Assembly (NCBI RefSeq): GCF_030124175.1
Contig: NZ_JASKMT010000001.1
Location: 1 to 64,000, forward strand
Length of the DNA: 64,000 bases
Source: Streptomyces sp. 549
GTDB taxonomy: Bacteria; Actinomycetota; Actinomycetes; Streptomycetales; Streptomycetaceae
Direction of reading: 5' to 3'
A program made the position numbers and the translations under genes. The notes below the pieces were generated by a model. That model had not been told where the DNA came from and searched no databases. It saw only the letters and a program-made list of their open reading frames with translations. Shown here piece after piece: positions 1-64,000 of the stretch. Numbering within the stretch: the first letter of the stretch is position 1; each line of letters begins with the position of its first letter.

Positions 1-154
1 CCGCCAAGGCTTCCTCACCCAACCCGGACGAGGCCGCTATCAGAAACGGACTTAACGTCCACTGAATACGACGACGCGAACACCCACTTGAGGCAGGCAC
101 GCTTGCTGGCCGGCCGCACCGGTTCGGTGCGGCAGCGCCGCCGTATCGATCTCC

Positions 155-1000
155 TCAGTGCCCGGCTGTAGTGCCAGCCCTACCGCGGTTCGCCAGGATG
201 TGAAGCAGCGCGACGAGAGTGCCGGAACCCATCAGCTCACCGCGAGCCATCAGGCCCGGGATGTCAGACAGCGGAACCCACTCAACGTGCCCCGCTTCCT
301 CAACATCGGTCGGTGACCCCACGTGCTCCGCACCATGCCCGACGAAGACGTCATGCGGGGAGTCCACCATCCCCACCATCGGCTGATAGCTGATCACATG
401 CTCCACTGACTTCGGCCGCCAGCCAGTCTCCTCCACAACTTCCCGCAACGCCGTGTCCGCTGGCTCCTCACCCTCGTCCACTATGCCGCCCGGAAGTTCC
501 CAACCGAACTGCTGCGGGACAAAGCGGTACCGCCACATCATCAGGACACGATCCCGATCGTCCAAGACCGCCGTGATGGCGACGTGCTGAAGCTTGACGA
601 CGTGGTGTTCAAAGCGCTTAACGCCGGGCGGCTCCACGTCCCATAGCTGGAGCTTGACCCAACGATTGTCATAGACGTCTCGCTCACCATGGATGCGCCA
701 CGGCTCTAGCCCCTGAGGAGACTGCACACTCATCGGGCCCGGAACGCGATATGAACTCCTACCCCGAACCTCCAGCGCCCCCTCAGACACGAGTCGGACA
801 AGCACCTGCCTTAGCGCTGTCCGACCGATGCCCAATTCCTCTGCCAAAGTACGCTCCGAGGGAAATCTGTCGCCAGGGGCATATTGCCCTGAAGCGAGGC
901 GCTCTCGAAGCGTGTTGTAGACCTTGGTCGTCTTCGGCCCCATTAGCGAAGCACTCTCCATTCCACAGGGTGTGGCCAGCATAGCGGCTGCGGATGCCAT
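155..1000 (-). CDS. GntR-type DNA-binding domain fused to Nudix hydrolase
   Basis: The 281-residue protein has an N-terminal GntR winged helix (residues about 20-90, with FPSERTLAEELGIGRTALR as recognition region) joined to a C-terminal Nudix domain. The Nudix box near residues 165-190 is intact (GG..DEGEEP..TALREVVEETGW). In actinomycete integrative elements such as pSAM2, a GntR repressor (KorSA) and a Nudix protein (Pra) control excision and replication as separate genes. Here the two domain types are joined, so a regulator of the element to the left is inferred. Its ligand or substrate cannot be read from the sequence. The longest start is used; an internal ATG at 943, just before the GntR domain, is a plausible alternative. 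It lies on the same strand as the OLD-like gene. Confidence 0.8.
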   Translation of the reverse strand: MASAAAMLATPCGMESASLMGPKTTKVYNTLRERLASGQYAPGDRFPSERTLAEELGIGRTALRQVLVRLVSEGALEVRGRSSYRVPGPMSVQSPQGLEPWRIHGERDVYDNRWVKLQLWDVEPPGVKRFEHHVVKLQHVAITAVLDDRDRVLMMWRYRFVPQQFGWELPGGIVDEGEEPADTALREVVEETGWRPKSVEHVISYQPMVGMVDSPHDVFVGHGAEHVGSPTDVEEAGHVEWVPLSDIPGLMARGELMGSGTLVALLHILANRGRAGTTAGH

Positions 1001-1053
1001 GCCGCGTCTGCGGATGCCGGGAGGGCACCTGCTGCTGCCTGGCTAGGCACATC

Positions 1054-2781
1054 TTACGTCGGACTCGTAAGGTAGTCGGAGATTCTGATCACGAAGGTTC
1101 GCAATTCCAAACTCGGGCTCTTATAGGACCCCCCGTCGAAAACCTGAGTGAGCCACGCTTTCTTGTTGGCTCCAGGAACTTCCCTGACCCAGCACTCAAG
1201 CTCCCCCACCGGAACAATGAAGAGCCCTAGGTTCTGAAAATATTCAACCAGTCGAAGCGCGGCATTATACGGGTCACCTGAAAGCGCGTTCAAACCTCCC
1301 AGTTTGAGCGTTTTCCAACCGTTTGCCAACCGCAGCTCCGAGGCAATTTCGTCAATCTGTCGTTGACTTAGAAGCACATTCCCTGAGACGCTTCCGATGA
1401 TTCTTGTAATGTTATCCTTGATGATAACTGCTGGCCTGGTAACAACGGACGACTGCACATACGCCTGGAGATTTAGGACGTCATCTTTGACTTCTTCCCA
1501 GCGACCGCCGAGATGCCGCAACGCCTTCTTGATATTCGATACATCGTTAAGAAAATCGAAGTCCGTGACTACGGCGACAGGGATTCCACACGTGCGCAGT
1601 TTTTGGGCCGCTTCCGTAAGACGCGCTTTCCCATTCACGTGCAGATACGTCAAATTCTTGTGTCGCCCATCGGCGTGCACCACGTCGAACGTTGCTGCGT
1701 AGAATTGACAATCCCCTTCTGATTCGCTCAGCACAACACCATCATGAAATAGTCCAGAGACGATGTTGGAGTACCGAAGCAGAGGCGTGTCTAGGATTTC
1801 CGTTACTGTTTCAGCATCCAAGGTTCGTGCTGCAGAGGTGCGTCCCGCTCGCGACATGCGAACGAGCACCAAGGGCCGCGCTGGACTACTCGTAGCAGTC
1901 TTGCCTTCAAGAACGCCACTCAAGAAATCCGCGCTATGCGTCGCAACGAAAATCTGACAGGGCGACGGGATGTGGAGGGCTAGATACCTGCCGAGCAGTC
2001 GCGCCTGCGGGGGGTGCAGAAATGCTTCTGGTTCATCGATAACAATTATTGGCACAGGCGACACGAACGAGTGGAGCAGAATATTGGAGAATGCCCTGAC
2101 GCCATCACCTTGTTGATTAAGGAATGGGAGAGACTCGTACGCTTCTCGGAGCGAGGGAGGCGCCGGTGGCGGGCAATCTTCCTGACCCGGATCCCCTACT
2201 TGCAGTCGAATAGAAGGCACGTATCGATTGATCGCGATTGCTTCACCGAAAGCCTGCTCAAAAAGAGCAGAAAATCGAGCTTGTAGATCTTTCGATTCCC
2301 ATAGGCGCTGCGTCGGATGACTGGGCGGGTTTGTCTGGTCCCAGTACGCACTGTCGGTCTGATTACCGAGGCGCGTTTCCGTCCAGAACTTTTTGACCAG
2401 AAGATACGAGATCGAGCTAAGCCTTGATGCCTCCCATTCCCTCATGGCTTCGGACACTTCGAGTCCCGATTCCTCACCATCAGGGTGAGCTGGCAGAACA
2501 TGTTGCCCTCGAGCCCTATTCAGTCGAGCACCATAACCCCGCCCATTAAGCCATGAAATAAACTCTTGCCCTGACCCCTCCTTATAGATTTCGATCCCCC
2601 TTACCCAGTGACGCGGCTCAAACCTTCCGGGGTAATTGCTCAGCAAGGTGAGAAGCTCGCGGAGTAGCAGGCTCTTGCCACTATTGTTCGGCCCCGTGAA
2701 GAGGGTCATTCCATCCAATGGAGGTCTTACAATAGTCCCGTCAGCCAACGTCAGCTCAGACACCCCAAAGGAAAACGCCAC
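1054..2781 (-). CDS. OLD-family-like ATPase with Toprim nuclease domain
   Basis: The 575-residue protein starts with an ABC-type ATPase half. It has a Walker A (FTGPNNSGKS, residues about 28-37) and a Walker B/signature region (VIDEPEAFLHPPQARLL) followed by the ATHSADF motif of SMC/RecF/OLD ATPases. The C-terminal half has Toprim-like acidic motifs (VVLSESEGD, then VVTDFDF). This architecture is that of overcoming-lysogenization-defect nucleases, which often act in phage defence or DNA repair. No GajB-like UvrD helicase follows it, so it is not a Gabija pair. Base composition is visibly less GC-rich than the neighbours and codon choice is mixed (many A/T third positions), which supports acquisition by transfer. 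It is probably cargo of the integrative element that ends at the attachment core near 3.1 kb. Confidence 0.75.
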   Translation of the reverse strand: MAFSFGVSELTLADGTIVRPPLDGMTLFTGPNNSGKSLLLRELLTLLSNYPGRFEPRHWVRGIEIYKEGSGQEFISWLNGRGYGARLNRARGQHVLPAHPDGEESGLEVSEAMREWEASRLSSISYLLVKKFWTETRLGNQTDSAYWDQTNPPSHPTQRLWESKDLQARFSALFEQAFGEAIAINRYVPSIRLQVGDPGQEDCPPPAPPSLREAYESLPFLNQQGDGVRAFSNILLHSFVSPVPIIVIDEPEAFLHPPQARLLGRYLALHIPSPCQIFVATHSADFLSGVLEGKTATSSPARPLVLVRMSRAGRTSAARTLDAETVTEILDTPLLRYSNIVSGLFHDGVVLSESEGDCQFYAATFDVVHADGRHKNLTYLHVNGKARLTEAAQKLRTCGIPVAVVTDFDFLNDVSNIKKALRHLGGRWEEVKDDVLNLQAYVQSSVVTRPAVIIKDNITRIIGSVSGNVLLSQRQIDEIASELRLANGWKTLKLGGLNALSGDPYNAALRLVEYFQNLGLFIVPVGELECWVREVPGANKKAWLTQVFDGGSYKSPSLELRTFVIRISDYLTSPT

Positions 2782-2981
2782 GCGGCCTCACTCCGTCACA
2801 GCAACCTGCTAGCCATATAGCAAGGGTCAGCGGTCACCCCAGCACGCCCAGCAGCGCTCTTCTCTCATCGAATCTGATCAGTCTAACGGCCTTCCGCCTG
2901 TCACCTGCAGAAGATCGTTCAGCTCAGGGTCATGTAGGTTGCCCGAATCGATGTTGCCCTCGCCTTGACGTGAGGGGCTGC

Positions 2982-4598
2982 TCATACGACAGCTCCCTTG
3001 AGCGACCAACTGAGCGACAACGGGTACGTGCACCGCTGGACGCCTGCGGACGCGAGTGCACGGTTGACCTTGCCTGGAGCATAGGGCGATGCTGGAAGCC
3101 AGTAGCTTCGGCCTGACTGGGGGTCAAGGGGTCGCAGGTTCAAATCCTGTCGTCCCGACCAGCTTTTACGCAGGTCGTAGGCCGTCTCCGCAGTAATGCG
3201 GGGGCGGCCTTTCCCGTTTGTGCGGGTGTGGTGGTCGCATGGTGGTCGCGCCCTCGAGCGCCGGGGTGAGTGGTGCGGGTGTGCGGTGGGGATGCGCCGC
3301 TGGTCGGCTGGTTGTGCTTCGTTGAGGGCTTCCTGGTCGGTGGTCGCGGGCGGGGCCGGTGTGGCGGTCGGGGGTGTGGCGTGGTCGAGGGTGTGGTTGA
3401 TGGCGTCGACGGCTTGGCGGGCTGCTTGGGTGGTGAGGTGGGCGTAGATGTTGACGGTGGTGGAGAGGGTGGAGTGCCGCAGGGTCTTGGAGACGACGGC
3501 CAGGGGGATGCCCGCGGTGATCGAGATGGTCGCTGAGAGGTGGCGTAGGTCGTGGAGGGTGACGCGGCGCACTCCGGCTTGCCGGCAGAGGTGGTGGAAG
3601 TGGTTGAGGGCGTACTCGGGGTGCACAGGCCGCCCGTCGTCTCTGTGGAAGACGAACTCGCAGTGTCCGCCGGGCTCCCGTGTCCGGCTTGTTGCCTGGT
3701 GGCGGAGTGCGCGTGCGACGCGAGGGGAGATGGCGACCCAGTTCTTGCTGCTACGGGTCTTGGGCGCGGTCAGCAGGAGTTGGTTGTTGTTGATGGCGGA
3801 GAGTGTGCGGCGGATGTAGAGGACGCGCTGGGACAGGTGGACGTCGTTCCATTGGAGGCCGAGAGCCTCGCCCTTGCGGATGCCGGTGCCGATGAGCACC
3901 TCGACGAGGTCGGCGAACAGCGGGTCGCGGACGTGGCAGAAGTCCAGGAAGGTGACCGCCTCCTGGACGGTCCAGATGCGGCGTTCGGCTGCCTGCGGGC
4001 GGCGGATGGCGGTGGGGCGTGCGGGGTTGTCGGGAATGCGGTGGTGACGGACGGCATCACCAAGCGCGCTGGACAGCGTTGCCAGGCAGCGGTGAACGGT
4101 CACCTTTCCCCGGCCGTCGGCGAGTTGGCGCCGTGTGAATGCGGCGATGTGCGCGTAGCCCAGCTCGTCCAGACGTACGTGCCCGAGCGCGGGGATGAGG
4201 TCGTGCACGACGTAGTCCTGGTAGCGGACGAGCGTGGTCGGCTTCAGGGTGAGCTGCTTGGCCTGGAGCCATGCGGTGAGGTAGCCGGCGACGGTCTGGT
4301 TCGGGTCGGCGTTGAAGCCGGCGTCCGCGCCCTGAAGAAACCGGACCAGTGCCGCGTGCGCGTCATCACGGCTGGAGAAGCCGCCGCGCCGCACGGTGGA
4401 GCGAGCGCGCTCGGGATCAGGGACGTCAACGGCGAACGTCCACGAACCGTGCTCAGGGTCGACGGCGAGGCGGGAGCAGCGCGCACCCAGCTGCCGGCGC
4501 TCGGCGTCCCGGCAGCCACAGCGGCGGTAGACACGCCCCCGCCCGGTAGCGGAGCGCATCACGATCACTTCCTGCGAACCTGAACGGTGGACGAACAC
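2982..4598 (-). CDS. Tyrosine-family site-specific integrase
   Basis: This 538-residue phage/plasmid-type integrase has an N-terminal SAM-like core-binding domain (about residues 90-180) and a catalytic domain. The active-site residues are readable: Arg in IGTGIRKGEALGLQW, the HDLRH box, a second His in LRHSTLSTTV, and the nucleophilic Tyr in NIYAH. The extra tail after about residue 410 ends in GRQDLNLRPLDPQ, which is simply the tRNA-Pro 3' end read antisense. The gene therefore runs across the attachment core, as is common in Streptomyces integrative elements. No excisionase, Rep or Tra gene is visible beside it, so the element on this side looks reduced to its integrase. Confidence 0.9.
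   Translation of the reverse strand: MFVHRSGSQEVIVMRSATGRGRVYRRCGCRDAERRQLGARCSRLAVDPEHGSWTFAVDVPDPERARSTVRRGGFSSRDDAHAALVRFLQGADAGFNADPNQTVAGYLTAWLQAKQLTLKPTTLVRYQDYVVHDLIPALGHVRLDELGYAHIAAFTRRQLADGRGKVTVHRCLATLSSALGDAVRHHRIPDNPARPTAIRRPQAAERRIWTVQEAVTFLDFCHVRDPLFADLVEVLIGTGIRKGEALGLQWNDVHLSQRVLYIRRTLSAINNNQLLLTAPKTRSSKNWVAISPRVARALRHQATSRTREPGGHCEFVFHRDDGRPVHPEYALNHFHHLCRQAGVRRVTLHDLRHLSATISITAGIPLAVVSKTLRHSTLSTTVNIYAHLTTQAARQAVDAINHTLDHATPPTATPAPPATTDQEALNEAQPADQRRIPTAHPHHSPRRSRARPPCDHHTRTNGKGRPRITAETAYDLRKSWSGRQDLNLRPLDPQSGRSYWLPASPYAPGKVNRALASAGVQRCTYPLSLSWSLKGAVV
3114..3161 (+). other. Attachment-site core: 3' half of tRNA-Pro(GGG)
   Basis: The stretch reads as anticodon loop (CTGGGGG), variable loop, T-arm (GCAGG TTCAAAT CCTGT) and acceptor strand plus CCA of a proline tRNA. 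The sequence just upstream does not supply the D-arm or the 5' acceptor strand, so this is not a functional tRNA gene. It matches the core left where an integrative element recombines into a tRNA 3' end. The integrase gene crosses it on the other strand. Because a core with an integrase on its 3' side should carry the restored tRNA 5' half, this copy looks like a junction between two elements or a rearranged site. Confidence 0.75.
3179..3210 (+). terminator. Hairpin downstream of the tRNA-Pro core
   Basis: AGGCCGTCTCCGCA and TGCGGGGGCGGCCT face each other around a GTAA loop and are followed by TTTCCCG. The position and form fit a tRNA terminator carried along with the attachment core, although it lies inside the integrase open frame on the other strand. 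Confidence 0.6.
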
Positions 4599-4619
4599 CT
4601 CCCGTGTCCCTCACTCCGC

Positions 4620-5005
4620 GTGAAACCCTGCGACCACCACGCGACCACCCACCCCCGACCAGGCACCTGACCTGCAACGATCCCCTGTCGTGGCGACAAG
4701 TGCACTCCCCTGGCGACCTCGATGCCGGACCGCGGCGACGGTCCACCCGAGACGCTGGCAGGCCGCAGTCGAAGGTCCGCCTACCCCTTCAGACGGGTGA
4801 CGGTGGCGCTGGTACTGCGGAGGGCTCGGCGCATCGGTCGCGGGCGAACCTACCGGCAAATGACGTACCCGCCCCTCCGCGAGCTGGCCGCCGGCGCTGG
4901 AGTTGTTCCCGAACATCACGTGCGCCAGGCCGTCGCGGGTGAGGAGACCCTGGCGAGGCCGTGCCTGGTACTTCACGACATTGTCCGACCAGCCCTTCTC
5001 CCCCG
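4620..5005. other. Intergenic stretch without a convincing gene
   Basis: Several overlapping open frames occur here, but none shows a recognizable domain, signal peptide or good ribosome binding site. It probably holds the integrase promoter (reading left) and the start region of the broken lipoprotein gene (reading right). It marks the edge of a decayed zone. Confidence 0.4.
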
Positions 5006-5545
5006 ATGGACACATCCCACTCCACCCGTGAGCCCCTCGTAGGTGACCGTGCAGATCGCCGCCGTCTCGGGCTTCGCACCGAGATCCTTCGGGCACTGGC
5101 CCGGACCGCCCCCTTCCTGGGGACCCTCGCCGTGACCGCCCTGCTGCTCACGGCCTGCGGGACGGAGCGCGCGGGTGTCGGGGGCACCGGAGGCGCGGAG
5201 GCTCCCGAGGCGGCCGGATCGTCGTCCTCCACGCAGGTCGACGATCCGGGGAAGGACGGCGTACGGATCACTTCGCTGACCCTCCCGTCAGCCTCCGCCT
5301 CGACCTCGCCCAGCCACGAATACGCGGTCTCCGCTGATCGCCTCGTCCCGGACGCGTGGGCCAGCGACGACTTCGAGGTCACCAACGAGGGCCCGGAGAG
5401 CCTGACTTACATTGTCATCATCACCTTCATGAGCGACGACGGCGGAGCCATGGCCAACGAGACCGCGACCGTGCGCGACATCGGGCCGGGGAAGACCGCG
5501 CGGGGCACGGTCCGGACAGTCCGCCACCAAGCATCTGAGCTTCAA
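5006..5545 (+). pseudogene. Broken lipoprotein gene with FxLYD-like domain
   Basis: The frame begins with a positively charged and hydrophobic signal ending in a lipobox (ALLLTACGTE), then a Ser/Thr/Gly-rich linker and a beta-sandwich segment (FEVTNEGPESLTYIVIITF, then IGPGKTARGTV) like the FxLYD domain of actinobacterial exported proteins. Near 5515 the domain stops short of its last strands. The same frame then runs on only as out-of-frame nonsense, while the next frame opens into Ig-like repeats of a different protein. The simplest reading is a deletion that joined two exported-protein genes out of frame. ATG 5006 is preferred over 4961 because it sits closer to the signal peptide. Confidence 0.6.
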
Positions 5546-8159
5546 CGTCGACACCACCGCGCCCGGCGCACCGGGCAACCTCCAGTCGACCACGCATCCG
5601 GTCCCGGACAGCCCCTACGGGAGCCAGACGGCGTCCTTCAGCTGGTCGGCGCCCACCGACGTCTCCGGCGTGGCCGGATACGCGGTGACCCTGGACCGCA
5701 GCCCCGGGACCCTTCCGCCGACCGCCGGCACCGTGCAGACGGAGACCTCCCGGACGGTCACGGTCGATTCCGACGGCACGTGGTACCTCCACGTACGGGC
5801 CAAGGACAAGGCGGGCAACTGGTCCTCCACCGCCGCCCATCGGGCCTTCACGGTCGACCGGACCCTGCCCCCCACCCCGGTGATCAGCTCGTCCTCCCAC
5901 CCCGACCAGACCAGCGCCTACCGGGGCGGCGCCCTGTCCGCCTCCTGGACCGCCCTGGCCGCCGGAGCCGAGAACGGCTACAGCATCGTCGTTGACCAGC
6001 ACCCCGGCACCGTGCCGGACACCCAGCCCGAGACGACCGGTACCACGCACACGGCAACGCGTGGTGAGGGCGTCTGGTACCTGCACGTCCGCGGTATCGA
6101 CAGCGCCGGCAAGGGCGGCCCGACCGCCCACTTCCGCTGCACCGTCGACACCACCCCGCCCGGGGCTCCGACCGTCGGCTCGACGGACTACCCGGCCGAC
6201 GCCTGGTCCGGCGCACCGGGTCAGGCCGGCACGTTCACCGTCCTTCCTGACGGCACGGACTCCGTCAGCTTCTCCTACACGCTCGGCGACGGCACACCGC
6301 GTTCCGTCGCCATCAACGGCGGGTCGACCGACCTGAGGATCACCCCCGCCACGGCGGGCAGCCACACCCTCCTCGTCACCACGACCGACCGGGCCGGGAA
6401 CGTCTCGGCCCCCCGCGAGCGCCGCTTCCACGTGGGCACCGCCGCGGTCACGGCTCCGGCCAACGGTGAAGTCCTCGTCGGCTCGGTCGATCTCGGGGTC
6501 ACCGCTCCGGCGTCCCTCAAGAACGTCACCTTCCTCCAGCGCGCCTCGGCCGCCGATCCGTGGGAGGTCATACCGGCCGCCCAGGTGACCTACCCCGCCG
6601 AAGGCACCGCGGTCACCTGGCCGGTGCCGCTCACCGGTGGTGTGGCTCCGAAGCTGGTGTGGGACACCTCGTCCCTGGCCGGCAAGGGCAGCCGGCAGGT
6701 GGGCGCACGCTTCGAGGGCACCCCCACCCCGCCGGAGGCCGAGCCGGTCGCGGTGGTCGTGGACCGCGTCGAGATCATCGACGGCGGGTTCGGGGACGGC
6801 AGCGAGGAGTCCACTCCGGCCCAGGCGTACGCCCTGGAGTTGGCCCAGGCCCGCGCCGCGGCGGCGCCCGCGGACTTCGCGCCGCCGTACATCGACCAGA
6901 CCTCGGGCGACCTGATCGCTCCCGTGGCCGACCCCTCGGCCGTCGCACAGGCGACCGTACCGATCGATGTGCGGCAGGCACCGGCCGATGAGGGCACGGA
7001 CGCCCCGGGCGAGGAACTCCCCGAGCCCGCCGCGCCGGAGGAGGAGAGCGACGCCCCCGAAGAGGTCCCCGCGCTCCCGGCGGACGAGGACGAGGAGACC
7101 ACGGGCGAGGAGTCGTACGAGATGGAGGACGACGACACGCCGCAGACCCCCGACCCGTCGGCCCCTACGGTGACCCAGCAGGTCGCGCCGAGGGCCGAAA
7201 TCGTGGAGCGCAGTGTCGAGGCGCTGGAGTCGGTACGGGACGAGGTGCTCCTACTCACGGAGGCGGAGCTGCCCGGTGTGACGGGGCTGCACGCGGCCTT
7301 CGTGGACGCCGAGAGCAACCGCGTCGTGGTGCAGACCCCCGATGCGGGGAGCGCACTCGTCACCGCCCTGGGCGAGCGGTACGGCACCGACACGGTGGCC
7401 GTCCACCTCACCGCGGGCGTCGAGACGATCGAGCCGGTCGACCGGTACTCCGACACCTCCCCGTACTACGGAGGGGCCCGGATCAAGTCCTACCTGACGA
7501 CGTCGAAGACCACCTGGTGCACGGCCGGCTTCCCCTGGCGTAGCGACGGCGAGTGGTACATGCTCACCGCGGGCCACTGCACCACCGGCAACGGCGCCAT
7601 CGTGAACCCCAGTGAGAAGGACTACATCGGTCCCGTGGTCCGCGACAACTGGAACAACAGCAAGGGCACCGTCAAGCTGGCCGGGCATAAGTACTTCGCC
7701 GGCAATCTCGCTCTCTACCGGGTGCTGGGTCCCGAGAAGGCCGCCGCGCGCATCTTCCGTGGCGGCGAACGGTCGACGAAGTCGCGGGTCGTGCACGACC
7801 GGTGGAAGCGCTGGGCCCAGAAGGGCGACAAGGTCTGCACCGGCGGCATGGTCACCGGGGAACGGTGTGGCTGGAAGGTGACGGGAACGCAGGCCACCGT
7901 GAAGTACGAATCAGGAACCGTCGCAAGGAACATGGTGGTGGCGAAGAAGACCGAAAGCGCGTGCGTCAGGAAGGGTGATTCGGGCGGGCCCGTCTATACA
8001 GTCGAGGGAAAGGGCAGGGCGTATGCGAAGGGCATCATCTCCGGCGGCGGTGGAGGCGGAGGCGACAAGAGCGGCGGCCTCCTCGACCCCTGCCACCTCG
8101 TCTTCACCGACATCGGGCTCGCCCACTCGGCGCTCCCCGGCACGGTGGCGAGGGGCTGA
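5520..8159 (+). pseudogene. 5'-truncated exported protein: Ig-like repeats and trypsin-like domain
   Basis: The open frame has no credible own start, because the first ATG (5670) lies inside a repeat. It holds three repeats of roughly 100 residues, beginning VDTTAPGAP, DRTLPPTP and DTTPPGAP, with Trp-Tyr-Leu-His-Val near the end of the first two. They are followed by a very acidic linker (about 6990-7150) and a chymotrypsin-fold domain. The catalytic His (LTAGHC) and Ser (KGDSGGP) boxes are intact. The Asp expected after the GN of a streptogrisin-type GND box is absent (FAGNLALYRV), so proteolysis is doubtful. It is the downstream half of a chimera with the broken lipoprotein, and it overlaps closely with the next lipoprotein gene. 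Confidence 0.65.
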
Positions 8160-8160
8160 C

Positions 8161-8607
8161 ATGCGCAAGGTATTCCTCTCACTGGTGGCAGTCGCCGCGC
8201 TGGCCGGGTGCGCATCGGGGCAGAGCGGAAACTGCACGCTCGCCGACATGGATTCGGAGGTCTCCGTCGTCTGGCGCCCGGCCGACTTCGAGGGCTCCGG
8301 CGGGGCGATGATCCGGGCCTGCGTGGACGGCTCGTGCGAGGAGCGCGCGTCCGGCAACCCGAGCGATCCGATCGGACGGCTGTCGGTGCGGCTTCCGCAG
8401 GACATCGGGGCGAAGAAGCTGCCGGTCGAACTGACCGTGACTCCGGTGAAGGGCGGCAGCCCGGTCAAGGACACCAAGCAGGCCCAGCTGACCGAGGAAC
8501 ACCCCAACGGCAAGGGCTGCGATCCTGTGGCCTGGGTCGCCACCTTCCGCGCCGACCCGGTCAAGGGCCTGGTCTCCCCAGAGGGCCTTTCCCTCCAGGG
8601 GAAGTAA
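8161..8607 (+). CDS. Small putative lipoprotein
   Basis: The 148-residue protein has a short signal peptide with the lipobox LAGCAS, so it is predicted to be attached to the outer face of the membrane. The mature part is a compact domain with three Cys (in NCTL, RACV and KGCDP) plus a DGSCEE segment, and could be disulphide-bonded. I recognize no specific family. ATG 8161 follows one base after the protease stop codon, which suggests the two were one operon. A longer open frame upstream in this frame is a shadow of the protease gene. A hairpin follows at 8651. Confidence 0.7.
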   Translation: MRKVFLSLVAVAALAGCASGQSGNCTLADMDSEVSVVWRPADFEGSGGAMIRACVDGSCEERASGNPSDPIGRLSVRLPQDIGAKKLPVELTVTPVKGGSPVKDTKQAQLTEEHPNGKGCDPVAWVATFRADPVKGLVSPEGLSLQGK

Positions 8608-8650
8608 CGGCACGGAACCGACCTCCTCATGACGGAGACCGCCGTATGAC

Positions 8651-8686
8651 GGACCGCCCTCGCCGACCTATCGGTGGGGGCGGTCC
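8651..8686 (+). terminator. Hairpin terminator after lipoprotein gene
   Basis: GGACCGCCC and GGGCGGTCC form the outer stem, with TCGCCGA/TCGGTGG continuing it imperfectly, followed by TTCG. It sits 44 bases after the lipoprotein stop. Confidence 0.55.
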
Positions 8687-9011
8687 TTCGGCGAGCCCGG
8701 TTCTGTTCGTACGGGCTCAGCGCCCGTCTCCAGGGCCCCGTCGGGGACGGCGGCGCCAGCCTCAGTCCCAGGTGGTCGCCCGGATCCGTGACTGCCGTGG
8801 GATGGGTGGCCAGGAGGCGACCGGCGGCCGGGAGGGGCATGCGGATAATCACCGGGCGCGGCAGCGTCACCTCGCGTACCGCCACCTCCGTACGCGAGGT
8901 GCGCACCCGGTTCGCCACCCGCACGTCCAGGCCGAATTGCACCAGCACCGAGCCGAACTTGGGGTTGTGCAGCGGCATCGAGCCCGCGCCGTGCGCCGCC
9001 GCGCCGCTCCC
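8687..9011. other. Intergenic stretch, probably remnant DNA
   Basis: A minus-strand frame is open through much of this stretch, but its product matches nothing I recognize and it runs antisense through the intact lipoprotein gene. With the IS3 remnant on its right this is most likely residual DNA from an insertion and deletion event. Confidence 0.35.
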
Positions 9012-9363
9012 CTAAGCCGAGCCGCCCGCGTTGCCCATGAGCTGGTTGAGCCGGAACTCGTCGGCGTTCAGGACCCCGACGCCGAGCAACTCGTTCGCGA
9101 AGAAAGCCGTCGCACGCTTGAGGATCTCCACGTCCTCCCGCAGTCTGCGGTCCTCCCGCCGCAGCGCCGCCGCTGCCCAGGCCTTCCCGTTCACCCGCGT
9201 CGACCTCAGCGTGCTTCACCCAGTCCCGCACCGCGGTCTCGGTCAGGTCGAAGTCCTTGGCGATCTGACCGACGGAACGGTCACCACGTCGGCACAGCTC
9301 GACAATCTCGGCCTTGAACTCCGTCGTGAACGAGCGGCGAGGGCGAGGCTTCGTCTTCCCCAT
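9012..9363 (-). pseudogene. IS3-family transposase OrfA remnant
   Basis: From ATG 9363 the frame gives a typical IS3 OrfA start (MGKTKPRPRRSFTTEFK, then a helix-turn-helix with VGQIAKDFDLTETAVRDWVK). About 60 residues in, the homology moves to another frame, which carries the leucine-zipper-like end LRREDRRLREDVEILKRATAFFA and stops at 9012. One frameshift therefore breaks it. No OrfB with the DDE domain and no clear terminal inverted repeats are visible, so only a fragment remains. Confidence 0.8.
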
Positions 9364-9466
9364 GCTCTCCATGATGGACATCATCCTTCCGGGACCGAAG
9401 CCCCTGATCTCCGATGTCCGTCAAAGCGAATCAAGTCCACCCTCCCCCTGCCTCCGCGGCACGGAC

Positions 9467-10354
9467 ATGAGCGGCGGTTCGAAGACCTCGCAGTGGATCG
9501 TGCCCTCGGGCGACCCCTACGAGGGCGAACTCGCCCAGGCCTCCGGACCCGGCGGATCCTTCGACGTGGAGATCGAGATCACGGTGATGGGCGACGGTCT
9601 CTACTGCGCCGAAGTGTCCTGTTCCCTCGTGACGCGCGCCGACCACCGCGCCGCCGGCGAGCGTACGCAGGACGTCCGCATACCCGTCGCGGGCCAGGAG
9701 CCCGGCGAACCGGGCGGCGAGGGCGTCGACGTGCCCGCGGGGGCGGTCTCGTACAAGGCCGCCGCCGACTTCACCTCGGCCGGCAAGCCGCTGGATCTGC
9801 TGCTGCACCCCGACTCGAAGAAGCTGTACGTCGGTGCGGACAACCTCCCCGACACCGCCGACGTGGACGAGCGCGGGCTGCACGTGCTGAAGCTCCTTCG
9901 ACCTGCCCGGTGCGCAGGGCATGGCCGGATTCACCGAGACGGACCCGGCCGGCGGCGCGGTGTGGGTCGGGGTCAACCGGTCCGTGCTGGTCTTCGACGC
10001 CGCGGGCACACTGGTCAAGACGCTCGTCGGCAAGGATCTGGCGCGCGACGCCGCCTTCGACACGGCGAGCGGCCGGGCCTTCGTCGTCTGGCAGGACGGC
10101 GGGGACCTCTCCGAAGCGGCCAACGACAACTACGGCACGCTGACCGTCTACGGCACCGAGGACTTCGCCCCGGCCGCGCAGGACCCGTCGCTGCTTGGCA
10201 ACCACTCCCAGTCCGGAGCGGCCTGGCTCGCCGTCGAGCCGGGCGGCGGCACCATATCACCGTGATGTCGGTACCTCTCGTGGCAGCGGCGCTCGTTGGT
10301 GTCGGACTGTTGGTCCACCGACGCGCCAGGAGGCGCACGGACGGCGCGTTCTGA
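9467..10354 (+). pseudogene. Broken beta-propeller-like exported protein with C-terminal membrane anchor
   Basis: One frame carries an N-terminal segment and the repeat-like motif LHPDSKKLYVGADN. Around 9895 the coherent reading moves to a second frame (FTETDPAGGAVWVGVNRSVLVFD, then ASGRAFVVWQDGG), and near 10255 it returns to the first frame, ending in a transmembrane helix (VAAALVGVGLLVHRRARRR). At least two frameshifts are needed. The repeats resemble YncE/LVIVD-type beta-propellers, as inferred from the K-L-Y-V and A-V-W-V blades. The upstream junction with the IS3 remnant suggests the insertion also removed the true start. Confidence 0.55.
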
Positions 10355-10360
10355 CCCCAT

Positions 10361-10402
10361 GCGAACCCCCTGGCCGGGCACACCGCCCGCCAGGGGGTTC
10401 GC
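10361..10402. terminator. Bidirectional hairpin terminator
   Basis: GCGAACCCCCTGGC (10361-10374) is exactly complementary to GCCAGGGGGTTCGC (10389-10402), with extra CGGG/CCCG pairing in between. It lies between the broken membrane protein gene and the convergent rmlB. Confidence 0.75.
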
Positions 10403-10438
10403 GCGTTGCCGGCGCGGCGCGCCGGAGCCGGCTTCCGG

Positions 10439-11455
10439 CTAACGGGATCCGGCCGCGCTCCAGTCGTTCTCGACGACCGGGCTGCGGCCGATGAGCGGAA
10501 GCCACCAGGAACGGTGCTCGGAGTACCAGCGGACGGTCTCCCGGATTCCGGCCGCGAAGGGGATCCGCGGCTCCCAGCCGAGTTCGCGCCGGATACGGCT
10601 GGAGTCGAGGAGGTAGCGGCGATCATGGCCGGGGCGGTCGGGCACGGTCTCCTTCAGAGACCGCGGCAGGCCGAGTTCGTCGAGCACGAGGTCGGCGAGT
10701 TCATCGACGCTGGCCTCCACACCCGTGCCGACGTGGTAGATCTCGCCGGGCGTTCCCTTCAGGAGGACGGTCTCCACGGCCGCGCAGTGGTCCTGGACGT
10801 GGATCCACTCCCTGCGGTTGCCACTGGAGGCGTACACGGGCAGACGCCGACCGTCGAGCGCCCGGGTCGTGAACAGGGGGATGACCTTCTCGGGGAACTG
10901 GTGACTGCCGTAGTTGTTGGCGCAGTTGGTGATCGTCACGGGCAGGCCGTACGTCTCGTGGTAGGCCCGGACCACATGGTCGGCCCCGGCCTTGCTGGCG
11001 TTGTAGGGGGTGCGGGGGCGGTAGGGGCTCGTCTCGGTGAACATCTCGTCGGAGTCGAGGGCGAGGTCTCCGTACACCTCGCAAGTGGATATGTGGTGGA
11101 AGCGTTCGATGCCCACCGCTCGGCACGCCTCCAACAACCCCTGCGTACCGAGGACGTTAGCGCGGAAGAAGCGCCCGGGGTCCAGTACGGCAAGGCTGTT
11201 GTGCGACTCCGCGGCGAAGTTGACGACCTTCTCGGTCCGGTGCTCGGCGAGGAGTTCACGTACGAGCGCTTCGTCCCCGATGTCCCCCTGGACGAAGACC
11301 ACACGGTCGGCGAGGTCCTCCAAGTTGGAGAGCGAGCCGGCGTAGGTGAGCGCATCGAGGGCGACCACGGTGTCATCGGGGTACCGGCGCAACCAGTGCC
11401 GGACGAAGTGCGATCCGATGAAGCCTGCCGCGCCCGTGACGAGTATCGAGGTCAT
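10439..11455 (-). CDS. rmlB: dTDP-glucose 4,6-dehydratase
   Basis: The 338-residue extended short-chain dehydrogenase converts dTDP-glucose to dTDP-4-keto-6-deoxyglucose, the first committed intermediate of all deoxysugars in this cluster. The NAD site (TGAAGFIGSHFVRHW) is at the N terminus. The STCEVYGDL and YNASKAGADH segments carry the catalytic Thr and the Tyr-x-x-x-Lys pair, and NNYGSHQFPEK is the usual substrate-binding segment. Length is normal. It stands alone among decayed genes at the left edge of the cluster, with TCGA-type heptads about 45 bases upstream. Its partner rmlA is nearly 50 kb away near the right edge. Confidence 0.93.
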   Translation of the reverse strand: MTSILVTGAAGFIGSHFVRHWLRRYPDDTVVALDALTYAGSLSNLEDLADRVVFVQGDIGDEALVRELLAEHRTEKVVNFAAESHNSLAVLDPGRFFRANVLGTQGLLEACRAVGIERFHHISTCEVYGDLALDSDEMFTETSPYRPRTPYNASKAGADHVVRAYHETYGLPVTITNCANNYGSHQFPEKVIPLFTTRALDGRRLPVYASSGNRREWIHVQDHCAAVETVLLKGTPGEIYHVGTGVEASVDELADLVLDELGLPRSLKETVPDRPGHDRRYLLDSSRIRRELGWEPRIPFAAGIRETVRWYSEHRSWWLPLIGRSPVVENDWSAAGSR

Positions 11456-11496
11456 GGCCGCAGGCTAGTGTCCCGGGGCGGGGTCCTTGTCCGAGG

Positions 11497-11514
11497 TCGA
11501 GCGGGATTCGACCG
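11497..11514. promoter_or_regulatory. Candidate SARP heptad pair upstream of rmlB
   Basis: TCGAGCG and TCGACCG are spaced exactly 11 bp apart (GGAT spacer), the form bound by DnrI/ActII-ORF4-type SARPs. The pair lies about 45 bp upstream of rmlB, though it reads in the opposite direction to that gene. Confidence 0.45.
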
Positions 11515-11796
11515 GCCCCCGAGACGCGCTCGTCCGCCATGACAGGGCCTGCAAGGAGCGCGGTTCGGAAGTAGTGCCGCACCCCCTCGGCAGAGGCGCT
11601 TACCCGCCTGCCGCACCATCAACATCCTTTCCCACAAGCCGACATCGGATGGTTCCGTCCGTTCGGAGGTGCCTGGACCGAGCCGTCTGAACTTCACGAG
11701 AACTCCAGCGAGATGGCACGTGTGTACACCTCCCGTCGACCACCGGTTGCGCGTCACCGGCCGCCTTACGGGCCGCCGAGCGGCGAACCCCGCGCG

Positions 11797-12390
11797 TCAG
11801 TGCCCGTGCCCGGCGGACTCCCCGCCCTCAGGCACGGATCCCTCAGGTGCCGCTCCCCCGGCGTGCACGGTGAAGGCGGCCGTACGGGACCTTCCCCTCG
11901 TACCGGAAGTCGAGGAAGAGGCGGTAGGCCCCCTTGCTCGGGGCGGTCGCGGTGAAGGAGACCTCCGGTCCCGGCTCCGTCCGCCCGTCGCCCGGTTCGC
12001 CGTTCGGGTGGACGACCGGGGTACGCCAGGTCGCCGGCGCGGAGCGCGACGAGGTGGCCGTACGCGCCGAGGTAGGGCTGGCGGTCGGTGACCGGCTTGC
12101 CGTACTTCTCGACCCCCAGCTTGAGCTCCCGGGCGCAGCGATCCGTCGAGCGTCACCTCGTATCCGTCGACGGTCACCGTCCGCTCGGCCTCCGGAAGCG
12201 GCTCGGGGCGCGCTTCGCCCGATACGGCGAGATCCGCGCCGAGGGTGACGCCCTCGGCGTTCTTCACGTCGGGGGGCGAAGTCGGCGAAGACCCGGTAGC
12301 CGCCGGCCTCCGGAAGCTCGACGGGGGCGGACCAGTTGCCGTCGGCGGCCCGCTCGGGGTGCAGATGCCGGTAGGTGGTGAGGTCGCGGA
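11797..12390 (-). pseudogene. Degenerate exported-protein gene (C-terminal part)
   Basis: The frames alternately carry pieces of one protein: YRHLHPE..DGNWSAPVELPEAGGYRVFADFAP, then AEGVTLGADLAVSG, then GVEKYGKPVTDRQPYLGAYGHLVALR, then a VHPNGEPGDGRTEPG and YRLFLDFRYEGK ending. These segments belong to a common Streptomyces secreted beta-rich protein family with conserved His residues. Three or more frame changes are needed to read it. It has been joined head to tail with an XRE regulator fragment. Confidence 0.55.
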
Positions 12391-12678
12391 GCGGACCATG
12401 GCCATCCGCTCGCTGTCGAGCGGCGACTCCCGGTACGCGGGGGCGTAACCGGCCGCCAGCAATGTGCCGTTGCGGTCCCGCAGCGGGACGTCGACGTGCT
12501 CGGCGAGCCGAAGGCCCATCTCCGGCTCGGCTGGCTCCTCGACCCGGCCCGTCTCCACGCAGGAGAGGCGCCGGGTCGAGGAGCCAGCCTTCAGGGCCAG
12601 GTCGAGCTGGCTGAGCTTGCGGCGACGACGCCAGGTGCGGAGCAACGGGCCCACGCGGGGCGGCTCTTCGATCTCCAT
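12391..12678 (-). pseudogene. Truncated XRE/MmyB-type regulator fragment
   Basis: From ATG 12678 the frame reads an XRE helix-turn-helix (VGPLLRTWRRRRKLSQLDLA, then STRRLSCVETGR) and the start of the MmyB-like ligand domain (RDRNGTLLAAGYAPAYRE). Homology ends near residue 95, where the frame runs into the remains of an unrelated secreted protein. Intact members are about 270-300 residues long, so this is a 5' fragment left by a deletion. Confidence 0.6.
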
Positions 12679-12820
12679 GACCTCCCCGTATCCATGGATC
12701 CCGGGTCGTGAAGGCCGGGTCGCCAAGGCCGGGCAGGAGTGCATGACCCAGGAGGTCATGGAGTCCGGCCCCTGCCTCGTGGCACGGTGTCATCGACCCG
12801 CCGGCCGAAGCAGATCCGAG

Positions 12821-13321
12821 ATGACGTACGCCCTCGCTCCGTCCGCAGAGGTGGCCCCCGCACGGGACGCCGCCCGGATTCTTCGTCTGGTGCTGCGCGT
12901 CGACAGCGTGAGCACCGCCGTGATGGGTCGTGCTGGTCGCGGCCGCCGTGCCGCTCGGTTCCGCGACCGGGGTGCCGGTGGCCTTCGCCGTGGCCTTCGG
13001 GGGCTTCCAGGTCGGCGGGGCGGGCTGCCTCGCCCTGATCGCGGGCTGTCCGGTGATCCCGCCCGCCCTGGCCAGGACCGTGGTCGCGGTGAACGCCCTG
13101 TGCGCGGTCGGGTGTGTGGTGACGGCTTTCACCGGCTTCGTGCCGCTCGACGGGTTCGGGGTGGTGTTCCTGCTGATCGGCGCGCTGATCGTGGCGGTCT
13201 ACACCGCGCTTCAGTACACGGGACTGCGGAGGATGGCCGACAGCGGCGATCTGGCCCGGCCCACGCCGAGGGGCGGGTCCACCGGTCGGTGGACCCGCTC
13301 CTCCTGCGTCAAGTGCCCTGC

Positions 13322-13337
<16 letters not shown>
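12821..13337 (+). pseudogene. Small integral membrane protein, frameshifted
   Basis: From ATG 12821 about 35 residues read well (MTYALAPSAEVAPARDAARI...SVSTAVMG). Then a one-base shift near 12922 is needed to continue into VLVAAAVPLGSATGVPVAFAV and three further hydrophobic segments (to about 13225). The restored product would have four membrane helices and about 140 residues, like small actinobacterial DoxX/DUF-type membrane proteins; no function is clear. The tail after 13260 overlaps a hairpin and the convergent uvrA-like gene. A sequencing slip is possible. Confidence 0.45.
13273..13298. terminator. Hairpin at the 3' end of the uvrA-like gene
   Basis: GCGGGTCCACCG and CGGTGGACCCGC pair perfectly around a two-base centre, followed on the minus side by pyrimidine-rich DNA. 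It lies just beyond the stop codon of the UvrA-like gene. Confidence 0.7.
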
Positions 13338-15604
<2,267 letters not shown>

Positions 15605-15657
15605 TTCAGGGCCTGTTCACGTGTTCTTCGGGAGGGGATTACCGAACCGGATGTGGT

Positions 15658-15984
15658 TCACGCGGTGCGGTCGAGATAGCGGTGCCGTTCTGCGTACAGC
15701 TCGGACTCGCTCTGTGCGAGCTGTCGCAGCTCCTTGACGTGGCTCTGGAAGTCCGGGTGACCGACGGCCGCGCGCAGCGCCCCGGCGTGCTCCCAACGGG
15801 CGATGTTCACGTACCGCTGGGGGTCCTTCACGTCCTGGGACAGGGTGTAGCCGATGATGCCCGGCTGCTCCTTCATGAAGGCCGCGATACGCGCGAAGGC
15901 GTCCTCGAACTCCTGCGGGCTCCCGGACACCGTGAACCTGTTCACGAAGGTGACCTGGGGCTGCGGAGTGTCCTGCTGGGTCAT
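15658..15984 (-). CDS. Antibiotic biosynthesis monooxygenase (ABM) domain protein
   Basis: The 108-residue protein is a single ferredoxin-like ABM domain (VTFVNRFTVSGSPQEFEDAF, then YVNIARWEHAGALRAAV). Cofactor-free members such as ActVA-Orf6 and SnoaB oxidize anthrone-type intermediates to quinones in aromatic polyketide pathways, so quinone formation is the likely role. Other ABM proteins have different or no catalytic activity. The start is ATG 15984, 12 bases after the 2,3-dehydratase stop, with a good GGAGAG ribosome binding site. The longer open frame upstream is a shadow. Confidence 0.8.
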   Translation of the reverse strand: MTQQDTPQPQVTFVNRFTVSGSPQEFEDAFARIAAFMKEQPGIIGYTLSQDVKDPQRYVNIARWEHAGALRAAVGHPDFQSHVKELRQLAQSESELYAERHRYLDRTA

Positions 15985-15995
15985 GGTGCTCTCCT

Positions 15996-17480
15996 TTACG
16001 ACAGGGCGACGGAAGGCTGTACGGGGCCGGACCGGGCGGTCAGGCTGTGGAGGCAGGCGAGCAGGCAGCGCGCCTGGACGTTCACGTAGTGGCTGTGTCG
16101 CATCAGGGCCACCAGCTGGGCCACGGTGAGCCAGCGGTGATCCGGGGCGCCGACCCCGTGGTCCTCGTCCGTCTCCACGATCAGGTAGCGGTTGCGTGCA
16201 TGGTAGAAGCGGCCGCCCTCCTCCGAGTGCACCGCGTCGAAGCGGATCCGCTCGGGGGCGGCGTTCAGCACCGCGTCCAGGTGGGGCGGGCGCGCCCCGG
16301 CGGGCAGTGCGTCGAGGCCCGCCGGAGTGCACTGGACCGTCGGGGCCAGTTCGACGACGTCCGCGTACCCCGGTTCCGTGGCTGCGTGGACGAGCAGGTG
16401 CAGGACGCCGTCGATCCTGCGGGCCAGGAAGGCGATCACGCCCTCGCCGCAGGGCTCGATCATGGGCTGGGCCCAGGCGCGGACCTCGCGTCCGGTGGCC
16501 GCGACATCGACCCCTGCCACCCGGAAGAACCGGCCGCTCTCGTGCGCGATCCGGCCGTCGTCCCAACTCCAGCCCGCCAGCGCCCGCAGCGGGACCCGCT
16601 CGGCGACGACGTCCCGGCGGGTGCGGACGTCGGTGATCCAGTGCAGCACGTCGGCCAGGTTCTCGGGCACGTCGGCACGCTCGTCGCAGGAGCGGACGAG
16701 CGCGGCCGTGAAGTCGTCCGCCGGCGCGCCGAGGACATGCGGCAGGCCGGGCCCGGTGAAGGGCAGGCAGGCCAGGACCGATCGGGCGTCCATGTTCACC
16801 AGGTCGTCCAACGCGAGCAGCGCATGCAACTGACGCAGCGTCAACCACCTGAATCCCTCACGTACTTCGACGTCCTCGGTCACCTGGACCACTATGTTGC
16901 GATTGCGTTTCCGGAAGAACCAGGCGCCCTGTTCGGACTGGCGTACGTCGGCGAGCACCTGGTGACGCGAGGTGTCGCGGAAGTAGGACAGATAGGGGAC
17001 CTCGGCCCCCTTGTGCACCCGTGTGTAGTTGCTGCGGGTGGCCTGGACGGTCGGCGACAGCTGGAGCCCGTTGTGGTTGCCCGGTTCGATCTTCGCCTGC
17101 ATCAGGCAGTGGAGGACACCGTCGAACTCCTTGACCAGGATGCCCAGGATGCCCACCTCCGGCTGGTTGATGATCGGCTGCTGCCACCGTTCGACAGGGG
17201 CGCCGGGCAGGTGGACGTCGAGGCCCTCGACGGAGTAGAAACGGCCCGTCTCGTGGACGAGGTTCCCGGTGCCGGGGTCGGCGTGCCAGCCGGCGAGGTC
17301 CTCCAGCGCGACCTGCCGGACGAGCATGTCAGTGTGCTGCTTCTGTGCAGCGAGCCACCGGTGGAACCGGCCCGCGGCGCCGGCCCCGGTGTCCGCCACC
17401 ACGGATCTCGCGATCCGCAGGTGAGCGGGGTCGTGGGGCGCCGCCGTCCCTGCCCGGGGCGTCCGCGAACGAGTGGTCAA
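15996..17480 (-). CDS. NDP-hexose 2,3-dehydratase
   Basis: The 494-residue protein consists of two tandem copies of the EvaA/TylX3/SpnO domain. Each has a D..TGNLVHE.GRFYSVEG-like segment (near residues 70 and 300) and a Q(A/H)..EPG segment (CLMQAKIEPGNHNG and LLVHAATEPGYADV). It removes the C2 hydroxyl of dTDP-4-keto-6-deoxyglucose, giving the 3,4-diketo-2,6-dideoxy intermediate. No 3-ketoreductase is seen in the window, so the intermediate should go to the 3-aminotransferase. The start is unusual: TTG 17480, the only start that fits the family N terminus, with a G-rich ribosome binding site. Three 11-bp spaced heptads lie 50 bp upstream. Confidence 0.93.
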   Translation of the reverse strand: MTTRSRTPRAGTAAPHDPAHLRIARSVVADTGAGAAGRFHRWLAAQKQHTDMLVRQVALEDLAGWHADPGTGNLVHETGRFYSVEGLDVHLPGAPVERWQQPIINQPEVGILGILVKEFDGVLHCLMQAKIEPGNHNGLQLSPTVQATRSNYTRVHKGAEVPYLSYFRDTSRHQVLADVRQSEQGAWFFRKRNRNIVVQVTEDVEVREGFRWLTLRQLHALLALDDLVNMDARSVLACLPFTGPGLPHVLGAPADDFTAALVRSCDERADVPENLADVLHWITDVRTRRDVVAERVPLRALAGWSWDDGRIAHESGRFFRVAGVDVAATGREVRAWAQPMIEPCGEGVIAFLARRIDGVLHLLVHAATEPGYADVVELAPTVQCTPAGLDALPAGARPPHLDAVLNAAPERIRFDAVHSEEGGRFYHARNRYLIVETDEDHGVGAPDHRWLTVAQLVALMRHSHYVNVQARCLLACLHSLTARSGPVQPSVALS

Positions 17481-17529
17481 GGCAGCCCCCGGGAGTTGCG
17501 GTCGACGACCCGCCCACGATCGATTCCCG

Positions 17530-17558
17530 GGCTCGATACCGCCTGCAATCGCGCTCGA
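17530..17558 (-). promoter_or_regulatory. Candidate SARP binding site, three heptads at 11-bp period
   Basis: Read on the minus strand it is TCGAGCG-N4-TGCAGGC-N4-TCGAGCC, with each heptad starting 11 bp after the last. It lies 50 bp before the start of the 2,3-dehydratase gene and points toward it, as expected for a DnrI-type activator site overlapping a -35 region. Confidence 0.55.
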
Positions 17559-17665
17559 ACGGTCACAGGCAGGGGTGCGGGCAGTGCCGGGTCGCGCACC
17601 CCCGGGGCCCGGTCGGGGTGCGCGCCGGCCGGGAGGGCCGTTGGTCAGGCCGCTCCGGGAGGGGA

Positions 17666-17701
17666 GGAGCCGAGCGAGACGGGGGTGGCCCGCTCGGCTC
17701 C
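17666..17701 (-). terminator. Hairpin after the NmrA-like gene
   Basis: GGAGCCGAGCG and CGCTCGGCTCC are exact complements around a 14-base loop, just beyond the stop codon of the minus-strand NmrA-like gene. Confidence 0.6.
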
Positions 17702-17714
17702 CGTTCGTGGGGTG

Positions 17715-18539
17715 TCAGGCGGTGAAGGCCGCGGCGTTCTCCTTGACCCACTGGACGAAGGTCCGCGGGGGCTTGCCGGTGACCCGCTCCACCGTGTCCT
17801 GCACCGTGTAGCCGGCCTCCGGCGGGTTGGTGCGCATCGTGAGGAAGAACTCGACGTCCTCGTCGGAGTAGCCGGTCTGGCGCCACTCGGCGACGATCTC
17901 GTCCTGGCTCAGCTCGACGTACTTCACCTCGCGGCCCAGCGCCTCGCTGATCGCGCGTACCTTCTCCGGCGGGGTCAGCGCCTGCGGGCCGGTGATCCAG
18001 TACTCCTGGCCCGCGTGTCCGTCCGAGGTAAGGGCGGCGGCGGCGACGGCGGCGATGTCCGCGTCGTGCACCATCGCGCTCTTCGCCTGGGCGAACGCCT
18101 CGCGGACGACGCCCTCGTTCTTGATCGACTCGGTCCACTCCAGGGCGTTGGACATGAACTCCACCGGCGAGAGGAAGGTCCACTCCAGGCCGCCGGCTTC
18201 TACCGCCTCCTCCAGGGGGCTCTTGGTGACGTCGCCCTTGAGCACGGTCACCTTGCGGACGCCGGACTCCTTGGCGAGCTTGACGATCTCCGGGCCGTTC
18301 TCCAGCGGGGAGAAGTCCTCACCGTTGAAGCTGATCAGGTGGGCGGCCGTGACCCCCTTGAAGGCCTCGACCAGGGAGCTCGTGTCGGAGAGGTTCCCCG
18401 CGATCACTTCGGCGCCCGCGGGCAGGTTCGCCTTGGCGGGGTTGCGGGTGAGCGCGCGCACCGGGTGTCCGGCGGCGAGCAGCTGCTCCACCAGGGGGCG
18501 TCCGACGTTTCCGGTGGCACCGGCGATGAGAATGGTCAT
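17715..18539 (-). CDS. NmrA-like NAD(P)-binding protein
   Basis: The 274-residue protein has a Rossmann fold with the N-terminal GATGNVGRPLVEQLL dinucleotide motif and the overall layout of NmrA/QOR2-type atypical short-chain dehydrogenases. Many lack the catalytic Tyr-Lys pair and act as redox sensors or quinone/enone reductases. None of the residues proves which applies here. It is divergent from a WYL-type regulator with only 79 bases between the starts, a classic layout for a regulator controlling a neighbouring enzyme. It may be a redox-stress module within the cluster rather than a biosynthetic step. Confidence 0.8.
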   Translation of the reverse strand: MTILIAGATGNVGRPLVEQLLAAGHPVRALTRNPAKANLPAGAEVIAGNLSDTSSLVEAFKGVTAAHLISFNGEDFSPLENGPEIVKLAKESGVRKVTVLKGDVTKSPLEEAVEAGGLEWTFLSPVEFMSNALEWTESIKNEGVVREAFAQAKSAMVHDADIAAVAAAALTSDGHAGQEYWITGPQALTPPEKVRAISEALGREVKYVELSQDEIVAEWRQTGYSDEDVEFFLTMRTNPPEAGYTVQDTVERVTGKPPRTFVQWVKENAAAFTA

Positions 18540-18618
18540 GAGATCTCCTTCGGTCTGATGGCCACACTAAGAGCATTCGCGGTCACCTCCTGTCCTCGGT
18601 TGATGAGAAGGTCGGTCC

Positions 18619-19593
18619 ATGTTGGAAACCTCGGCTCGGCTGCTGCGTTTGCTGGCGTTGTTCCAGGTCCATCGGGAATGGTCGGGGCCCGATCTGGCCG
18701 ACCGCCTCAAGGTGAGCCCCCGGACCGTCCGGCGTGATGTCGACAAGCTGCGGGTCCTCGGATACCCGATCAACGCGATGGGAGGAGTGGGCGGCGGCTA
18801 CCAGCTGGCCGCCGGAGCGTCGTTGCCGCCGCTGCTGCTGGACGACGAGGAGGCGGTCGCGGTGGCGGTCGGGCTGCGCACCGCGGCCGGCGGCGCGATC
18901 ACCGGCATCGCCGAGATCTCCGTGCGGACCCTGGCCAAGCTGGACCAGGTGCTGCCCTCCCGGCTGCGCTATCAGGTCAACGCGCTCAGCGCGGCGCTGG
19001 TGACCATGCCGACGCTCGCCCCCACGGTCGATCCGACGATGCTGACCGCCATCGCGTCGGCGGTGCGGGACTACGAGCGGCTGCGATTCGACTACACCGC
19101 GCGCGACGGATCGGCGACCGTGCGTGATGTGGAGCCGTACCGGCTGGTCCACGACGGGCAGCGGTGGTATCTGGTGGCCTGGGACACCCACAAGGAGGAC
19201 TGGCGCAGCTTCCGGGTGGACCGGATGGCGCTGCGGATCCCCAACGGGCCGCGGTTCACCCCGAAGCCCCTGCCCTCGGAGGACATGGCCTCCTATGTGG
19301 CGTCGGCGGTCACCAGCGGCCAGTACCGCTACCGCGCGGTGATCACCATGCACGGCTCGGCCGGCGAGGTGGCCCTGGAAGTGCCTCCGTCACTGGGCGT
19401 GGTGGAGCCGGTCGACGACCACACATGCGTGCTCCGCATCGGCTCCACCAGCCTGGACCACCTCGCGGTGTGGGTGGCCGCGTTCGGCTTCGACTTCGAG
19501 GTGCAGGAGCCGCCCGAGCTGGTGGAGCACCTGCGGACTCTCAGCTGCCGGCTGCACCGTGCGGCCTGGGCCCAGGACGGCGCGCGGGGCTGA
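18619..19593 (+). CDS. WYL-domain transcriptional regulator (DeoR/YafY-type)
   Basis: The 324-residue protein starts with a winged helix (WSGPDLADRLKVSPRTVRRDVDKLRVLGYPI, about residues 20-55), then a WYL domain (residues about 140-210, with YRLVHDGQRWYLVAWDT and WRSFRVDRM) and a C-terminal WCX extension. Such proteins are ligand-responsive regulators. It is transcribed divergently from the NmrA-like gene, which is its likely target, and convergently with the azoreductase gene. ATG 18619 starts directly before the DNA-binding domain. Whether it responds to the cluster product, to quinones or to something unrelated cannot be told. Confidence 0.85.
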   Translation: MLETSARLLRLLALFQVHREWSGPDLADRLKVSPRTVRRDVDKLRVLGYPINAMGGVGGGYQLAAGASLPPLLLDDEEAVAVAVGLRTAAGGAITGIAEISVRTLAKLDQVLPSRLRYQVNALSAALVTMPTLAPTVDPTMLTAIASAVRDYERLRFDYTARDGSATVRDVEPYRLVHDGQRWYLVAWDTHKEDWRSFRVDRMALRIPNGPRFTPKPLPSEDMASYVASAVTSGQYRYRAVITMHGSAGEVALEVPPSLGVVEPVDDHTCVLRIGSTSLDHLAVWVAAFGFDFEVQEPPELVEHLRTLSCRLHRAAWAQDGARG

Positions 19594-19606
19594 GCCGCAC
19601 GGACGA

Positions 19607-19663
19607 CGGACGGCGGCGGCCGGAGCGGGCACCTCGGGTGCCCGCTCCGGCCGCCGCCGTCCG
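19607..19663. terminator. Long perfect hairpin terminator between convergent genes
   Basis: Two 27-base arms (19607-19633 and 19637-19663) are exact complements around a 3-base loop. It lies between the regulator gene and the convergent azoreductase gene and should stop transcription from both sides. Confidence 0.85.
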
Positions 19664-19677
19664 CGGTTCCGCCGTGG

Positions 19678-20328
19678 TCAGGGCCGCACCAGCTTGTTGG
19701 CCACCGCCCGCGCCCGCTCCACGGTCGCGGCCTCGGCGGCCCGGAGCGAGGCGGCCGCCTTCTCCAGCTCCACCGGGTCCTCGGAGGTAAACGGGGTGAC
19801 CGTGTGCGAAGCGGTGATCAACTCCAGCTGGTAGCCGAGGACCTGCTGCACCACGGTGCGCAGATACGGGCCGCAGTGGTCCATGGCCGCATCTTCGGAG
19901 CCGGGAGTGTAGTCGCCGCCGTGGGCCAGCACGATGGTCGCCGGACGCCCGGCGAGCGGGTTGGCGCGCGGGTCGTAGGGCAGCGTGCGGCCCAGGATGA
20001 GGGACTGGTCCAGCCATGCCTTCAGATTGGAGGGGATCGTCCAGTTGTGCATCGGCACGCTGATGAGCAGGGCGTCGGCGGCGAGGATCTCCTCGACGAG
20101 CTCGTTGTGCAGTGCCGCCGCTGTGCGCTGCCCATCGGTCTGCGGCTCCGCCATGAGGGTCGCGGCCCCGTCGCCCCCCAGGTGCGGAACGGGCTCGGCG
20201 GCCAGATCGCGGTAGGTCACCGTGCTCTGGGGCTGTGCCTCGTTCCACACCTCGCGGAAGGAGGCCGCCAACTTGCGGGACACGGAGTACGGCGAGGGCG
20301 ACGTGTCGATGTGCAGCAGGTGGGCCAT
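19678..20328 (-). CDS. FMN-dependent NADH-azoreductase / quinone reductase
   Basis: The 216-residue flavodoxin-like protein carries the AzoR start (LLHIDTSPSPYSVSRKLAASF) with the phosphate-binding SPSPYS loop, and the PMHNWTIPSNLKAWLDQ segment around the flavin. AzoR proteins reduce quinones and azo compounds with NADH. In this setting it could keep a quinone product reduced or relieve quinone stress, or act on an intermediate; that is inference. ATG 20328 is used because it starts exactly at the family N terminus. Longer upstream frames are shadows of the next methyltransferase gene. Confidence 0.85.
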   Translation of the reverse strand: MAHLLHIDTSPSPYSVSRKLAASFREVWNEAQPQSTVTYRDLAAEPVPHLGGDGAATLMAEPQTDGQRTAAALHNELVEEILAADALLISVPMHNWTIPSNLKAWLDQSLILGRTLPYDPRANPLAGRPATIVLAHGGDYTPGSEDAAMDHCGPYLRTVVQQVLGYQLELITASHTVTPFTSEDPVELEKAAASLRAAEAATVERARAVANKLVRP

Positions 20329-20456
20329 GGGGTGTGCCTCTCGTGTGCGACGGCGAACGCCGGTGATGAACGCCCGTGACCGCATGCTGGCGGGCGTCGC
20401 TCGAACTTGGTCGGAGCAGCGCTTGCGTGCCCGACCAGGTGCGGCGGCCCGGTGGA

Positions 20457-21170
20457 TCAGCGGCGGGTGCCTATGAACAGGCCGCGCCTCGACTGCACTT
20501 CGGGGACGTACTCCGGCCGCAGCCCGGCCTCCTCGAATGCCTCCACGTACTCCTCGCGGCTGAAGAGCATGGCGCGGTGCACCTCGGTGAAGTAGCGGAC
20601 GCCGCCGGTCGGGGACGCCTGGAGGTAGTGGACCTCCATGCGGGACGTGTCGCCCTCGCGGACGGTGTGGGTGGCGCGGGCGACAGTGGTGTCCTCCCAC
20701 TCGATGACGTCGCTGGAGACCCAGCGGTCTATGAAGGTCTCCGGGAACCACCAGGGCTCGACGACGACCACCCCGGACGGGTTGGTGTGCAGCGCGAGGC
20801 GTCGGACCGTCTCGTGCAACTCCGCACGGGAGGACACATAGCCGATCGAGGCGAACAGGCAGGTGACGGCGTCGAAGGTGCGGCCCAGGTCGAAGGAGCG
20901 CATGTCGCCGACGTGCAGCGGCACATGCGGCAGGTCGGTGCGGGCGATGTCGAGCATCGGTTCGGAGAGGTCGATGCCCTCCGTGTGCCCGATCAGTTCG
21001 ACGAAGGCGGGGAGGTGCCCGCCGGTGCCGCAGGCGACGTCCAGCACCGAGGCCGCCCCGGGCAGGCGCGCATGGATCTGCTCGACGACCGTCTCCGCCT
21101 CCGCTCTGTAGTCCTTGCCCCGTGCGGTGTGCTGTGCGTGGTAGAACTTCGCTGAGTCGGCGCCGTACAT
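20457..21170 (-). CDS. TDP-aminosugar N-methyltransferase (DesVI/TylM1-like)
   Basis: This 237-residue SAM-dependent methyltransferase has motif I VLDVACGTGGHL (near residue 43), an acidic residue after EGIDLSEPM, and the family-typical FASIGYVSS and VVVEPWWFPETF segments of DesVI, TylM1 and SnogX-type enzymes that dimethylate the C3 amino group of TDP-sugars. ATG 21170 has a GGAGGA ribosome binding site 6-8 bases upstream. It is divergent from a 4-ketoreductase gene. A second copy of this enzyme type is at 54.35 kb, which suggests one N-methyltransferase per sugar. Confidence 0.88.
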   Translation of the reverse strand: MYGADSAKFYHAQHTARGKDYRAEAETVVEQIHARLPGAASVLDVACGTGGHLPAFVELIGHTEGIDLSEPMLDIARTDLPHVPLHVGDMRSFDLGRTFDAVTCLFASIGYVSSRAELHETVRRLALHTNPSGVVVVEPWWFPETFIDRWVSSDVIEWEDTTVARATHTVREGDTSRMEVHYLQASPTGGVRYFTEVHRAMLFSREEYVEAFEEAGLRPEYVPEVQSRRGLFIGTRR

Positions 21171-21230
21171 GGGACTCCTCCGTTGGCCGGGCAGGTGGGG
21201 GTGCGGCGCCCACAGGGTCGCCCCAGCCCG

Positions 21231-21248
21231 TCGAGCGCCGCTGGAACC
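21231..21248 (+). promoter_or_regulatory. Candidate SARP heptads in the divergent sugar-gene promoter
   Basis: TCGAGCG and TGGAACC start 11 bp apart, about 83 bp before the 4-ketoreductase start and between the divergent methyltransferase and ketoreductase genes. The second heptad is degenerate, so this is a weaker candidate. Confidence 0.35.
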
Positions 21249-21330
21249 CGGCCGGGGCTTGAGTGAATCCCGATCGCCACGTACCAGTCTTCGCTGTGCA
21301 GGGCCTGTTCTCAGCGAAGAAAGGGACAGC

Positions 21331-22287
21331 ATGTCCGCGAATGGCAGGGTCGTCGTCCTGGGCGGCACGGGGTTCGTCGGACGGCACGTGTGCGCGGCGT
21401 TGGAGTGCCGCGGCACGGAGGTGGCCGTCGTGGCCCGCAGGCCGCCCGATCACGAGGTCGCGGGCCCGTTCCTCGCCCTCGACCTCGCGCGGCGGCCGGC
21501 GCGGGAGTCCGCCGAGCGGCTGGACGCCCTGGCGCCGTTCGCCGTCGTCAACTCCACCGGCAGCATCTGGGGCAACACCGACGCGCAGATGTGGGAGGCC
21601 GCAGCCGCCCCGACCCTGCGGCTGCTGGACATCCTCGCGCTGATGGAGAGCCGGCCACGGCTGGTGCACCTGGGTTCGGTACTGGAGTACGGCCGGATGC
21701 GGGTCGGGACAGCGTCGGACGTCGCCGCGCCCGCACGTCCGACCAGCGCGTACGGCCGGGCGAAGCTAGCGGCGACCCGGGCCGTGCTGGAGCGGATCGG
21801 GGCGGGTGAGCTGGAGGGCATGGTATTGCGCATCGCCAATCTGGCGGGCCCCCGCAGCCCCGACGTCAGCCTGCTGGGCCGGGTGGCCGGCCAGTTGTGG
21901 GCGGCGGGCGGGCAGCCGGCGGCGGTGGAACTGGATCCGTTGCTGGCCCACCGGGACTACGTGGACGTACGCGACGTCGCCGACGCGGTCGTGGCGGCCG
22001 TGGACTCGAAGGTCTCCGGCGAGATCGTCGACATCGGCAGCGGCCACAGCACCTCCGTCCGCACGCTGGTCGACATGCTCATCGAGCGCAGCGGCCTGCC
22101 CGCGTCGGTACGGGAGCGGTCGGACGTGGGGATCCAGCACTCCGCCGAGGAATGGTCGCTCGTGAACACCGCGCCGGCCGAGCACCTGCTCGGCTGGCGC
22201 TCCCGTCGGTCCCTCGCCGAGGCGGTGGACGGATTCTGGCTCGAGTTCGTCGAGCGCCAAGGCCCGCGGGACGAACACCACCCCTAA
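21331..22287 (+). CDS. NDP-hexose 4-ketoreductase (NAD-dependent epimerase/dehydratase family)
   Basis: The 318-residue extended SDR has an N-terminal [16 protein letters not shown] cofactor motif and a [13 protein letters not shown] catalytic Tyr-x-x-x-Lys segment. It resembles 4-ketoreductases of deoxyaminosugar pathways (DnmV/EvaE-like), which set the C4 hydroxyl stereochemistry. Clustering with aminotransferase and N-methyltransferase genes supports this. It starts at ATG 21331 and is followed after 22 bases by the aminotransferase on the same strand. A distinct second enzyme of this type is encoded at 55.2-56.1 kb; which enzyme serves which sugar cannot be decided from sequence. Confidence 0.85.
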
Positions 22288-22309
22288 ACGAAACGGAGAA
22301 CCATCCGCG

Positions 22310-23428
22310 ATGACTGCGTATGTCTGGGACTACCTGCCGGAGTACGAGCGGGAGAGGGAGGAGTTGCTGGAGGCGGTCGACACGGTGTTCAGCTCCGGTC
22401 AACTGGTGCTCGGGCCGAGTGTCGACGGCTTCGAGCGCGAGTTCGCGGACTACCACGGGCTGGCGCACTGCACGGGCGTGGACAACGGGACCAACGCGGT
22501 GCGGCTCGGGCTCCACGCGGTGGGGGTGGGCCCCGGCGACGAGGTGATCACGGTGTCGAACACCGCGGCGCCCACCGTGGTGGCGATCGACGGCGTCGGC
22601 GCCACCCCGGTGTTCGTGGACATCCGCGAGGAGGACTATCTGATCGACATCGACCAGGTGGCCGCCGCGATCACCCCCCGTACCAGGGCCCTGTTGCCGG
22701 TGCATCTGTACGGGCAGTGCGTGGACATGGGCGCGATCAACGACCTGGCGGACCGGCACGGCCTGGCGGTGCTGGAGGACTGCGCGCAGGCGCACGGCGC
22801 CCGGCACCACGGGAGGCTGGCCGGGACCATGGGCAGGGCCGCGGCGTTCTCCTTCTACCCGACGAAGGTGCTGGGCGCGTACGGGGACGGCGGCGCGGTC
22901 GTCACGGACGACGAGGCGGTGGATGCCTCGCTGCGGCGACTGCGCTACTACGGCATGGAGAAGACCTACTACGTGGTGGAGACTCCCGGCTACAACAGTC
23001 GGTTGGACGCGGTTCAGGCGGAGATCCTGCGCCGGAAGCTGACGCGGCTGGACACCTATGTGGAGGGCCGCCGGGCGGTGGCGAGGCGGTACGAGGAGGG
23101 GCTCGGCGATCTCGCCGAGAAGGGCTTGCTCCTGCCGTCGGTGAACGAGGGCAACGAGCACGTCTATTACGTCTACGTGGCCCGCCACCCGCGCCGGGAC
23201 GAGATCATCGATGCCCTCAAGGGCTACGGGATCACCCTCAACATCAGCTATCCGTGGCCGGTGCACACCATGTCGGGCTTCGCGAAACTCGGCTACGGGG
23301 AGGGCTCGTTGCCGGTGACGGAACGTCTGGCGAAGGAGATCTTCTCGCTGCCGATGTATCCGTCGCTGCCGGTCGAGCTCCAGGAGAAGGTGATCTCCGC
23401 GGTGCGCGAGGTGGTGCTCTCGTTCTGA
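22310..23428 (+). CDS. dTDP-sugar 3-aminotransferase (DegT/DnrJ/EryC1 family)
   Basis: The 372-residue PLP-dependent aminotransferase has the DegT fold. The Schiff-base Lys is in [14 protein letters not shown] (Lys186), and [24 protein letters not shown] and [10 protein letters not shown] form the PLP site. It should install the C3 amino group on the 3-keto intermediate made by the 2,3-dehydratase (EvaB/DnmJ-type step), using glutamate as donor. It is the only aminotransferase in the window, so both predicted aminosugars would have to share it. It is likely co-transcribed with the 4-ketoreductase and is followed by a strong terminator. Confidence 0.92.
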
Positions 23429-23434
23429 GCCGTA

Positions 23435-23484
23435 CACGAGGAGGAGGGCCACCCCGCGGTCGCGGGGTGGCCCTCCTCCTCGTG
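23435..23484. terminator. Perfect 24-bp hairpin between convergent genes
   Basis: Arms 23435-23458 and 23461-23484 are exact complements with a minimal loop. It separates the aminotransferase gene from the convergent glycosyltransferase gene and should work in both directions. Confidence 0.85.
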
Positions 23485-23495
23485 CGGGCCCAGGG

Positions 23496-24638
23496 TCAGA
23501 CGAGTCCCTCGATGACCTTCACGACCTCGGCCTGGGAGGGCATTGAGGCGATCTCCGCGGCGAGTTCGCCGGCCTTCGCGCGGTAGGAGGTGTCGTTGAG
23601 GATCTTCGACACCGCGGCCTCGGTGTCCTCCACGGGCACGGTGTGCGAGGGGAGCGTGATGGATGCCCCGAACTCGTCCACCGGGCGCATCGGTATCGCG
23701 GAGGCGAGGATCTCCGGCAGGACCAGCTGTGGGGTGCCCGCGTTGAGCAGCGTCATCACGGTGACCCCGCCCCCGTGGTGCAGCACCAGGTCCGCCGTCG
23801 GGGCGACCACGTCCAGCGGGACGAAGCCGGCCCTCACGTCCGGGAACTCGGCGCGCAGTTGGGCGGCGACCGGCTCCGGGGCGGCGACTATCACCTCTAC
23901 GTCGCCCCCGCCCAGGACGGGTCCGCCGAGCAGCGGGCGGAAGAAGTCGAGCCCGAGGGCCGGGATGAAGACGCTGCGCGACCCCGAGGTGATGACCACG
24001 CGGGGGCGGTCGCCCTTGGCGTACATCCACGGCTCCAGCGCGATCTGCGGGTTACCGGGGGCCCAGCGCATCGGCTGCGCGGGCTCGGCGTGCCGGGGCC
24101 GTACCGTCGGCGGCGTGATGTCGACGAAGAGGGCGGGTTCCGGTATCGCGTCCAGTCCGAACGCGGCCAGTTCCGGCTTGAGTTCGTCGGTCGCCCCCTG
24201 CCAGTCGATGTCGGTGCGGTCGTAGATGGCCCAGGTGTGGCTCACCAGAGGGATGGAGAACTTGTGGGCTATCAGCGGGGCGGCGTGGTTGTACTCCCCG
24301 CCGATCACCACGTCGGGCCGCCAGGCCTCGGCGAGCTCCTCGGTGCCCCGGTAGCTGGCCGCCGAGAGCCGTGCGAAGCCCCGGCCCGCGAAGTCCATCT
24401 CGGTGCTCTCGCTGGTGGGCATGGGCAGCCAGTTGCCCTGCCGGTCCTTGAGCATGGCGTCGCCCATGCCCAGGTCGGTCACGCCGCGGGCGGGCAGCCC
24501 GAGGCCGGTGACGAGGTCGAGGTTCTCCTCGGGTGAGGCGACCAGGACCTCGTGCCCCGCGGCACGGGCCGCCCAGGCGAGGGGCACGCTGGCGTGGACG
24601 GGAGCCGAACCGCCTCCGACGACAAACAGGAACCGCAC
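23496..24638 (-). CDS. Glycosyltransferase, UGT/MGT family (first of two)
   Basis: The 380-residue GT-B enzyme belongs to the family of antibiotic glycosyltransferases (GT1). It has an acceptor-binding N-terminal half starting VRFLFVVGGGSAPVHASVPLA and a C-terminal donor half with the LVLHHGGGVTVMTLLNAGTPQ signature. No DesVIII/EryCII-type activator gene is seen in the window. The start is GTG 24638, next to a GGAGATCC ribosome binding site and exactly at the family N terminus; the longer frame adds an unrelated leader. It probably transfers one of the two dimethylamino sugars. Whether the bond is C- or O-glycosidic cannot be told from sequence. Confidence 0.9.
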   Translation of the reverse strand: MRFLFVVGGGSAPVHASVPLAWAARAAGHEVLVASPEENLDLVTGLGLPARGVTDLGMGDAMLKDRQGNWLPMPTSESTEMDFAGRGFARLSAASYRGTEELAEAWRPDVVIGGEYNHAAPLIAHKFSIPLVSHTWAIYDRTDIDWQGATDELKPELAAFGLDAIPEPALFVDITPPTVRPRHAEPAQPMRWAPGNPQIALEPWMYAKGDRPRVVITSGSRSVFIPALGLDFFRPLLGGPVLGGGDVEVIVAAPEPVAAQLRAEFPDVRAGFVPLDVVAPTADLVLHHGGGVTVMTLLNAGTPQLVLPEILASAIPMRPVDEFGASITLPSHTVPVEDTEAAVSKILNDTSYRAKAGELAAEIASMPSQAEVVKVIEGLV

Positions 24639-24753
24639 GATGGATCTCCTTCGTTCATCTGGGACAGGGGCCCCGGGCGTCCAGCGCACCCGTCGGACCC
24701 GGGGTCAGGTTCTTTCGTCCGGGTCGAGCCCGGCCTGATCCGGGCAAGAGTCC

Positions 24754-25557
24754 CTAACGGCCCACGGCCTTCGCGTAGCGGCGGATGGACAGCGGTACGA
24801 AGATCACGAGGATCAGCGCCACCCACAGGAAGGCCGAGAGAACGGGGTATTGAAGCGGCCACACCTCCGGCTCCGGCCGGCCGGCCGGGATGTTGCCGAA
24901 CAGCTGCCGGCACGCCTCGACGACCGCGGACACCGGGTTCCAGTTGGCGACGACCTGGAGGACCTTGGGCAGCCCCTCACTCGGCACGAACGAGTTCGAG
25001 ATGAAGGTGAGCGGCAGCAGCACCATGAGCATCACGTTGCCCAGCACCTCGGGCGACTTCGCGGTCAGACCGATCGCCGCGGTGATCCAGGAGGCCGCGT
25101 AGGCGAAGAGGAACAGCAGCAGGAAGGCGAGCGCGGCGTCCAGGAAGTCGGACCGGATGCGCCAGCCCATCAGCAGACCGGTCAGCGACATCAGAATAAT
25201 GACGAGAACGTTGTTCACCGCGTCGCCGCTGGTCCGGCCGACCAACACCGCGGACTGCGAGATGGGCAGCGACCGAAACCGGTCCACGAGGCCGAGCTTC
25301 ATGTCGTGAGCGATGCCCACGCCGGTGTTGGAGGCGGTCAGCAGCATCGTCTGGGTCAGGATTCCGATGATCATGAACTCGCGGTAGTTCGAGCCGTGCA
25401 CGTCGATCGCGCTGCCGAACACGAACCCGAAGAGAAGCGCGAAGGCGATGGGAGCGGCGCTGGTGAACACCACGATGTCGGGGTTGCGAAGGTTCTTGAG
25501 AACGTTGCGCTTGGTGAGGACGAGGCCGTCCTCGACGGCCTGGGTGAAGGCGCTCAA
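24754..25557 (-). CDS. ABC-2 type permease, DrrB-like drug exporter subunit
   Basis: The 267-residue membrane protein has six predicted helices and the ABC-2 family layout of DrrB. Hydrophobic segments include VVFTSAAPIAFALLFGFVFG near the start and ALAFLLLFLFAYAASW in the middle. It forms an exporter with the ATPase encoded just upstream; the two genes overlap by four bases (ATGA), indicating coupled translation. DrrAB exports daunorubicin and doxorubicin, so export of the aromatic glycoside is the likely role. Confidence 0.9.
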   Translation of the reverse strand: MSAFTQAVEDGLVLTKRNVLKNLRNPDIVVFTSAAPIAFALLFGFVFGSAIDVHGSNYREFMIIGILTQTMLLTASNTGVGIAHDMKLGLVDRFRSLPISQSAVLVGRTSGDAVNNVLVIILMSLTGLLMGWRIRSDFLDAALAFLLLFLFAYAASWITAAIGLTAKSPEVLGNVMLMVLLPLTFISNSFVPSEGLPKVLQVVANWNPVSAVVEACRQLFGNIPAGRPEPEVWPLQYPVLSAFLWVALILVIFVPLSIRRYAKAVGR

Positions 25558-26531
25558 CGGACCTGCTCCTCGATCTTGCCGCCGGCCGCCGCCGTGTCGG
25601 AGTTCTCGGTCAGGGCGAGGAAGACCTCGTCCATGCTGGGCCGGCGCAGGGTGACTCCCGCCAGCCGGATGTTCTGCTGATCGAGCAGCCGGATCGCGGA
25701 GACCAGCGTGGCCGGGCCGTCGCTGACCGGCACGATCACCCGCTTGTCCGCCTCCTCCACCGTGGGCTCGCCCGAGGCGAGTTCGGCGAGGAGGGCAGCG
25801 GCGTGCCGGGCGTCCTCGGCGCTGCCCGTGGTCAGTTCGATGCGCTCTCCGCCGACCCGGTCCTTGAGTACGTCGGGGGTGCCTTCGGCGATCACCCGGC
25901 CTCGGTCGATCACGGTGATCCGGTCGGCCAGCTGGTCGGCCTCCTCCAGGTACTGGGTCGTGAGCAGCAGAGTGCTGCCACCGCTCACCAGCTCGCCGAT
26001 CACCTCCCAGACGGCCATCCGGCTGCGGACGTCAAGCCCGGTCGTCGGCTCGTCGAGGAAGAGCACCTCGGGCTTGGAGACCACCGCGCAGGCGAGGTCC
26101 ACGCGGCGGCGCATCCCCCCGGAGTAGCCCTTGACCTGGCGGTCGGCGTTCTCGGTGAGGTCGAAGCGCTCCACCAGTTCGTCGGCACGCCTGCTGCTCT
26201 CGGTGACGCCGAGGTGGTAGAGCCTGCCGATCATCCGGAGGTTCTCCCGGGCGGTGAGGTCCTCGTCGACCGCCGCGTACTGGCCGGAGAGGCCGATCTT
26301 GCGGCGGAGCTGGACCGCGTCGCTCCGCACGTCCAGGCCCGCGACGGTCGCCCGTCCAGCGTCGGCGCGCAGGAGGGTGGCGAGGACGCGCACGGTCGTG
26401 GTCTTGCCGGAGCCGTTCGGCCCGAGAAGTCCCAGCACGGATCCTTCGGGGACGGTCAGGTCCACCCCGTCCAGGGCGGTATGGGTGCCGAACTTCTTTC
26501 TGAGCCCCTCGGCGACGATCGCGTTGGTCAT
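25554..26531 (-). CDS. ABC transporter ATPase, DrrA-like drug exporter subunit
   Basis: The 325-residue ATPase has Walker A LLGPNGSGKTT (near residue 40), signature YSGGMRRRVDLACA and Walker B VLFLDEPTTGLD, followed by the C-terminal extension of the daunorubicin-resistance DrrA subfamily (VTLRRPSMDEVFLALT). It powers export through the DrrB-like permease. The start is ATG 26531 with a GGAGGACC ribosome binding site. The stop overlaps the permease start. Resistance would therefore combine efflux with the UvrA-like and glycosylase proteins encoded elsewhere in the cluster. Confidence 0.92.
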   Translation of the reverse strand: MTNAIVAEGLRKKFGTHTALDGVDLTVPEGSVLGLLGPNGSGKTTTVRVLATLLRADAGRATVAGLDVRSDAVQLRRKIGLSGQYAAVDEDLTARENLRMIGRLYHLGVTESSRRADELVERFDLTENADRQVKGYSGGMRRRVDLACAVVSKPEVLFLDEPTTGLDVRSRMAVWEVIGELVSGGSTLLLTTQYLEEADQLADRITVIDRGRVIAEGTPDVLKDRVGGERIELTTGSAEDARHAAALLAELASGEPTVEEADKRVIVPVSDGPATLVSAIRLLDQQNIRLAGVTLRRPSMDEVFLALTENSDTAAAGGKIEEQVR

Positions 26532-26926
26532 TGGTCCTCCATGAGCGGTAGCTGCGCGGTGTGATCGCAGCGGCCGGCCGGTGGTCTCCCGGCGGGCCGG
26601 ACCCAACGTAGGAACGATCGCGGCCAGCTTCGGTCCCCGATTCTCCGGGCCGGCACGGTGGGACGGTTTCCGGCCGAAGGTGTCCCGCAGACACGTCGGA
26701 AGCAGACCGGAAGGCACTCCCTATCCTGACTGTCGGCTTGTCAAGCAGCGTGAGTAGCACGCAAGTTGTGAGATCAAGGCGGAATCCAGACTTCCCTGAG
26801 TGATGGCTCGCACCCTGGCACCGAGCCAATCGCGCGGTGACCGGAGCGCCCCCGGCGTCCGGCCCCCGGCGTCCCCACCAGTTGTCGTCGAAGCGGTCCA
26901 CAGCCGACCGAAAACGGAGCCAGCAG
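26532..26926. other. Divergent intergenic region between exporter and secreted protein gene
   Basis: About 395 bases hold the divergent promoters of the exporter genes (leftward) and the secreted protein gene (rightward). It is less GC-rich near 26720-26800, including a CACGCAAGTTGTGAGATCAA stretch. I see no clear TCGA-type heptads here and no tandem operator that I can name. Confidence 0.4.
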
Positions 26927-27421
26927 ATGAAACGGATTCTCGGCCCTCTCGCCATCGCCGTCGCCCTCGGCGCCGCCCTGACCACCGCACCCGCGGCGGC
27001 CTCCACCCCGGAGACCGTGGCAGCTCATCAGATCCGGGCGAAGGCCGCCGGCGTGTGGACAGGCACCGTGGCCGTCCCGGACGGAACGGTGGAGGTCACC
27101 ATTTCCTTCCACCCGAACGGGACCGTCTGCTTGGTGGAGCCGCCGCCCGGCCCCGACGGTGGGGCCGAGGGCAGCGGGAGGTGGACACGGACGGGACCGG
27201 CCACATTCTCCTTCCGGGTCACGGAGCGCTTCTTCGACGGTTCGGGAGCGACCGTCGCGTCCCTGCGTGCCACGCACCGGGCGACCCTGCAGGGGGCGAA
27301 CGCCTTCACCACGGTGGGCAAGGCCTCGTACTACGACCCGGCCGGCAACGTTCTGGCCACGTTCGCCACCAGCAGCTCGATGCAGCGGACCCAGCAGGCG
27401 CCGACGCCGAGTTGCCCCTGA
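26927..27421 (+). CDS. Small secreted protein of unknown function
   Basis: The 164-residue protein starts with a Sec signal peptide (MKRILGPLAIAVALGAALTT, cleavage near AAAST). The mature part of about 138 residues is rich in beta-strand-forming residues (GVWTGTVAVPDGTVEVTISF, then FSFRVTERFF and RATHRATLQGAN), suggesting a lipocalin/calycin-like barrel. It has two Cys, one in TVCLVE and one at the very C terminus (PSCP). I recognize no family. It is divergent from the exporter genes and followed by a hairpin, so it may be co-expressed with them. A drug-binding role is possible but unproven. Confidence 0.65.
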   Translation: MKRILGPLAIAVALGAALTTAPAAASTPETVAAHQIRAKAAGVWTGTVAVPDGTVEVTISFHPNGTVCLVEPPPGPDGGAEGSGRWTRTGPATFSFRVTERFFDGSGATVASLRATHRATLQGANAFTTVGKASYYDPAGNVLATFATSSSMQRTQQAPTPSCP

Positions 27422-27426
27422 CGCCA

Positions 27427-27457
27427 GGGCCTGCCGGCCAGATCCACCGGCAGGCCC
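27427..27457. terminator. Hairpin between secreted protein and SnoaL-like genes
   Basis: GGGCCTGCCGG and CCGGCAGGCCC pair exactly around a nine-base loop between two convergent stop codons. Confidence 0.7.
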
Positions 27458-27459
27458 GC

Positions 27460-27882
27460 TCAGCCCTCGGCGGGCTCGTCGCGGACGAGCGACCTCGACT
27501 TGACCAGCAGTTCGCCGCCCTCCCGGACAAGGACGTCGCTGACCGCGTAGCTCGACTCGAACCGGGTGACCCCTTCCGCCCCGGTGAGGGTGACGAGCGA
27601 CCCGTAGGAGACGGCGATGCTGCCGTCCTCGGCGCGGTCCATCAGGTAGTGGTCGTTCCAGTGCCGAACCACGACAGTCCGGTACCTCGGCAGCGCCTGC
27701 TCGGCGTGGGCGAGCATCGCCGCCCTGCCGTCGAGCGACTGCCCCCGGTGGACGTGGTGGGTCACACCGTCCTCGGTGAACGTCTTCACGTAGGCCTTGA
27801 CGTCCTGCGCGTCCAGCAGGCTCATCTGATGTGCGTAGAACCGGAGGATGTCGACGTACTGGTCCGTGCTTACCGCTGCCAT
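27460..27882 (-). CDS. SnoaL/NTF2-like small polyketide protein
   Basis: The 140-residue protein has the cone-shaped NTF2/SnoaL-like fold (DVKAYVKTFTEDGVTHHVHRGQ, then MLAHAEQALPRYRTVVVRHWN and EGVTRFESSYAVSDVLVREGG). Family members include polyketide cyclases and small hydroxylation partners in aromatic polyketide clusters as well as unrelated isomerases. The cyclase-type catalytic residues cannot be assigned with confidence. Start ATG 27882 overlaps the end of the SARP gene by 13 bases, so translation is probably coupled to it. Confidence 0.75.
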   Translation of the reverse strand: MAAVSTDQYVDILRFYAHQMSLLDAQDVKAYVKTFTEDGVTHHVHRGQSLDGRAAMLAHAEQALPRYRTVVVRHWNDHYLMDRAEDGSIAVSYGSLVTLTGAEGVTRFESSYAVSDVLVREGGELLVKSRSLVRDEPAEG

Positions 27883-28775
27883 GCGGCGCCCCCATTCGTC
27901 GTGGCGAGAAGCCTTCGGGTGTCTGATCGGTCGGACGGTCGGCCGATGTTCCGGGTGTCCCATGCCTCTGCGTTCAACGGCGGCGAGTCAGGTTGCAGTT
28001 GGACTTCCAGGTCGAGGGCGGAGCGAAGCACGGCCCGCTGCAGTTTCTGCAGCCGGATGGACGGCTCCACTCCGAGTTCCCTGTTCAGGGTGTCGCGCAG
28101 GGTCCGGAACGACTGGAGTGCCTGCGACTGCCGGCCTGCCCGGTACAGGGAGACCATGTAGTGCGCACAGAGGTTCTCGTGCATCGGGTGCTGGGCGGTC
28201 AGCACGGTGAGTTCACTGAGAACCGCGTGGTGTCGGCCGAGCCGGATGTCGGCGCCGATCCGGCTCTCCAGCACGTTGAGCCGGCTCTCCTCCAGCCGGG
28301 CGACCTCTATGCTCAGCGGCATCCCGATCCGTACGTCGGCCAGCGCGCGGCCCCGCCATTCGGCCAGTGCCCTGCCCAGGTACTGGGACACGGCCTCGTC
28401 GTCGGAGTGCTCGATCGCCCGGTTGCCGGCCTCGACGAAGCGCTCGTAGACGCGTACGTCCACGCTCTCCGGGTCGATGTCGAGGAGGTAGCCGTCGAAG
28501 CGGGTGACGAGGATTCCCTTGGCCCGACCGCGGTTCTTGGCCGTGAGCGCTGAGTCAATCAGCTTGCGCAACTGCAGAATGTACGTCTGCAGCGTTGTAC
28601 GTACGCTCATCGGTGGGTGGTCCCCCCACAGTTCTTCGATGAGTGTGGGCACTGATACGATACGGCCCGCATTCAGGGCCAGCAGCGCCAAAACTTGACG
28701 TGGTTTCGCCGCAGTCGGAGTGACCGACTGCTCGTTCAGGTTGGCGTCCAGTTCCCCTAGTAAACGTATGCTCAC
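27870..28775 (-). CDS. SARP-family pathway activator with a TTA codon
   Basis: The 301-residue protein has an OmpR-like winged helix (residues about 1-95, TAAKPRQVLALLALNAGRIVS, then ELWGDHPPMSVRTTLQTYILQLRKLI) and a bacterial transcriptional activation domain (VRVYERFVEAGNRAI, then RLEESRLNVLESRI). It matches DnrI/RedD/ActII-ORF4-type pathway activators. GTG 28775 has a GGGGG ribosome binding site. Codon 5 is TTA (28761-28763 on the + strand as TAA), so translation should require the bldA tRNA. Its likely targets are the TCGA-type heptads at cluster promoters. It overlaps the SnoaL-like gene. Confidence 0.92.
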   Translation of the reverse strand: MSIRLLGELDANLNEQSVTPTAAKPRQVLALLALNAGRIVSVPTLIEELWGDHPPMSVRTTLQTYILQLRKLIDSALTAKNRGRAKGILVTRFDGYLLDIDPESVDVRVYERFVEAGNRAIEHSDDEAVSQYLGRALAEWRGRALADVRIGMPLSIEVARLEESRLNVLESRIGADIRLGRHHAVLSELTVLTAQHPMHENLCAHYMVSLYRAGRQSQALQSFRTLRDTLNRELGVEPSIRLQKLQRAVLRSALDLEVQLQPDSPPLNAEAWDTRNIGRPSDRSDTRRLLATTNGGAAWQR

Positions 28776-29104
28776 GAGTCCCCCTATGGAGCGCAATGGC
28801 CACCAGTGCAATCCCAGGACGTGCAAAGAATCCTTAAAGCAGGAATCTTGGTCGAGGCTTCTTCCACACTGAAGATTTAACGCTTCCGCCAAAACCGGAC
28901 TATCCAGCCTTCAACCTTTCCCACCGTAAGAATCCGGCAGCCAGTCAGTCAAGCCCCCACCTCTGGCCGCATCGTTGTCCGGAGCACTTGAGTCTGCCTG
29001 GAACCGGCGCAAAACAGAAGCCCCTTACGGCCGACGAGGCCACAGTACGAAGCTGTGACCTCGCCCTTCACCCCGAAACTGACATCGCGCCACGCGGGTG
29101 ACAG
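28776..29104. other. SARP upstream region bordering an IS insertion
   Basis: This AT-richer stretch holds the SARP promoter region and then remnant DNA up to the IS630 insertion. I see no gene in it. It includes CTTGCACGTCCTGGGATTGC-like sequence on the minus strand upstream of the activator, but no clear SARP heptads. Confidence 0.4.
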
Positions 29105-30208
29105 CTAGTGTCGCGTGAACGAAGTCCTTGGACGTTTGGGTGTGGCGTGTTCGAGGACTTCGTCGGCGGTCTTGGTCCAGGTGAACGGCGGGCAGCGGTC
29201 GTTGTGGGCGTCGATGTAGCGGCGGATGGCGTCGGTGAGGTCGGCGACCGAGGGGAAGGTGCCTCGGCGTATGGCCTGGCGGGTGATGATGCCGAAGAAG
29301 ATCTCCACCAGGTTCAGCCAGGAGCAGGAGGTCGGGGTGAAGTGCAGGGTGATCCTCGGGTGCTTCGCCAGCCACGCTTTCACGCGGGGGTGCTTGTGGG
29401 TGGCGTAGTCGTCGACGACCACGTGAAGCTTCACTCCGGGGTGGGCCCTGGCGACCTGCTTGAGGAAGCGCAGGAACTCGTCGTGGCGATGCCGGTCGTG
29501 GCAGGCGTCGGCGGTGATCTTCCCAGTGGCGACGTCCAGGGCGGCGAACAAGGTGGTGGTGCCGTGGCGGACGTGGTCGTGGGTGCGCCGCTTCGCCAGG
29601 TCCTGCCGGACCGGCAGCATCGGGGCGGTCCGGTCCCGCGCCTGGATCTGCGGCTGCTCATCGACGCAGACCACCACCGCCTTCTTCGGCGGGGCCAGGT
29701 ACAGCCCGACCACGTCGCGAACCTCGGCCTTGAGTTCCGGGTCGGTGGAGAACGTGAACGTCTCGCTCCGCCAGGGCTGGATCTTCCACTTGCGCCAGAC
29801 CTTGGCCACCGCGACGTTGGAAAGGTGCAGTTCGGCGGCGAGCAGCCGGGAGGACCAGTGGGTCACACCCAGTCTTTCCGGCGGGCCCTCCAGGGTCCGC
29901 ACCACCACCTCGGCCTCGTCCACGGTGCCGGGCCGGCCCGCGCGCGGCCGGTCCTGAAGCCCGGCCAGGCCGGCCGAGCGGTACCGGCCACGCCAGGTCA
30001 CCACCGTCTGCCGGGACAGCTCGAGCCGCCGCGCGATCTCGGTGTTCGACGTGCCTTCCGAGGCGAGGAGCACGACCCGCGCCCGCGTCACCAGTCCCGA
30101 CGGGGACGACGGCGAGCGGACCCACGAACGCAGAACCTCACGGTCCGCATCGGACACGGCCAATGGCAGGGCGGCAGGCATATGCCATTCAACCGCACCC
30201 CAAGACAC
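29105..30208 (-). CDS. IS630-family transposase
   Basis: The 367-residue DDE transposase has an N-terminal helix-turn-helix (TSNTEIARRLELSRQTVVTW) and a DDE domain. The three acidic residues are visible: Asp in VVCVDEQPQIQA, Asp in HVVVDDYATHKHP and Glu in WLNLVEIFFGIITRQ. Length is normal. The stop codon TAG falls in the CTAG target sequence just outside the left inverted repeat. An internal ATG at 30181 is an alternative start. Confidence 0.9.
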   Translation of the reverse strand: MSWGAVEWHMPAALPLAVSDADREVLRSWVRSPSSPSGLVTRARVVLLASEGTSNTEIARRLELSRQTVVTWRGRYRSAGLAGLQDRPRAGRPGTVDEAEVVVRTLEGPPERLGVTHWSSRLLAAELHLSNVAVAKVWRKWKIQPWRSETFTFSTDPELKAEVRDVVGLYLAPPKKAVVVCVDEQPQIQARDRTAPMLPVRQDLAKRRTHDHVRHGTTTLFAALDVATGKITADACHDRHRHDEFLRFLKQVARAHPGVKLHVVVDDYATHKHPRVKAWLAKHPRITLHFTPTSCSWLNLVEIFFGIITRQAIRRGTFPSVADLTDAIRRYIDAHNDRCPPFTWTKTADEVLEHATPKRPRTSFTRH

Positions 30209-30234
30209 CGCCCAAGGACGTCATTCACATGGCA
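29109..30234 (-). mobile_element. IS630-family element A, apparently intact
   Basis: The ends TGTCGCGTGAACGAAGTCCT... (left) and its complement starting TGCCATGTGAATGACGTCCT (right) form imperfect inverted repeats, matching at 18 of 23 positions. The left flank is CTAG and the right flank is CCAG, consistent with a CTAG-type target in which one copy mutated. One complete transposase gene fills the element. It lies directly beside a second IS630-like element. Confidence 0.75.
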
Positions 30235-30238
30235 CCAG

Positions 30239-31278
30239 TGTCCTGAGTCGTTAGTTCGTTTGCAGTTGCAGGGTGGGGTGATGCCTGGTCCGAAGCCGTT
30301 GCCGCTGGAGCTGCCGATCATGAACGCCGGGTGATGCGGGGCTGGTTGCGTAAGCAGACCGCTTCGCAGGCGCTGGTGCTGCGGTCGAGGATCGTGCTGG
30401 CGTGTGCGGAGGGCCGGTCGCACGCCTGGTGGACCGGCCGCGTTCGGGTGCGCCGCGGCAGATCACGGAGGAGCAGGTTGAGGCCCTGGTCGCCAGGACG
30501 CTCGGCCAGCCGCCTCCGTCGGGTGATTCGCACTGGTCAAGGCGTTCGATGACCGGGGCGGAGGGCATGTCACAGTCGACTGTCTCGCGGATCTGGCGGG
30601 CGTTCGGCCTCAAGCCGCACATCGTGGAGACGTGGAAGCTGTCGACCGATCCCCAGTTCGTGGCCAAGGTCCGCGACGTGGTGGGCATCTACCTGTCACC
30701 GCCGGAGTACGCCCAGGTCCTGACGGTGGCGAGAGGTCGCAGATGCCGGCCCTGGACCGAACCCAGCCGGTGCTGCCGATGGCGCCGACCACGCCGGGCG
30801 AAGATGACCTCCGGCTACGTCCGGCACGGCACGACCAGCCTGTTCGCCGCCCTGGACATCACCTCCGGCTCCGTCATCGCCCAGCACTACCGCCGCCACC
30901 GCCACCAGGAGTTCCTCCGCTTCCTGAAAGTCATCGACGCCGCCGTCCCCAAAGACCTCGAACTCCACCTGATCCCGGACGACTACGCCACCCACAGGAC
31001 CGAGCCGGTCAAGAAACGGCTGATGCGACGCCCCCGCTTCCGCCTTCACTTCACCTCCGCGTCCTGGCGCAACCTCGTCGGAACGCTGGTTCGCCGAGCT
31101 GACGTGCCGCGAACTCCGCCGCTCGATCCACCGCAGCGTCCTCGAACTCGAACGGGACATCCGCAGCTGGATCAACGTGTGGAAACAAGAACCCGAATCC
31201 GTTCACCTGGACGAAACCCGCCGACGACATCCTCGACACCCTCGCCGCATACTGCACACGAACTAACGACTCAGGACA
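30239..31278 (+). mobile_element. IS630-family element B, decayed
   Basis: The ends TGTCCTGAGTCGTTAGTTCG (30239-30258) and its exact complement (31259-31278) form a 20-bp perfect inverted repeat. Outside them lie CCAG on the left and CTAG on the right. The ends are intact, but the transposase inside is broken in several places. The right CTAG contains the stop codon of the adjacent ketoreductase gene. Confidence 0.8.
30281..31266 (+). pseudogene. IS630-family transposase, multiply frameshifted
   Basis: Fragments in different frames add up to a transposase: MPGPKPLPLELPIMN, then VMRGWLRKQTASQALVLRSR, then PRQITEEQVEALVARTLGQ, then QSTVSRIWRAFGLKPHIVE, then TSGYVRHGTTSLFAALDITSG with HLIPDDYATHRTEP. 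Frame changes or small deletions occur near 30330, 30430, 30740 and 31080. The final Glu of the DDE triad is not found in frame. It cannot encode an active enzyme. Confidence 0.85.
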
Positions 31279-32058
31279 CTAGTAGTTGCCCAGGCCGCCG
31301 CAGACGTTGAGGGCCTGAGCGGTGATCGATGCCGCCGCGTCGCTGGTCAGGTAACCGACAAGTCCAGCCACCTCCTCGGGCGTCGAGTAGCGCCCCAGTG
31401 GAATCTTGCTGTTAAACCTTTCAAGTACCTGCCCCTCGGTAATGCCCCAGTAATCCGCGTACCCCTGCCTGACGCGAACGGCCATCGGCGTCTCCACATA
31501 GCCGGGACAGACGGCATTCACAGTGATGCCGCTGGTCGCCAGCTCGAAGCCGACCGACTTGGTGAAGCCGATGATCCCGTGCTTGGACGCCGTGTACGGT
31601 GCCGCCAGCATGACACCCTGTTTGCCTGCGGTCGAGGCGATGTTGATGACGCGCCCCCACCCGGCGTCGGCCATACCGCCATTGGCCAGCACCTCCCTCG
31701 TGACCCGGAAAACGCTGTTGAGATTGGTGTCCATTACATCGAGCCAGAGCGACTCGTCGAGTTTCGCCGTCTCTCCACCACCCCCGCGCCCGGCGTTGTT
31801 CACCAGAATGTCGATGCGGCCGAAGCGGTCCACCGCCGTGCGCACAGCGGCCTGTACCTGCTCGGTGGAGGTGACGTCGCAGGAGACACCGTCGGCGCGG
31901 TGGCCGGCGGCACGCAGTTCGTCCACGGTGGCGGTGACGTTCTTCTCGTCGCGCGCGCAGCCGAACACGGTGACGCCCTGCTGCGCGAGGGTCCGCGCGG
32001 TGGCCAGGCCGATTCCACTGCTGACACCGGTGATGAAGGCGATTTTCGGGCTCGTCAT
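31279..32058 (-). CDS. Type II PKS ketoreductase (ActIII-like SDR)
   Basis: The 259-residue short-chain dehydrogenase has NADPH motif TGVSSGIGLATARTLA, the NNAGRGGGG segment, catalytic Ser in NIASTAGKQG and Tyr-Lys in PYTASKHG, and the ActIII-type ending TAQALNVCGGLGNY. ActIII-type enzymes reduce the C9 ketone of a nascent aromatic polyketide. It is the last gene of a minus-strand operon with the MBL-fold and SRPBCC genes. Its stop codon TAG lies in the CTAG target site of IS element B, so the insertion left the coding sequence intact but cut off whatever was downstream. Confidence 0.92.
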   Translation of the reverse strand: MTSPKIAFITGVSSGIGLATARTLAQQGVTVFGCARDEKNVTATVDELRAAGHRADGVSCDVTSTEQVQAAVRTAVDRFGRIDILVNNAGRGGGGETAKLDESLWLDVMDTNLNSVFRVTREVLANGGMADAGWGRVINIASTAGKQGVMLAAPYTASKHGIIGFTKSVGFELATSGITVNAVCPGYVETPMAVRVRQGYADYWGITEGQVLERFNSKIPLGRYSTPEEVAGLVGYLTSDAAASITAQALNVCGGLGNY

Positions 32059-32120
32059 GGTAGTTCTCCCTGGGAAGTACGGACGGGAAGCGGAGAGGGG
32101 CCGCCCGGGGACGGCGGGGG

Positions 32121-33086
32121 TCAGGCCGCGCTGAAGGGCAGGCCGCCGTGGAACTCGACCATGTCCCGGAACCCGGCGGCCACATCGATCCGGTCCCCCG
32201 GAGGCAGGCCCTCCAGTTCGGCGTAGGCGCGGTGCAGATTGCCCGCGAGCCGCTCGGGGTCGACGAGGGCAGCGAACGGGCCGGGGTCAGCCTCCCGGGC
32301 CGCCCGCAGTGGGGACAGGCCCGCGCGCAGTCCGTCCTCGGCGATCCCGCGGAGCCAGCGGACGTAGGCCTCGGTCGCGTCCAGCGCGTCGGTGCCCGCC
32401 ACCGCGCCGTGGCCCGGGACCACGAGCTCCGGCCCGAGGGCGCGCAGCCGCTCGACCGCCGCGAGCGACCCTTCGACCGAACCCATCAGGAGGAACGGGG
32501 TGACGCCCGACCAGATCACGTCCCCGGTGAACAGCACCCTGCGCTCCGGCACCCAGGCGGCGACGTCGGCGGCCGTGTGCGCCGGGCCGATCTCCAGCAG
32601 TTCGACGGTGAGTCCGCCCAGGCGCAGGGTCATGGCCTCCCGGAAGGTGACGTCGGGCAGGGTGAGCCGGGGCTCGCCCCAGTCGACGCCCGGCCACAGG
32701 TGGCAGAGGCCGAGTCCCGCCTCCTCGATGTCGGACCGGGTCTGCTCATGGCTGATCACCGCCGCGCGGGGAACGAAGTGCTCGTTGCCGAAGACGTGAT
32801 CGCCGTGGAAGTGGGTGTTGACCACGAAGTCGGGCCCTCCCGGCACCACCCGCCGTGTCTCGTCCCGCAGGTGCAGTGCCCGCGCCCGGGTCGCGACGGT
32901 GTCCACGACCAGGGACCGGTCCTCCCCGGCGACGAGCCCCGCGTTGTTGAGGCACCACCCGCCGGGAAGCTGCTCGTAGACGTGCACGCCCTCGGCGATC
33001 TCCCGCAGCCGGGGGAAGGGCGCGCGCACCGGGTCGGGGGCCGGTGCGGCCAGGCCGCTCCCGGCCGGCCGGCCGGGAGCGCTCAT
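32121..33086 (-). CDS. MBL-fold metallo-hydrolase, polyketide cyclase/thioesterase-like
   Basis: The 321-residue protein has the metallo-beta-lactamase fold with metal ligands in NTHFHGDHVFGNE (near residue 105), His in IGPAHTAADVA, and Asp in LFTGDVIWSG. MBL-fold proteins occur in many type II PKS clusters (ActIV and relatives) as thioesterase/cyclases that release or close the last ring. A hydrolase with another substrate is possible. Start ATG 33086 overlaps the SRPBCC gene stop by four bases (ATGA), so the two are translationally coupled. The gap to the ketoreductase start is 62 bases. Confidence 0.8.
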   Translation of the reverse strand: MSAPGRPAGSGLAAPAPDPVRAPFPRLREIAEGVHVYEQLPGGWCLNNAGLVAGEDRSLVVDTVATRARALHLRDETRRVVPGGPDFVVNTHFHGDHVFGNEHFVPRAAVISHEQTRSDIEEAGLGLCHLWPGVDWGEPRLTLPDVTFREAMTLRLGGLTVELLEIGPAHTAADVAAWVPERRVLFTGDVIWSGVTPFLLMGSVEGSLAAVERLRALGPELVVPGHGAVAGTDALDATEAYVRWLRGIAEDGLRAGLSPLRAAREADPGPFAALVDPERLAGNLHRAYAELEGLPPGDRIDVAAGFRDMVEFHGGLPFSAA

Positions 33087-33553
33087 CGCACGGCCCGCGC
33101 GAACAGTTCCAGGGTCTCCCCCGGACTCGGGCCGTCCAGCGCCTGGAAGATCCGCCGGCCGTCCGCACCGTGCTTGTCCAAGCGGACGTGCGCCAGCTCC
33201 ACCTGGGTGGAACCGTCCTCCAGCGGGGTGAAGACGACCTCGATCTCGCTGGCGCGCTCGTCGTCGGGGATCGACTGCCAGCGGCCGTCGATCCGCCAGG
33301 TCAGCCGCAGCCGCCGCGGCGGGTCCCATTCCAGAACCTTCCCCCAGTCGATCTCGTTGCCCTCGGCGTCCCACTCGTAGTAGCGGCCGTCGACCTTCGG
33401 GTCCATGGCCAGACCGACGCGCGGCGTGCGCAGCAGCACGTGCGACGGCGGCCACCACTCGGCCATCCGCTCGGTGAACGTCTCGAAGCAGCGCTCCGGG
33501 GACGCCGCGACGACCACCGTCTTCCTGACATCTGGAATCAGCTGATCTCCCAT
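33083..33553 (-). CDS. SRPBCC/AHSA1-type single-domain cyclase-like protein
   Basis: The 156-residue protein has a helix-grip fold ([24 protein letters not shown], then [17 protein letters not shown] and [15 protein letters not shown]) of the AHSA1/START superfamily. In aromatic polyketide clusters, small single-domain members act as later-ring cyclases, but AHSA1-like proteins also have other roles. ATG 33553 is chosen because GGAGGAACC lies directly before it. It heads the operon with the MBL-fold and ketoreductase genes, divergent from KS-alpha. Confidence 0.7.
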
Positions 33554-33600
33554 GGTTCCTCCCACACGATTGCCGGGTTTCGGCCACCCTCGTCCGGCGG

Positions 33601-33629
33601 GCTCGACCCCGCGCGGAGCACCGCTCGAC
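33601..33629 (-). promoter_or_regulatory. Candidate SARP site in the KS-alpha/cyclase divergent promoter
   Basis: On the minus strand it reads TCGAGCG-N4-TCCGCGC-N4-TCGAGCC, three heptads at 11-bp spacing with a degenerate middle one. It points to the SRPBCC-MBL-KR operon, 50 bp from its start, and also lies upstream of the divergent KS-alpha gene. Confidence 0.5.
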
Positions 33630-33746
33630 CTCCCCGGACGGCCCCCGGGTCTCCAACGCGCCTGGATCGCGAGTCAAGGAGCGGCCCGCACTCTGCGAGC
33701 CAGGCCGGACCCCTACCCGGCCGGTCATCCGTCACGGAGGGAACAC

Positions 33747-35015
33747 ATGGCCCGCAGGGCAGTCATCACCGGTATCGGCGTCGTCGCGCCGAGCGGAATC
33801 GGGAGGGAGCCGTTCTGGCAGCTCCTGACCAGCGGCAGAACCGCGACCAGGACGATCACCCAGTTCGATGCGAGCGAGCACCGGTGCCGGGTCGCCGCCG
33901 AGTGCGACTTCGACCCGCTCTCGCTGGGACTGACCCGCCAGCAGGCCCGGCGCACCGACCGGGTGTCGCAACTGGCCATGGTGGCGGCCGGGGAGGCCCT
34001 CGCGGACAGCGGTCTGGAACTCGACGGCGAGCTCGCCGAGCGCACCGGGGTGGCCATCGGCAGCGCCGTCGGCGGCACCACGACGATGGAGCGGGAGTAC
34101 GCCGTGCTGTCGAACGGCGGCAAGGACTGGGTCGTCGACCCCTCCTTCGCCCCGCCCCATCTGTACGACTATTTCCTTCCGAGCTCGATCGCCTCGGAAG
34201 TCGCCCTGACGACCGGTGCGTTGGGACCCGCGGCGGTGATCTCCACGGGCTGCACCTCGGGCATCGACTCCGTGGGGTACGCGGCCGAGCTGGTCCGGGA
34301 CGGCACCGCGGACGTCATGGTCACCGGTGCCACCGACGCACCGATCTCCCCCATCACTCTGACGTGCTTCGACGTCATCAAGGCCACCTCCGCCCGCAAC
34401 GACGACCCGGCGACCGCCTGCCGGCCGTTCGACCGGACCAGGACCGGGCTGATCCTCGGCGAGGGCTCGGCGGTACTGGTGCTGGAGGAGTACGAGCACG
34501 CGCGGCGGCGCGGCGCCACGATCTACGCCGAGGTTGCCGGCTACGCGTCCCGGTGCAACGCCTTCCACATGACCGGGCTCAAGGCGGACGGCAAGGAGAT
34601 GTCCGAGGCGATCGACCTGGCTCTGGGCGACGCGAGGCTCGACCCGACCGCCATCGACTACGTCAACGCCCACGGCTCGGGCACCAAGCAGAACGACCGG
34701 CACGAGACGGCCGCGGTCAAGCTCAGCCTCGGGGACCATGCCTACCGCACGCCGATGAGCGGCATCAAGGCGAGCGTCGGCCATTCCCTGGGGGCGATCG
34801 GCTCCATCGAGATCGCGGCCTGCGCGTTGTCCATGCGCCACGGCGTGGTCGTCCCCACGGCCAACCTGCACGAGGCCGATCCCGAGTGCGATCTGGACTA
34901 CGTGCCGAACACCGCCCGCGAGCGCGAGCTCGGCGCGGTCCTCACCGTCGGCAGCGGTTTCGGCGGATTCCAGAGCGCGATGGTACTCAAGAACCTGGAG
35001 CGGAGCGCCTCATGA
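33747..35015 (+). CDS. Type II PKS ketosynthase alpha subunit
   Basis: The 422-residue KS-alpha is the condensing half of the minimal aromatic PKS. The active-site Cys169 is in [12 protein letters not shown], and His residues are in [11 protein letters not shown] and GHSLGAIGS. It elongates the starter with malonyl units on the type II ACP. ATG 33747 has GGAGGG just upstream; the longer open frame before it is a shadow. The stop overlaps the chain length factor start (ATGA). Whether it naturally accepts acetate or a longer starter cannot be read directly, but the neighbouring type I PKS genes favour a non-acetate starter. Confidence 0.95.
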
Positions 35016-36229
35016 ATCAGGATGTCGTCGTCACCGGCGTCGATGTGATCGCGCCCAACGGGGCTGGACTCGAAGCCTACTGGGAAGCGACCCTCAAGGG
35101 CGTGTCGGCGATCCGGCCGATCGGCCGGTTCGACGCCGAGGGCTACCCCGTACGGCTGGCCGCCGAGATACCCGTTTTCGAGGCGGAGTTGACCTTCCCC
35201 AAAAAACTGACGCCGCAAACGGACCGGCTGACGCGGCTCGCCCTGCTCTGCGCCGAGGGCGCCCTGTCCGACGCCGGGGTCGATCCCGCCGCGCTGCCCG
35301 AGTACGCGGTCGGCGTGGCCGTCTCCAGCTCCACGGGCGGCCTGGAGTTCGGCCAGCAGCAGCTTCAGCAACTGTGGGGAACCGGCTGGGAGTCGGTCAG
35401 CCCGTACATGTCCTTCGCCTGGTACTACGCGGTCAACACCGGCCAGATCTCCATCAGGAGCGGCATGCGGGGGCCGGGCGGGGTCGTGGTCTCGGAGCAG
35501 GCCGGCGGCCTGGACTCGATGGCCTTCGCCCGCAGGCGGGTCCGCAAGGGGACGCAGGTGATGACGACAGGCGGCTTCGACGGCCTGCTGTGCCCGTACG
35601 GGATCTCCACCGTTTCGGCGGCGCCCGGGGTCAGCGGCAGCACCGACCCGGACCGGGCGTATCTGCCCTTCCGCGCGGACTCCACCGGCTTCGTGCCGGG
35701 CGAGGGCGGCGCGGTGCTGGTCCTGGAGCCCCGCACGGCCGCCGAGGAGCGCGGTGCGGAGACGGTGTACGGGGTGGTGGCCGGGCATGGGGCCGCGTTC
35801 GACCCGGATGTGGCCGGGTCCGGGGGCGACGGTCTGCTGCGGGCGGCCCGTGCGGCGCTCTCGGACGCTGGGCTCACCCCGGACGACGTCGACGTGGTGT
35901 TCGCCGACGCGTCCGGCAGCGTTCCACTCGACCGGGCCGAGGCGGCGGCGATCGAGCGGCTGTTCGGGGCGCGGCGGGTGCCGGTCAGCGCACCCAAGTC
36001 GCTGGTGGGCCGACTGATATCCGGCGGTTCCGCCCTCGATGTCGTCACCGCGCTGCTGAGCCTGCGTGACGGGGTCGTACCGGCGGTGCCCGGCACGGTG
36101 CGCGATCTCGTCGACCCCAGGATCGACCTGGTCGTCGGAGAGCCGCGCACCGCGAGCCTGCGTTGTGCGCTGGTGCTGGCCCGGGGGCACGGCGGTTTCG
36201 CCTCGGCGATGGTCCTCACCGCTCCGTGA
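35012..36229 (+). CDS. Type II PKS chain length factor (KS-beta)
   Basis: The 405-residue ketosynthase-like protein lacks the nucleophilic Cys. The equivalent position is Gln163 in [12 protein letters not shown], the hallmark of CLF proteins. It pairs with KS-alpha and sets chain length through the interface pocket. Start and KS-alpha stop overlap by four bases, indicating coupled 1:1 synthesis. The operon ends here, since the next gene is convergent after 30 bases with no strong hairpin between. Confidence 0.95.
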
Positions 36230-36259
36230 GCCGGAGGCGGCGCGGCCGTCCCGTACCGG

Positions 36260-37417
36260 TCAGCGCCGCTTGCCCGCCGGCACCACGAAGCGCGTGTACA
36301 GCAGATCGCGGACGACGTCGTCCCCGCCCTCCACCAGACCGACGTACCGCAGGTCGCGCACCAGCTTCTCGACCGGGTGGTCGTGGGTGTAGCCGAGACC
36401 GCCGAACATCTCGGACCCCGTGGTGGCCACCTGCCAGCCAGCCTGGCCGCAGTACATCTTCGCGGCCAGCGCCGAGCGCAGCGTGCCGGTCCGGTACAGG
36501 GCGGAGGCCGGTTCGGCGCCCGACAGGTACCGGTCGAACTCCGCCGCGGCCGCGCGGCACTGGTGGCGCATCACGTCGATGAGCATTTCGATCTGGCCGA
36601 GCTTCCCGGCGAACACGGCGTTGTCCGCCAGCCGGGCGCCCTTGACCTGCTTCACCGCCGCGTACTCCATACAGAGATCGCGGACCCGGCGGGACACCCC
36701 GATCGCGGTGGAGGCGATCAGGATCCGGCTGGCGTTGAGCCCCATCTCCAGGTTGCGCAGCCCGTTGCCGCGCAGGGTGTGTGCGGCGGGCACCGAACAG
36801 TCCTGGAGCCGGACCCGGTAGGTGGCCGAGCCCCGCATACCGACCATGTCCCAGCGCTTGACGATCTCCACCCCGGGGGTGTCGCGCGGGACCAGCAGCA
36901 CCCGGAAGTCGGCCGCGTCCTCGGCGTCGCGGGCCACCACCAGCAGCAGCCCGGCCGCGTCCGCGTTGGTGGAGAAGAACTTGTCACCGTCGAGGACCAG
37001 TCGATCGCCGTCGCGCCGGAACGTGGTGCTGATCCGGGCGAGTTCGCTCCCGGCCTCCTCCTCGCTGGCGAGGATCGCGCAGAGGCCGCCGTCGCGGGCC
37101 AGCCGCTCCAGCGGCTCGCGCACCAGCTCGTCGTCGCCGCAGAGCTGGAGCATGGTGGTGCCGAGGATGGAGAGAAACGAACCGAAGGCGAACCCGGCGT
37201 CTCCGTAGGCGAGTTCGGAGACGACGTCGACGCTGTCCACCAACGGGACCCCCTGCCCCCCGTAGGCGGCGGGGATCCACCAGTTGGCCAGACCGGCCTC
37301 GTGCAGCCGGGCCGACTCCCGGGTGGGCGCCTCCGGGAGGCTGTCGAGATGGTCCGTCCGGGGCAGGACCTCCGCGTGCACGAAGGTCCGTACCCGCTCC
37401 AGCAGACCGTCCGTCAT
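36260..37417 (-). CDS. Acyl-CoA dehydrogenase family flavoenzyme
   Basis: This protein of about 385 residues has the acyl-CoA dehydrogenase fold: N-terminal helices (LANWWIPAAYGGQGVPL), FAD-binding middle (ILASEEEAGSELARIS) and C-terminal helices (MFGGLGYTHDHPVEKLVRDL). Family members desaturate acyl thioesters or act as oxygenases in antibiotic clusters. Its gene lies 26 bases after the type II ACP gene, and a GTG start at 37447 would even overlap the ACP stop. That spacing suggests it acts on an ACP-bound chain, perhaps the saturated branched side chain. ATG 37417 is preferred because of a GGGAGG site. Confidence 0.8.
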   Translation of the reverse strand: MTDGLLERVRTFVHAEVLPRTDHLDSLPEAPTRESARLHEAGLANWWIPAAYGGQGVPLVDSVDVVSELAYGDAGFAFGSFLSILGTTMLQLCGDDELVREPLERLARDGGLCAILASEEEAGSELARISTTFRRDGDRLVLDGDKFFSTNADAAGLLLVVARDAEDAADFRVLLVPRDTPGVEIVKRWDMVGMRGSATYRVRLQDCSVPAAHTLRGNGLRNLEMGLNASRILIASTAIGVSRRVRDLCMEYAAVKQVKGARLADNAVFAGKLGQIEMLIDVMRHQCRAAAAEFDRYLSGAEPASALYRTGTLRSALAAKMYCGQAGWQVATTGSEMFGGLGYTHDHPVEKLVRDLRYVGLVEGGDDVVRDLLYTRFVVPAGKRR

Positions 37418-37443
37418 CGGAGCCTCCCGGCCGTCGTCGCCGC

Positions 37444-37701
37444 TCACGCCGCCTGGGAGAGCTGCTGGTTGAAGACGTCGAGGAAGTCCCTGGGCGTCTC
37501 GATCTCCGATATCCCGTCCTCCGGGAGCTTGAGCTTGAAGTGCCGCTCCAGGCTGCTCGTGGTCGCGATGACGGCGAGCGAGTCGAAGCCCAGGTCGGTC
37601 AGTCGGGTGTCCAGGATGTCCCCGGAGAGGTCGATCGTCTCGTCCTCCCCCATCGCGCTCTTCAGGAACGTCCTCAGCTCGTCGATCGTCAGTTCGGCCA
37701 T
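37444..37701 (-). CDS. Type II PKS acyl carrier protein
   Basis: The 85-residue ACP has the phosphopantetheine attachment Ser41 in DLGFDSLAV. Its four-helix pattern (ELTIDELRTFLKSAMG at the start) is typical of aromatic PKS carriers. It holds the growing polyketide for KS-alpha/CLF. It lies between the aromatase/cyclase and acyl-CoA dehydrogenase genes and on the opposite strand to KS-alpha/CLF, an unusual split of the minimal PKS over two operons. Confidence 0.93.
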   Translation of the reverse strand: MAELTIDELRTFLKSAMGEDETIDLSGDILDTRLTDLGFDSLAVIATTSSLERHFKLKLPEDGISEIETPRDFLDVFNQQLSQAA

Positions 37702-37775
37702 GGCGGGTCGCCTTTCTCGTCGGGTGTGACTGCGGTCGGTGCGGGAGTGCGGTCGGTGCGGACTGCGGGTGTGGT

Positions 37776-38711
37776 TCAGCGGGCCTCGACGTACTCCTGG
37801 GCCCTGGCCAGCGTCGCCCGGCTGTTCGCGCCCAGGGAGTCGCGTACGGCCTTGCGGGCCGCTTCGAGTGACGCGGGCGGGTTGGGCAGCGCCGCGATGC
37901 CCTCGGGGTCGAGGATCACCCGGTGCCGGGAGGTCACCTCGACCACACCGTCGGCGGGCGAGGTGAGCAGCCATTCGCCGTTGTGCGCCTGGAGCGCGGG
38001 CGGCAGCTTCACCTGCTTGTAGACGATGCGCCGCTGCGGCTCGCAGACCCGGCCCGAGACGGTCGTGTGGACCGAGCCGTCCGGTGAGCGGGTGTCCATC
38101 TCCATGTGCTGGAGACCCTCGGCGTCCTCGCGGAGTCCGATGCGCAGCACGTGCGGGATACGGTCCGGCCAGTGCCGCACGTCGTACAGGAAGTCGTACG
38201 TGTCCTTCAGGGAGCCGCGGATGGTCAGCGAGTCGGAAAAGTCCAGCAGGAGTTCCCGCTCGCTCTCACCCCGCTCGACCGCCCGGCGCAGGTGCTCCAG
38301 TTCGGATGTGCTGTTGTCCTCCACCGCCCGTGCGATACGGGCGAGTTGGTCCGGGTCGTCGCCGGTGGCGCGGTAGAAGTGGTCGAGGACGACCGTGCTG
38401 GTCCCGTCGCCGTGCTCCGTCACCGACCACGCGCCGCCCATCGCGGCGACCGGGTCGGTGGGAGTGGCCTGCTCGAAGTCGACCCGGTGCTCCTCGGGCC
38501 GCAGCCGGCGACGGGACTCCCAGGTGCGGATCTCGTCGTTGGCCATGGCCCAGATCCGGATGCGTTCCTCACGGTCGTCCCCCGACACCCGCTCGGCCCG
38601 GAGCGTGGGCGGGAAGTACAGCGGCCACAGCCCGACGTCGGACACGACGCGGTAAACGGCGTCCGCCCCGGCGGGCACAGTGATCGTGTGGGTCACCTCG
38701 GTCTTGCTCAT
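37776..38711 (-). CDS. Didomain aromatase/cyclase
   Basis: The 311-residue protein has two SRPBCC helix-grip domains (residues about 1-150 and 160-311; VTHTITVPAGADAVYRVVSDV, then LTIRGSLKDTYDFLYDVRHW). It matches the didomain ARO/CYC family (ActVII, DpsF-like) that closes and aromatizes the first ring of ketoreduced polyketides, consistent with the ActIII-like ketoreductase in the cluster. It follows the type I PKS gene after 90 bases and precedes the ACP gene by 74 bases on the same strand. Confidence 0.92.
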   Translation of the reverse strand: MSKTEVTHTITVPAGADAVYRVVSDVGLWPLYFPPTLRAERVSGDDREERIRIWAMANDEIRTWESRRRLRPEEHRVDFEQATPTDPVAAMGGAWSVTEHGDGTSTVVLDHFYRATGDDPDQLARIARAVEDNSTSELEHLRRAVERGESERELLLDFSDSLTIRGSLKDTYDFLYDVRHWPDRIPHVLRIGLREDAEGLQHMEMDTRSPDGSVHTTVSGRVCEPQRRIVYKQVKLPPALQAHNGEWLLTSPADGVVEVTSRHRVILDPEGIAALPNPPASLEAARKAVRDSLGANSRATLARAQEYVEAR

Positions 38712-38801
38712 CTCGAACCCTTCCTCCCGGTCCGCGAACGCGGTACGGGGAATCTGGCAGGGCCACGTCGAGCGGCCCTACAGTGGTGATCCAGCGGCCC
38801 C

Positions 38802-41800
38802 TCACGCCTCGCCGAGCGCCTTGATCATGGACTCGACCAGTGCGCGCGGCGTCGGGTTCTTCAGGACCACGTCGGCCGGCAGCCGCAGCCCGGTGGCCGC
38901 GTTGAGCCGGTTGCGCAGGTCGACGCTGAGCAGCGAGTCGAAGCCGAGGTCCCGGAAGGCCTCGTCCGTCCCGACCGCGGAGGCGTCACCGTAGCCGAGC
39001 ACGTCGGCGGCGTGGGAGCGGACGAGCGTCAGGAACGCCTCTTCGGAGGGCTGTTCCGTGGGAAGCGCCCCGGTCTGCCGTGCCTGCCCCGCCTCCCGCG
39101 GCCCAGGGGCGGGGAGGTCGCGGCTCCCGGTCGGGCCGGGTGCGTCGTCCGGGCCGGTCAGTTCCTCGAACAGGCGGGCGGCCCTGCTGCCCGGCCGGAT
39201 GCCGGTGAGCGCGGGCCGAAGCGCCACCCGGAGCGATCCCGCCGAGGCGAGCGCCTCGTCCAGCAGCCGCAGCGCGCGGTCCGTGGCGATGGGCGCGATC
39301 CCGATACCGGCCAGGGCGCCGACGGCCCGCTCGGACAGGTGCGAGGTCATCCCGGTCTGCTCCGCCCACAGCCCCCAGGCCACCGAGGTGGCCTCCAGGC
39401 CCTGGGCCCGCCGGTGCTGGGCGAGCGCGTCGAGGAAGGTGTTGGCCGCCGTGTAGTTGGCCTGGCCCGGACTGCCGATCACTCCGGACGCCGAGGAGAA
39501 CAGGACGAATGCCGACAGGTCGAGATCGCGGGTGAGGTCGTGGAGGTGCCAGGCGCCGTGTGCCTTGGGAGCCGCCACCGCGCGGAGCCGGGCGGGTGTG
39601 AGCTGGGTGAGCGGTGCGTCGGCGAGCACCCCCGCGGTGTGGAAGACGCTGCCGGGCGGGTTCTCGGCGATCACCTTGGCAAGCGCGGCCCGGTCGGTGA
39701 CGTCGCAGGCCACCACGGTCGCCTCCGCCCCGGACGCGGCCAGTTCGGCCCGCAGTTCCGTCGCTCCCGGGGTGTCCGGGCCGCGGCGGCTCAGCAACAG
39801 CAACCTGCGGGCGCCGTGCGCGGCGACGAGGTGGCGGGCCACCTGGGCGCCCAGCCCGTCGGTACCGCCGGTGACGAGTGCGGGCCGGTTCGGGTCGACG
39901 GCGCGCGGCATGGTCAGGACGAGCTTGCCGCGCTGCTTGGCTCGGCTCAGCATCCGCAACGGCGTCCGGCCCTCGTGGACGTCCCAGGTGCGTAGCGGCA
40001 GATGAGCCAGGGCGCCGCTCTCGAACAGGGCGATCAGCTCGTCCAGCACCTCGCCGATGCGGTCGGGGGAGATCCCCAGGATGTTGTAGGCCCGGTAGGT
40101 GATGCCCGGGTGGTCGGCCTCGGTCCGCCCGATGTCGCGGATGTCGGTCTTCCCCATCTCCGCGAACCGTCCGCCCGGGGCGAGCAGCCCCAGCGAGGCG
40201 TCGATCGCTTCCTTGGCGAGGGAGTTGAGGACGACGTCCACGCCGCGTCCACCGGTGACGGCGCGGAAGGCGTCGGCGAAGTCCAGGTCACGGGAGGAGG
40301 CGATGTGATCCTCGGGCACGCCCCAGGCGCGCAGGGTGTCCTGCTTGCCGGCGCTCGCGGTGGCGAACACCTCGCCGCCCAGGTGACGCACCAGTTGAAT
40401 CGCGGCGAGTCCGACGCCACCGGTGGCGGTGTGGATGAGCACCGACTCGCCGGGGCGGACGTCGGCCACCTCGACCAGGCACTGGTAGGCGGTGATGAAC
40501 ACGATCGGCACGCTCGCGGCCTGGGCGTGGCTCCACCCGGCCGGGAGCGGTTTGACCATGCGCTCGTCGGCGACCGCGAGCGGGCCCAGGGAGCGTTCGA
40601 AGACGCCGAACACCTGGTCCCCGGCGACGAACCGGGTGACGTCGACGCCGGTTTCGACGACGACGCCCGATCCTTCGCTGCCCATGGTCTTCTCGCTGGC
40701 CACCAGACCGAGGCCTACCGCGATGTCGCGGAAGTTGAGCCCGGCCGCGCGGACCTCGATGCGGACCTCCCGGGGACCGAGGGGGGCCTCCGCCTCCGGG
40801 TGGGGCAGCAGGGCGAGGTGGTCGAGGGTCCCCTTGCTGGTCACGTCGAGCCGCCAGGCGCGGTGGCCGTCCGGCTCCCGGAGCGTGCCGCCGGACGGCA
40901 TCCGCAGTCGGGGGCGGAGCAGTACCCCGGCCCGGACCGCCACCTCCGGTTCGCCGGTGGCCAGAGCACGCGGCAGCGCCCGGAGGGACGCCGGGTCGTC
41001 GTCGATGTCGATCAGCTGGAAGGCGTCGGGGTGTTCCGCCTGGGCGGACCTGACCAGCCCGGTGATCACCGAGGAGGCCAGGTGGCGCACCGGTTCGCGG
41101 TCGACGGCGGACTGCGCGCCCCTCGTGAGCACGGCCAGGCGTGCCGAGGCGAACCCGGGGTCCGCCAGCCAGCTCTGGAGCAGGTCGGTCGTCTCCCCGG
41201 CGAGCGCGTCCACATCGGCCGTCAGCGTGTCCTCGCTCCCGTCGCCGCCGAGAGCGGCGACGAGGACCGCGGGCGCGGGCCGGGCGACCCCGTCGAGCCC
41301 GGGGAAGTCGTGCGCCGCGCCCAGTCCAGGGGTGGACAGCGCCGCCCAGGCGTCCGGGGCGAGCGCGTCGGGGGTCTCCGGGACCGGGGCCCAGTGCAGG
41401 GCGAACCCCGCTCCCTCCTCGTCGAGGCCGCCGGGCGCCGCTTCCTCCGCGAGGGGGCGCATCGTGAGCGAGGCGACGGTGGCGACGGTCCGGCCCAGCG
41501 TGTCGGCACAGTGCACGGTGACCTCGTCGCCCTCGGTGCTGATGCGCACCCGCAGGTCACGGGTCGTGGAAGGCACGAGGGTGACGTCCCGCCAGGCGAA
41601 GGGGACCACCAGTTCGCCGCCGCTCTGGAGGATCGCGGCGTGCAGGGCGGCGTCGAGCAGCGCCGGGTGCGCGGTGGCTCCGGAGCCCTCCGCAGTCCCG
41701 TCGGGCAGGGTCACCTCGGCGAAGATGTCGGAGCCGCGCACCCACATCCGGCGCAGCCCGGCGAAGGCCGGACCATAGCCGTAACCGCGCGCGGCCAGCC

Positions 41801-44800
41801 GAAGGTAGGCGTCGCTCAGGTCGATGCGGGAGGCGTCGGCGGGCGGCCAGGCGACCGAGGGCGCCGTGTCCGCCTGCGGGCTCCCAGGGGCCAGCACGCC
41901 GGAGGCGTGGGCCGTCCAGGCTTCCGCGTCGGCGGGGCGGGCGTGGACGGTGAGACGGCGGTGGCCCGCGGCGTCCGCCGGTTCCAGCAGCACGCGGAGA
42001 TCGGCCGCGGTGTCCTCGGGGGAGATCAGCGGAACGCCCAGGGTCAGCTCCTGGACGACGGGCAGCCCGGCCGCCCGTCCCGCCTCGGCGAGCAGCGCCA
42101 GGAAGGCCGTTGCCGGGACGAGCGCGGTGCCGCGCACCCGGTGGTCGGCGAGCCAGGGGTGACGCGCCGGGTCGAGACGCGCGGCGAACACCGTCGCTCC
42201 CGTCGGCAGTTCGAGTGACCGCAACGCGAAGTCGCCCGTGTCCGGGCGGGCTTCGGAGGCGGGTACGGCTTCCGGGGCACTCGCCCAGTAGCGGCTGCGG
42301 TCGAAGGCGTAGGTCGGCAGCACGGCCCGCCGGCCTGGCGGCTGGAGCGGGCCGAGGTCCACGGGGACGCCGACGGCCTGGGCGGCGGCGGCCGAGGCGA
42401 GGAACTGCCCGGGGCCTCCGCTGCCGCGCCGGACGGTGTCCAGGACCGAGCCGCGCACTCCCGCGGCCTCCAGGATCGCCTGCAGACCGAAGGTGAGGAC
42501 CGGATGCGGGCTGACCTCGACGAACACCCGGTGTCTGCGGTCCACGAGCCGCTGGACGGCCGCCTGGAAGCGCACGGGATTGCGCAGGTTCTCGAACCAG
42601 TACGAGGCGTCCATGGCCAAGGCCTCGATCGGCTCGCCGGTCAGCGTCGAATACACCGGCACGGTCCCGGGGCCCGGGGCGATGCCGGCCAGGCCCTCGG
42701 CCAGCGGTTCGCGCAGGACGTCCATGGCCTCGGTGTGCGAGGCGTAGTCGACCTCGATGCGCCGGGCGTCGATCCCGCGCGCCTCGCAGGCGGCCAGCAG
42801 GTCCTCCAACGCCTGGACACCGCCCGCCACGACCGTGCTGGAAGGCCCGTTGAGCGCGGCGATCCCGGCCTTCCCGTTCGTGCCGTCCGCCGCGTCCAGC
42901 AGTCCCTGGGTCGCTTCCGCGCCCAGCGGCACGGAGACCATTCCGCCGCTGCCCGCCACCGTGTGCAGGGCCTTGCTCCGCAGGGCGACGATTCGGCACG
43001 CGTCGTCGAGGGTGAGCACCCCGGCCACGTGCGCTGCGGCGATCTCACCCTGCGAGTGGCCGACGACGGCCGCGGGCCGCACCCTGGCCGCCTCCCACAT
43101 CCGGGCCAGCGACACCATCACCGCGAACAGCGCGGGCTGGACGACGTCGACGCGGTCCAGGTCCTCGCCGCGCAGCGCGTCGGACAGCCGCCAGTCGACA
43201 TACGGCTCCAGGGCCCGTTCGCACGCCTCGACGCTGCGGCGGAACGGCTCGGACCGGTCCATCAGCTCCCGGCCCATCCCCCGCCACTGCGACCCCTGGC
43301 CGGGGAAGACGAACACCGGTCCGGCGGAGCCCTGCCGGGCCTCGCCACTCAGCACGGTCGGCGATCGGTAGCGGCCGGGCGAGGTGGGGGCGTAGGTCCC
43401 CGAGGCCAACTGGCCGAGTCCGCGGGCGAGGTCAGCGGCGTCGTCGGCGACCACCGCGGCCCGGTGGGCGAAGCGGGTACGGGAGCGGAGCACCCGGGAG
43501 ACGTCCTCGGGCGCGGTGTCCGGGGCGTCGGTGAGGAATGCGCCGAGGGCCGCCGCCTGGGTGCGCAGGGCGTCGGGGCTCGGGGCGGACAGCTGCCAGA
43601 CGTGGGGGCCTTCGGCGGGGGCGTCCTCCGTCGACTCCGACACGGGGGCCCGGACGGCCTCCTCCAGGACCACGTGGGCGTTGCTTCCGCTGATGCCGAA
43701 GGAGGAGACCCCGGCACGCCGGGGGCCTTCCTCCGCCCGGTTCCAGTCACGGGCCTCGTGCAGCAGGGCGAGACCGCTGCTCGCCCAGTCCACGTGCCGA
43801 CTCGGGGTGCCCGTGTGCAGGGTGGCGGGCATGACCCCGGCGCGCATCGCTTGCACGACCTTGATCACGCCGCCCACGCCGGCGGCGGCCTGCGCGTGTC
43901 CCAGATTGGACTTCAGCGAGCCGAGCCACAGCGGGCGCTCCGCGGTACGGCCCGAGCCGTAGGCCGCCGCCAGCGCGCGGGCTTCGATCGGGTCGCCCAG
44001 TTCGGTGCCGGTGCCGTGCCCCTCCACCAGGTCGACGGTGTGCGGGTGGAGCCCCGCCCGGTCCAGGGCGAGCGAGATGACCTTCTCCTGGGCGGACTTG
44101 CTGGGCGCGGTCAGCCCGTTGCTCGCACCGTCCTGGTTGGTGGCGCTGCCCCGGATCAGGGCGAGGATCTCGTGGCCGTGGGCGAGGGCGTCCGACTGCC
44201 GCTCCAGCAGGAGCAGGCCGGCGCCCTCCGACCAGGCGGTGCCGTTGGCGTCGTCGGAGTAGGAGCGGCAGCGTCCGTCCGGGGACAGTCCGCCCTGGCG
44301 GCTGAAGTCGATGAACATGCCGGGGGTCGGCATCACCGCGACCCCGCCGGCCAGCGCGCGGTCGCACTCGCCCTGGCGCAGCGCCTGTACGGCGAGGTGC
44401 AGGGCGACCAGCGAGGAGGAGCAGGCGGTGTCGACGGTGAGTGCGGGGCCGCGCAGGCCGAACCAGTAGGCGATGCGGCCCGACGCGACGCTGGTGGTGC
44501 TGCCGGTGATCCGGTAGCCGCCCGCGTCCTCGTTGTCCTCGTGCAGCCGGGGCCCGTACTCCTGGGCCATCGCGCCGACGAACACGCCGGTGTCGCTGCC
44601 GGCCAGCGCGTCCTTGTCGAGGCCGGCCCGTTCGAAGGTCTCCCAGGCCACTTCGAGGAGCAGCCGCTGCTGCGGGTCCATCCCGGCGGCCTCGCGGGGT
44701 GAGATGCCGAAGAACTTGGCGTCGAACAGGTCCGCGTCGTGGACGAACCCACCGTGCCGCGTGCTGGAGCGGCCGTCGGCATCGGACAGGTCCCAGCCGC

Positions 44801-44954
44801 GGTTGCCGGGGAACGGGGAGATGGCGTCGCCGCCGGACGCGACGAGCCGCCAGAGGTCCTCCGGGGACCGTACGCCTCCCGGATACCGGCAGCCCATGGA
44901 CACGATGGCGATCGGTTCCTGGCCCTCGTGGGGAGCAGGTATTTCCTGGGTCAT
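38802..44954 (-). CDS. Type I PKS, one fully reducing module: KS-AT-DH-ER-KR-ACP
   Basis: The 2050-residue module has KS (Cys near residue 176, DTACSSSL), AT ([14 protein letters not shown] near 636 and YASH near 738, the methylmalonyl-type motif), DH ([11 protein letters not shown] near 933), ER ([15 protein letters not shown] near 1513), KR ([11 protein letters not shown] near 1693, active-site Tyr in [10 protein letters not shown] near 1835) and ACP (Ser in DLGFDSLL near 2005). There is no thioesterase. All domains look intact, so one methylmalonyl extension with full reduction is predicted, giving an alpha-methyl acyl-ACP. Only about 17 residues precede KS, so there is no classical docking helix. 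The start is ATG 44954; the open frame further upstream is a shadow. Confidence 0.93.
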
Positions 44955-45004
44955 GGTGCTCAAGGCCTTTCGTCGCGTGGAAGGTGGGGCCGGGGCGGAC
45001 GGGG

Positions 45005-48000
45005 CTACAGCGGCGCGTCGCTCCCCAGGGCCTCGATCAGGGCCCCCGGGGTGGGGTGGTCGAACAGCAGGGTGGTGGGCATGGACCGCCCGGTGGCGCG
45101 GGTGAGCACCGTGCGCAGGGTGACGGCCATCCGGGAGTCCAGGCCGAGCGCGTTGAAGTTCTCGTGCAGGTCGAGTTCGGTGGTCGGGGACAGCCCGAGG
45201 GTGCTCAGGGTGCTGCTGACGACCAGTTCGTAGGGGTCGCCGGACCACTGCGCGGAGGGTTCGGCGGGCAGCGGCGCGGTGGGCGGCACGGTGTCGAGCC
45301 AGAACGGCTCGCGACGGAAGGGGTAGGGCGGCAGGTCGGTGCGGCGGGCGTGCGGGCCGTGGACGGCCCCCGGATCGATCGGCGCGCCGAAGACGTAGGT
45401 CGCGGCGGCGGTCCCGGCGACGCCCGCCACCTCGTCCCGGGTGGCCATCGGCGCACTGAAGAGGGCCTCGCCCAGGTCCACGGTCTCCGCCGCCATGTTC
45501 ACCAGGCCCCGCCCGGGACCGATCTCGACGAAGAACCGGGCGCCGAGGTCGTGCGCGGTGCGCAGCGCGGGCCCGAACCGCACGGTGGCGCGCAGGTGGT
45601 GCGGCCAGTGTTCCGGGCGGTCGATCTCCCCGGGGATCACCGGCCGGCCGGTGACCGCCGAGACGATGCGCGGGCCGGTGGGCGGATGCCAGGTGAGCCC
45701 CTCGGCCAGGGCGAGCAGTTCGTCCTGGATCGGTTCCATCAGCGGAGAGTGCCCGGCGACGGCGATCCGCAGTCGGCGGGTGCGGCGGCCCAGCTGCTCG
45801 AAGTGGGCCGCAGCCGCGAGGGTGGCCTTCTCCTCGCCGGAGAGCACGAGGGACTGCGGGCTGTTGACGGCAGCGACGGAGACCGGTCCGGGCTCGGGGC
45901 CGAGCAGGTCCCGCGCCTCCCTCTCCGCGGCCTGTACGGCCATCATCGCGCCGCCGGGCGGCAGGGTGTTGATGAGCCGGCTGCGGCGCGCGACGAACAG
46001 CGCCGCGTCCTCCAGGGACAGGACGCCCGCCACGTGCGCGGCGGTGATCTCGCCCTGGGAGTGGCCGAGCAGCAGGTCCGGCGCCATGCCCCAGGACTCG
46101 AACAGCCGGTAGAGGGCGGCCTCCAGGGCGAACAGCGCGGGCTGGGCGTGGTGGCGCCGGTCGGGCAGGTCGTCGCGGCCCCACAGGATGTCGGCCAGGC
46201 TCGCGCCGAGGGCCGGCTCCATCGCGGCGCATGCCGCGTCGAAGGTGCGGGCGAACACCTCGAACTCCTTGTGGAGCCGCTGGCCCATGCCGGGCTGCTG
46301 CGCCCCCTGCCCGGGGAAGAGGTAGGCGGTGAGGCCCTCGCCGCGGGTTCCCTCGACGACGCCGGGGGCGTCGGGGTGCGGGCCGTCAGCGAGCACCCGA
46401 AGCCGGGCGACCAGCTCGTCGAGGTCGCTCGCGACGACCGCGCCCCGGTGGTGCAGGAATGCCCGGGTGGTGACGGAGGAGAGACCGATGTCGGCCAGGG
46501 ACACCGGGTCCGCTGCCGGGTCCCGGCGCGCGGGGTCGAGGGCGTCGGCGAAGGCGGCCGCGTGCCGGCGCATCGCCGGGTCGCTGCGGCCGGACACCAG
46601 GACGGGCACAGGGACGGCGGCACCCGCCTCCGGGCTCGCAGGGACGGTCCCGGCGGGGTGTTCACCCAGCACCACATGGCAGTTGGTGCCGCCGAGGCCG
46701 AACGAGGAGACACCGGCGATGGACGGCTCCGGCCGTCGAGGCCACGCTCCACGGGCCGCGCACACCCGCAGCCGGTTCGCGTCGAGGTCGATCGCCGGGT
46801 TGGGCTCACGGTAGTTGAGGCTGGCCGGCAGCTCGCCGTGGTGCAGGCCGAGCGCGGTCTTGATGAAGCCCGCGATGCCCGCCGCGCCCTCCAGGTGGCC
46901 GATGTTCGTCTTGACCGAGCCGACCCACAGGGGGAAGTCCGACGGCCGCCCGGAGCCGTGCACCGCGCCCAGCGCGGACGCCTCGACCGGGTCGCCCAAC
47001 GCCGTGCCCGTACCGTGCAGTTCGACGTAGGAGACGTCTTCGGGCGCGACGCCCGCGCGCCGGCAGGCGGCGGTGAGCACCGACTGCTGGGCCTCGCTGC
47101 TGGGCGCGGTGAGGCCGGTCCGTCCGCCGTCGCTGTTCATGGCGCTGCCCAGCACGGTGCAGTAGATCCGGTCGCCGTCGGCGAGCGCTCGCTCCAGCGG
47201 CTTGAGGAGCAGGACGCCGGCCCCCTCGCCCCGGACGATCCCGTCGGCCCGGGAGTCGAACGTGTGGCACCGCCCCCGGGGCGAGAGGGCGCCGAGCGCC
47301 TGGACGGCGTCGTCGCCCTCGGCGGCGAGGTTGAGCTGCACCCCTGCGACGAGGGCCGCCGAGCACTCCCCCGCCTCCAGCGACCGCAGCGCTTGGTGGA
47401 GGGCGCTGAGCGACGAGGACTGCCCGGTGTCGACGGTCAGGCTGGGGCCGGCGAATCCGAGGAAGTGGGAGAGGCGGTTGGCCAGGAACGCCCGGCCGGT
47501 CCCGGTCATCGTGTAGGCGGTGGCGATCCCGGCGGCCCGGCCCATCAGGGAGTAGTCGTCGGCGCAGTTGCCGACGAAGACGCCGACAGGCTCCCGGGAC
47601 AGGGTGTCGGGGGCGGTCCGGGCGTCCTCCAGGGCGTGCCAGGCCAGTTCGAGGAGCAACCGCTGCTGGGGATCCGTCGCGGCGGCCTCCGGCGCGGGCA
47701 TCTGGAAGAACTCGGCGTCGAAGAGCTCGACGCCGTCGAGGTAGCCGCCGTCGCGGCGCCCGGTCCGCCGGCTCCCGGCCGGGCCGATGGCCTCGCTGCC
47801 GGAGATCAACAGCCGCCAGAACGCGTCGAGGCCGTCGGCGCCGGGGAACCGGCAGGACATGCCGACCACCGCGACGGGTTCCTGCTGCCGGGGCGTGGGT
47901 CGTCGGGTCGGGTTCTGGGACACGGTCTCCTCCGGATTCGACGGTCGGGCGGGCGGTGTCAGCGTGCGCGCGGGCGCTTCCAGCGGCGCGAACAGCCGCT

Positions 48001-48964
48001 CCACGGCCGCTGCGGCCTCCCGGCGGTCGGCCTCGTCGCCCCGGCACCGGTCGGGCAGCAGCGGCAGCACGGAGCTGCGGCGGGCGACCACGGACGGCTG
48101 TCTGCGGGCCAGGACGCTGAGGCTGTTGCCCGGTCCGGCCTCGACCAACAGACAGTCGTGGTCGGCCAGCAGCCCGGTGAGTGTGGGGGCGAAATGGACG
48201 GTCGCGGCGGCCTGCCCGGCCCAGAAGTCCGGGTCCACCGCGTCCTGGTCGGTGAGCAGGCCCCGGGTGTAGGCGGAGTACAGGGGCAGTTGCGGGGGCC
48301 GCAGTCCGGTGGCCCGCCAGTCCGGCAGGGAGGCCGTCACCGCCTCGGCGACCAGGGGGCTGTGGAACGCCTGCCGGGCGCGTACCTTGCGGCAGATCAG
48401 CCCCCGTTCCTCCAGCGTCCGAGCTGCCTGCGCCAGCGGGTTCTCCGCGCCGGCCAGCAGCAGTTGCCGGGGGGCGTTGACCGCCGCCAGGTGCACATCA
48501 GCGTTCAGGAGGTCGGCGACGTCGGCCTCCGAGGCCGCCACGGCGAGCATCCCGCCCGGTGGGGTGTCGGCGAACTGCCGGACGCGGTCGCGCAACAGCC
48601 GGACCCCGTCGGTGAAGTCGAGCACTCCGGCCAGGGTGGCGGCCGCGAGTTCCCCGACGCTGTGTCCGATCAGGGCCACCGGGCGCACGCCGCGCTCCAG
48701 CAGCATCCGGCCGAGCGCGTGGTTCACCGCGTACAGCAGGGGCTGGGCCACCGACACGTCGTCGTACAGGGGTGAGGGGCGCTCGGCCAGCCACTCGGAC
48801 CGCAGCGCGGGTCCGGCGTCCTCGTACAGCGTGAAGGCGCGGTCCATCCAGGCGGTGAACGACTCGTCGTGGCCGTAGAGGCCCGCCGCCATCCTGGGGT
48901 GCTGGGCGCCCTGTCCGGCGAACATCAGGGCGACGGGCCGGGTGGTCGGGGGCAAGAGCGGCAT
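45005..48964 (-). CDS. Type I PKS loading protein: AT-KSQ-AT-ACP
   Basis: The 1319-residue protein has a first AT (residues about 10-300, [10 protein letters not shown] near 103, QAFHSP near 200), then a KS (from about 365) whose active site reads [11 protein letters not shown] with Gln for Cys (near 516) while His motifs ([17 protein letters not shown]) stay. A second AT ([14 protein letters not shown] near 971, [10 protein letters not shown] near 1071) and ACP (GLDSRMAV, Ser near 1273) follow. KSQ domains decarboxylate malonyl- or methylmalonyl-ACP to give acetyl or propionyl starters. The extra N-terminal AT is unusual and may serve the downstream PKS or the type II ACP. ATG 48964 has an AGGAAAGG site. 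It is followed after 50 bases by the extending module gene. Confidence 0.92.
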
Positions 48965-49009
48965 CCACGTACCTTTCCTGGGATTCGGCCACACCGTGCG
49001 TCCCGGCGT

Positions 49010-49038
49010 TCGAGCCGCGCCTGAGAACGGTTCGAACC
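49010..49038 (+). promoter_or_regulatory. Candidate SARP site between type I PKS and KSIII genes
   Basis: TCGAGCC-N4-CTGAGAA-N4-TCGAACC has its outer heptads 22 bp apart (two helical turns). It lies in the only intergenic region between the divergent PKS and KSIII-led operons, about 125 bp before the KSIII start and 46 bp from the PKS start. Confidence 0.5.
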
Positions 49039-49161
49039 GCAGGGGCTCCATCCGGCCTTGAGCCGGTTTTGACGTCGCCGCCACAGACTCCGGGCCCGGG
49101 GGCCGTATCCGGCTTCACCCGCCAGCGACGATCCGGCCGAGGGTGCACGAGGGAGGATCCG

Positions 49162-50235
49162 GTGAACGTCACGGACGTGTTCATTTCCGGGGTCGGGCTT
49201 CATCTGCCGCGTGCCCTGCCCGTCGCCGAGGTGGCGCGGCAGGGTCTCGCGGACGAGCGGACGATCCGGCGCAGCCGGATGCGTTCGGTGTGCGTCGGCG
49301 AGGAGTCGGGGCCCGAGATGGCGGTTCGAGCGGCCCGGGAGGCGTTGCGCTCGGCGGGAGCCGACCGGGAGGACATCGGCCTGGTCCTGCACGCCAGTAC
49401 GTACTACCAGGGGCACGACCTCTGGGCGCCCGCCTCCTATGTCCAGCGGGAGGCGGTGGGCGGCTCCTGCCCGGCGATGGACGTCGGGCAGCTATCCAAC
49501 GGCGGTATGGCGGCGATGGAGTTGGCGGTCGCCGCGCTGCTGTCCGGCCGGGCTCCGCACAGTGTTCTGATCACCACGGGCGACCGGTTCGCCCTGCCCG
49601 GGTTCGACCGCTGGGAGACCGACCCGGGGACGGTGTGCGGGGACGGCGGAACGGCGGCCGTCCTGTCCACCGCCGACGGCTTCGCCCGCCTGCGCAGCCT
49701 GGTGACGGTCTCCGATCCGACGCTGGAGTCGATGGGCCGGGGCGACGACCCGTTCGGTACGACGCCGCTGGGCGTCCGCTCCCCGGTCAGTGTGGCCGGG
49801 CACCGGGCGCGACTGGTCGAGCAACTCGGCATGGGCGAGCTCATCGACCGCCTTCAGGTCGGGCAACGTGAGGCGTTCGAGCGGGCGTTGGCGGACGCGG
49901 ACGTGAAGGCCGACGGCATCGCCTGGTTCGTGTTGCCCCATCTGGGCCGCCCGAAGATGGACTTCCAGTTCTTCGACGCACTGGACATCGACCCCGACCG
50001 GAGCACCTGGTCGTGGGGGTCCGGGGTGGGGCACCTAGGTGCGGGCGATCCCTTCGGGGGGCTGGCCCATCTGGTGCGGACCGGCGCCCTGGCCCCCGGA
50101 CAGTTCTGCGCCCTCGTCAGCGCCGGCGGAGGTTTCGCCTGGTCGGTGGCGGTCCTGGAGATCGTCGGCCTCCCGACAGCCGGGACGCCCTCCCCTTCTG
50201 CCCCTGAGACAAGGAAGTCGAGCGCATCGTCATGA
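49162..50235 (+). CDS. KSIII-like acyltransferase with Ser at the active site (DpsC/CerJ type)
   Basis: The 357-residue thiolase-fold protein resembles KSIII starter enzymes (FISGVGLHLPRALPV, then LVLHASTYYQGHDLWAPASY). The nucleophile region reads DVGQLSNGGMAAME, with Ser112 where FabH-type enzymes have Cys. DpsC in daunorubicin biosynthesis has the same Cys-to-Ser change and primes the PKS with propionyl; CerJ-type relatives are acyltransferases. It therefore probably transfers the starter acyl group to the aromatic PKS. GTG 49162 follows GGGAGGATCC. The stop overlaps the next gene (ATGA), starting a plus-strand operon of five genes. Confidence 0.88.
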   Translation: MNVTDVFISGVGLHLPRALPVAEVARQGLADERTIRRSRMRSVCVGEESGPEMAVRAAREALRSAGADREDIGLVLHASTYYQGHDLWAPASYVQREAVGGSCPAMDVGQLSNGGMAAMELAVAALLSGRAPHSVLITTGDRFALPGFDRWETDPGTVCGDGGTAAVLSTADGFARLRSLVTVSDPTLESMGRGDDPFGTTPLGVRSPVSVAGHRARLVEQLGMGELIDRLQVGQREAFERALADADVKADGIAWFVLPHLGRPKMDFQFFDALDIDPDRSTWSWGSGVGHLGAGDPFGGLAHLVRTGALAPGQFCALVSAGGGFAWSVAVLEIVGLPTAGTPSPSAPETRKSSASS

Positions 50236-51791
50236 CAACCCGTGAAACCCCGCCCGACACCGGGCCCGACCCGAGCTCGAACGCCCCGGGCGAGAACGCG
50301 CTGACGGCGTTCCACGAGCAACGGCCTCAGTGGGCCCCGGCGCCTGCCGGTGGCGGTGCCGCCTCGGCCTGGCTTCCGGCGGCCGCACCGACCCACGCAC
50401 CCGTCGAGCACGCGGTGGTGGAGGTGCCGATGGACTACACGGACCCCGCGGGCCGCAGGCTCTCGATCGCCGTCAGCCGGCTCCGGGCCAAGGACCCGGA
50501 GCGGCGTCGCGGCATCCTGCTGCTGGTCAACGGAGGCCCCGGGGGCTACTTCGGGCTCGGTCGGGGCTTTCCCGCCGCGCTGGCGCACACCCGGCTCACC
50601 GAGGTCTACGACCTGATCGGCTTCGACCCGCGCGGTACCGGGGACTCCACGCCACTGCGCGGCGAGATCACCCCGACGGCCGCGCCGTTCGACTCACGCC
50701 CCCCGGACTCCGCCTTCGCGGTGATCTCCGAGGACTTCCGCATCCGCGAGGAAGGCAACCTGCGGGCGGGCGGCGAGCTGCGTCCGCACGTCAACACGCC
50801 CAACACCGCCCGGGATATGGACGTGATCCGCGCGGTGCTCGGCGAGGACAGCCTCAACTACCTTGGCTACACCTACGGCACCTACCTCGGCGCGGTCTAC
50901 GGAGCGCTGTTCCCCGACCGGCTGGACCGCAGCGTCCTGGACTCCTGTGTGCATCCCGACTGGTCCTGGCGCGAGCAGGCCATGGCCCAGGGGCGCGCCA
51001 ACCGGGACAACGTGGAGGCCTGGGCCGCCTGGACCGCGCGGCGCGAGGGCCACTTCGGGCTCGGGACCTCCGGCGAGCAGGTGCTCGCCGCGGTCGAGGC
51101 GGCCGCCGCCGCGATCACCACCACCCCGGGCGCCGTCCCGCTGCGCTCGCTGTTCGACGGGGCGATGGGGTCCCGCTCGGCCGACCGCTCGAAGTGGCGG
51201 GAGCTGGCGGACCTGGTGGCCGACGTCCGGACGGGCGGCGCCGAGGCGGCCGGGAAGTGGCTCGCGAACGAGAAGGTGTGGCCGCCGAGCGAGACCGAGG
51301 GCGAGACCCGGTGCGGGGTGCTCGACGCGGTGACGGTCGAGAAGGACTGGCCGACGGACCTGGAGGTCTACTACGAGGACATGCGCCGCTACCGGGAACA
51401 CTTCCCGTACGGCTACGGCGTGATGCGCGCCCAGACCTGGGTGGGGGCGTTCCGTACGTTCACCCCGCCGGAGCGGCCCGTGGAACTGTCCGCCCGCGGC
51501 TACCCGGCCGGGCTGGTCGTGCACGCCGAGGGCGACCCGACCGACCACTACGAGGGCGGGGTCGCGATGGCCGCCCGGCTCGGGCACCGGCTGATCACGG
51601 TCGCCGACTCGGGCCAGCACGAGATCTATGGCTTCGTCCGCAACCCGGACGTGGACAGGCTCGTCGAGGGCTACTTCGTCGACGGCTTCCTGCCCGACGA
51701 CACGTCCTGCCCGAGCACGGTGAGCCGCCCGGACGTTCCGGCGGACGGCGACGCCGGCTCAACCCCCCGTGAACAGAGGAAGGAATCATGA
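50232..51791 (+). CDS. Alpha/beta hydrolase, TAP-like family, with atypical nucleophile
   Basis: The 519-residue protein looks like tripeptidyl-aminopeptidase-type hydrolases: the oxyanion segment LLLVNGGPGGYFG, the nucleophile elbow, the acidic region VVHAEGDPTDHYEG and a late His in ADSGQHEIYGF. The elbow reads GYTYGTYLG, so Thr214 replaces the usual Ser of GYSYG. It may use Thr, have lost hydrolase activity, or work as a non-hydrolytic cyclase or transferase. It overlaps the KSIII gene and the FAD monooxygenase gene by four bases on each side, so it is firmly in the biosynthetic operon. Confidence 0.82.
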   Translation: MTTRETPPDTGPDPSSNAPGENALTAFHEQRPQWAPAPAGGGAASAWLPAAAPTHAPVEHAVVEVPMDYTDPAGRRLSIAVSRLRAKDPERRRGILLLVNGGPGGYFGLGRGFPAALAHTRLTEVYDLIGFDPRGTGDSTPLRGEITPTAAPFDSRPPDSAFAVISEDFRIREEGNLRAGGELRPHVNTPNTARDMDVIRAVLGEDSLNYLGYTYGTYLGAVYGALFPDRLDRSVLDSCVHPDWSWREQAMAQGRANRDNVEAWAAWTARREGHFGLGTSGEQVLAAVEAAAAAITTTPGAVPLRSLFDGAMGSRSADRSKWRELADLVADVRTGGAEAAGKWLANEKVWPPSETEGETRCGVLDAVTVEKDWPTDLEVYYEDMRRYREHFPYGYGVMRAQTWVGAFRTFTPPERPVELSARGYPAGLVVHAEGDPTDHYEGGVAMAARLGHRLITVADSGQHEIYGFVRNPDVDRLVEGYFVDGFLPDDTSCPSTVSRPDVPADGDAGSTPREQRKES

Positions 51792-53035
51792 CTCGCGTGC
51801 TCGTCATCGGCGGCGGGATCGCCGGGGCCGTCTGCGCCATCGCCCTCCAGAAGGCGGGCTTCGAGCCCACCCTCTACGAGGCCTTCGACCACACCGCCGA
51901 CGGCATCGGCAACTTCGTCAACATCGGCCCGAACGGCATCGACGCCCTGGACAGCATCGGCCTGGGCCACCTGGTCCGGGACAAGGGCTTCGACACGCCC
52001 GCCATCGCGTTCTACAGCGACACCGGCCGGGCGCTGACCGGCGACGTCGCCACCGACCGACTGGCGGACCGGGGCCAGATCATCCAGACGATCCGCCGCT
52101 CCGACCTCTACGTCGGGCTGCGGGACGAGGCGGCGCGGCGCGGGATCCCCATCGAGTTCGGCAAGCGGATCGTGGACGCGAGCGCCGACGGCGACCGGGT
52201 GCGGGCGGTCTTCGAGGACGGGACGCACGCCGAGGGCGATCTTCTGGTGGGGGCGGACGGTCTGCGCTCGCAGGTCCGCCGGATCATCGACCCCTCGGCT
52301 CCCTCGCCGCGCTATCTGGGGGTGCTCAACGCCTTCGGCCGCGCCGAGGGGCTCCAGTTGGAGGGCCCTCCGGGCGTCATCCGGATGTTCTTCGGCAAGC
52401 GGAGCTTCTTCAGCTATACCAAGCACCCCGACGGCAGCCTCTGGTGGTTCGCCAACCCGCCGCGCGCCGAGGAGCCGGACCAGGAGCTGTTGCGGCTCAG
52501 GACGGCGACCTGGCGCGGGGACCTGCTGCGCCTGTTCGAGGGCGACCGCACTCCGGCGGCCGCCATCATCGGGGCGACCCGGGACCTCGCACCGCCGTCC
52601 CCGACGTACGACCTGCCGCCGGTGCCCCGCTGGCACCGCGACCGGATGATCGTGATCGGTGACGCGGCGCACGCGGTGTCCCCCACGGCGGGCCAGGGCT
52701 GCGCGGTGGCCATGGAGGACGGGGTCGTGCTGGCCAAGTGCCTGCGCGACGCGCCCTCGCACGAGCAGGGATTCGTCAGCTACGAGGCGGCGAGGCGCAA
52801 GCGCGTCGAGGACATCGTCGCGCAGGGGAAGTACAACAACGAGGGCAATATCCGGCGCGGCCCGGCGGGCCGTCTGCTGCGCAACTACTTCATCTCCAGA
52901 GCCTTCCGCGGGACCGCGGGCAAGGGCGACCCCACCTGGATGATGAGCCATCACATCGACTGGGACGCCAAGGAGCCGGCCGTGGACGGGGTCGCCGCCA
53001 CCGGGCCCGGATCGGGGCTACGCACCCAGGGATGA
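51788..53035 (+). CDS. FAD-dependent aromatic monooxygenase
   Basis: The 415-residue group A flavin monooxygenase has the N-terminal FAD motif VLVIGGGIAGAVCAIALQKAG, the DG motif (LLVGADGLRSQVRR near residue 160) and the GD motif (VIGDAAHAVSPTAGQG near residue 290). Relatives hydroxylate or epoxidize aromatic polyketides using NAD(P)H and oxygen. The substrate cannot be read, but hydroxylation of the core or oxidation of the side chain is likely. It is translationally coupled to the hydrolase gene by an ATGA overlap. Confidence 0.9.
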   Translation: MTRVLVIGGGIAGAVCAIALQKAGFEPTLYEAFDHTADGIGNFVNIGPNGIDALDSIGLGHLVRDKGFDTPAIAFYSDTGRALTGDVATDRLADRGQIIQTIRRSDLYVGLRDEAARRGIPIEFGKRIVDASADGDRVRAVFEDGTHAEGDLLVGADGLRSQVRRIIDPSAPSPRYLGVLNAFGRAEGLQLEGPPGVIRMFFGKRSFFSYTKHPDGSLWWFANPPRAEEPDQELLRLRTATWRGDLLRLFEGDRTPAAAIIGATRDLAPPSPTYDLPPVPRWHRDRMIVIGDAAHAVSPTAGQGCAVAMEDGVVLAKCLRDAPSHEQGFVSYEAARRKRVEDIVAQGKYNNEGNIRRGPAGRLLRNYFISRAFRGTAGKGDPTWMMSHHIDWDAKEPAVDGVAATGPGSGLRTQG

Positions 53036-53120
53036 CCGGACACCCCGGACACCCCGGGGCCTCTGGCCGTGACCGCCCCCGCGCCCCCGAGAAGGGCCGG
53101 ACAGCCAAGGAGATCGCACG

Positions 53121-54344
53121 ATGACGACCGAATCCCGTTGCCCCGTCGCCCACACCCCCTTCCCCTACGCGCGCCAGGGGCCGTTCACCGCGCCCGCGCA
53201 GTACCCGGAAATGATCGAGAAGGGTGTCACGCAGGTGACACTCGCCCAGTCGGGCCTGCGGGTCTGGACGGTGACCGGCTACGCCAACATCCGCAGTCTG
53301 CTGACGGACCCCCGGGTGAGCGCCTCGCGCAGACTGCCCGGCTTCCCCTTCTACTTCATCGCGCCGCCGGAGTTCCGCACGGAGACCTCCTTCATCGGGT
53401 ACGACGCGCCGGAGCACACCCGGGCGCGGGGCAAGGTCGCCGCCGCGTTCACGTACCAGCGGGTGCAGAAGATGCGCGGGCGCATCCAGGAGGTCGTCGA
53501 CGAACACATCGACCGGATGCTCGGCCTGGCCCCGCCGGTCGACTTCCACCGGCTGTTCTCGCTGTCGCTGCCGACGACGGTGATCTGCGAGATGCTGGGC
53601 GTCCCGCAGGACGACCACGACTTCATCATCGAGCACAGCAACAACATGTTCGGCGGCCGCAGTACGCCCGAGCAGCGGCGGGCCGCGATCATCGAGGTCA
53701 ACGCCTACGTCGAGAAGCTGGTGCGGCTCAAGACGGAGACGCCCGGCGAGGACGTCATCAGCATGGCCATCGCGGCGTACGAGGAGTCGGGCGAGGAGTA
53801 CACGGAACGCGATCTGGTCAACATGGTCCGGATGCTGATGAACGGCGGTCACGAGACCACCGCGAGCATGATCTCCTTCGGCACTGCCGCCCTGCTGGAG
53901 CACCCGGAACAGCTGGCGGAGCTGCTGGCCGACCCGGAGAAGATGATCGGTCCGGCCACCGAGGAACTGCTGCGCGTGGTGACGATCGGCGACGTGGGGG
54001 TGCCCCGGGTCGCGTTGGAGGACATCGAGATCGACGGCACGGTCATCCCGGCCGGCGACGGGATCCTGTGCCTGCTGCTCACCGCCAACCGGGACCCCGA
54101 GGTCTTCCCCGACCCCGACGAGCTGATCCTGAGCCGGGGCAGCCGCAAGCAGGTCGGGTTCGGGTACGGGGCGCACCTGTGCATCGGCGCGGAGCTGGCC
54201 CGGTTGGAGATGCAGGTCGTCTGGACGACGCTGTTCCGCCGGATCCCTTCGCTGCGGCTGGTCAAGCCGTTGGATGAGGTGCCCCGCAAGGAGGGCGCGA
54301 TCGTGTACGGCGTTCACGAGCTGCCCGTCACCTGGGACGTGTAA
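53121..54344 (+). CDS. Cytochrome P450
   Basis: The 407-residue bacterial class I P450 has the I-helix oxygen-binding motif NGGHETTASM, the E-x-x-R motif in TEELLRVV and the heme loop FGYGAHLCIGAELAR with Cys354. It needs ferredoxin and reductase partners that are not encoded nearby. Position after the FAD monooxygenase suggests a late oxidation, for example epoxidation or hydroxylation of the side chain. ATG 53121 has an AAGGAGA site. The next methyltransferase gene starts six bases after its stop. Confidence 0.93.
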   Translation: MTTESRCPVAHTPFPYARQGPFTAPAQYPEMIEKGVTQVTLAQSGLRVWTVTGYANIRSLLTDPRVSASRRLPGFPFYFIAPPEFRTETSFIGYDAPEHTRARGKVAAAFTYQRVQKMRGRIQEVVDEHIDRMLGLAPPVDFHRLFSLSLPTTVICEMLGVPQDDHDFIIEHSNNMFGGRSTPEQRRAAIIEVNAYVEKLVRLKTETPGEDVISMAIAAYEESGEEYTERDLVNMVRMLMNGGHETTASMISFGTAALLEHPEQLAELLADPEKMIGPATEELLRVVTIGDVGVPRVALEDIEIDGTVIPAGDGILCLLLTANRDPEVFPDPDELILSRGSRKQVGFGYGAHLCIGAELARLEMQVVWTTLFRRIPSLRLVKPLDEVPRKEGAIVYGVHELPVTWDV

Positions 54345-54349
54345 GGGCC

Positions 54350-55075
54350 ATGGTCGAAGAGGTGTACGGCTCCGGACTCGCGGAGATCTACGAGCTCATC
54401 TACGCCGGCCGCGGCAAGGACTACCCGGCGGAGTCCGCCGAGGTGGCCGCCCATGTGCGGGCCCGGAGGCCGGACGCGAGCACGCTGCTCGACGTGGCCT
54501 GCGGGACGGGCGGCCACATGGCCTTCCTGCGGGAGACCTTCGACGTGGTGGAGGGGCTCGAACTCTCCGAGCACATGATCGTCAAGGCCGGGGAGAGCAT
54601 GCCCGGCATTCCGGTGCACGCGGGCGACATGCGGGACTTCTCGCTGGAGCGGTCCTACGACGCGGTCATCTGCATGTTCAGCTCCATCGGGTACATGGAA
54701 ACCCCCGAGCAGTTGGAGGCCTCCCTGAGCAGCATGGCCCGCCACCTGACGCCCGGCGGGGTCATCGTGCTCGAACCCTGGTACTTTCCGGACGCGTTCC
54801 TCCCCGGGTACATCGCGGAGGACCTCGTGCGGTCCGACGGTCGGGTCACGGTGCGGATCTCGCACTCCACCCGCGAGGGCGACCGGGTCCCGATCGTCGT
54901 CCACTACCTGGACGCGCTGAAGGACGGCGGGATCCGGCACTTCACGGACGTGCACCGGATGCGGTTGTTCACTCGTGAGACCTACGAACGGGCCTTCGAG
55001 GGGGCGGGCTGCTCGGTCGAGTACGTCCGGACCGACCGGTTCGGCTGCGGGCTGTTCGTCGGCGTGCTGAAGTGA
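54350..55075 (+). CDS. TDP-aminosugar N-methyltransferase, second copy
   Basis: The 241-residue SAM methyltransferase shares its layout with the enzyme at 20.5-21.2 kb: motif I LLDVACGTGGHMAFLRE, GLELSEHM, then FSSIGYMETPEQLE and VIVLEPWYFPDAF, typical of DesVI/TylM1-type N,N-dimethyltransferases. Two such enzymes fit two dimethylamino sugars. It ends the plus-strand operon and a strong hairpin follows. Confidence 0.87.
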   Translation: MVEEVYGSGLAEIYELIYAGRGKDYPAESAEVAAHVRARRPDASTLLDVACGTGGHMAFLRETFDVVEGLELSEHMIVKAGESMPGIPVHAGDMRDFSLERSYDAVICMFSSIGYMETPEQLEASLSSMARHLTPGGVIVLEPWYFPDAFLPGYIAEDLVRSDGRVTVRISHSTREGDRVPIVVHYLDALKDGGIRHFTDVHRMRLFTRETYERAFEGAGCSVEYVRTDRFGCGLFVGVLK

Positions 55076-55096
55076 GAGCGCCGCTCTGAAGCGGAC

Positions 55097-55132
55097 GAAG
55101 GGGGTCCGGGCCACCTGGCCCGGACCCCCTTC
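55097..55132. terminator. Hairpin between convergent genes
   Basis: Exact 17-base arms (55097-55113 and 55116-55132, GAAGGGGGTCCGGGCCA and its complement) lie between the methyltransferase stop and the convergent ketoreductase stop. Confidence 0.8.
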
Positions 55133-55154
55133 CTCGTTCCTCCCGCTGATCCGC

Positions 55155-56141
55155 CTACCGGCCGACCACCGGCCGGTGCTCCGCCCGGTCCATCCGCCAC
55201 ATGTCCCGCAGGGAGACGGCGAGGGTGGTCCGGGGCCGCCATTCGAGCAGTTGCGCGGCGCGTTGGATGTCGGCCCGGGTCCAGGCGCCGCCGAGGCTGC
55301 GGACCTCCTGGGCCCGTTCGTCGAGGATCTCGGCCGGGAAGCCGGCGGCGGTGACGAACAGCCGCACCAGGGTGGGCATGTCCACGGCCGTCCCGCTGCC
55401 GATGTTCACGGCCTGGCCGGTCGCCGTCGACTCGGCGGCCTTGAGGACCGCTTCGGCGACATCGCGTACGTCCACGAAGTCGCGCCGCGCGTCGCCCAGG
55501 GTGACCGGCATCCGGTCACCGGTGGCCACCGCCTCACGCAACAGGGCGACGAGCTTGCCGGGAAAGCTCTCGGGCGACGGGTGGGGGCCGCTGACGTTGG
55601 CGACCCGCAGGACCAGCCCGTCCGCCGCACCGGTCCGGGCGGCTGCCAGCACCGCCTGCGAACCGGCCAGTTTGCTCCGGGTGTACGGGGTCACCGGGCG
55701 CGGATGGAGCGCCTCGTCCATGACGGTGCCCGCGGAGACCTCGCCGTACTCGTGCATCGTGCCGATGTGGACGAGGCGGACGCGTCCCTCCACGGTGCCC
55801 AGGGCCGCGAGGAGGCGGCAGACCAGACCGAGGTTCAGGTCCGCCAGGTCCTCGTCGGTCCTGGCCCAGCCGTCGGTGGCGTTCGCCGCGTCGGTGGCGT
55901 TGACCACGACGTCCACCCGGTGCTCGCGCAGCAGCCGGCCGATGCTCTCGGGCGAGGCGCGGGCGAGGTCGAGCCCGACGAACCGGTGGGTGGCGACGTG
56001 AGGTCGGGGCCGACGGGCTACGGCGAGGACGTAGTGGCCGCGCCGGGCGGCCAGCTCGCAGACGTGTCTGCCGAGCCAGCCGGTGCCGCCGAGGACGGCC
56101 GTCCGGAGTGCGCCGGGCGCGCCCGGTCGGGGCGTGGGCAC
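55155..56141 (-). CDS. NDP-hexose 4-ketoreductase, second copy
   Basis: The 328-residue extended SDR has the cofactor motif VLGGTGWLGRHVCELAARRG, a GTMHEYGEVS segment and YTRSKLAGSQAV with the catalytic Tyr-x-x-x-Lys. Its overall plan is like the enzyme encoded at 21.3-22.3 kb but the sequences differ widely, so the two probably reduce C4 of different intermediates. The start is GTG 56141, four bases after the glycosyltransferase stop, so both are in one minus-strand unit. Confidence 0.85.
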   Translation of the reverse strand: MPTPRPGAPGALRTAVLGGTGWLGRHVCELAARRGHYVLAVARRPRPHVATHRFVGLDLARASPESIGRLLREHRVDVVVNATDAANATDGWARTDEDLADLNLGLVCRLLAALGTVEGRVRLVHIGTMHEYGEVSAGTVMDEALHPRPVTPYTRSKLAGSQAVLAAARTGAADGLVLRVANVSGPHPSPESFPGKLVALLREAVATGDRMPVTLGDARRDFVDVRDVAEAVLKAAESTATGQAVNIGSGTAVDMPTLVRLFVTAAGFPAEILDERAQEVRSLGGAWTRADIQRAAQLLEWRPRTTLAVSLRDMWRMDRAEHRPVVGR

Positions 56142-56145
56142 GGCC

Positions 56146-57294
56146 CTAGGCCGTCCTGTACCGCAGGACGAGGTCCTCGAGGACCGGCACGACCGCGCCG
56201 GGCGAGGGCTGCCGGGCGATCTCCTCGCGCACCTCCTTGGCCCGCTTGGCGTAGCCGGTGTCCTCCAGCAGGGTGCGGCAGGAGTCCAGCAGGCTCTGCG
56301 GGGTCAGGTCGGCGGGCGGCAGGTGGCGCACCGCACCGAGGTCGGCCAGCCGGGCGATGGCCTCCAGGGGCTTACCGCGGCCGGGGACGACGACCTGGGG
56401 GATGCCCTGGGCGAGGCAGGCCATCATGGTGCCGGGGCCGCCGTGGTGGACGGCCGCGTCGCAGCCGGGCAGCACGGAGGTCAGCGAGATCCAACCCGCG
56501 GCGACGACCTTGTCCGGGAGCGTGCCGAGCTTGTCGACCAGGTGGTCGGCGACCGCGACGACCAGCTCCGCGTCCAGGGACGCGAGGGCCTGGATCATCT
56601 GGCCGAGCATCGGGATGCCACCGATCTGCGGCTGGACGGACCCCAGGGTTACCAGCAGCCGGGGCCGGTTGCGGGGCTCGTGGACCCAGCCGGGCACGGC
56701 ACCCGGCTCACCGAAGGGGACATACCGTACGGGCTGCGCCCCGGGCGCCGGATCGCCGAGCGCCGGGGGGCAGTTGTCGAGGACCAGGGCGGGCGGGGGC
56801 AGCCTGTCCAGCCCCAGGCGCTCCAGTTCCGGGGCCATTTCCCGCTCCACCGCGTCGGCGACAGGCAGATCGCCGGGGCCGACGATGTGCTTGACCCATG
56901 GGACGCCGTGAATCCCGGCGGCGATGGCCGGGGCCGCGAAGGAGTACGAGTCGGTGATCACGAGGTCGGGCCGCCAGCGCCCGACGAGCTCGACGGTGGC
57001 GTCGACGGTCCGCGCGGCCAGCCGGCCGAAGCCGGCACCGACGCCCGCGGCCATGTCGGCGTCGTTGTCGGGGACGCGGACCGGCCGGCCCTCCCGGTCC
57101 AGGGCCATCACCTCGCCCATGTCCAGGGGGCCGTGCACCGGCGTCATGGCGAGACCGGAGCCGCGCACGGCGGATTCGAAGCTTTCGGGGACCGTCACGA
57201 GCACCTCGTGACCGGCGGCGCGCAGCGCCCAGGCGATGGGCACGACCGGGAAGTACAGCGGGTGGGCAGGCCCTGTGGCCACGAGAATCTTCAT
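56146..57294 (-). CDS. Glycosyltransferase, UGT/MGT family (second of two)
   Basis: The 382-residue GT-B enzyme begins KILVATGPAHPLYFPVVPIAW and carries the donor-site signature AAVHHGGPGTMMACLAQGIPQVV near the C terminus. It belongs to the same GT1 antibiotic glycosyltransferase family as the enzyme at 23.5-24.6 kb but is clearly a separate paralogue. It is downstream of a 3,5-epimerase-like gene and upstream of a 4-ketoreductase gene, suggesting the three handle one sugar. No activator protein gene is seen. A TCGAGCG heptad with a partner 11 bp away lies just upstream. Confidence 0.9.
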   Translation of the reverse strand: MKILVATGPAHPLYFPVVPIAWALRAAGHEVLVTVPESFESAVRGSGLAMTPVHGPLDMGEVMALDREGRPVRVPDNDADMAAGVGAGFGRLAARTVDATVELVGRWRPDLVITDSYSFAAPAIAAGIHGVPWVKHIVGPGDLPVADAVEREMAPELERLGLDRLPPPALVLDNCPPALGDPAPGAQPVRYVPFGEPGAVPGWVHEPRNRPRLLVTLGSVQPQIGGIPMLGQMIQALASLDAELVVAVADHLVDKLGTLPDKVVAAGWISLTSVLPGCDAAVHHGGPGTMMACLAQGIPQVVVPGRGKPLEAIARLADLGAVRHLPPADLTPQSLLDSCRTLLEDTGYAKRAKEVREEIARQPSPGAVVPVLEDLVLRYRTA

Positions 57295-57315
57295 GTTCCG
57301 GAACCTAGGAGCCGG

Positions 57316-57333
57316 TGCCTGATTCCCGCTCGA
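57316..57333 (-). promoter_or_regulatory. Weak candidate SARP heptad pair before glycosyltransferase
   Basis: On the minus strand TCGAGCG-N4-TCAGGCA starts 11 bp apart, only 22 bp from the glycosyltransferase start. The second heptad is degenerate and the distance is short, so this is tentative. Confidence 0.3.
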
Positions 57334-57378
57334 ATCCGGCTGGTCGCGGCCGGGGCCGCGCGCCGCCGGCGTACCGTC

Positions 57379-57981
57379 TCAGCGGGCGAGTCGGGCATCC
57401 AGCTCCAGGCACTGTTCGTAGTCGGGCAGCACCCCCGACTCCAGGGCCTGTGCGAGGCTCTGGGCCACCCGGTCGCGTTCCGAGACGACCGGTTCGATGT
57501 CCTCGGGCAAGGACAGCGCCAGGTCGGGGTCGTCCACCGACAACGCCAGTTCGTTCTCCGGGGAGTAGGCCAGGGACAGGGTGTAGGCCATCACCGTGTC
57601 GTCCTCCAGCGCGACGAAGGCGTGGCCCAGACCGACGGGGAAGTACACCGCCCGGAAGTCCACCGGGTCGAGGACGACGGTGGCGTGGCGGCCGAAGGTC
57701 GGCGAGCCACGCCGCAGGTCCACGATGATGTCGAGCGCCCGGCCCCGGGGGCAGTAGACGTACTTCGCCATACCCGGCGGGGTGCGGGTGAAGTGCACCC
57801 CGCGGACGACGCCCCGGCGGGAGCGGCTGTGGCTGATCTGCTCCACCGGGAACAGCCGATGCCCGGTCTGCCGGACGAACGCCTCCTCCTGGAAAGGCGA
57901 CACGAACGCGCCGCGTGGGTCCGCGAACACCTGCGGGGTGAAGACGTGCGCGCCGACTACACCCAGTTCCTTGGCTTCCAT
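57379..57981 (-). CDS. dTDP-4-keto-6-deoxyhexose 3,5- or 5-epimerase (RmlC/EvaD-like)
   Basis: The 200-residue cupin-fold protein follows the RmlC layout: DPRGAFVSPFQEEAFV, then RRGVVRGVHFTRTP, VYCPRGRALDIIVDLRRGSPTFG and FPVGLGHAFVALEDD. In deoxyaminosugar pathways such enzymes (EvaD-type) often epimerize only C5, giving L-sugars such as vancosamine. ATG 57981 has a GGAGGAACGG site. It is first of a minus-strand group with a glycosyltransferase and a ketoreductase, and divergent from the DNA glycosylase gene. Confidence 0.88.
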   Translation of the reverse strand: MEAKELGVVGAHVFTPQVFADPRGAFVSPFQEEAFVRQTGHRLFPVEQISHSRSRRGVVRGVHFTRTPPGMAKYVYCPRGRALDIIVDLRRGSPTFGRHATVVLDPVDFRAVYFPVGLGHAFVALEDDTVMAYTLSLAYSPENELALSVDDPDLALSLPEDIEPVVSERDRVAQSLAQALESGVLPDYEQCLELDARLAR

Positions 57982-58190
57982 GAGCCGTTCCTCCGCGTTC
58001 CCCCGTGAGCCGGTCGGGCGACGGTCGTGCCCGCGCAGATGCTGGGTCCGCTGTCTGGAGCGCGGGTGGGGAATCACTGGAGGCGTTCACCGGGGGCTCG
58101 CCGAGGTGATCGCGGACAGTGGATGACCGCGATCCCGGCTATCGTCCGGCACAGTTCCCAGCCTCGCGTGCGCTCCGTAGGAAGGACACC

Positions 58191-59288
58191 ATGGCACTGC
58201 TCACCCGCCGGAGCCTGAACAGGGCCACCTCGCAACGGCAGATGCTGCTGGAGCGGACCGGCCTCTCGGCGTTGGAGGTGACGGAACGCCTCGTCGGACT
58301 ACAGGCGCAGGACCCCGATCCGCCCTACATCGGCCTGTGGAGCCGGGTGGAGGACTTCCGCCTCGACGATCTGACCCGGCTGCTGTACGAGCGCCGGGTG
58401 GTGCGCGCGACGCTGTTCCGGGGGACCCAGCACCTGCTGAGCACCGAGGACTACCTGTGGGTCCGGCCGCTCCTGCAGTCGATGCTGGACCGGTGGCAGA
58501 AGGGGGCCTTCGGCAAGTTCACCGCCGGGCTCGACCTGGCCGAGATCGCGGCGTTCTCCCGGGAGTTCATCGGTGAGGGCACGGTGACCCGGGTGGAGTT
58601 GGGCCGGGCCCTGGTGGAGCGGTGGCCCGGCACCGACAAGGTCGGCATGGCCCGGTCGGTGCAGGGACTGCTGCCGGTGGTGCACCCGCCGCCGGACGGC
58701 ACCTGGGGCAAGCGGGGGGCCACGCCCATCGCGCTCGCCGACCACTGGCTCGGCCGGAGTCCGGCCGTCGAGGAGCAGGCGGCCCGCAAGCTGGTCCTGC
58801 GCTACTTGGCCGCGTTCGGCCCGGCCACGGTGAAGGACGTCCAGGCCTGGAGCGGAATGACACGGCTGCGCGAGGTGGTGGACGGCCTGGGATCGCAACT
58901 GCGGCTCCACCGCAACGAGGCCGGCCAGGATCTGTACGACCTCCCCGACGCCCCACTGCCCGACCCGGACACCCCGGCGCCGGTCCGGTTCCTCGCCGCG
59001 CTCGACAACGTGGTCCTCAGTCACTTCGACCGGTCCCGGATGATGGACGAGGTGGTGCGCAAGCACATCGTCGTCGAGGCGGCGGTGACCGTGGACGGCT
59101 TCGTGCAGGGACTCTGGCACATCCGGCAGGAGAAGGCCGGGGCGACGCTGGTCGTCAAACTGTTCCGGCCGTTGACGGGAACCGAGGAGGAGTCCGTCAT
59201 GGAGGAGGGCGGGCGTCTGCTGCGCTTCGCCGCGGACAAGGCCGAGCGCCACGACATCGAGTTCCGGCCGGTGGACAGAAGCGCCTGA
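58191..59288 (+). CDS. AlkZ/HedH4-like DNA glycosylase (HTH_42, YcaQ family), self-resistance
   Basis: The 365-residue protein belongs to the winged-helix HTH_42 family that includes AlkZ of the azinomycin producer, Escherichia coli YcaQ and glycosylases in trioxacarcin and hedamycin clusters. The catalytic Q-x-Q motif is present as LQAQDPD (Gln38 and Gln40), close to Gln37/Gln39 of AlkZ. Such enzymes excise bulky alkyl-guanine or crosslinked bases and protect the producer. This suggests that the product alkylates DNA, for example through an epoxide. ATG 58191 is preceded by GGAAGGACACC. Two hairpins follow the gene. Confidence 0.85.
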   Translation: MALLTRRSLNRATSQRQMLLERTGLSALEVTERLVGLQAQDPDPPYIGLWSRVEDFRLDDLTRLLYERRVVRATLFRGTQHLLSTEDYLWVRPLLQSMLDRWQKGAFGKFTAGLDLAEIAAFSREFIGEGTVTRVELGRALVERWPGTDKVGMARSVQGLLPVVHPPPDGTWGKRGATPIALADHWLGRSPAVEEQAARKLVLRYLAAFGPATVKDVQAWSGMTRLREVVDGLGSQLRLHRNEAGQDLYDLPDAPLPDPDTPAPVRFLAALDNVVLSHFDRSRMMDEVVRKHIVVEAAVTVDGFVQGLWHIRQEKAGATLVVKLFRPLTGTEEESVMEEGGRLLRFAADKAERHDIEFRPVDRSA

Positions 59289-59330
59289 CCGGCCCCCTGC
59301 GGGCGACCGCCGGGGGGCGGTCGCGCGGAT

Positions 59331-59419
59331 CATCCGGTGGGGGGAGTCCCCCCACCGGATGAGCACGCCGAGGGGCCGACCCCGTCGTGCGCCCACCGGG
59401 GATGACGGGGTCGGCCCCT
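59331..59419. terminator. Two consecutive hairpins after the glycosylase gene
   Basis: CATCCGGTGGGGGGA (59331-59345) pairs with TCCCCCCACCGGATG (59347-59361). AGGGGCCGACCCCGTC (59371-59386) pairs with GACGGGGTCGGCCCCT (59404-59419). Both stems are perfect. Confidence 0.8.
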
Positions 59420-59538
59420 GGAGGCAACGCCGTTCAGTCAGGCGTGCGGGCTGTTCGCCAAGACCGGTGAACAAGGCAGCGGAGCTGCGGTAGAAGAGGT
59501 CTGTCCTCCAAGACATCCTCACTACAGGAGCTCCGCTG

Positions 59539-60030
59539 TTGGAACGGGCTGCCATAGCAGGGACGGCCGGGGTAGCGGCCGGGGTGTTCGCGCCTGGTCA
59601 TATCGGTGAACTGACTCGGAACGTCCCGTTCGAGATGGTCGATGAGGTGCTGGCGGAGACCGGTGCGGTGCAGCGCAGGGTCCGGCTCGTGCCGACGCGG
59701 GTCACGGTGTACTTGCTGCTGACCGGCGCTCTTCGCCGGGCTATCGGCAGGTCTTCGACCGGTTGTGCGCCGGACTCGCGGGCCTGGGACCTGTCCGGCC
59801 CAGCGCCAGTGCCCTGCGCCAAGCCCGTCAGCGGCTGGGGCCGGCACCGATGAAAGCACTGTTCAACCTGGTGAGCGGCCCTGCGGCCACGACCGCTGCC
59901 GCCGGGCGGTGGCGGGGACTGAGCGTGGTCGCTCTGGTGGCCTGCGGGACCCGCTCGGTGATCGGGGCCGTGTTCGGTCCGGCCACCACCGGTGGGCCGG
60001 AGTCATCGGCCGCCACGTGACAGCACCCAG
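59539..60030 (+). pseudogene. IS4-family transposase remnant
   Basis: The frame begins with the N-terminal domain typical of IS4 transposases (AGVFAPGHIGELTRNVPFEM, then DEVLAETGAVQRRVRLVPTR and VTVYLLL). Near 59735 it shifts to another frame that continues FDRLCAGLAGLGPVRPSASALRQARQRLG and ends early at about 60020. The DDE catalytic core is missing, so only a 5' fragment with a frameshift and a deletion remains. It lies between the glycosylase gene and rmlA. Confidence 0.8.
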
Positions 60031-60057
60031 CCCCGCCCTGACTGAACGGCGTAGCCC

Positions 60058-60936
60058 CTAGATGTCGGCGAGCTCCTTGGCGATGGCCATGACGTACTGC
60101 CCGTAACGGGACTTGGAGAGCCGGACGCCGAGGCTGTGGCACTCGTCGCTGGTGATGTAGCCCATGCGCAGGGCGACCTCCTCCACGCAGGCGATGCGAA
60201 CGCCTTGCCGCTCCTCCAGCGTCCCGACGTACTGTCCGGCCATCAACAGCGACTCGGGGGTACCGGTGTCCAGCCAGGCGAAGCCCCGGCCGAGGTCGAC
60301 CAGCCTGGCGCGCCCGCGCTCCAGGTACCAGCGGTTCACATCAGTGATCTCCAGTTCGCCGCGCGCCGACGGCCGGACGTTCTTGGCGACGTCCACAACG
60401 GAGTTGTCGTAGAAGTACAGCCCGGTGATGGCCCGGTTGGACCGCGGGTGCGTGGGCTTCTCCTCGATGGACACGAGCCGGCCGTCGGCGTCGACCTCGC
60501 CCACACCGTAGCGCTCGGGATCGTTCACCGGATAGCCGAACAGGACGCATCCGGACACGTCCCGGCTGTTCTCCGTGAGCACGGAATAGAACCTGTGCCC
60601 GTGAAAGATGTTGTCACCCAGAATCAGGGCGACCGAGCTGTCACCGATATGGTCGGCGCCGATCACGAATGCTTCCGCGAGTCCGTTGGCCTCGATCTGT
60701 TCGGCGTATTCGATCTGAAGCCCGAGATGTGATCCGTCGCCCAGCAGCCGCCGGAACTGCGGGAGATCATCGGGGGTCGAGATGACCAGGATCTCCCGGA
60801 TGCCGGCCAGCATCAGAATGCTCAGTGGGTAGTAGATCATCGGTTTGTCGCCGACCGGCAGTAGCTGCTTGGAAACGGCGATGGTCACGGGCTGGAGTCT
60901 GGTTCCGGATCCGCCCGCAAGAATAATCCCCTTCAC
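60058..60936 (-). CDS. rmlA: Glucose-1-phosphate thymidylyltransferase
   Basis: The 292-residue nucleotidyltransferase makes dTDP-glucose from glucose-1-phosphate and dTTP. It has the N-terminal [17 protein letters not shown] loop, [18 protein letters not shown] and the [12 protein letters not shown] substrate segment, and normal length. The start GTG 60936 follows GAGAGGTG and matches the usual RmlA N terminus; an upstream ATG at 60966 adds residues not found in the family. With rmlB at 10.4 kb it supplies the precursor of both sugars. Confidence 0.93.
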
Positions 60937-61000
60937 CGGGTGACACCTCTCGATCACTGGTTGCACAACGCCGCAGGGCGATCAGTGCACCATGGGACAT

Positions 61001-61029
61001 TCGAGCCGGTCTCGATGTGCGCTCGAATC
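61001..61029 (+). promoter_or_regulatory. Candidate SARP binding site, three TCGA heptads at 11-bp period
   Basis: TCGAGCC-N4-TCGATGT-N4-TCGAATC starts at 61001, 61012 and 61023, each beginning with TCGA. It is the clearest heptad repeat in the window, 87 bp before the C-methyltransferase start and also upstream of the divergent rmlA gene. A fourth TCGAGTG at 61041 is out of phase. Confidence 0.65.
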
Positions 61030-61115
61030 CGGGGTCCTTCTCGAGTGAGCGGGCGTGGCACCCCGTCAAGTTCCTGTCGAGCAATTTTCGAGAACCCGCA
61101 CCTACGGTCACCGCC

Positions 61116-62333
61116 ATGACTTCATGCCGTATCTGCCAAGGCGTGGTGCAGGAGTTCTTCGACTTCGGCCGACAGCCTCTCTCCGACGCCTTCCGCAGGC
61201 CCGAGGACAGCTCGGAGGAGTTCTTCTACCGGCTCGCCGTGGGCGTCTGCGAACAGTGCACCATGGTTCAGCTGATGGAAGAGGTGCCCCGCGAACGGAT
61301 GTTCCGCGCGGACTACCCGTACCACTCCTCGATGTCCTCGGTGATGCGGGACCACTTCACCCGCACCGCCCACCAACTGCTCGCGGCGGGCGGGCAGGGT
61401 GAGGACCCCTTCGTGGTGGAGATCGGCTGCAACGACGGGGTCATGCTCAGGACCGTCGCCGAACAGGGAGTCCGGCACCTGGGCGTGGACCCGTCCCGGG
61501 ATGTGGCCGAGCTGGCCGCCGGCAAGGGCGTCCGAGTGAAGATCGACTTCTTCCAGGAGTCGACGGCCACCGCCATCCGCGCGACCGACGGACCCGCCGA
61601 CGTGATCTACGCGGCGAACACCATCTGCCACATCCCCTACCTGGACTCGGTGTTCCGCGGGGTCGACGCCCTGCTGGCCCCCGACGGCATCTTCGTGTTC
61701 GAGGACCCCTACCTCGGGGACATCGTCGAGCGCACCAGCTTCGACCAGATCTACGACGAGCACTTCTACCTGTTCTCGGCCTCGTCCGTACGGGCCACCG
61801 CGCGCAGGTTCGGATTCGAGCTCGTCGACGTCGAGCGCCTCCCGGTGCACGGCGGCGAGGTGCGCTACACCATCGGCCGCGAGGGGCGTCGGGAGCCCGC
61901 AGCGGCCGTCGACGCACTGATCGCCGAGGAGCGCAAGCGCCAGATCGTCGACATCACGATCCTGGAGAACTTCGCGGTCGAGGTGAAGCGGAACTGCGAG
62001 GCGCTCACCACGCTGCTGGCCCAGTTGCGCGAGCAGGGCCAAACGGTCGCCGCGTACGGCGCGACGGCGAAGAGCGCGACCGTCGCCAACTACTGCGACA
62101 TCGGCCCGGACCTCGTTCCGGCGGTCTTCGACTCGACGGCGGCCAAGCAGGGCCGGCTCACACCCGGGACGCATATCCCGGTCCGGCCGATGGAGGAGTT
62201 CTCCGCTCCGTACCCCGACTACGCGCTGCTCTTCGCGTGGAACCACGCGGACGAGATCATCGCCAAGGAGCAGGAGTTCCGCGCCCGGGGCGGGAAGTGG
62301 ATCGTGTACGTCCCCGAGGTGAAGATCATCTGA
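61116..62333 (+). CDS. NDP-hexose C-3 methyltransferase (EvaC/TylCIII-like)
   Basis: The 405-residue protein has the three-part layout of sugar C-methyltransferases. The N-terminal zinc-binding part has Cys pairs in TSCRICQG and VGVCEQCTM. A SAM-binding domain follows (VVEIGCNDGVMLRTV, near residue 95), then a C-terminal Rossmann-like domain (VAAYGATAKSATVANYC). EvaC/TylCIII enzymes add a methyl at C3 of dTDP-4-keto-deoxysugars, giving branched sugars such as vancosamine or mycarose. With the aminotransferase and N-methyltransferases, a dimethylvancosamine-type sugar is inferred. ATG 61116 is at the family N terminus, and SARP-like heptads lie upstream. Confidence 0.92.
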   Translation: MTSCRICQGVVQEFFDFGRQPLSDAFRRPEDSSEEFFYRLAVGVCEQCTMVQLMEEVPRERMFRADYPYHSSMSSVMRDHFTRTAHQLLAAGGQGEDPFVVEIGCNDGVMLRTVAEQGVRHLGVDPSRDVAELAAGKGVRVKIDFFQESTATAIRATDGPADVIYAANTICHIPYLDSVFRGVDALLAPDGIFVFEDPYLGDIVERTSFDQIYDEHFYLFSASSVRATARRFGFELVDVERLPVHGGEVRYTIGREGRREPAAAVDALIAEERKRQIVDITILENFAVEVKRNCEALTTLLAQLREQGQTVAAYGATAKSATVANYCDIGPDLVPAVFDSTAAKQGRLTPGTHIPVRPMEEFSAPYPDYALLFAWNHADEIIAKEQEFRARGGKWIVYVPEVKII

Positions 62334-62360
62334 CCGGACGGCTGACGGTCACCGATGCCC

Positions 62361-62406
62361 GTCCGTGCGCGCCCTCCCCCACCATAGGGGGACGGCGTGC
62401 ACGGAC
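62361..62406 (+). terminator. Hairpin after C-methyltransferase gene
   Basis: GTCCGTGCGCGCCCTCCCCC (62361-62380) pairs with GGGGGACGGCGTGCACGGAC (62387-62406) with few mismatches, 28 bases after the stop codon. It probably marks the end of the cluster. Confidence 0.7.
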
Positions 62407-62561
62407 CCGCGAGCCGACTGCGCCGTGCGGCACGCGGACGGCCGTCGGCATGGGGTGCTTCCCGAAGCTGGAGGAGATCCTGGACACGGTGGTCGACTTC
62501 GTGCGCCGCGCGCTGTGGCGTTCCTGAGCTGACGCCATACGCGGCCAGGCCGCACAGCGCG

Positions 62562-63386
62562 CTACGGCTTGCGCCCGACCGCGCCGAATTCGTCCACCTG
62601 CCGGATGGTGCCGACGTCCGGGGCGTCCGGCCGCCACAGCGGACACGACACGACTCCGGGCTCCAGCAGCTCCAGCCCGTCAAGGAAACGAGAGATCTGC
62701 TCAGGGCTGCGGAGGTGGTACGGGGTGTCGCTGGCGTCGTTCCAGGTAGCGATGGCGGCCTCGAACGCACTCCCGTCGAGCACGTTGGTGCCGTCGGCCG
62801 TGACCAGGTAGCTGCCGGACGGCAGGGCCTCCACCAAGCGGCTCACGATCGAGCGGGCCTCCTCGTAGTCGGGGATGTGACCGAGGATATTCAGCAGCAT
62901 CAGCGCGATGGGCCGCTCGAAGTCCAGGAACTCCCGCGCCGCGGCCAGGATCGTCTCCGGCTCGCGCAGGTCGGAGTCGATGTAGCGAGTCAGCCCCTCG
63001 GGAGTGCTGGTCAGCAGGGCACGAGCATGGGCGAGCACCATGGGGTCGTTGTCCGCGTAGACGATCCGCGCCTGGGGCGCCACACGCTGAGCGATCTCAT
63101 GGGTGTTCTCCACGGTGGGCAGCCCCGTGCCGATGTCCAGGAACTGCCGGACACCGACCTCTCCGGCCAGGTGGCGGACGGCCCGCCCGAGGAAGTCACG
63201 GGAGACCCGGGCGACGTACTCGATGTCCGGGTAGAGAGCGGAGAACTGATCACCGGCCGCGCGGTCGACCTCGTAGTTGTCCTTACCGCCCAGCCAGTAG
63301 TTCCAGATCCGCGCCGACTGCGGCACCGTAGTGTCGACCTTGGACAACGCCGTGTCCAGGTCAGGGTTGCGCCGGTCCTCTGCCAT
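62562..63386 (-). CDS. DUF574 SAM-dependent methyltransferase
   Basis: The 274-residue protein belongs to the actinobacterial S-adenosylmethionine methyltransferase family DUF574. It has the ARIWNYWLGGKDNYEVDRAA start (residues about 22-41), the SAM site FLDIGTGLPTVENTHEIA and VYADNDPMVLAHARALL. Members are very common in Streptomyces genomes, often beside XRE/DUF397 genes, and their substrate is generally unknown. It lies beyond the terminator of the last sugar gene on the opposite strand, so I place it outside the cluster. Confidence 0.85.
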   Translation of the reverse strand: MAEDRRNPDLDTALSKVDTTVPQSARIWNYWLGGKDNYEVDRAAGDQFSALYPDIEYVARVSRDFLGRAVRHLAGEVGVRQFLDIGTGLPTVENTHEIAQRVAPQARIVYADNDPMVLAHARALLTSTPEGLTRYIDSDLREPETILAAAREFLDFERPIALMLLNILGHIPDYEEARSIVSRLVEALPSGSYLVTADGTNVLDGSAFEAAIATWNDASDTPYHLRSPEQISRFLDGLELLEPGVVSCPLWRPDAPDVGTIRQVDEFGAVGRKP

Positions 63387-64000
63387 GGAATACTCCCGCC
63401 GTCACGCCTGGTGATATCACACAACGTAGCCCTAATGACGGTGCCCCGTAAGCAGTTTGGTGATCTCTCCGACCGTCAGGCGCTACTGTCGCCACAGTAG
63501 CCGCTCCGATGCGGCTTGACATCGTTCTGACCTGCGCGCATGACCATGCCAACATCGCCACAGACCTCCGCCGAACCAGCCGGGACCATCAGCGACCCCA
63601 CACTGCCCTCGGATCGACCTGGCGATCCCGCCTACAAGATCACTCTTGAGGACCTGGCACCGGCCCTGCCTGTCTCCGCCCGCGAGGGCTGCGCGAACCT
63701 CCCAGCATGGACAGTCTCCGCTACGTGGTGGAGCAGACTCCCACCCGAGCTGACCCGGGAAAGCTGGTCGCCGTCAGCTTGCAACGCAGCCTTCCCCACC
63801 CCAACGGGGCCAGGAACCAGACCGAGCTCGGCCAACCCCGGGGCATCCCATCAAGCCTGCCGTAGCTGCGAGCCGCAACCAGGAAAGTCAGCAGGACGGC
63901 GCCCGAGCAGCAGACGGACTTCAGAGACAAGGCCGGACGGTAGCGCAACCGTCCAGGGCCCTCAGCAGTCATCCGCACACGCACCACAACGAAGGGGACA
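63387..64000. other. Right-edge region without a firm gene
   Basis: This stretch holds the promoter side of the DUF574 gene and then DNA without a recognized product. A plus-strand frame from ATG 63540 (MTMPTSPQTSAEPAGTISDP...) stays open to the window edge but has no recognizable domain and a Pro/Ser/Arg-rich tail typical of spurious frames. A gene continuing outside the window cannot be excluded. Confidence 0.35.

What the first reader, a model, noticed from the sequence alone, without database searches (positions are those of the whole stretch)
10439..62333. Hybrid type I/type II PKS cluster for a DNA-reactive, doubly aminoglycosylated aromatic polyketide
The window combines KS-alpha/CLF/ACP, ActIII-type KR and ARO/CYC with two type I PKS genes, a KSIII-like acyltransferase, genes for two aminosugars (one C-methylated), DrrAB, a UvrA-like protein and an AlkZ-like glycosylase. 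Established knowledge: hedamycin (pluramycin class) uses type I PKS priming of a type II PKS and carries angolosamine and N,N-dimethylvancosamine. The gene set fits that class, but the fully reducing starter module predicts a different, alpha-methyl-branched side chain, so the compound may be a new or unassigned congener.
Basis: partly seen in the sequence, partly recalled or inferred. Interest (0 to 1): 0.85.

Follow-up and report, generated by a model that had tools for sequence, protein, structure and literature searches.

The report
Kidamycin-type antibiotic gene cluster, recently transferred
This stretch of a Streptomyces genome is a complete set of genes for a known kind of DNA-damaging antibiotic (the kidamycin branch of the pluramycins) that appears to have moved recently between distant Streptomyces species, and it carries a little-noticed enzyme that may explain how the drug's side chain gets its double bonds.

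Summary
In detail: every gene class named is present. The class call (pluramycin) holds too, but the "different, alpha-methyl-branched" side chain is not new. The loading PKS is AT(QAFH)-KSQ-AT(VAGH)-ACP and the second module KS-AT(YASH)-DH-ER-KR-ACP: the architecture and AT motifs printed for Kid13/Kid14 of the kidamycin/rubiflavinone C-1 cluster (PMC10646177). I expect kidamycin with rubiflavinone-type congeners; no product was measured.

Beyond the kid text I read: (1) the cluster is 96-97% identical in DNA to one in S. rubiginosohelvolus, whose rpoB region is only 90% identical: recent transfer. (2) The dual-AT loading protein is a fusion; in 7 of 9 clusters the first AT is a separate neighbouring gene. 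(3) A dehydrogenase closest to 6u1v accompanies the ER in 10 of 11 ER-containing clusters or genomes. (4) That ER carries an unusual Gln: 12 of 12 here, 0 of 28 controls. (5) The cluster lacks the ccr gene found in 6 of 8 relatives, and an IS630 pair sits near its SARP gene.

The parts
10439..11455 (-). dTDP-glucose 4,6-dehydratase (RmlB)
   Evidence: TIGR01181 408 bits, over its cut-off; 98% identical in S. rubiginosohelvolus
13322..15604 (-). UvrA-like protein (HedH11-like by family)
   Evidence: TIGR00630 710 bits, under its cut-off of 730; Pfam UvrA DNA-binding domain 26 bits
15658..15984 (-). ABM-family oxygenase (kid27-like by order)
   Evidence: PF03992
15996..17480 (-). NDP-hexose 2,3-dehydratase (kid26-like)
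   Evidence: PF03559 538 bits
17715..18539 (-). NmrA-type SDR
   Evidence: PF05368
18619..19593 (+). WYL-domain regulator
   Evidence: PF13280
19678..20328 (-). flavodoxin-fold reductase
   Evidence: PF02525
20457..21170 (-). methyltransferase, probably sugar N-methyltransferase (kid24-like)
   Evidence: Methyltransf_25; role by order with kid
21331..22287 (+). sugar SDR, probably 4-ketoreductase (kid23-like)
   Evidence: PF01370
22310..23428 (+). NDP-sugar 3-aminotransferase (kid22-like)
   Evidence: PF01041 370 bits
23496..24689 (-). glycosyltransferase 1 (kid21-like, C8 angolosamine)
   Evidence: PF06722/PF21036; role by order
24754..26717 (-). DrrB and DrrA exporter pair
   Evidence: PF01061, PF00005, PF13732
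27460..27882 (-). SnoaL-like protein
   Evidence: PF13577
27870..28775 (-). SARP activator; likely GTG start at 28775
   Evidence: PF03704/PF00486; position of the start, chosen by me
29110..31278 (.). two inverted IS630-type copies at the KR stop, 335 bp upstream of the SARP start; absent in S. rubiginosohelvolus
   Evidence: DDE_3 in both frames, under the Pfam cut-off in the second; breakpoints; self-comparison and distance
31279..32058 (-). type II PKS ketoreductase (kid20-like)
   Evidence: PF00106; 80-82% identical in the ISL-1, S. paradoxus and S. massasporeus clusters
32121..33086 (-). metallo-beta-lactamase-fold protein
   Evidence: PF00753
33083..33565 (-). AHSA1/cyclase-like protein (kid19-1-like by position)
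   Evidence: PF08327
33747..35015 (+). KS-alpha (kid19-like)
   Evidence: PF00109/PF02801; 99% in S. rubiginosohelvolus
35012..36229 (+). chain length factor (kid18-like)
   Evidence: PF00109/PF02801
36260..37447 (-). acyl-CoA-dehydrogenase-family protein, proposed side-chain desaturase (position of kid17 by numbering)
   Evidence: PF00441/02770/02771; best solved match 6u1v 458 bits, next 150 bits
37444..37701 (-). type II ACP (GFDSL)
   Evidence: PF00550; sequence
37776..38711 (-). aromatase/cyclase
   Evidence: PF10604/PF03364
38802..44954 (-). type I PKS module KS-AT(YASH)-DH-ER-KR-ACP (Kid14-like)
   Evidence: Pfam domains, sequence
45005..49084 (-). type I PKS loading protein AT(QAFH)-KSQ-AT(VAGH)-ACP (Kid13-like); exact start uncertain (49084 or 48964)
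   Evidence: Pfam domains, sequence
49069..50235 (+). DpsC/CerJ-type KSIII-like acyltransferase
   Evidence: best solved matches daunorubicin PKS protein 4xs7 and CerJ
50232..51791 (+). alpha/beta hydrolase (TAP-like)
   Evidence: PF00561/PF08386
51788..53035 (+). FAD monooxygenase (kid11-like); its last 17 residues differ from the S. rubiginosohelvolus copy because of the 123-bp extra stretch
   Evidence: PF01494
53121..54344 (+). cytochrome P450 (kid10-like, candidate side-chain epoxidase)
   Evidence: PF00067; role from PMC10646177
54350..55075 (+). methyltransferase, probably sugar N-methyltransferase (kid9-like)
   Evidence: Methyltransf_25; role by order
55155..56141 (-). sugar SDR at the kid8 position; far under the 4,6-dehydratase cut-off
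   Evidence: PF01370; TIGR01181 67 bits against a cut-off of 365
56146..57294 (-). glycosyltransferase 2 (kid7-like, C10 vancosamine)
   Evidence: PF06722; role by order
57379..58077 (-). NDP-sugar 3,5-epimerase
   Evidence: PF00908
58119..59288 (+). AlkZ-like DNA glycosylase with Q-A-Q (HedH4-like by family)
   Evidence: PF06224 263 bits; motif in the sequence
60058..60966 (-). NDP-glucose synthase (RmlA)
   Evidence: PF00483
61017..62333 (+). sugar C-methyltransferase (kid4-like, vancosamine)
   Evidence: PF08484/PF08421

Best explanation
This is a kid-type pluramycin cluster. Shown by sequence: the loading protein carries two ATs, a KS with Gln for the active Cys (KSQ) and an ACP; the next module carries a YASH (methylmalonyl-type) AT and DH, ER and KR domains. 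Inferred from the kid experiments: malonyl or ethylmalonyl is loaded and decarboxylated to an acetyl or butyryl starter, one methylmalonyl unit is added, the 2-methylacyl chain is passed on (by the DpsC-like KSIII, my inference) to KS-alpha/CLF, and the aromatic core is made, cyclised, oxidised and C-glycosylated with N,N-dimethylvancosamine and angolosamine. Expected product: kidamycin, with rubiflavinone-type congeners. My inference: the TcsD/HliR-like dehydrogenase (36260-37447) makes double bond(s) of the starter. DrrAB, the UvrA-like protein and the AlkZ-like glycosylase give self-resistance (by family, not tested). The block was exchanged recently between distant Streptomyces; direction unknown.
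For: Domains and motifs equal those printed for Kid13/Kid14, including QAFH, VAGH and a methylmalonyl-type AT with ER. Gene order follows the kid numbering for the functions printed, with two exceptions told under evidence against. KSIII-like protein: best solved matches a daunorubicin PKS protein (4xs7, 321 bits) and CerJ. AlkZ-like family PF06224, 263 bits. Cluster DNA 96.2-96.9% identical to S. rubiginosohelvolus over about 47 kb against 90% for a 4-kb rpoB stretch and at most 79% for every matched piece of 150 bp or more from two 10-kb stretches. Dehydrogenase: best solved match 6u1v, E 2.9e-136; HliR, reported closest to TcsD, turns a 2-methylpent-2-enoyl thioester into the 2,4-diene (PMC4768178).
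Against: The kid record ON993775 is in no collection here, so direct identity was not measured; that the kid numbers follow the gene order is assumed, as figures are not held. Two mismatches with the kid text: the gene at the kid8 position is far under the 4,6-dehydratase cut-off, and I found no separate gene for the third printed cyclase, Kid15-1. The ccr gene seen in 6 of 8 relatives is missing, which could shift the product mix. An IS pair near the SARP gene could change expression. No metabolite data. HliR rejects saturated substrates, which speaks against a simple 'ER saturates, then this enzyme re-oxidises' route unless the enzyme here differs.
Confidence: 0.88

Rival explanations
1. The cluster makes a genuinely different pluramycin congener, for example with a saturated sec-alkyl C2 side chain, because the ER is active and the chain is not desaturated.
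For: ER nucleotide-binding motif (GGVGLAAIQ) intact; cluster-borne ccr missing; product not measured.
Against: Same module and AT motifs as kid, which gives an unsaturated side chain experimentally; the dehydrogenase gene is present and 98% identical to the S. rubiginosohelvolus copy.
Confidence: 0.08
2. It is a hedamycin cluster in the strict sense (HedT/HedU logic, two malonyl extensions without ER).
For: Same class; HedH4- and HedH11-like families present; Streptomyces 549 with a kid-like cluster was reported to make hedamycin as well as kidamycin, both bearing angolosamine and N,N-dimethylvancosamine.
Against: The second module has YASH and an ER, whereas HedU is described with a malonyl motif and the ER of Kid14 as additional to it, and HedF is a separate AT.
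Confidence: 0.05
3. The cluster is silent or impaired in this strain because mobile elements have entered it.
For: IS630 pair 335 bp upstream of the SARP start, 650-bp and 1.7-kb extra stretches, and a 123-bp stretch that changes the end of the FAD monooxygenase.
Against: 36 of 36 genes from rmlB to the C-methyltransferase align at 95-99% with the S. rubiginosohelvolus copy, nearly all over their full length; three of the four extra stretches lie between genes; the 335 bp next to the SARP gene still align.
Confidence: 0.2

Closest known systems
kid cluster, Streptomyces sp. W2061 (kidamycin, rubiflavinone C-1; ON993775)
   Same: AT-KSQ-AT-ACP loading protein with QAFH and VAGH, second module with methylmalonyl-type AT and ER, type II core, sugar genes in the order of the kid numbers
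   Different: Kid8 and Kid15-1 have no clear counterpart by the printed function; direct identity not measured; whether kid has the four extra stretches or a ccr gene is unknown
Cluster in S. rubiginosohelvolus JCM 4415 (L009; L071-L073)
   Same: 36 of 37 window genes queried are present at 95-99% protein identity; only the Methyltransf_19 gene 62562-63386, outside the block, is missing
   Different: Has a ccr gene beyond rmlB, cut by its contig end, and lacks the four extra stretches
hed cluster, S. griseoruber (hedamycin)
   Same: Hybrid type I/II priming; AlkZ-like HedH4, UvrA-like HedH11, DrrA-like HedH6
   Different: HedU with a malonyl motif and without the ER of Kid14; HedF a separate AT with QAFH
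TcsD (FK506) and HliR (haliangicin) acyl dehydrogenases
   Same: The protein 36260-37447 is far closer to 6u1v (recalled to be TcsD) than to any other solved ACAD, and shares its EGGDD stretch
   Different: Substrate and position of desaturation unknown here

Membership tests
kid-type pluramycin cluster | Loading protein AT1-1(QAFH)-KSQ-AT1-2(VAGH)-ACP in one protein | tested here: met
   definition
kid-type pluramycin cluster | Second module with methylmalonyl-type AT (YASH) and an ER | tested here: met
kid-type pluramycin cluster | Two glycosyltransferases, one C-methyltransferase and two N-methyltransferases in the order of the kid numbers | tested here: met
   against the functions printed; N-methyltransferase role is by family and order only
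kid-type pluramycin cluster | Every printed kid function at its numbered place (not essential to the class) | tested here: inconclusive
   Kid8 (4,6-dehydratase) and Kid15-1 (cyclase) have no clear counterpart at their places; differences of annotation are possible, and the kid record could not be seen
kid-type pluramycin cluster | Sequence identity to the kid record ON993775 | not testable with these tools
kid-type pluramycin cluster | Production of kidamycin or rubiflavinone C-1 | not testable with these tools
   needs LC-MS
hedamycin cluster (strict) | Second module with malonyl motif and without ER; HedF-type AT separate from the loading protein | tested here: not met
   definition
AlkZ-like (AZL) resistance glycosylases | AlkZ-like family with Q-x-Q motif, inside a biosynthetic cluster | tested here: met
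   PF06224; QAQ in the sequence; motif; activity not tested
TcsD/HliR-type acyl dehydrogenases | Closest to TcsD-like rather than beta-oxidation ACADs, catalytic Glu kept | tested here: inconclusive
   6u1v is the best solved match by about 300 bits and EGGDD is kept in 9 of 9 clusters, but that 6u1v is TcsD and that this Glu is the catalytic one are recalled, and no tree was made
DpsC-type KSIII acyltransferases | Closest to DpsC/CerJ among solved structures; nucleophile site without Cys | tested here: met
   321 bits to 4xs7; SNGG aligned with SNGG there; that this is the nucleophile site is recalled

The most novel reading that the evidence does not exclude
Kid-type clusters prime their aromatic PKS through a dedicated desaturation: a module with a full reducing loop and an unusual ER (Gln at the TAY-x site) builds a 2-methylacyl or 2-methylenoyl starter, and a TcsD/HliR-like dehydrogenase installs the double bond(s), so that the C4 and C6 side chains, and the later DNA-reactive epoxides, depend on this little-noticed enzyme. 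A fusion of two adjacent, often overlapping genes created the 'dual-AT' loading protein.
Probability: 0.4. Interest if true: 0.6.

Novelty: new member of a known kind. Interest (0 to 1): 0.42.

Why it matters
PMC10646177 states that the C2 substituents of pluramycins are closely related to their activity, and the parts of the two kid papers that I read do not explain how a module with an ER yields an unsaturated side chain. A dehydrogenase found with the ER in 10 of 11 cases, and an ER signature absent from 28 controls, make that question testable by one gene deletion. A block 96-97% identical in two Streptomyces whose rpoB region differs by 10% shows that a whole ~52-kb genotoxin cluster, resistance genes included, moves between distant species. 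The split and fused AT arrangements suggest where the dual-AT loading protein came from.

Tried and rejected
A new congener on the strength of the ER and the methyl branch: rejected, because kid has both. A non-Streptomyces host: rejected; G105, labelled 'same genus' as the window's genome, is 100% identical over 3.9 kb to the locus of Streptomyces sp. or43. That relatives lack the first AT: the first comparison covered only about 75% of the loading protein in one HSP, but the rest is a separate neighbouring gene. Solved-structure search for the AlkZ-like protein: no match at E 1e-5. Paper search for acyl-CoA dehydrogenase with hedamycin: 0 papers; finds for 'dehydrogenase' and 'kid17' in the main texts of the two kid papers: 0; their supplements could not be read. 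Paper search for 6U1V: 0, so its identity as TcsD stays recalled; searches for TcsD papers gave only mentions of TcsD itself besides the HliR paper. Searches for S. rubiginosohelvolus papers led nowhere for the cluster (listing, passages). Structure prediction, trees, and scans of viral contigs, padloc and phrogs were not run.
Full report
What is there. The window is positions 1-64000 of contig 1 of an unnamed 6.0-Mb genome in 72 contigs. The genus is Streptomyces: a genome labelled 'same genus' (G105) is identical over 3.9 kb to the named locus of Streptomyces sp. or43.

The type I PKS pair. The loading protein (45005-49084, minus) reads AT with GHSVGE and QAFH, KS with VDTGQSS (Gln in place of the active Cys: KSQ), AT with GHSQGE and VAGH, ACP. 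The second protein (38802-44954, minus) reads KS (VDTACSS), AT (YASH), DH, ER, KR, ACP. PMC10646177 (parts 1-4 of 5 of its text read) describes Kid13 as AT1-1-KSQ-AT1-2-ACP with QAFH and VAGH, and Kid14 as carrying a methylmalonyl-type AT and an additional ER. It shows by knock-out of kid13 and by heterologous expression that this system supplies the side chains of kidamycinone and rubiflavinone C-1. PMC9452638 (parts 2 and 3 of 5 read) names functions for kid4, 5, 7-9, 15, 15-1, 16, 18-24, 19-1, 26 and 27; PMC10646177 for kid10, 11, 13, 14. Taken in numerical order these fit the window from right to left, with two exceptions: the gene at the kid8 position is far under the 4,6-dehydratase cut-off, the true 4,6-dehydratase being 10439-11455; and no separate gene was found for the cyclase Kid15-1. 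That numbers follow gene order is assumed; the figure was not seen. A saline-lake Streptomyces (549) with a cluster 97% similar to kid was reported to make kidamycin and hedamycin (PMC10609225, abstract and passages). I cannot exclude that the window comes from an already described kidamycin producer.

Relatives. A pattern-based scan of one genome for each of 84,980 species with the KSIII-like protein gave 52 loci. Cluster stretches of eight of these genomes were fetched. S. rubiginosohelvolus has 36 of the 37 window genes queried in the same order. Streptomyces sp. ISL-1, S. paradoxus and S. massasporeus have the same order from the uvrA-like gene to the C-methyltransferase gene, with an rmlB-like gene (48-50%) at the other end. 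Kitasatospora griseola, Streptomyces sp. or43, Actinocorallia populi and a Glaciihabitans MAG share the type I/II core in other surroundings (two stretches each, so their outer parts may be missed). Among 392 Streptomyces genomes sampled, 65 match the first AT at E 1e-70 and 5, the window included, at 67% identity or more; in the other four the open frame holding the AT (410-739 codons) is too short for both AT and KSQ.

Horizontal transfer. The block 10439-62448 aligns with S. rubiginosohelvolus at 96.2-96.9% in five pieces, about 47 kb in all, from the rmlB stop codon to 115 bp after the C-methyltransferase gene. Of five 10-12-kb stretches of the window's genome fetched I compared two: every matched piece of 150 bp or more in S. 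rubiginosohelvolus is at most 79% identical; a few shorter pieces reach up to 99%. A 4-kb stretch around rpoB is 90% identical to S. rubiginosohelvolus, 91% to S. paradoxus and S. massasporeus, 90% to K. griseola and 85-89% to Actinocorallia; in ISL-1 it gave no match, so 5 of 6 genomes answered. The hosts are thus distant and the block moved recently; direction unknown. An integrase gene (2982-4598) and a low-GC stretch lie left of the block; no link to the transfer was shown.

Fusion of the first AT. In the window and S. rubiginosohelvolus the first AT and the KSQ protein share one open frame of 1369 codons. In the other 7 of 9 clusters the QAFH AT is a separate gene directly upstream. In ISL-1, S. 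paradoxus and S. massasporeus the AT stop overlaps the KSQ start as ATGA; in Actinocorallia and Glaciihabitans the open frames overlap with uncertain starts; in K. griseola and or43 there is a short gap. The Gln of KSQ is kept in 9 of 9. The second AT reads VAGH in 6 of 9, RAGH in K. griseola, IAAH in Actinocorallia, and was not aligned in Glaciihabitans. The published dual-AT protein therefore looks like a fusion of two neighbouring genes, with HedF (separate, far from hedT, QAFH) another outcome of the same ancestry; that last step is inference.

The dehydrogenase and the ER. YASH is present in 12 of 12 second modules examined. An ER is present in 11 of 12; Sciscionella marina (L019) has none by motif. 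A close relative (67-98%) of the window's dehydrogenase is present in 9 of 11 genomes searched; Sciscionella has only a 31% match, and Actinomadura rubrisoli (L028) none at E 1e-40. With the window, the two occur together in 10 of 11 ER-containing cases, both are missing in one (L019), and L028 is the exception. In 9 of these 10 the gene was seen inside the cluster stretch (and the window); in S. tricolor (L011) it lies on another contig. The best solved match is 6u1v at 458 bits, the next 150; I recall 6u1v as TcsD of FK506 biosynthesis, which no call confirmed. HliR, reported closest to TcsD, converts a 2-methylpent-2-enoyl thioester to the 2,4-diene but does not take saturated substrates (PMC4768178, abstract and passages). 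By analogy the window enzyme could make the second double bond of the C6 (rubiflavinone) side chain; whether it also makes the first one after ER action is open. In 28 control ERs it is Tyr 18, His 6, Ile, Leu, Phe and Arg 1 each (the Arg beside an alignment gap), never Gln (controls are 28 of the 30 loci returned, from 99 matches). I recall that this position influences the stereochemistry of reduction; its meaning here is unknown.

Ethylmalonyl supply. S. rubiginosohelvolus carries the start of a ccr gene just beyond rmlB, cut by the contig end (best NCBIfam match TIGR01751, under its full-length cut-off); relatives of that 120-residue piece lie in the ISL-1, S. paradoxus, S. massasporeus, K. 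griseola and or43 stretches, so in 6 of 8, but not in the window, Actinocorallia or Glaciihabitans stretches. The window's genome keeps one ccr about 304 kb from the cluster. The C6 product may thus depend on the host's own enzyme; the kid insert expressed in S. albus, for which no ccr is listed, made rubiflavinone C-1.

Extra stretches. Two inverted IS630-type copies (29110-31278; 68% alike over 378 aligned positions) sit at the KR stop codon next to CTAG, 335 bp from the SARP start. A 650-bp stretch (59408-60057) has 20-bp near-terminal inverted repeats and no other full copy in the genome. A 123-bp stretch (52976-53098) replaces the last 17 residues of the FAD monooxygenase. A 1.7-kb stretch lies at 11549-13257. 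Which are insertions here and which deletions there was not decided, except that the IS pair is plainly an insertion.

Verdict. Real, complete as far as comparison shows, and of a known kind. The best-supported product is kidamycin with rubiflavinone-type congeners. The interest lies in the transfer, the origin of the fused loading protein, and the dehydrogenase/ER pair.

Noticed in passing
29110-31278: Two inverted IS630-type copies at the KR stop, 335 bp upstream of the SARP start; absent from the S. rubiginosohelvolus copy. They may affect expression of the activator.
   Followed up: partly
59408-60057: 650-bp extra stretch between alkZ and rmlA with 20-bp near-terminal inverted repeats, perhaps a non-autonomous element; apart from itself only a 42-bp match in the genome.
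   Followed up: partly
11549-13257: 1.7-kb extra stretch between rmlB and the uvrA-like gene; the one frame scanned (11843-13132) gave no Pfam match.
   Followed up: partly
52976-53098: 123-bp extra stretch that changes the last 17 residues of the FAD monooxygenase relative to S. rubiginosohelvolus.
   Followed up: no
1-4600: Low-GC (60%) stretch with a tyrosine integrase, an OLD-like ATPase/TOPRIM gene and a GntR-NUDIX gene beside the cluster.
   Followed up: no
L014; L089-L090: A kid-like type I/II core on a 392-kb contig of a Glaciihabitans MAG with a 3.3-Mb genome, an unexpected host; binning error not excluded.
   Followed up: no
L019: Sciscionella marina carries loading and extension modules in one frame, without ER motif and without a close dehydrogenase: a natural contrast to the kid-type clusters.
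   Followed up: partly
L018, L020, L021, L023: Another cluster type in four Streptomyces has a 53-56% identical dehydrogenase next to a KSIII-like gene and type I PKS pieces, with no close KS-alpha/CLF match in the stretch held.
   Followed up: no

Follow-up and report, generated by a model that had tools for sequence, protein, structure and literature searches.

Kidamycin is an antitumour antibiotic, and the loading protein for its biosynthesis in Streptomyces sp. W2061, Kid13, has the domain order AT1-1-KSQ-AT1-2-ACP, with a QAFH motif in the first acyltransferase (AT) and a VAGH motif in the second (Heo et al. 2023, PMC10646177). Disruption of kid13 abolished production of both kidamycin and rubiflavinone C-1, and in the same 2023 study the protein was mutated so that each AT was inactivated separately. 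Deletion of AT1-1, or Ser-to-Ala replacement within it, sharply reduced the long-chain product and reduced the short-chain products too; after Ser-to-Ala replacement in AT1-2 only a trace of one short product was left. The authors concluded that AT1-2 loads malonyl-CoA and ethylmalonyl-CoA, and that AT1-1 helps (PMC10646177). AT1-1 was also reported to be 79% similar to HedF, which itself reportedly plays no part in formation of the hedamycin side chain (PMC10646177). The main text of that paper makes no mention of ZhuC or of editing thioesterases.

The AT1-KSQ-AT2-ACP architecture is therefore already known, having been printed in 2023, and the novelty implied in a preliminary description of the locus examined here falls away. 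What is new relative to the published work is the kinship of AT1 with the discrete ATs of type II polyketide synthase (PKS) clusters, which bears on its origin, and a natural series of relatives in which AT1 is split off, fused or remote, or in which AT2 is missing.

The loading protein and its gene cluster

The window analysed is a 64,000-nucleotide stretch of the genome of Streptomyces sp. 549 (contig NZ_JASKMT010000001.1, positions 1 to 64,000), and its relevant features are collected in Table 1. The frame encoding the 1319-residue loading protein is uninterrupted, and its Pfam content comprises two Acyl_transf_1 stretches, the N- and C-terminal ketoacyl-synt domains, KAsynt_C_assoc and PP-binding. 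This bears out the order AT-KSQ-AT-ACP read earlier from the sequence, and the motifs GHSVGE, QAFH, VDTGQSSS, GHSQGE and VAGH were all located as then described. Replacement of the active-site Cys of the KS by Gln, followed by AT2 and an ACP, defines a KSQ-type loading module; the single frame AT1(QAFH)-KSQ-AT2(VAGH)-ACP, together with a partner extender module containing a methylmalonyl (YASH) AT and an ER, places the locus with Kid13. A fused frame of equal length, with 95-99% amino-acid identity per domain, is present in Streptomyces rubiginosohelvolus JCM 4415, so the architecture is neither a chance effect nor an artefact of assembly. On its motifs, its architecture and the gene order given in the papers, the loading protein is probably the orthologue of Kid13.

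Table 1. Features of the window relevant to polyketide priming, with their positions and the basis of each assignment.
Feature	Position	Strand	Basis
Dual-AT loading protein AT1-KSQ-AT2-ACP, 1319 aa, probable Kid13 orthologue	45005..48964	-	Open frame; Pfam; architecture and motifs of PMC10646177
AT1, discrete-type AT domain	48065..48940	-	Pfam (Acyl_transf_1, 120.5 bits, 48131-48925); GHSVGE 48650-48667; QAFHS 48359-48373; tree 99/99; model pLDDT 93.6
Retained putative ribosome-binding site and GTG (GGAGG-AGACC-GTG, codon 348), AT1/KSQ junction	47921..47935	-	Homologous to start of separate KSQ gene in relatives
KSQ domain, Cys-to-Gln decarboxylase	46655..47881	-	Pfam; VDTGQSSS 47411-47434
AT2, loading AT	45470..46324	-	Pfam (Acyl_transf_1, 192 bits, 45476-46324); GHSQGE 46049-46066; VAGHS 45746-45760; clade with KSQ-module ATs 98/97
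Loading ACP	45026..45205	-	Pfam; LGLDS 45134-45148
Extender module KS-AT(YASH)-DH-ER-KR-ACP, probable Kid14 orthologue	38802..44954	-	Pfam; motifs; PMC10646177
DpsC-like KSIII, Ser for Cys (GQLSNGG), divergent from loading gene	49159..50235	+	E 1e-94 to DpsC 4xs7
Type II ketosynthase KS-alpha	33747..35015	+	
Chain length factor (SEQAGG)	35012..36229	+	
Acyl-CoA dehydrogenase-like protein, possible side-chain desaturation (predicted role)	36260..37447	-	
Type II ACP	37444..37701	-	
Didomain aromatase/cyclase	37776..38711	-	
Type II ketoreductase	31279..32058	-	
FAD monooxygenase, Kid11 position	51788..53035	+	Pfam and gene order
Cytochrome P450, Kid10/HedR position	53121..54344	+	Pfam and gene order
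Glycosyltransferase, Kid7 position	56146..57294	-	Pfam and gene order
Glycosyltransferase, Kid21 position	23496..24689	-	Gene order

The gene order in the window is that of the published kid cluster, in which names have been given to methyltransferases (kid4, kid9), a thymidylyltransferase (kid5), an epimerase (kid6), glycosyltransferases (kid7, kid21), a P450 (kid10), a monooxygenase (kid11), kid13 and kid14, a cyclase (kid15), an ACP (kid16), a chain length factor (kid18), a KS (kid19), a KR (kid20) and a 4,6-dehydratase (kid28) (PMC9452638, PMC10646177). Beside the PKS and oxygenase genes of Table 1, the region between 10 and 62 kb encodes an NDP-hexose 2,3-dehydratase, an aminotransferase, two N-methyltransferase-like proteins, one C-methyltransferase, a DrrA/DrrB-like exporter and a UvrA-like ATPase; both of its glycosyltransferases are EryCIII-like. 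The locus thus has the marks of a pluramycin/kidamycin cluster. A type II minimal PKS is combined with type I starter genes, the genes for two aminosugar pathways include C- and N-methyltransferases, and there are two glycosyltransferases. Its related N-methyltransferase genes (54350-55075 and 20457-21416) flank the PKS genes, which fits two dimethylamino sugars. Two transposase-like ORFs, of IS630 type as judged by eye, interrupt the cluster at 29105-31310, between the SARP regulator and ketoreductase genes.

Among solved structures the best relative of the KSIII is DpsC, with Ser where FabH has Cys, and this replacement is present in all the relatives examined. A crotonyl-CoA carboxylase/reductase homologue (76%), encoded elsewhere in the genome and outside the cluster, is a possible source of ethylmalonyl-CoA. 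The match (G000:C1:366131-367462) crosses one TGA, which is either an edge effect or a sign of a broken gene.

Relationships and integrity of AT1

The preliminary description had proposed a phylogeny of both ATs and a DpsD-like role for AT1. In a 65-row AT tree, built from sequences other than HedF, DpsD, ZhuC, EncL and AknF, AT1 fell inside the family of discrete ATs from type II PKS clusters, the HedF/DpsD kind, in a clade of 38 rows (support 99/99); AT2 joined the ATs of KSQ loading modules (98/97), and a third clade (100/100) took in the extender AT. Clades this distinct rule out that AT1 is a copy of AT2 or a type I AT of the extender kind. FabD is ruled out likewise, since the genome's own FabD-like protein shares 32% identity with AT1 and joins the tree as a distant outgroup. 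The DpsD-like idea is strengthened by the grouping with discrete ATs, by the adjacent Ser-type DpsC-like KSIII, and by the published similarity to HedF (PMC10646177), through which kinship of AT1 with HedF and DpsD themselves appears likely. In one respect AT1 departs from those stand-alone enzymes, being fused in the window and in S. rubiginosohelvolus (L001); in the other close relatives read it is stand-alone.

Loss of the catalytic Ser or His, which had been named beforehand as evidence against a function for AT1, was not observed: both residues (Ser102 and His201) are conserved without exception across 28 homologues, and an inactive AT1 can on this ground be rejected with some assurance. 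The Arg at Ser+25, which binds the malonyl carboxylate, is present in 27 of the 28. That AT1 should be vestigial or purely structural is very improbable. The authors of the Kid13 study did caution that the AT1-1 deletion phenotype might stem from instability of the protein, but a single Ser-to-Ala change acted much like the deletion (PMC10646177), the catalytic residues are conserved as described, and between the two fused clusters AT1 differs by 15 silent and only 6 replacement codons out of 322.

The structure prediction for AT1, run without three plasmid-collection rows, gave a complete AT fold. A fold search with this model returned AT domains, KSQ-AT didomains, the acyl hydrolase PksD and MCAT with similar TM-scores, so that a loading and an editing enzyme are not separable by fold.

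Split and fused forms among relatives

The AT1 sequence was used as the query against GTDB contigs and against 393 genomes of the genus. The contig scan returned the collinear, fused cluster of S. rubiginosohelvolus JCM 4415 (98% for AT1) and matches of 69-71% in Streptomyces sp. ISL-1, Crossiella and Actinocorallia populi. The genus search gave four further close matches (65-71%) and many at about 50%, mostly frames of stand-alone size; large type I PKS frames matched AT1 only from about 200 bits downward. In the 50% group a KSIII lies within 1.5 kb at 11 of 25 loci, and most of the others are accompanied by a type II KS, CLF or ACP. Plasmids searched by near-DNA matching yielded short matches only, all of them inside the KS region.

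Seven of the 65-71% relatives (L002, L004, L007-L010 and L036) have AT1 as a gene of its own, immediately upstream of KSQ. In L002 and L004 the end of AT1 and the start of KSQ share a few bases; the KSQ start overlaps the end of AT1 or comes just after it in L007-L009, and it lies 51-77 bases past the AT1 stop in L036 and L010. L036 is located on a 173-kb plasmid of Streptomyces sp. NBC_01591, as a cassette of AT1, KSQ protein, extender PKS and KSIII with its own ccrA. The extender AT of L004 (A. populi) has, near 15879, VGASQGE for the usual GHSQGE, the His beside the catalytic Ser being replaced by Ala. Among the clusters read, the fused form is limited to the window and the near-identical L001; over about 990 genomes, in partly overlapping and non-exhaustive samples, it was found elsewhere only in S. 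rubiginosohelvolus, to which the published strain W2061 is to be added. The fusion would have arisen in the lineage of the window by loss of the stop codon between adjoining AT1 and KSQ genes.

The window and L001 lack a stop codon at the AT1/KSQ junction and carry the sequence GGAGG-AGACC-GTG there; translation from this GTG gives VSQNP...EPVAVVG, which corresponds to the beginning of the Actinocorallia KSQ protein (VSENPPPEPLAVVG). It is tempting to ask whether the fusion still works as two in-frame genes, with KSQ-AT2-ACP made mostly from the internal GTG (47921-47923) and the full-length protein as a minor form, but we regard this as rather doubtful. The GTG does align with the KSQ start of relatives (VSQNP here, VSENP in L004), and the two fused clusters do not differ at this site despite a diverged linker, which has one silent and six replacement codons out of 39. 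Comparable sites, however, occur by chance at 6 of the 166 in-frame start codons of the two genes (about 4%), so that the function of this one is only putative, and the frame is uninterrupted in both clusters.

Possible roles of AT1

That AT1 can load the ACP of a KSQ protein in trans is best supported, albeit indirectly, by relatives without AT2. In G013, G226 and G110 (L040, L042 and L044) the KSQ protein consists of KS, linkers and ACP (Pfam detects KS and ACP only); the post-AT linker remains, the gene immediately upstream encodes a discrete AT1, and no AT other than this one and the extender AT was detected within the sequence read around the loci. Loading by AT1 would account for these systems, but the acyl group might come from the extender AT or from FabD instead.

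The AT1 of Crossiella sp. S99.2 (L068-L070) stands alone among type II PKS genes, beside an aromatase, about 23 kb from a fused loading-plus-extender protein of 3051 residues (KSQ-AT-ACP-KS-AT-...-ACP, with DSGQSSS). Such a location might suggest that the target of AT1 is the type II ACP or the extender module and not its own ACP. This is unlikely: FabD usually supplies type II PKSs, AT1 directly precedes the KSQ gene in the seven relatives described above, and the extender module has an intact YASH AT of its own, so that the earlier proposal of loading of the neighbouring module by AT1 is not supported. HedF, it should be said, is likewise remote from hedT (PMC10646177).

Alternatively, AT1 might be an editing acyl-ACP hydrolase that frees the loading ACP or the type II ACP of acetyl groups and so allows a longer primer to compete. 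DpsD, ZhuC and EncL are mutually homologous, and for ZhuC and EncL removal of acetyl from ACP has been demonstrated (review PMC12664062); the discrete AT family of AT1, moreover, has KSIII and type II PKS genes as its neighbours. Loss of an acetyl editor should mainly remove the long-chain product, as loss of AT1-1 from Kid13 did, but it should also raise the level of short-chain products, and these fell too in the AT1-1 mutants (PMC10646177). Loading by AT1-1 may explain the little short product that the AT1-2 mutant still yields; the Arg that binds the malonyl carboxylate is nearly always kept, as it may be in ZhuC too; and the AT2-less relatives need some loading AT. The fall in short-chain products and the AT2-less relatives thus favour loading, while the selective loss of long-chain product is what editing predicts. 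Editing as the role of AT1 is possible, though on balance not probable.

Taken together, the discrete-AT kinship, the separate gene in relatives and the AT2-less KSQ-ACP proteins make it probable that AT1 is functional as an accessory loader or a primer editor and is not the AT of an extender module. The best-supported division of labour is that AT2 is the main loader and AT1 assists. A general loading role for AT1 has against it the reported absence of HedF from hedamycin side-chain formation (PMC10646177). The preliminary suggestion that the two ATs choose different substrates holds in part: the AT1-1 and AT1-2 mutants of the orthologue do differ in phenotype, but AT1-2 loads both malonyl- and ethylmalonyl-CoA, and AT1-1 is accessory with an effect mostly on the long-chain product (PMC10646177).

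Proposed priming scheme and comparison with known systems

We consider it likely that priming follows the kidamycin type, with AT1 as a fused discrete AT of the HedF/DpsD kind and probable secondary loader of the same ACP, editing being an alternative or additional role. In this scheme AT2 would charge the loading ACP with malonyl or ethylmalonyl taken from CoA, and KSQ would decarboxylate the bound group to acetyl or butyryl; the extender module would add one methylmalonyl unit with full reduction, giving 2-methylbutyryl or 2-methylhexanoyl; and the DpsC-like Ser-KSIII would hand this primer to the type II PKS, desaturation and oxidation of the side chain coming later. The similarity of the KSIII to DpsC and the retention in AT1 of Ser, His and the carboxylate-binding Arg support this scheme, within which we infer the AT1 reaction, the KSIII hand-over and the exact product of the strain. 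A bolder version, which we advance as speculation and think somewhat unlikely, is that a type I KSQ loader captured a discrete type II PKS AT through a single stop loss, keeping the old start so that fused and free forms coexist, and that this AT is a true trans loader, the sole one in the AT2-less relatives, which competes with AT2 to set the primer mixture.

The discrete ATs of aromatic PKSs are common but little studied, and recognition of the extra AT as a fused HedF-type enzyme turns into a testable question whether they load or edit primers, for which the split, fused, remote and AT2-less relatives are natural controls. An AT acting on a KSQ-ACP in trans, if this proves true, would be useful for starter-unit engineering of pluramycin-like antitumour compounds.

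Of the known systems, Kid13 is the closest, sharing AT-KSQ-AT-ACP, the QAFH and VAGH motifs, the neighbouring genes and a methylmalonyl extender module with ER; at the level of the published description no difference was found. The myxobacterial dual-AT loading modules (ajudazol, aurafuron, chondramide and gulmirecin; PMC10646177) likewise have two ATs in the loading protein, but begin with an N-terminal ACP that is absent here. The fungal non-reducing SAT-KS-MAT-ACP PKSs, of which CTB1 was matched by the fold search, also have an N-terminal AT, a KS, a second AT and an ACP, but their KS is condensing and iterative whereas that of the window is a KSQ, and the likeness is one of layout only. 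HedF and HedT of hedamycin share with the window a discrete-type QAFH AT, a KSQ loading module and a hybrid type I/II PKS; there, in contrast, hedF is separate, far from hedT and reportedly inactive in side-chain formation, and the Crossiella layout, with its remote AT1 and fused KSQ protein, is of this kind. DpsD, ZhuC, EncL and AknF are discrete ATs beside the priming KSIII in type II PKS clusters, from which AT1 of the window differs in being fused to a type I loading protein.
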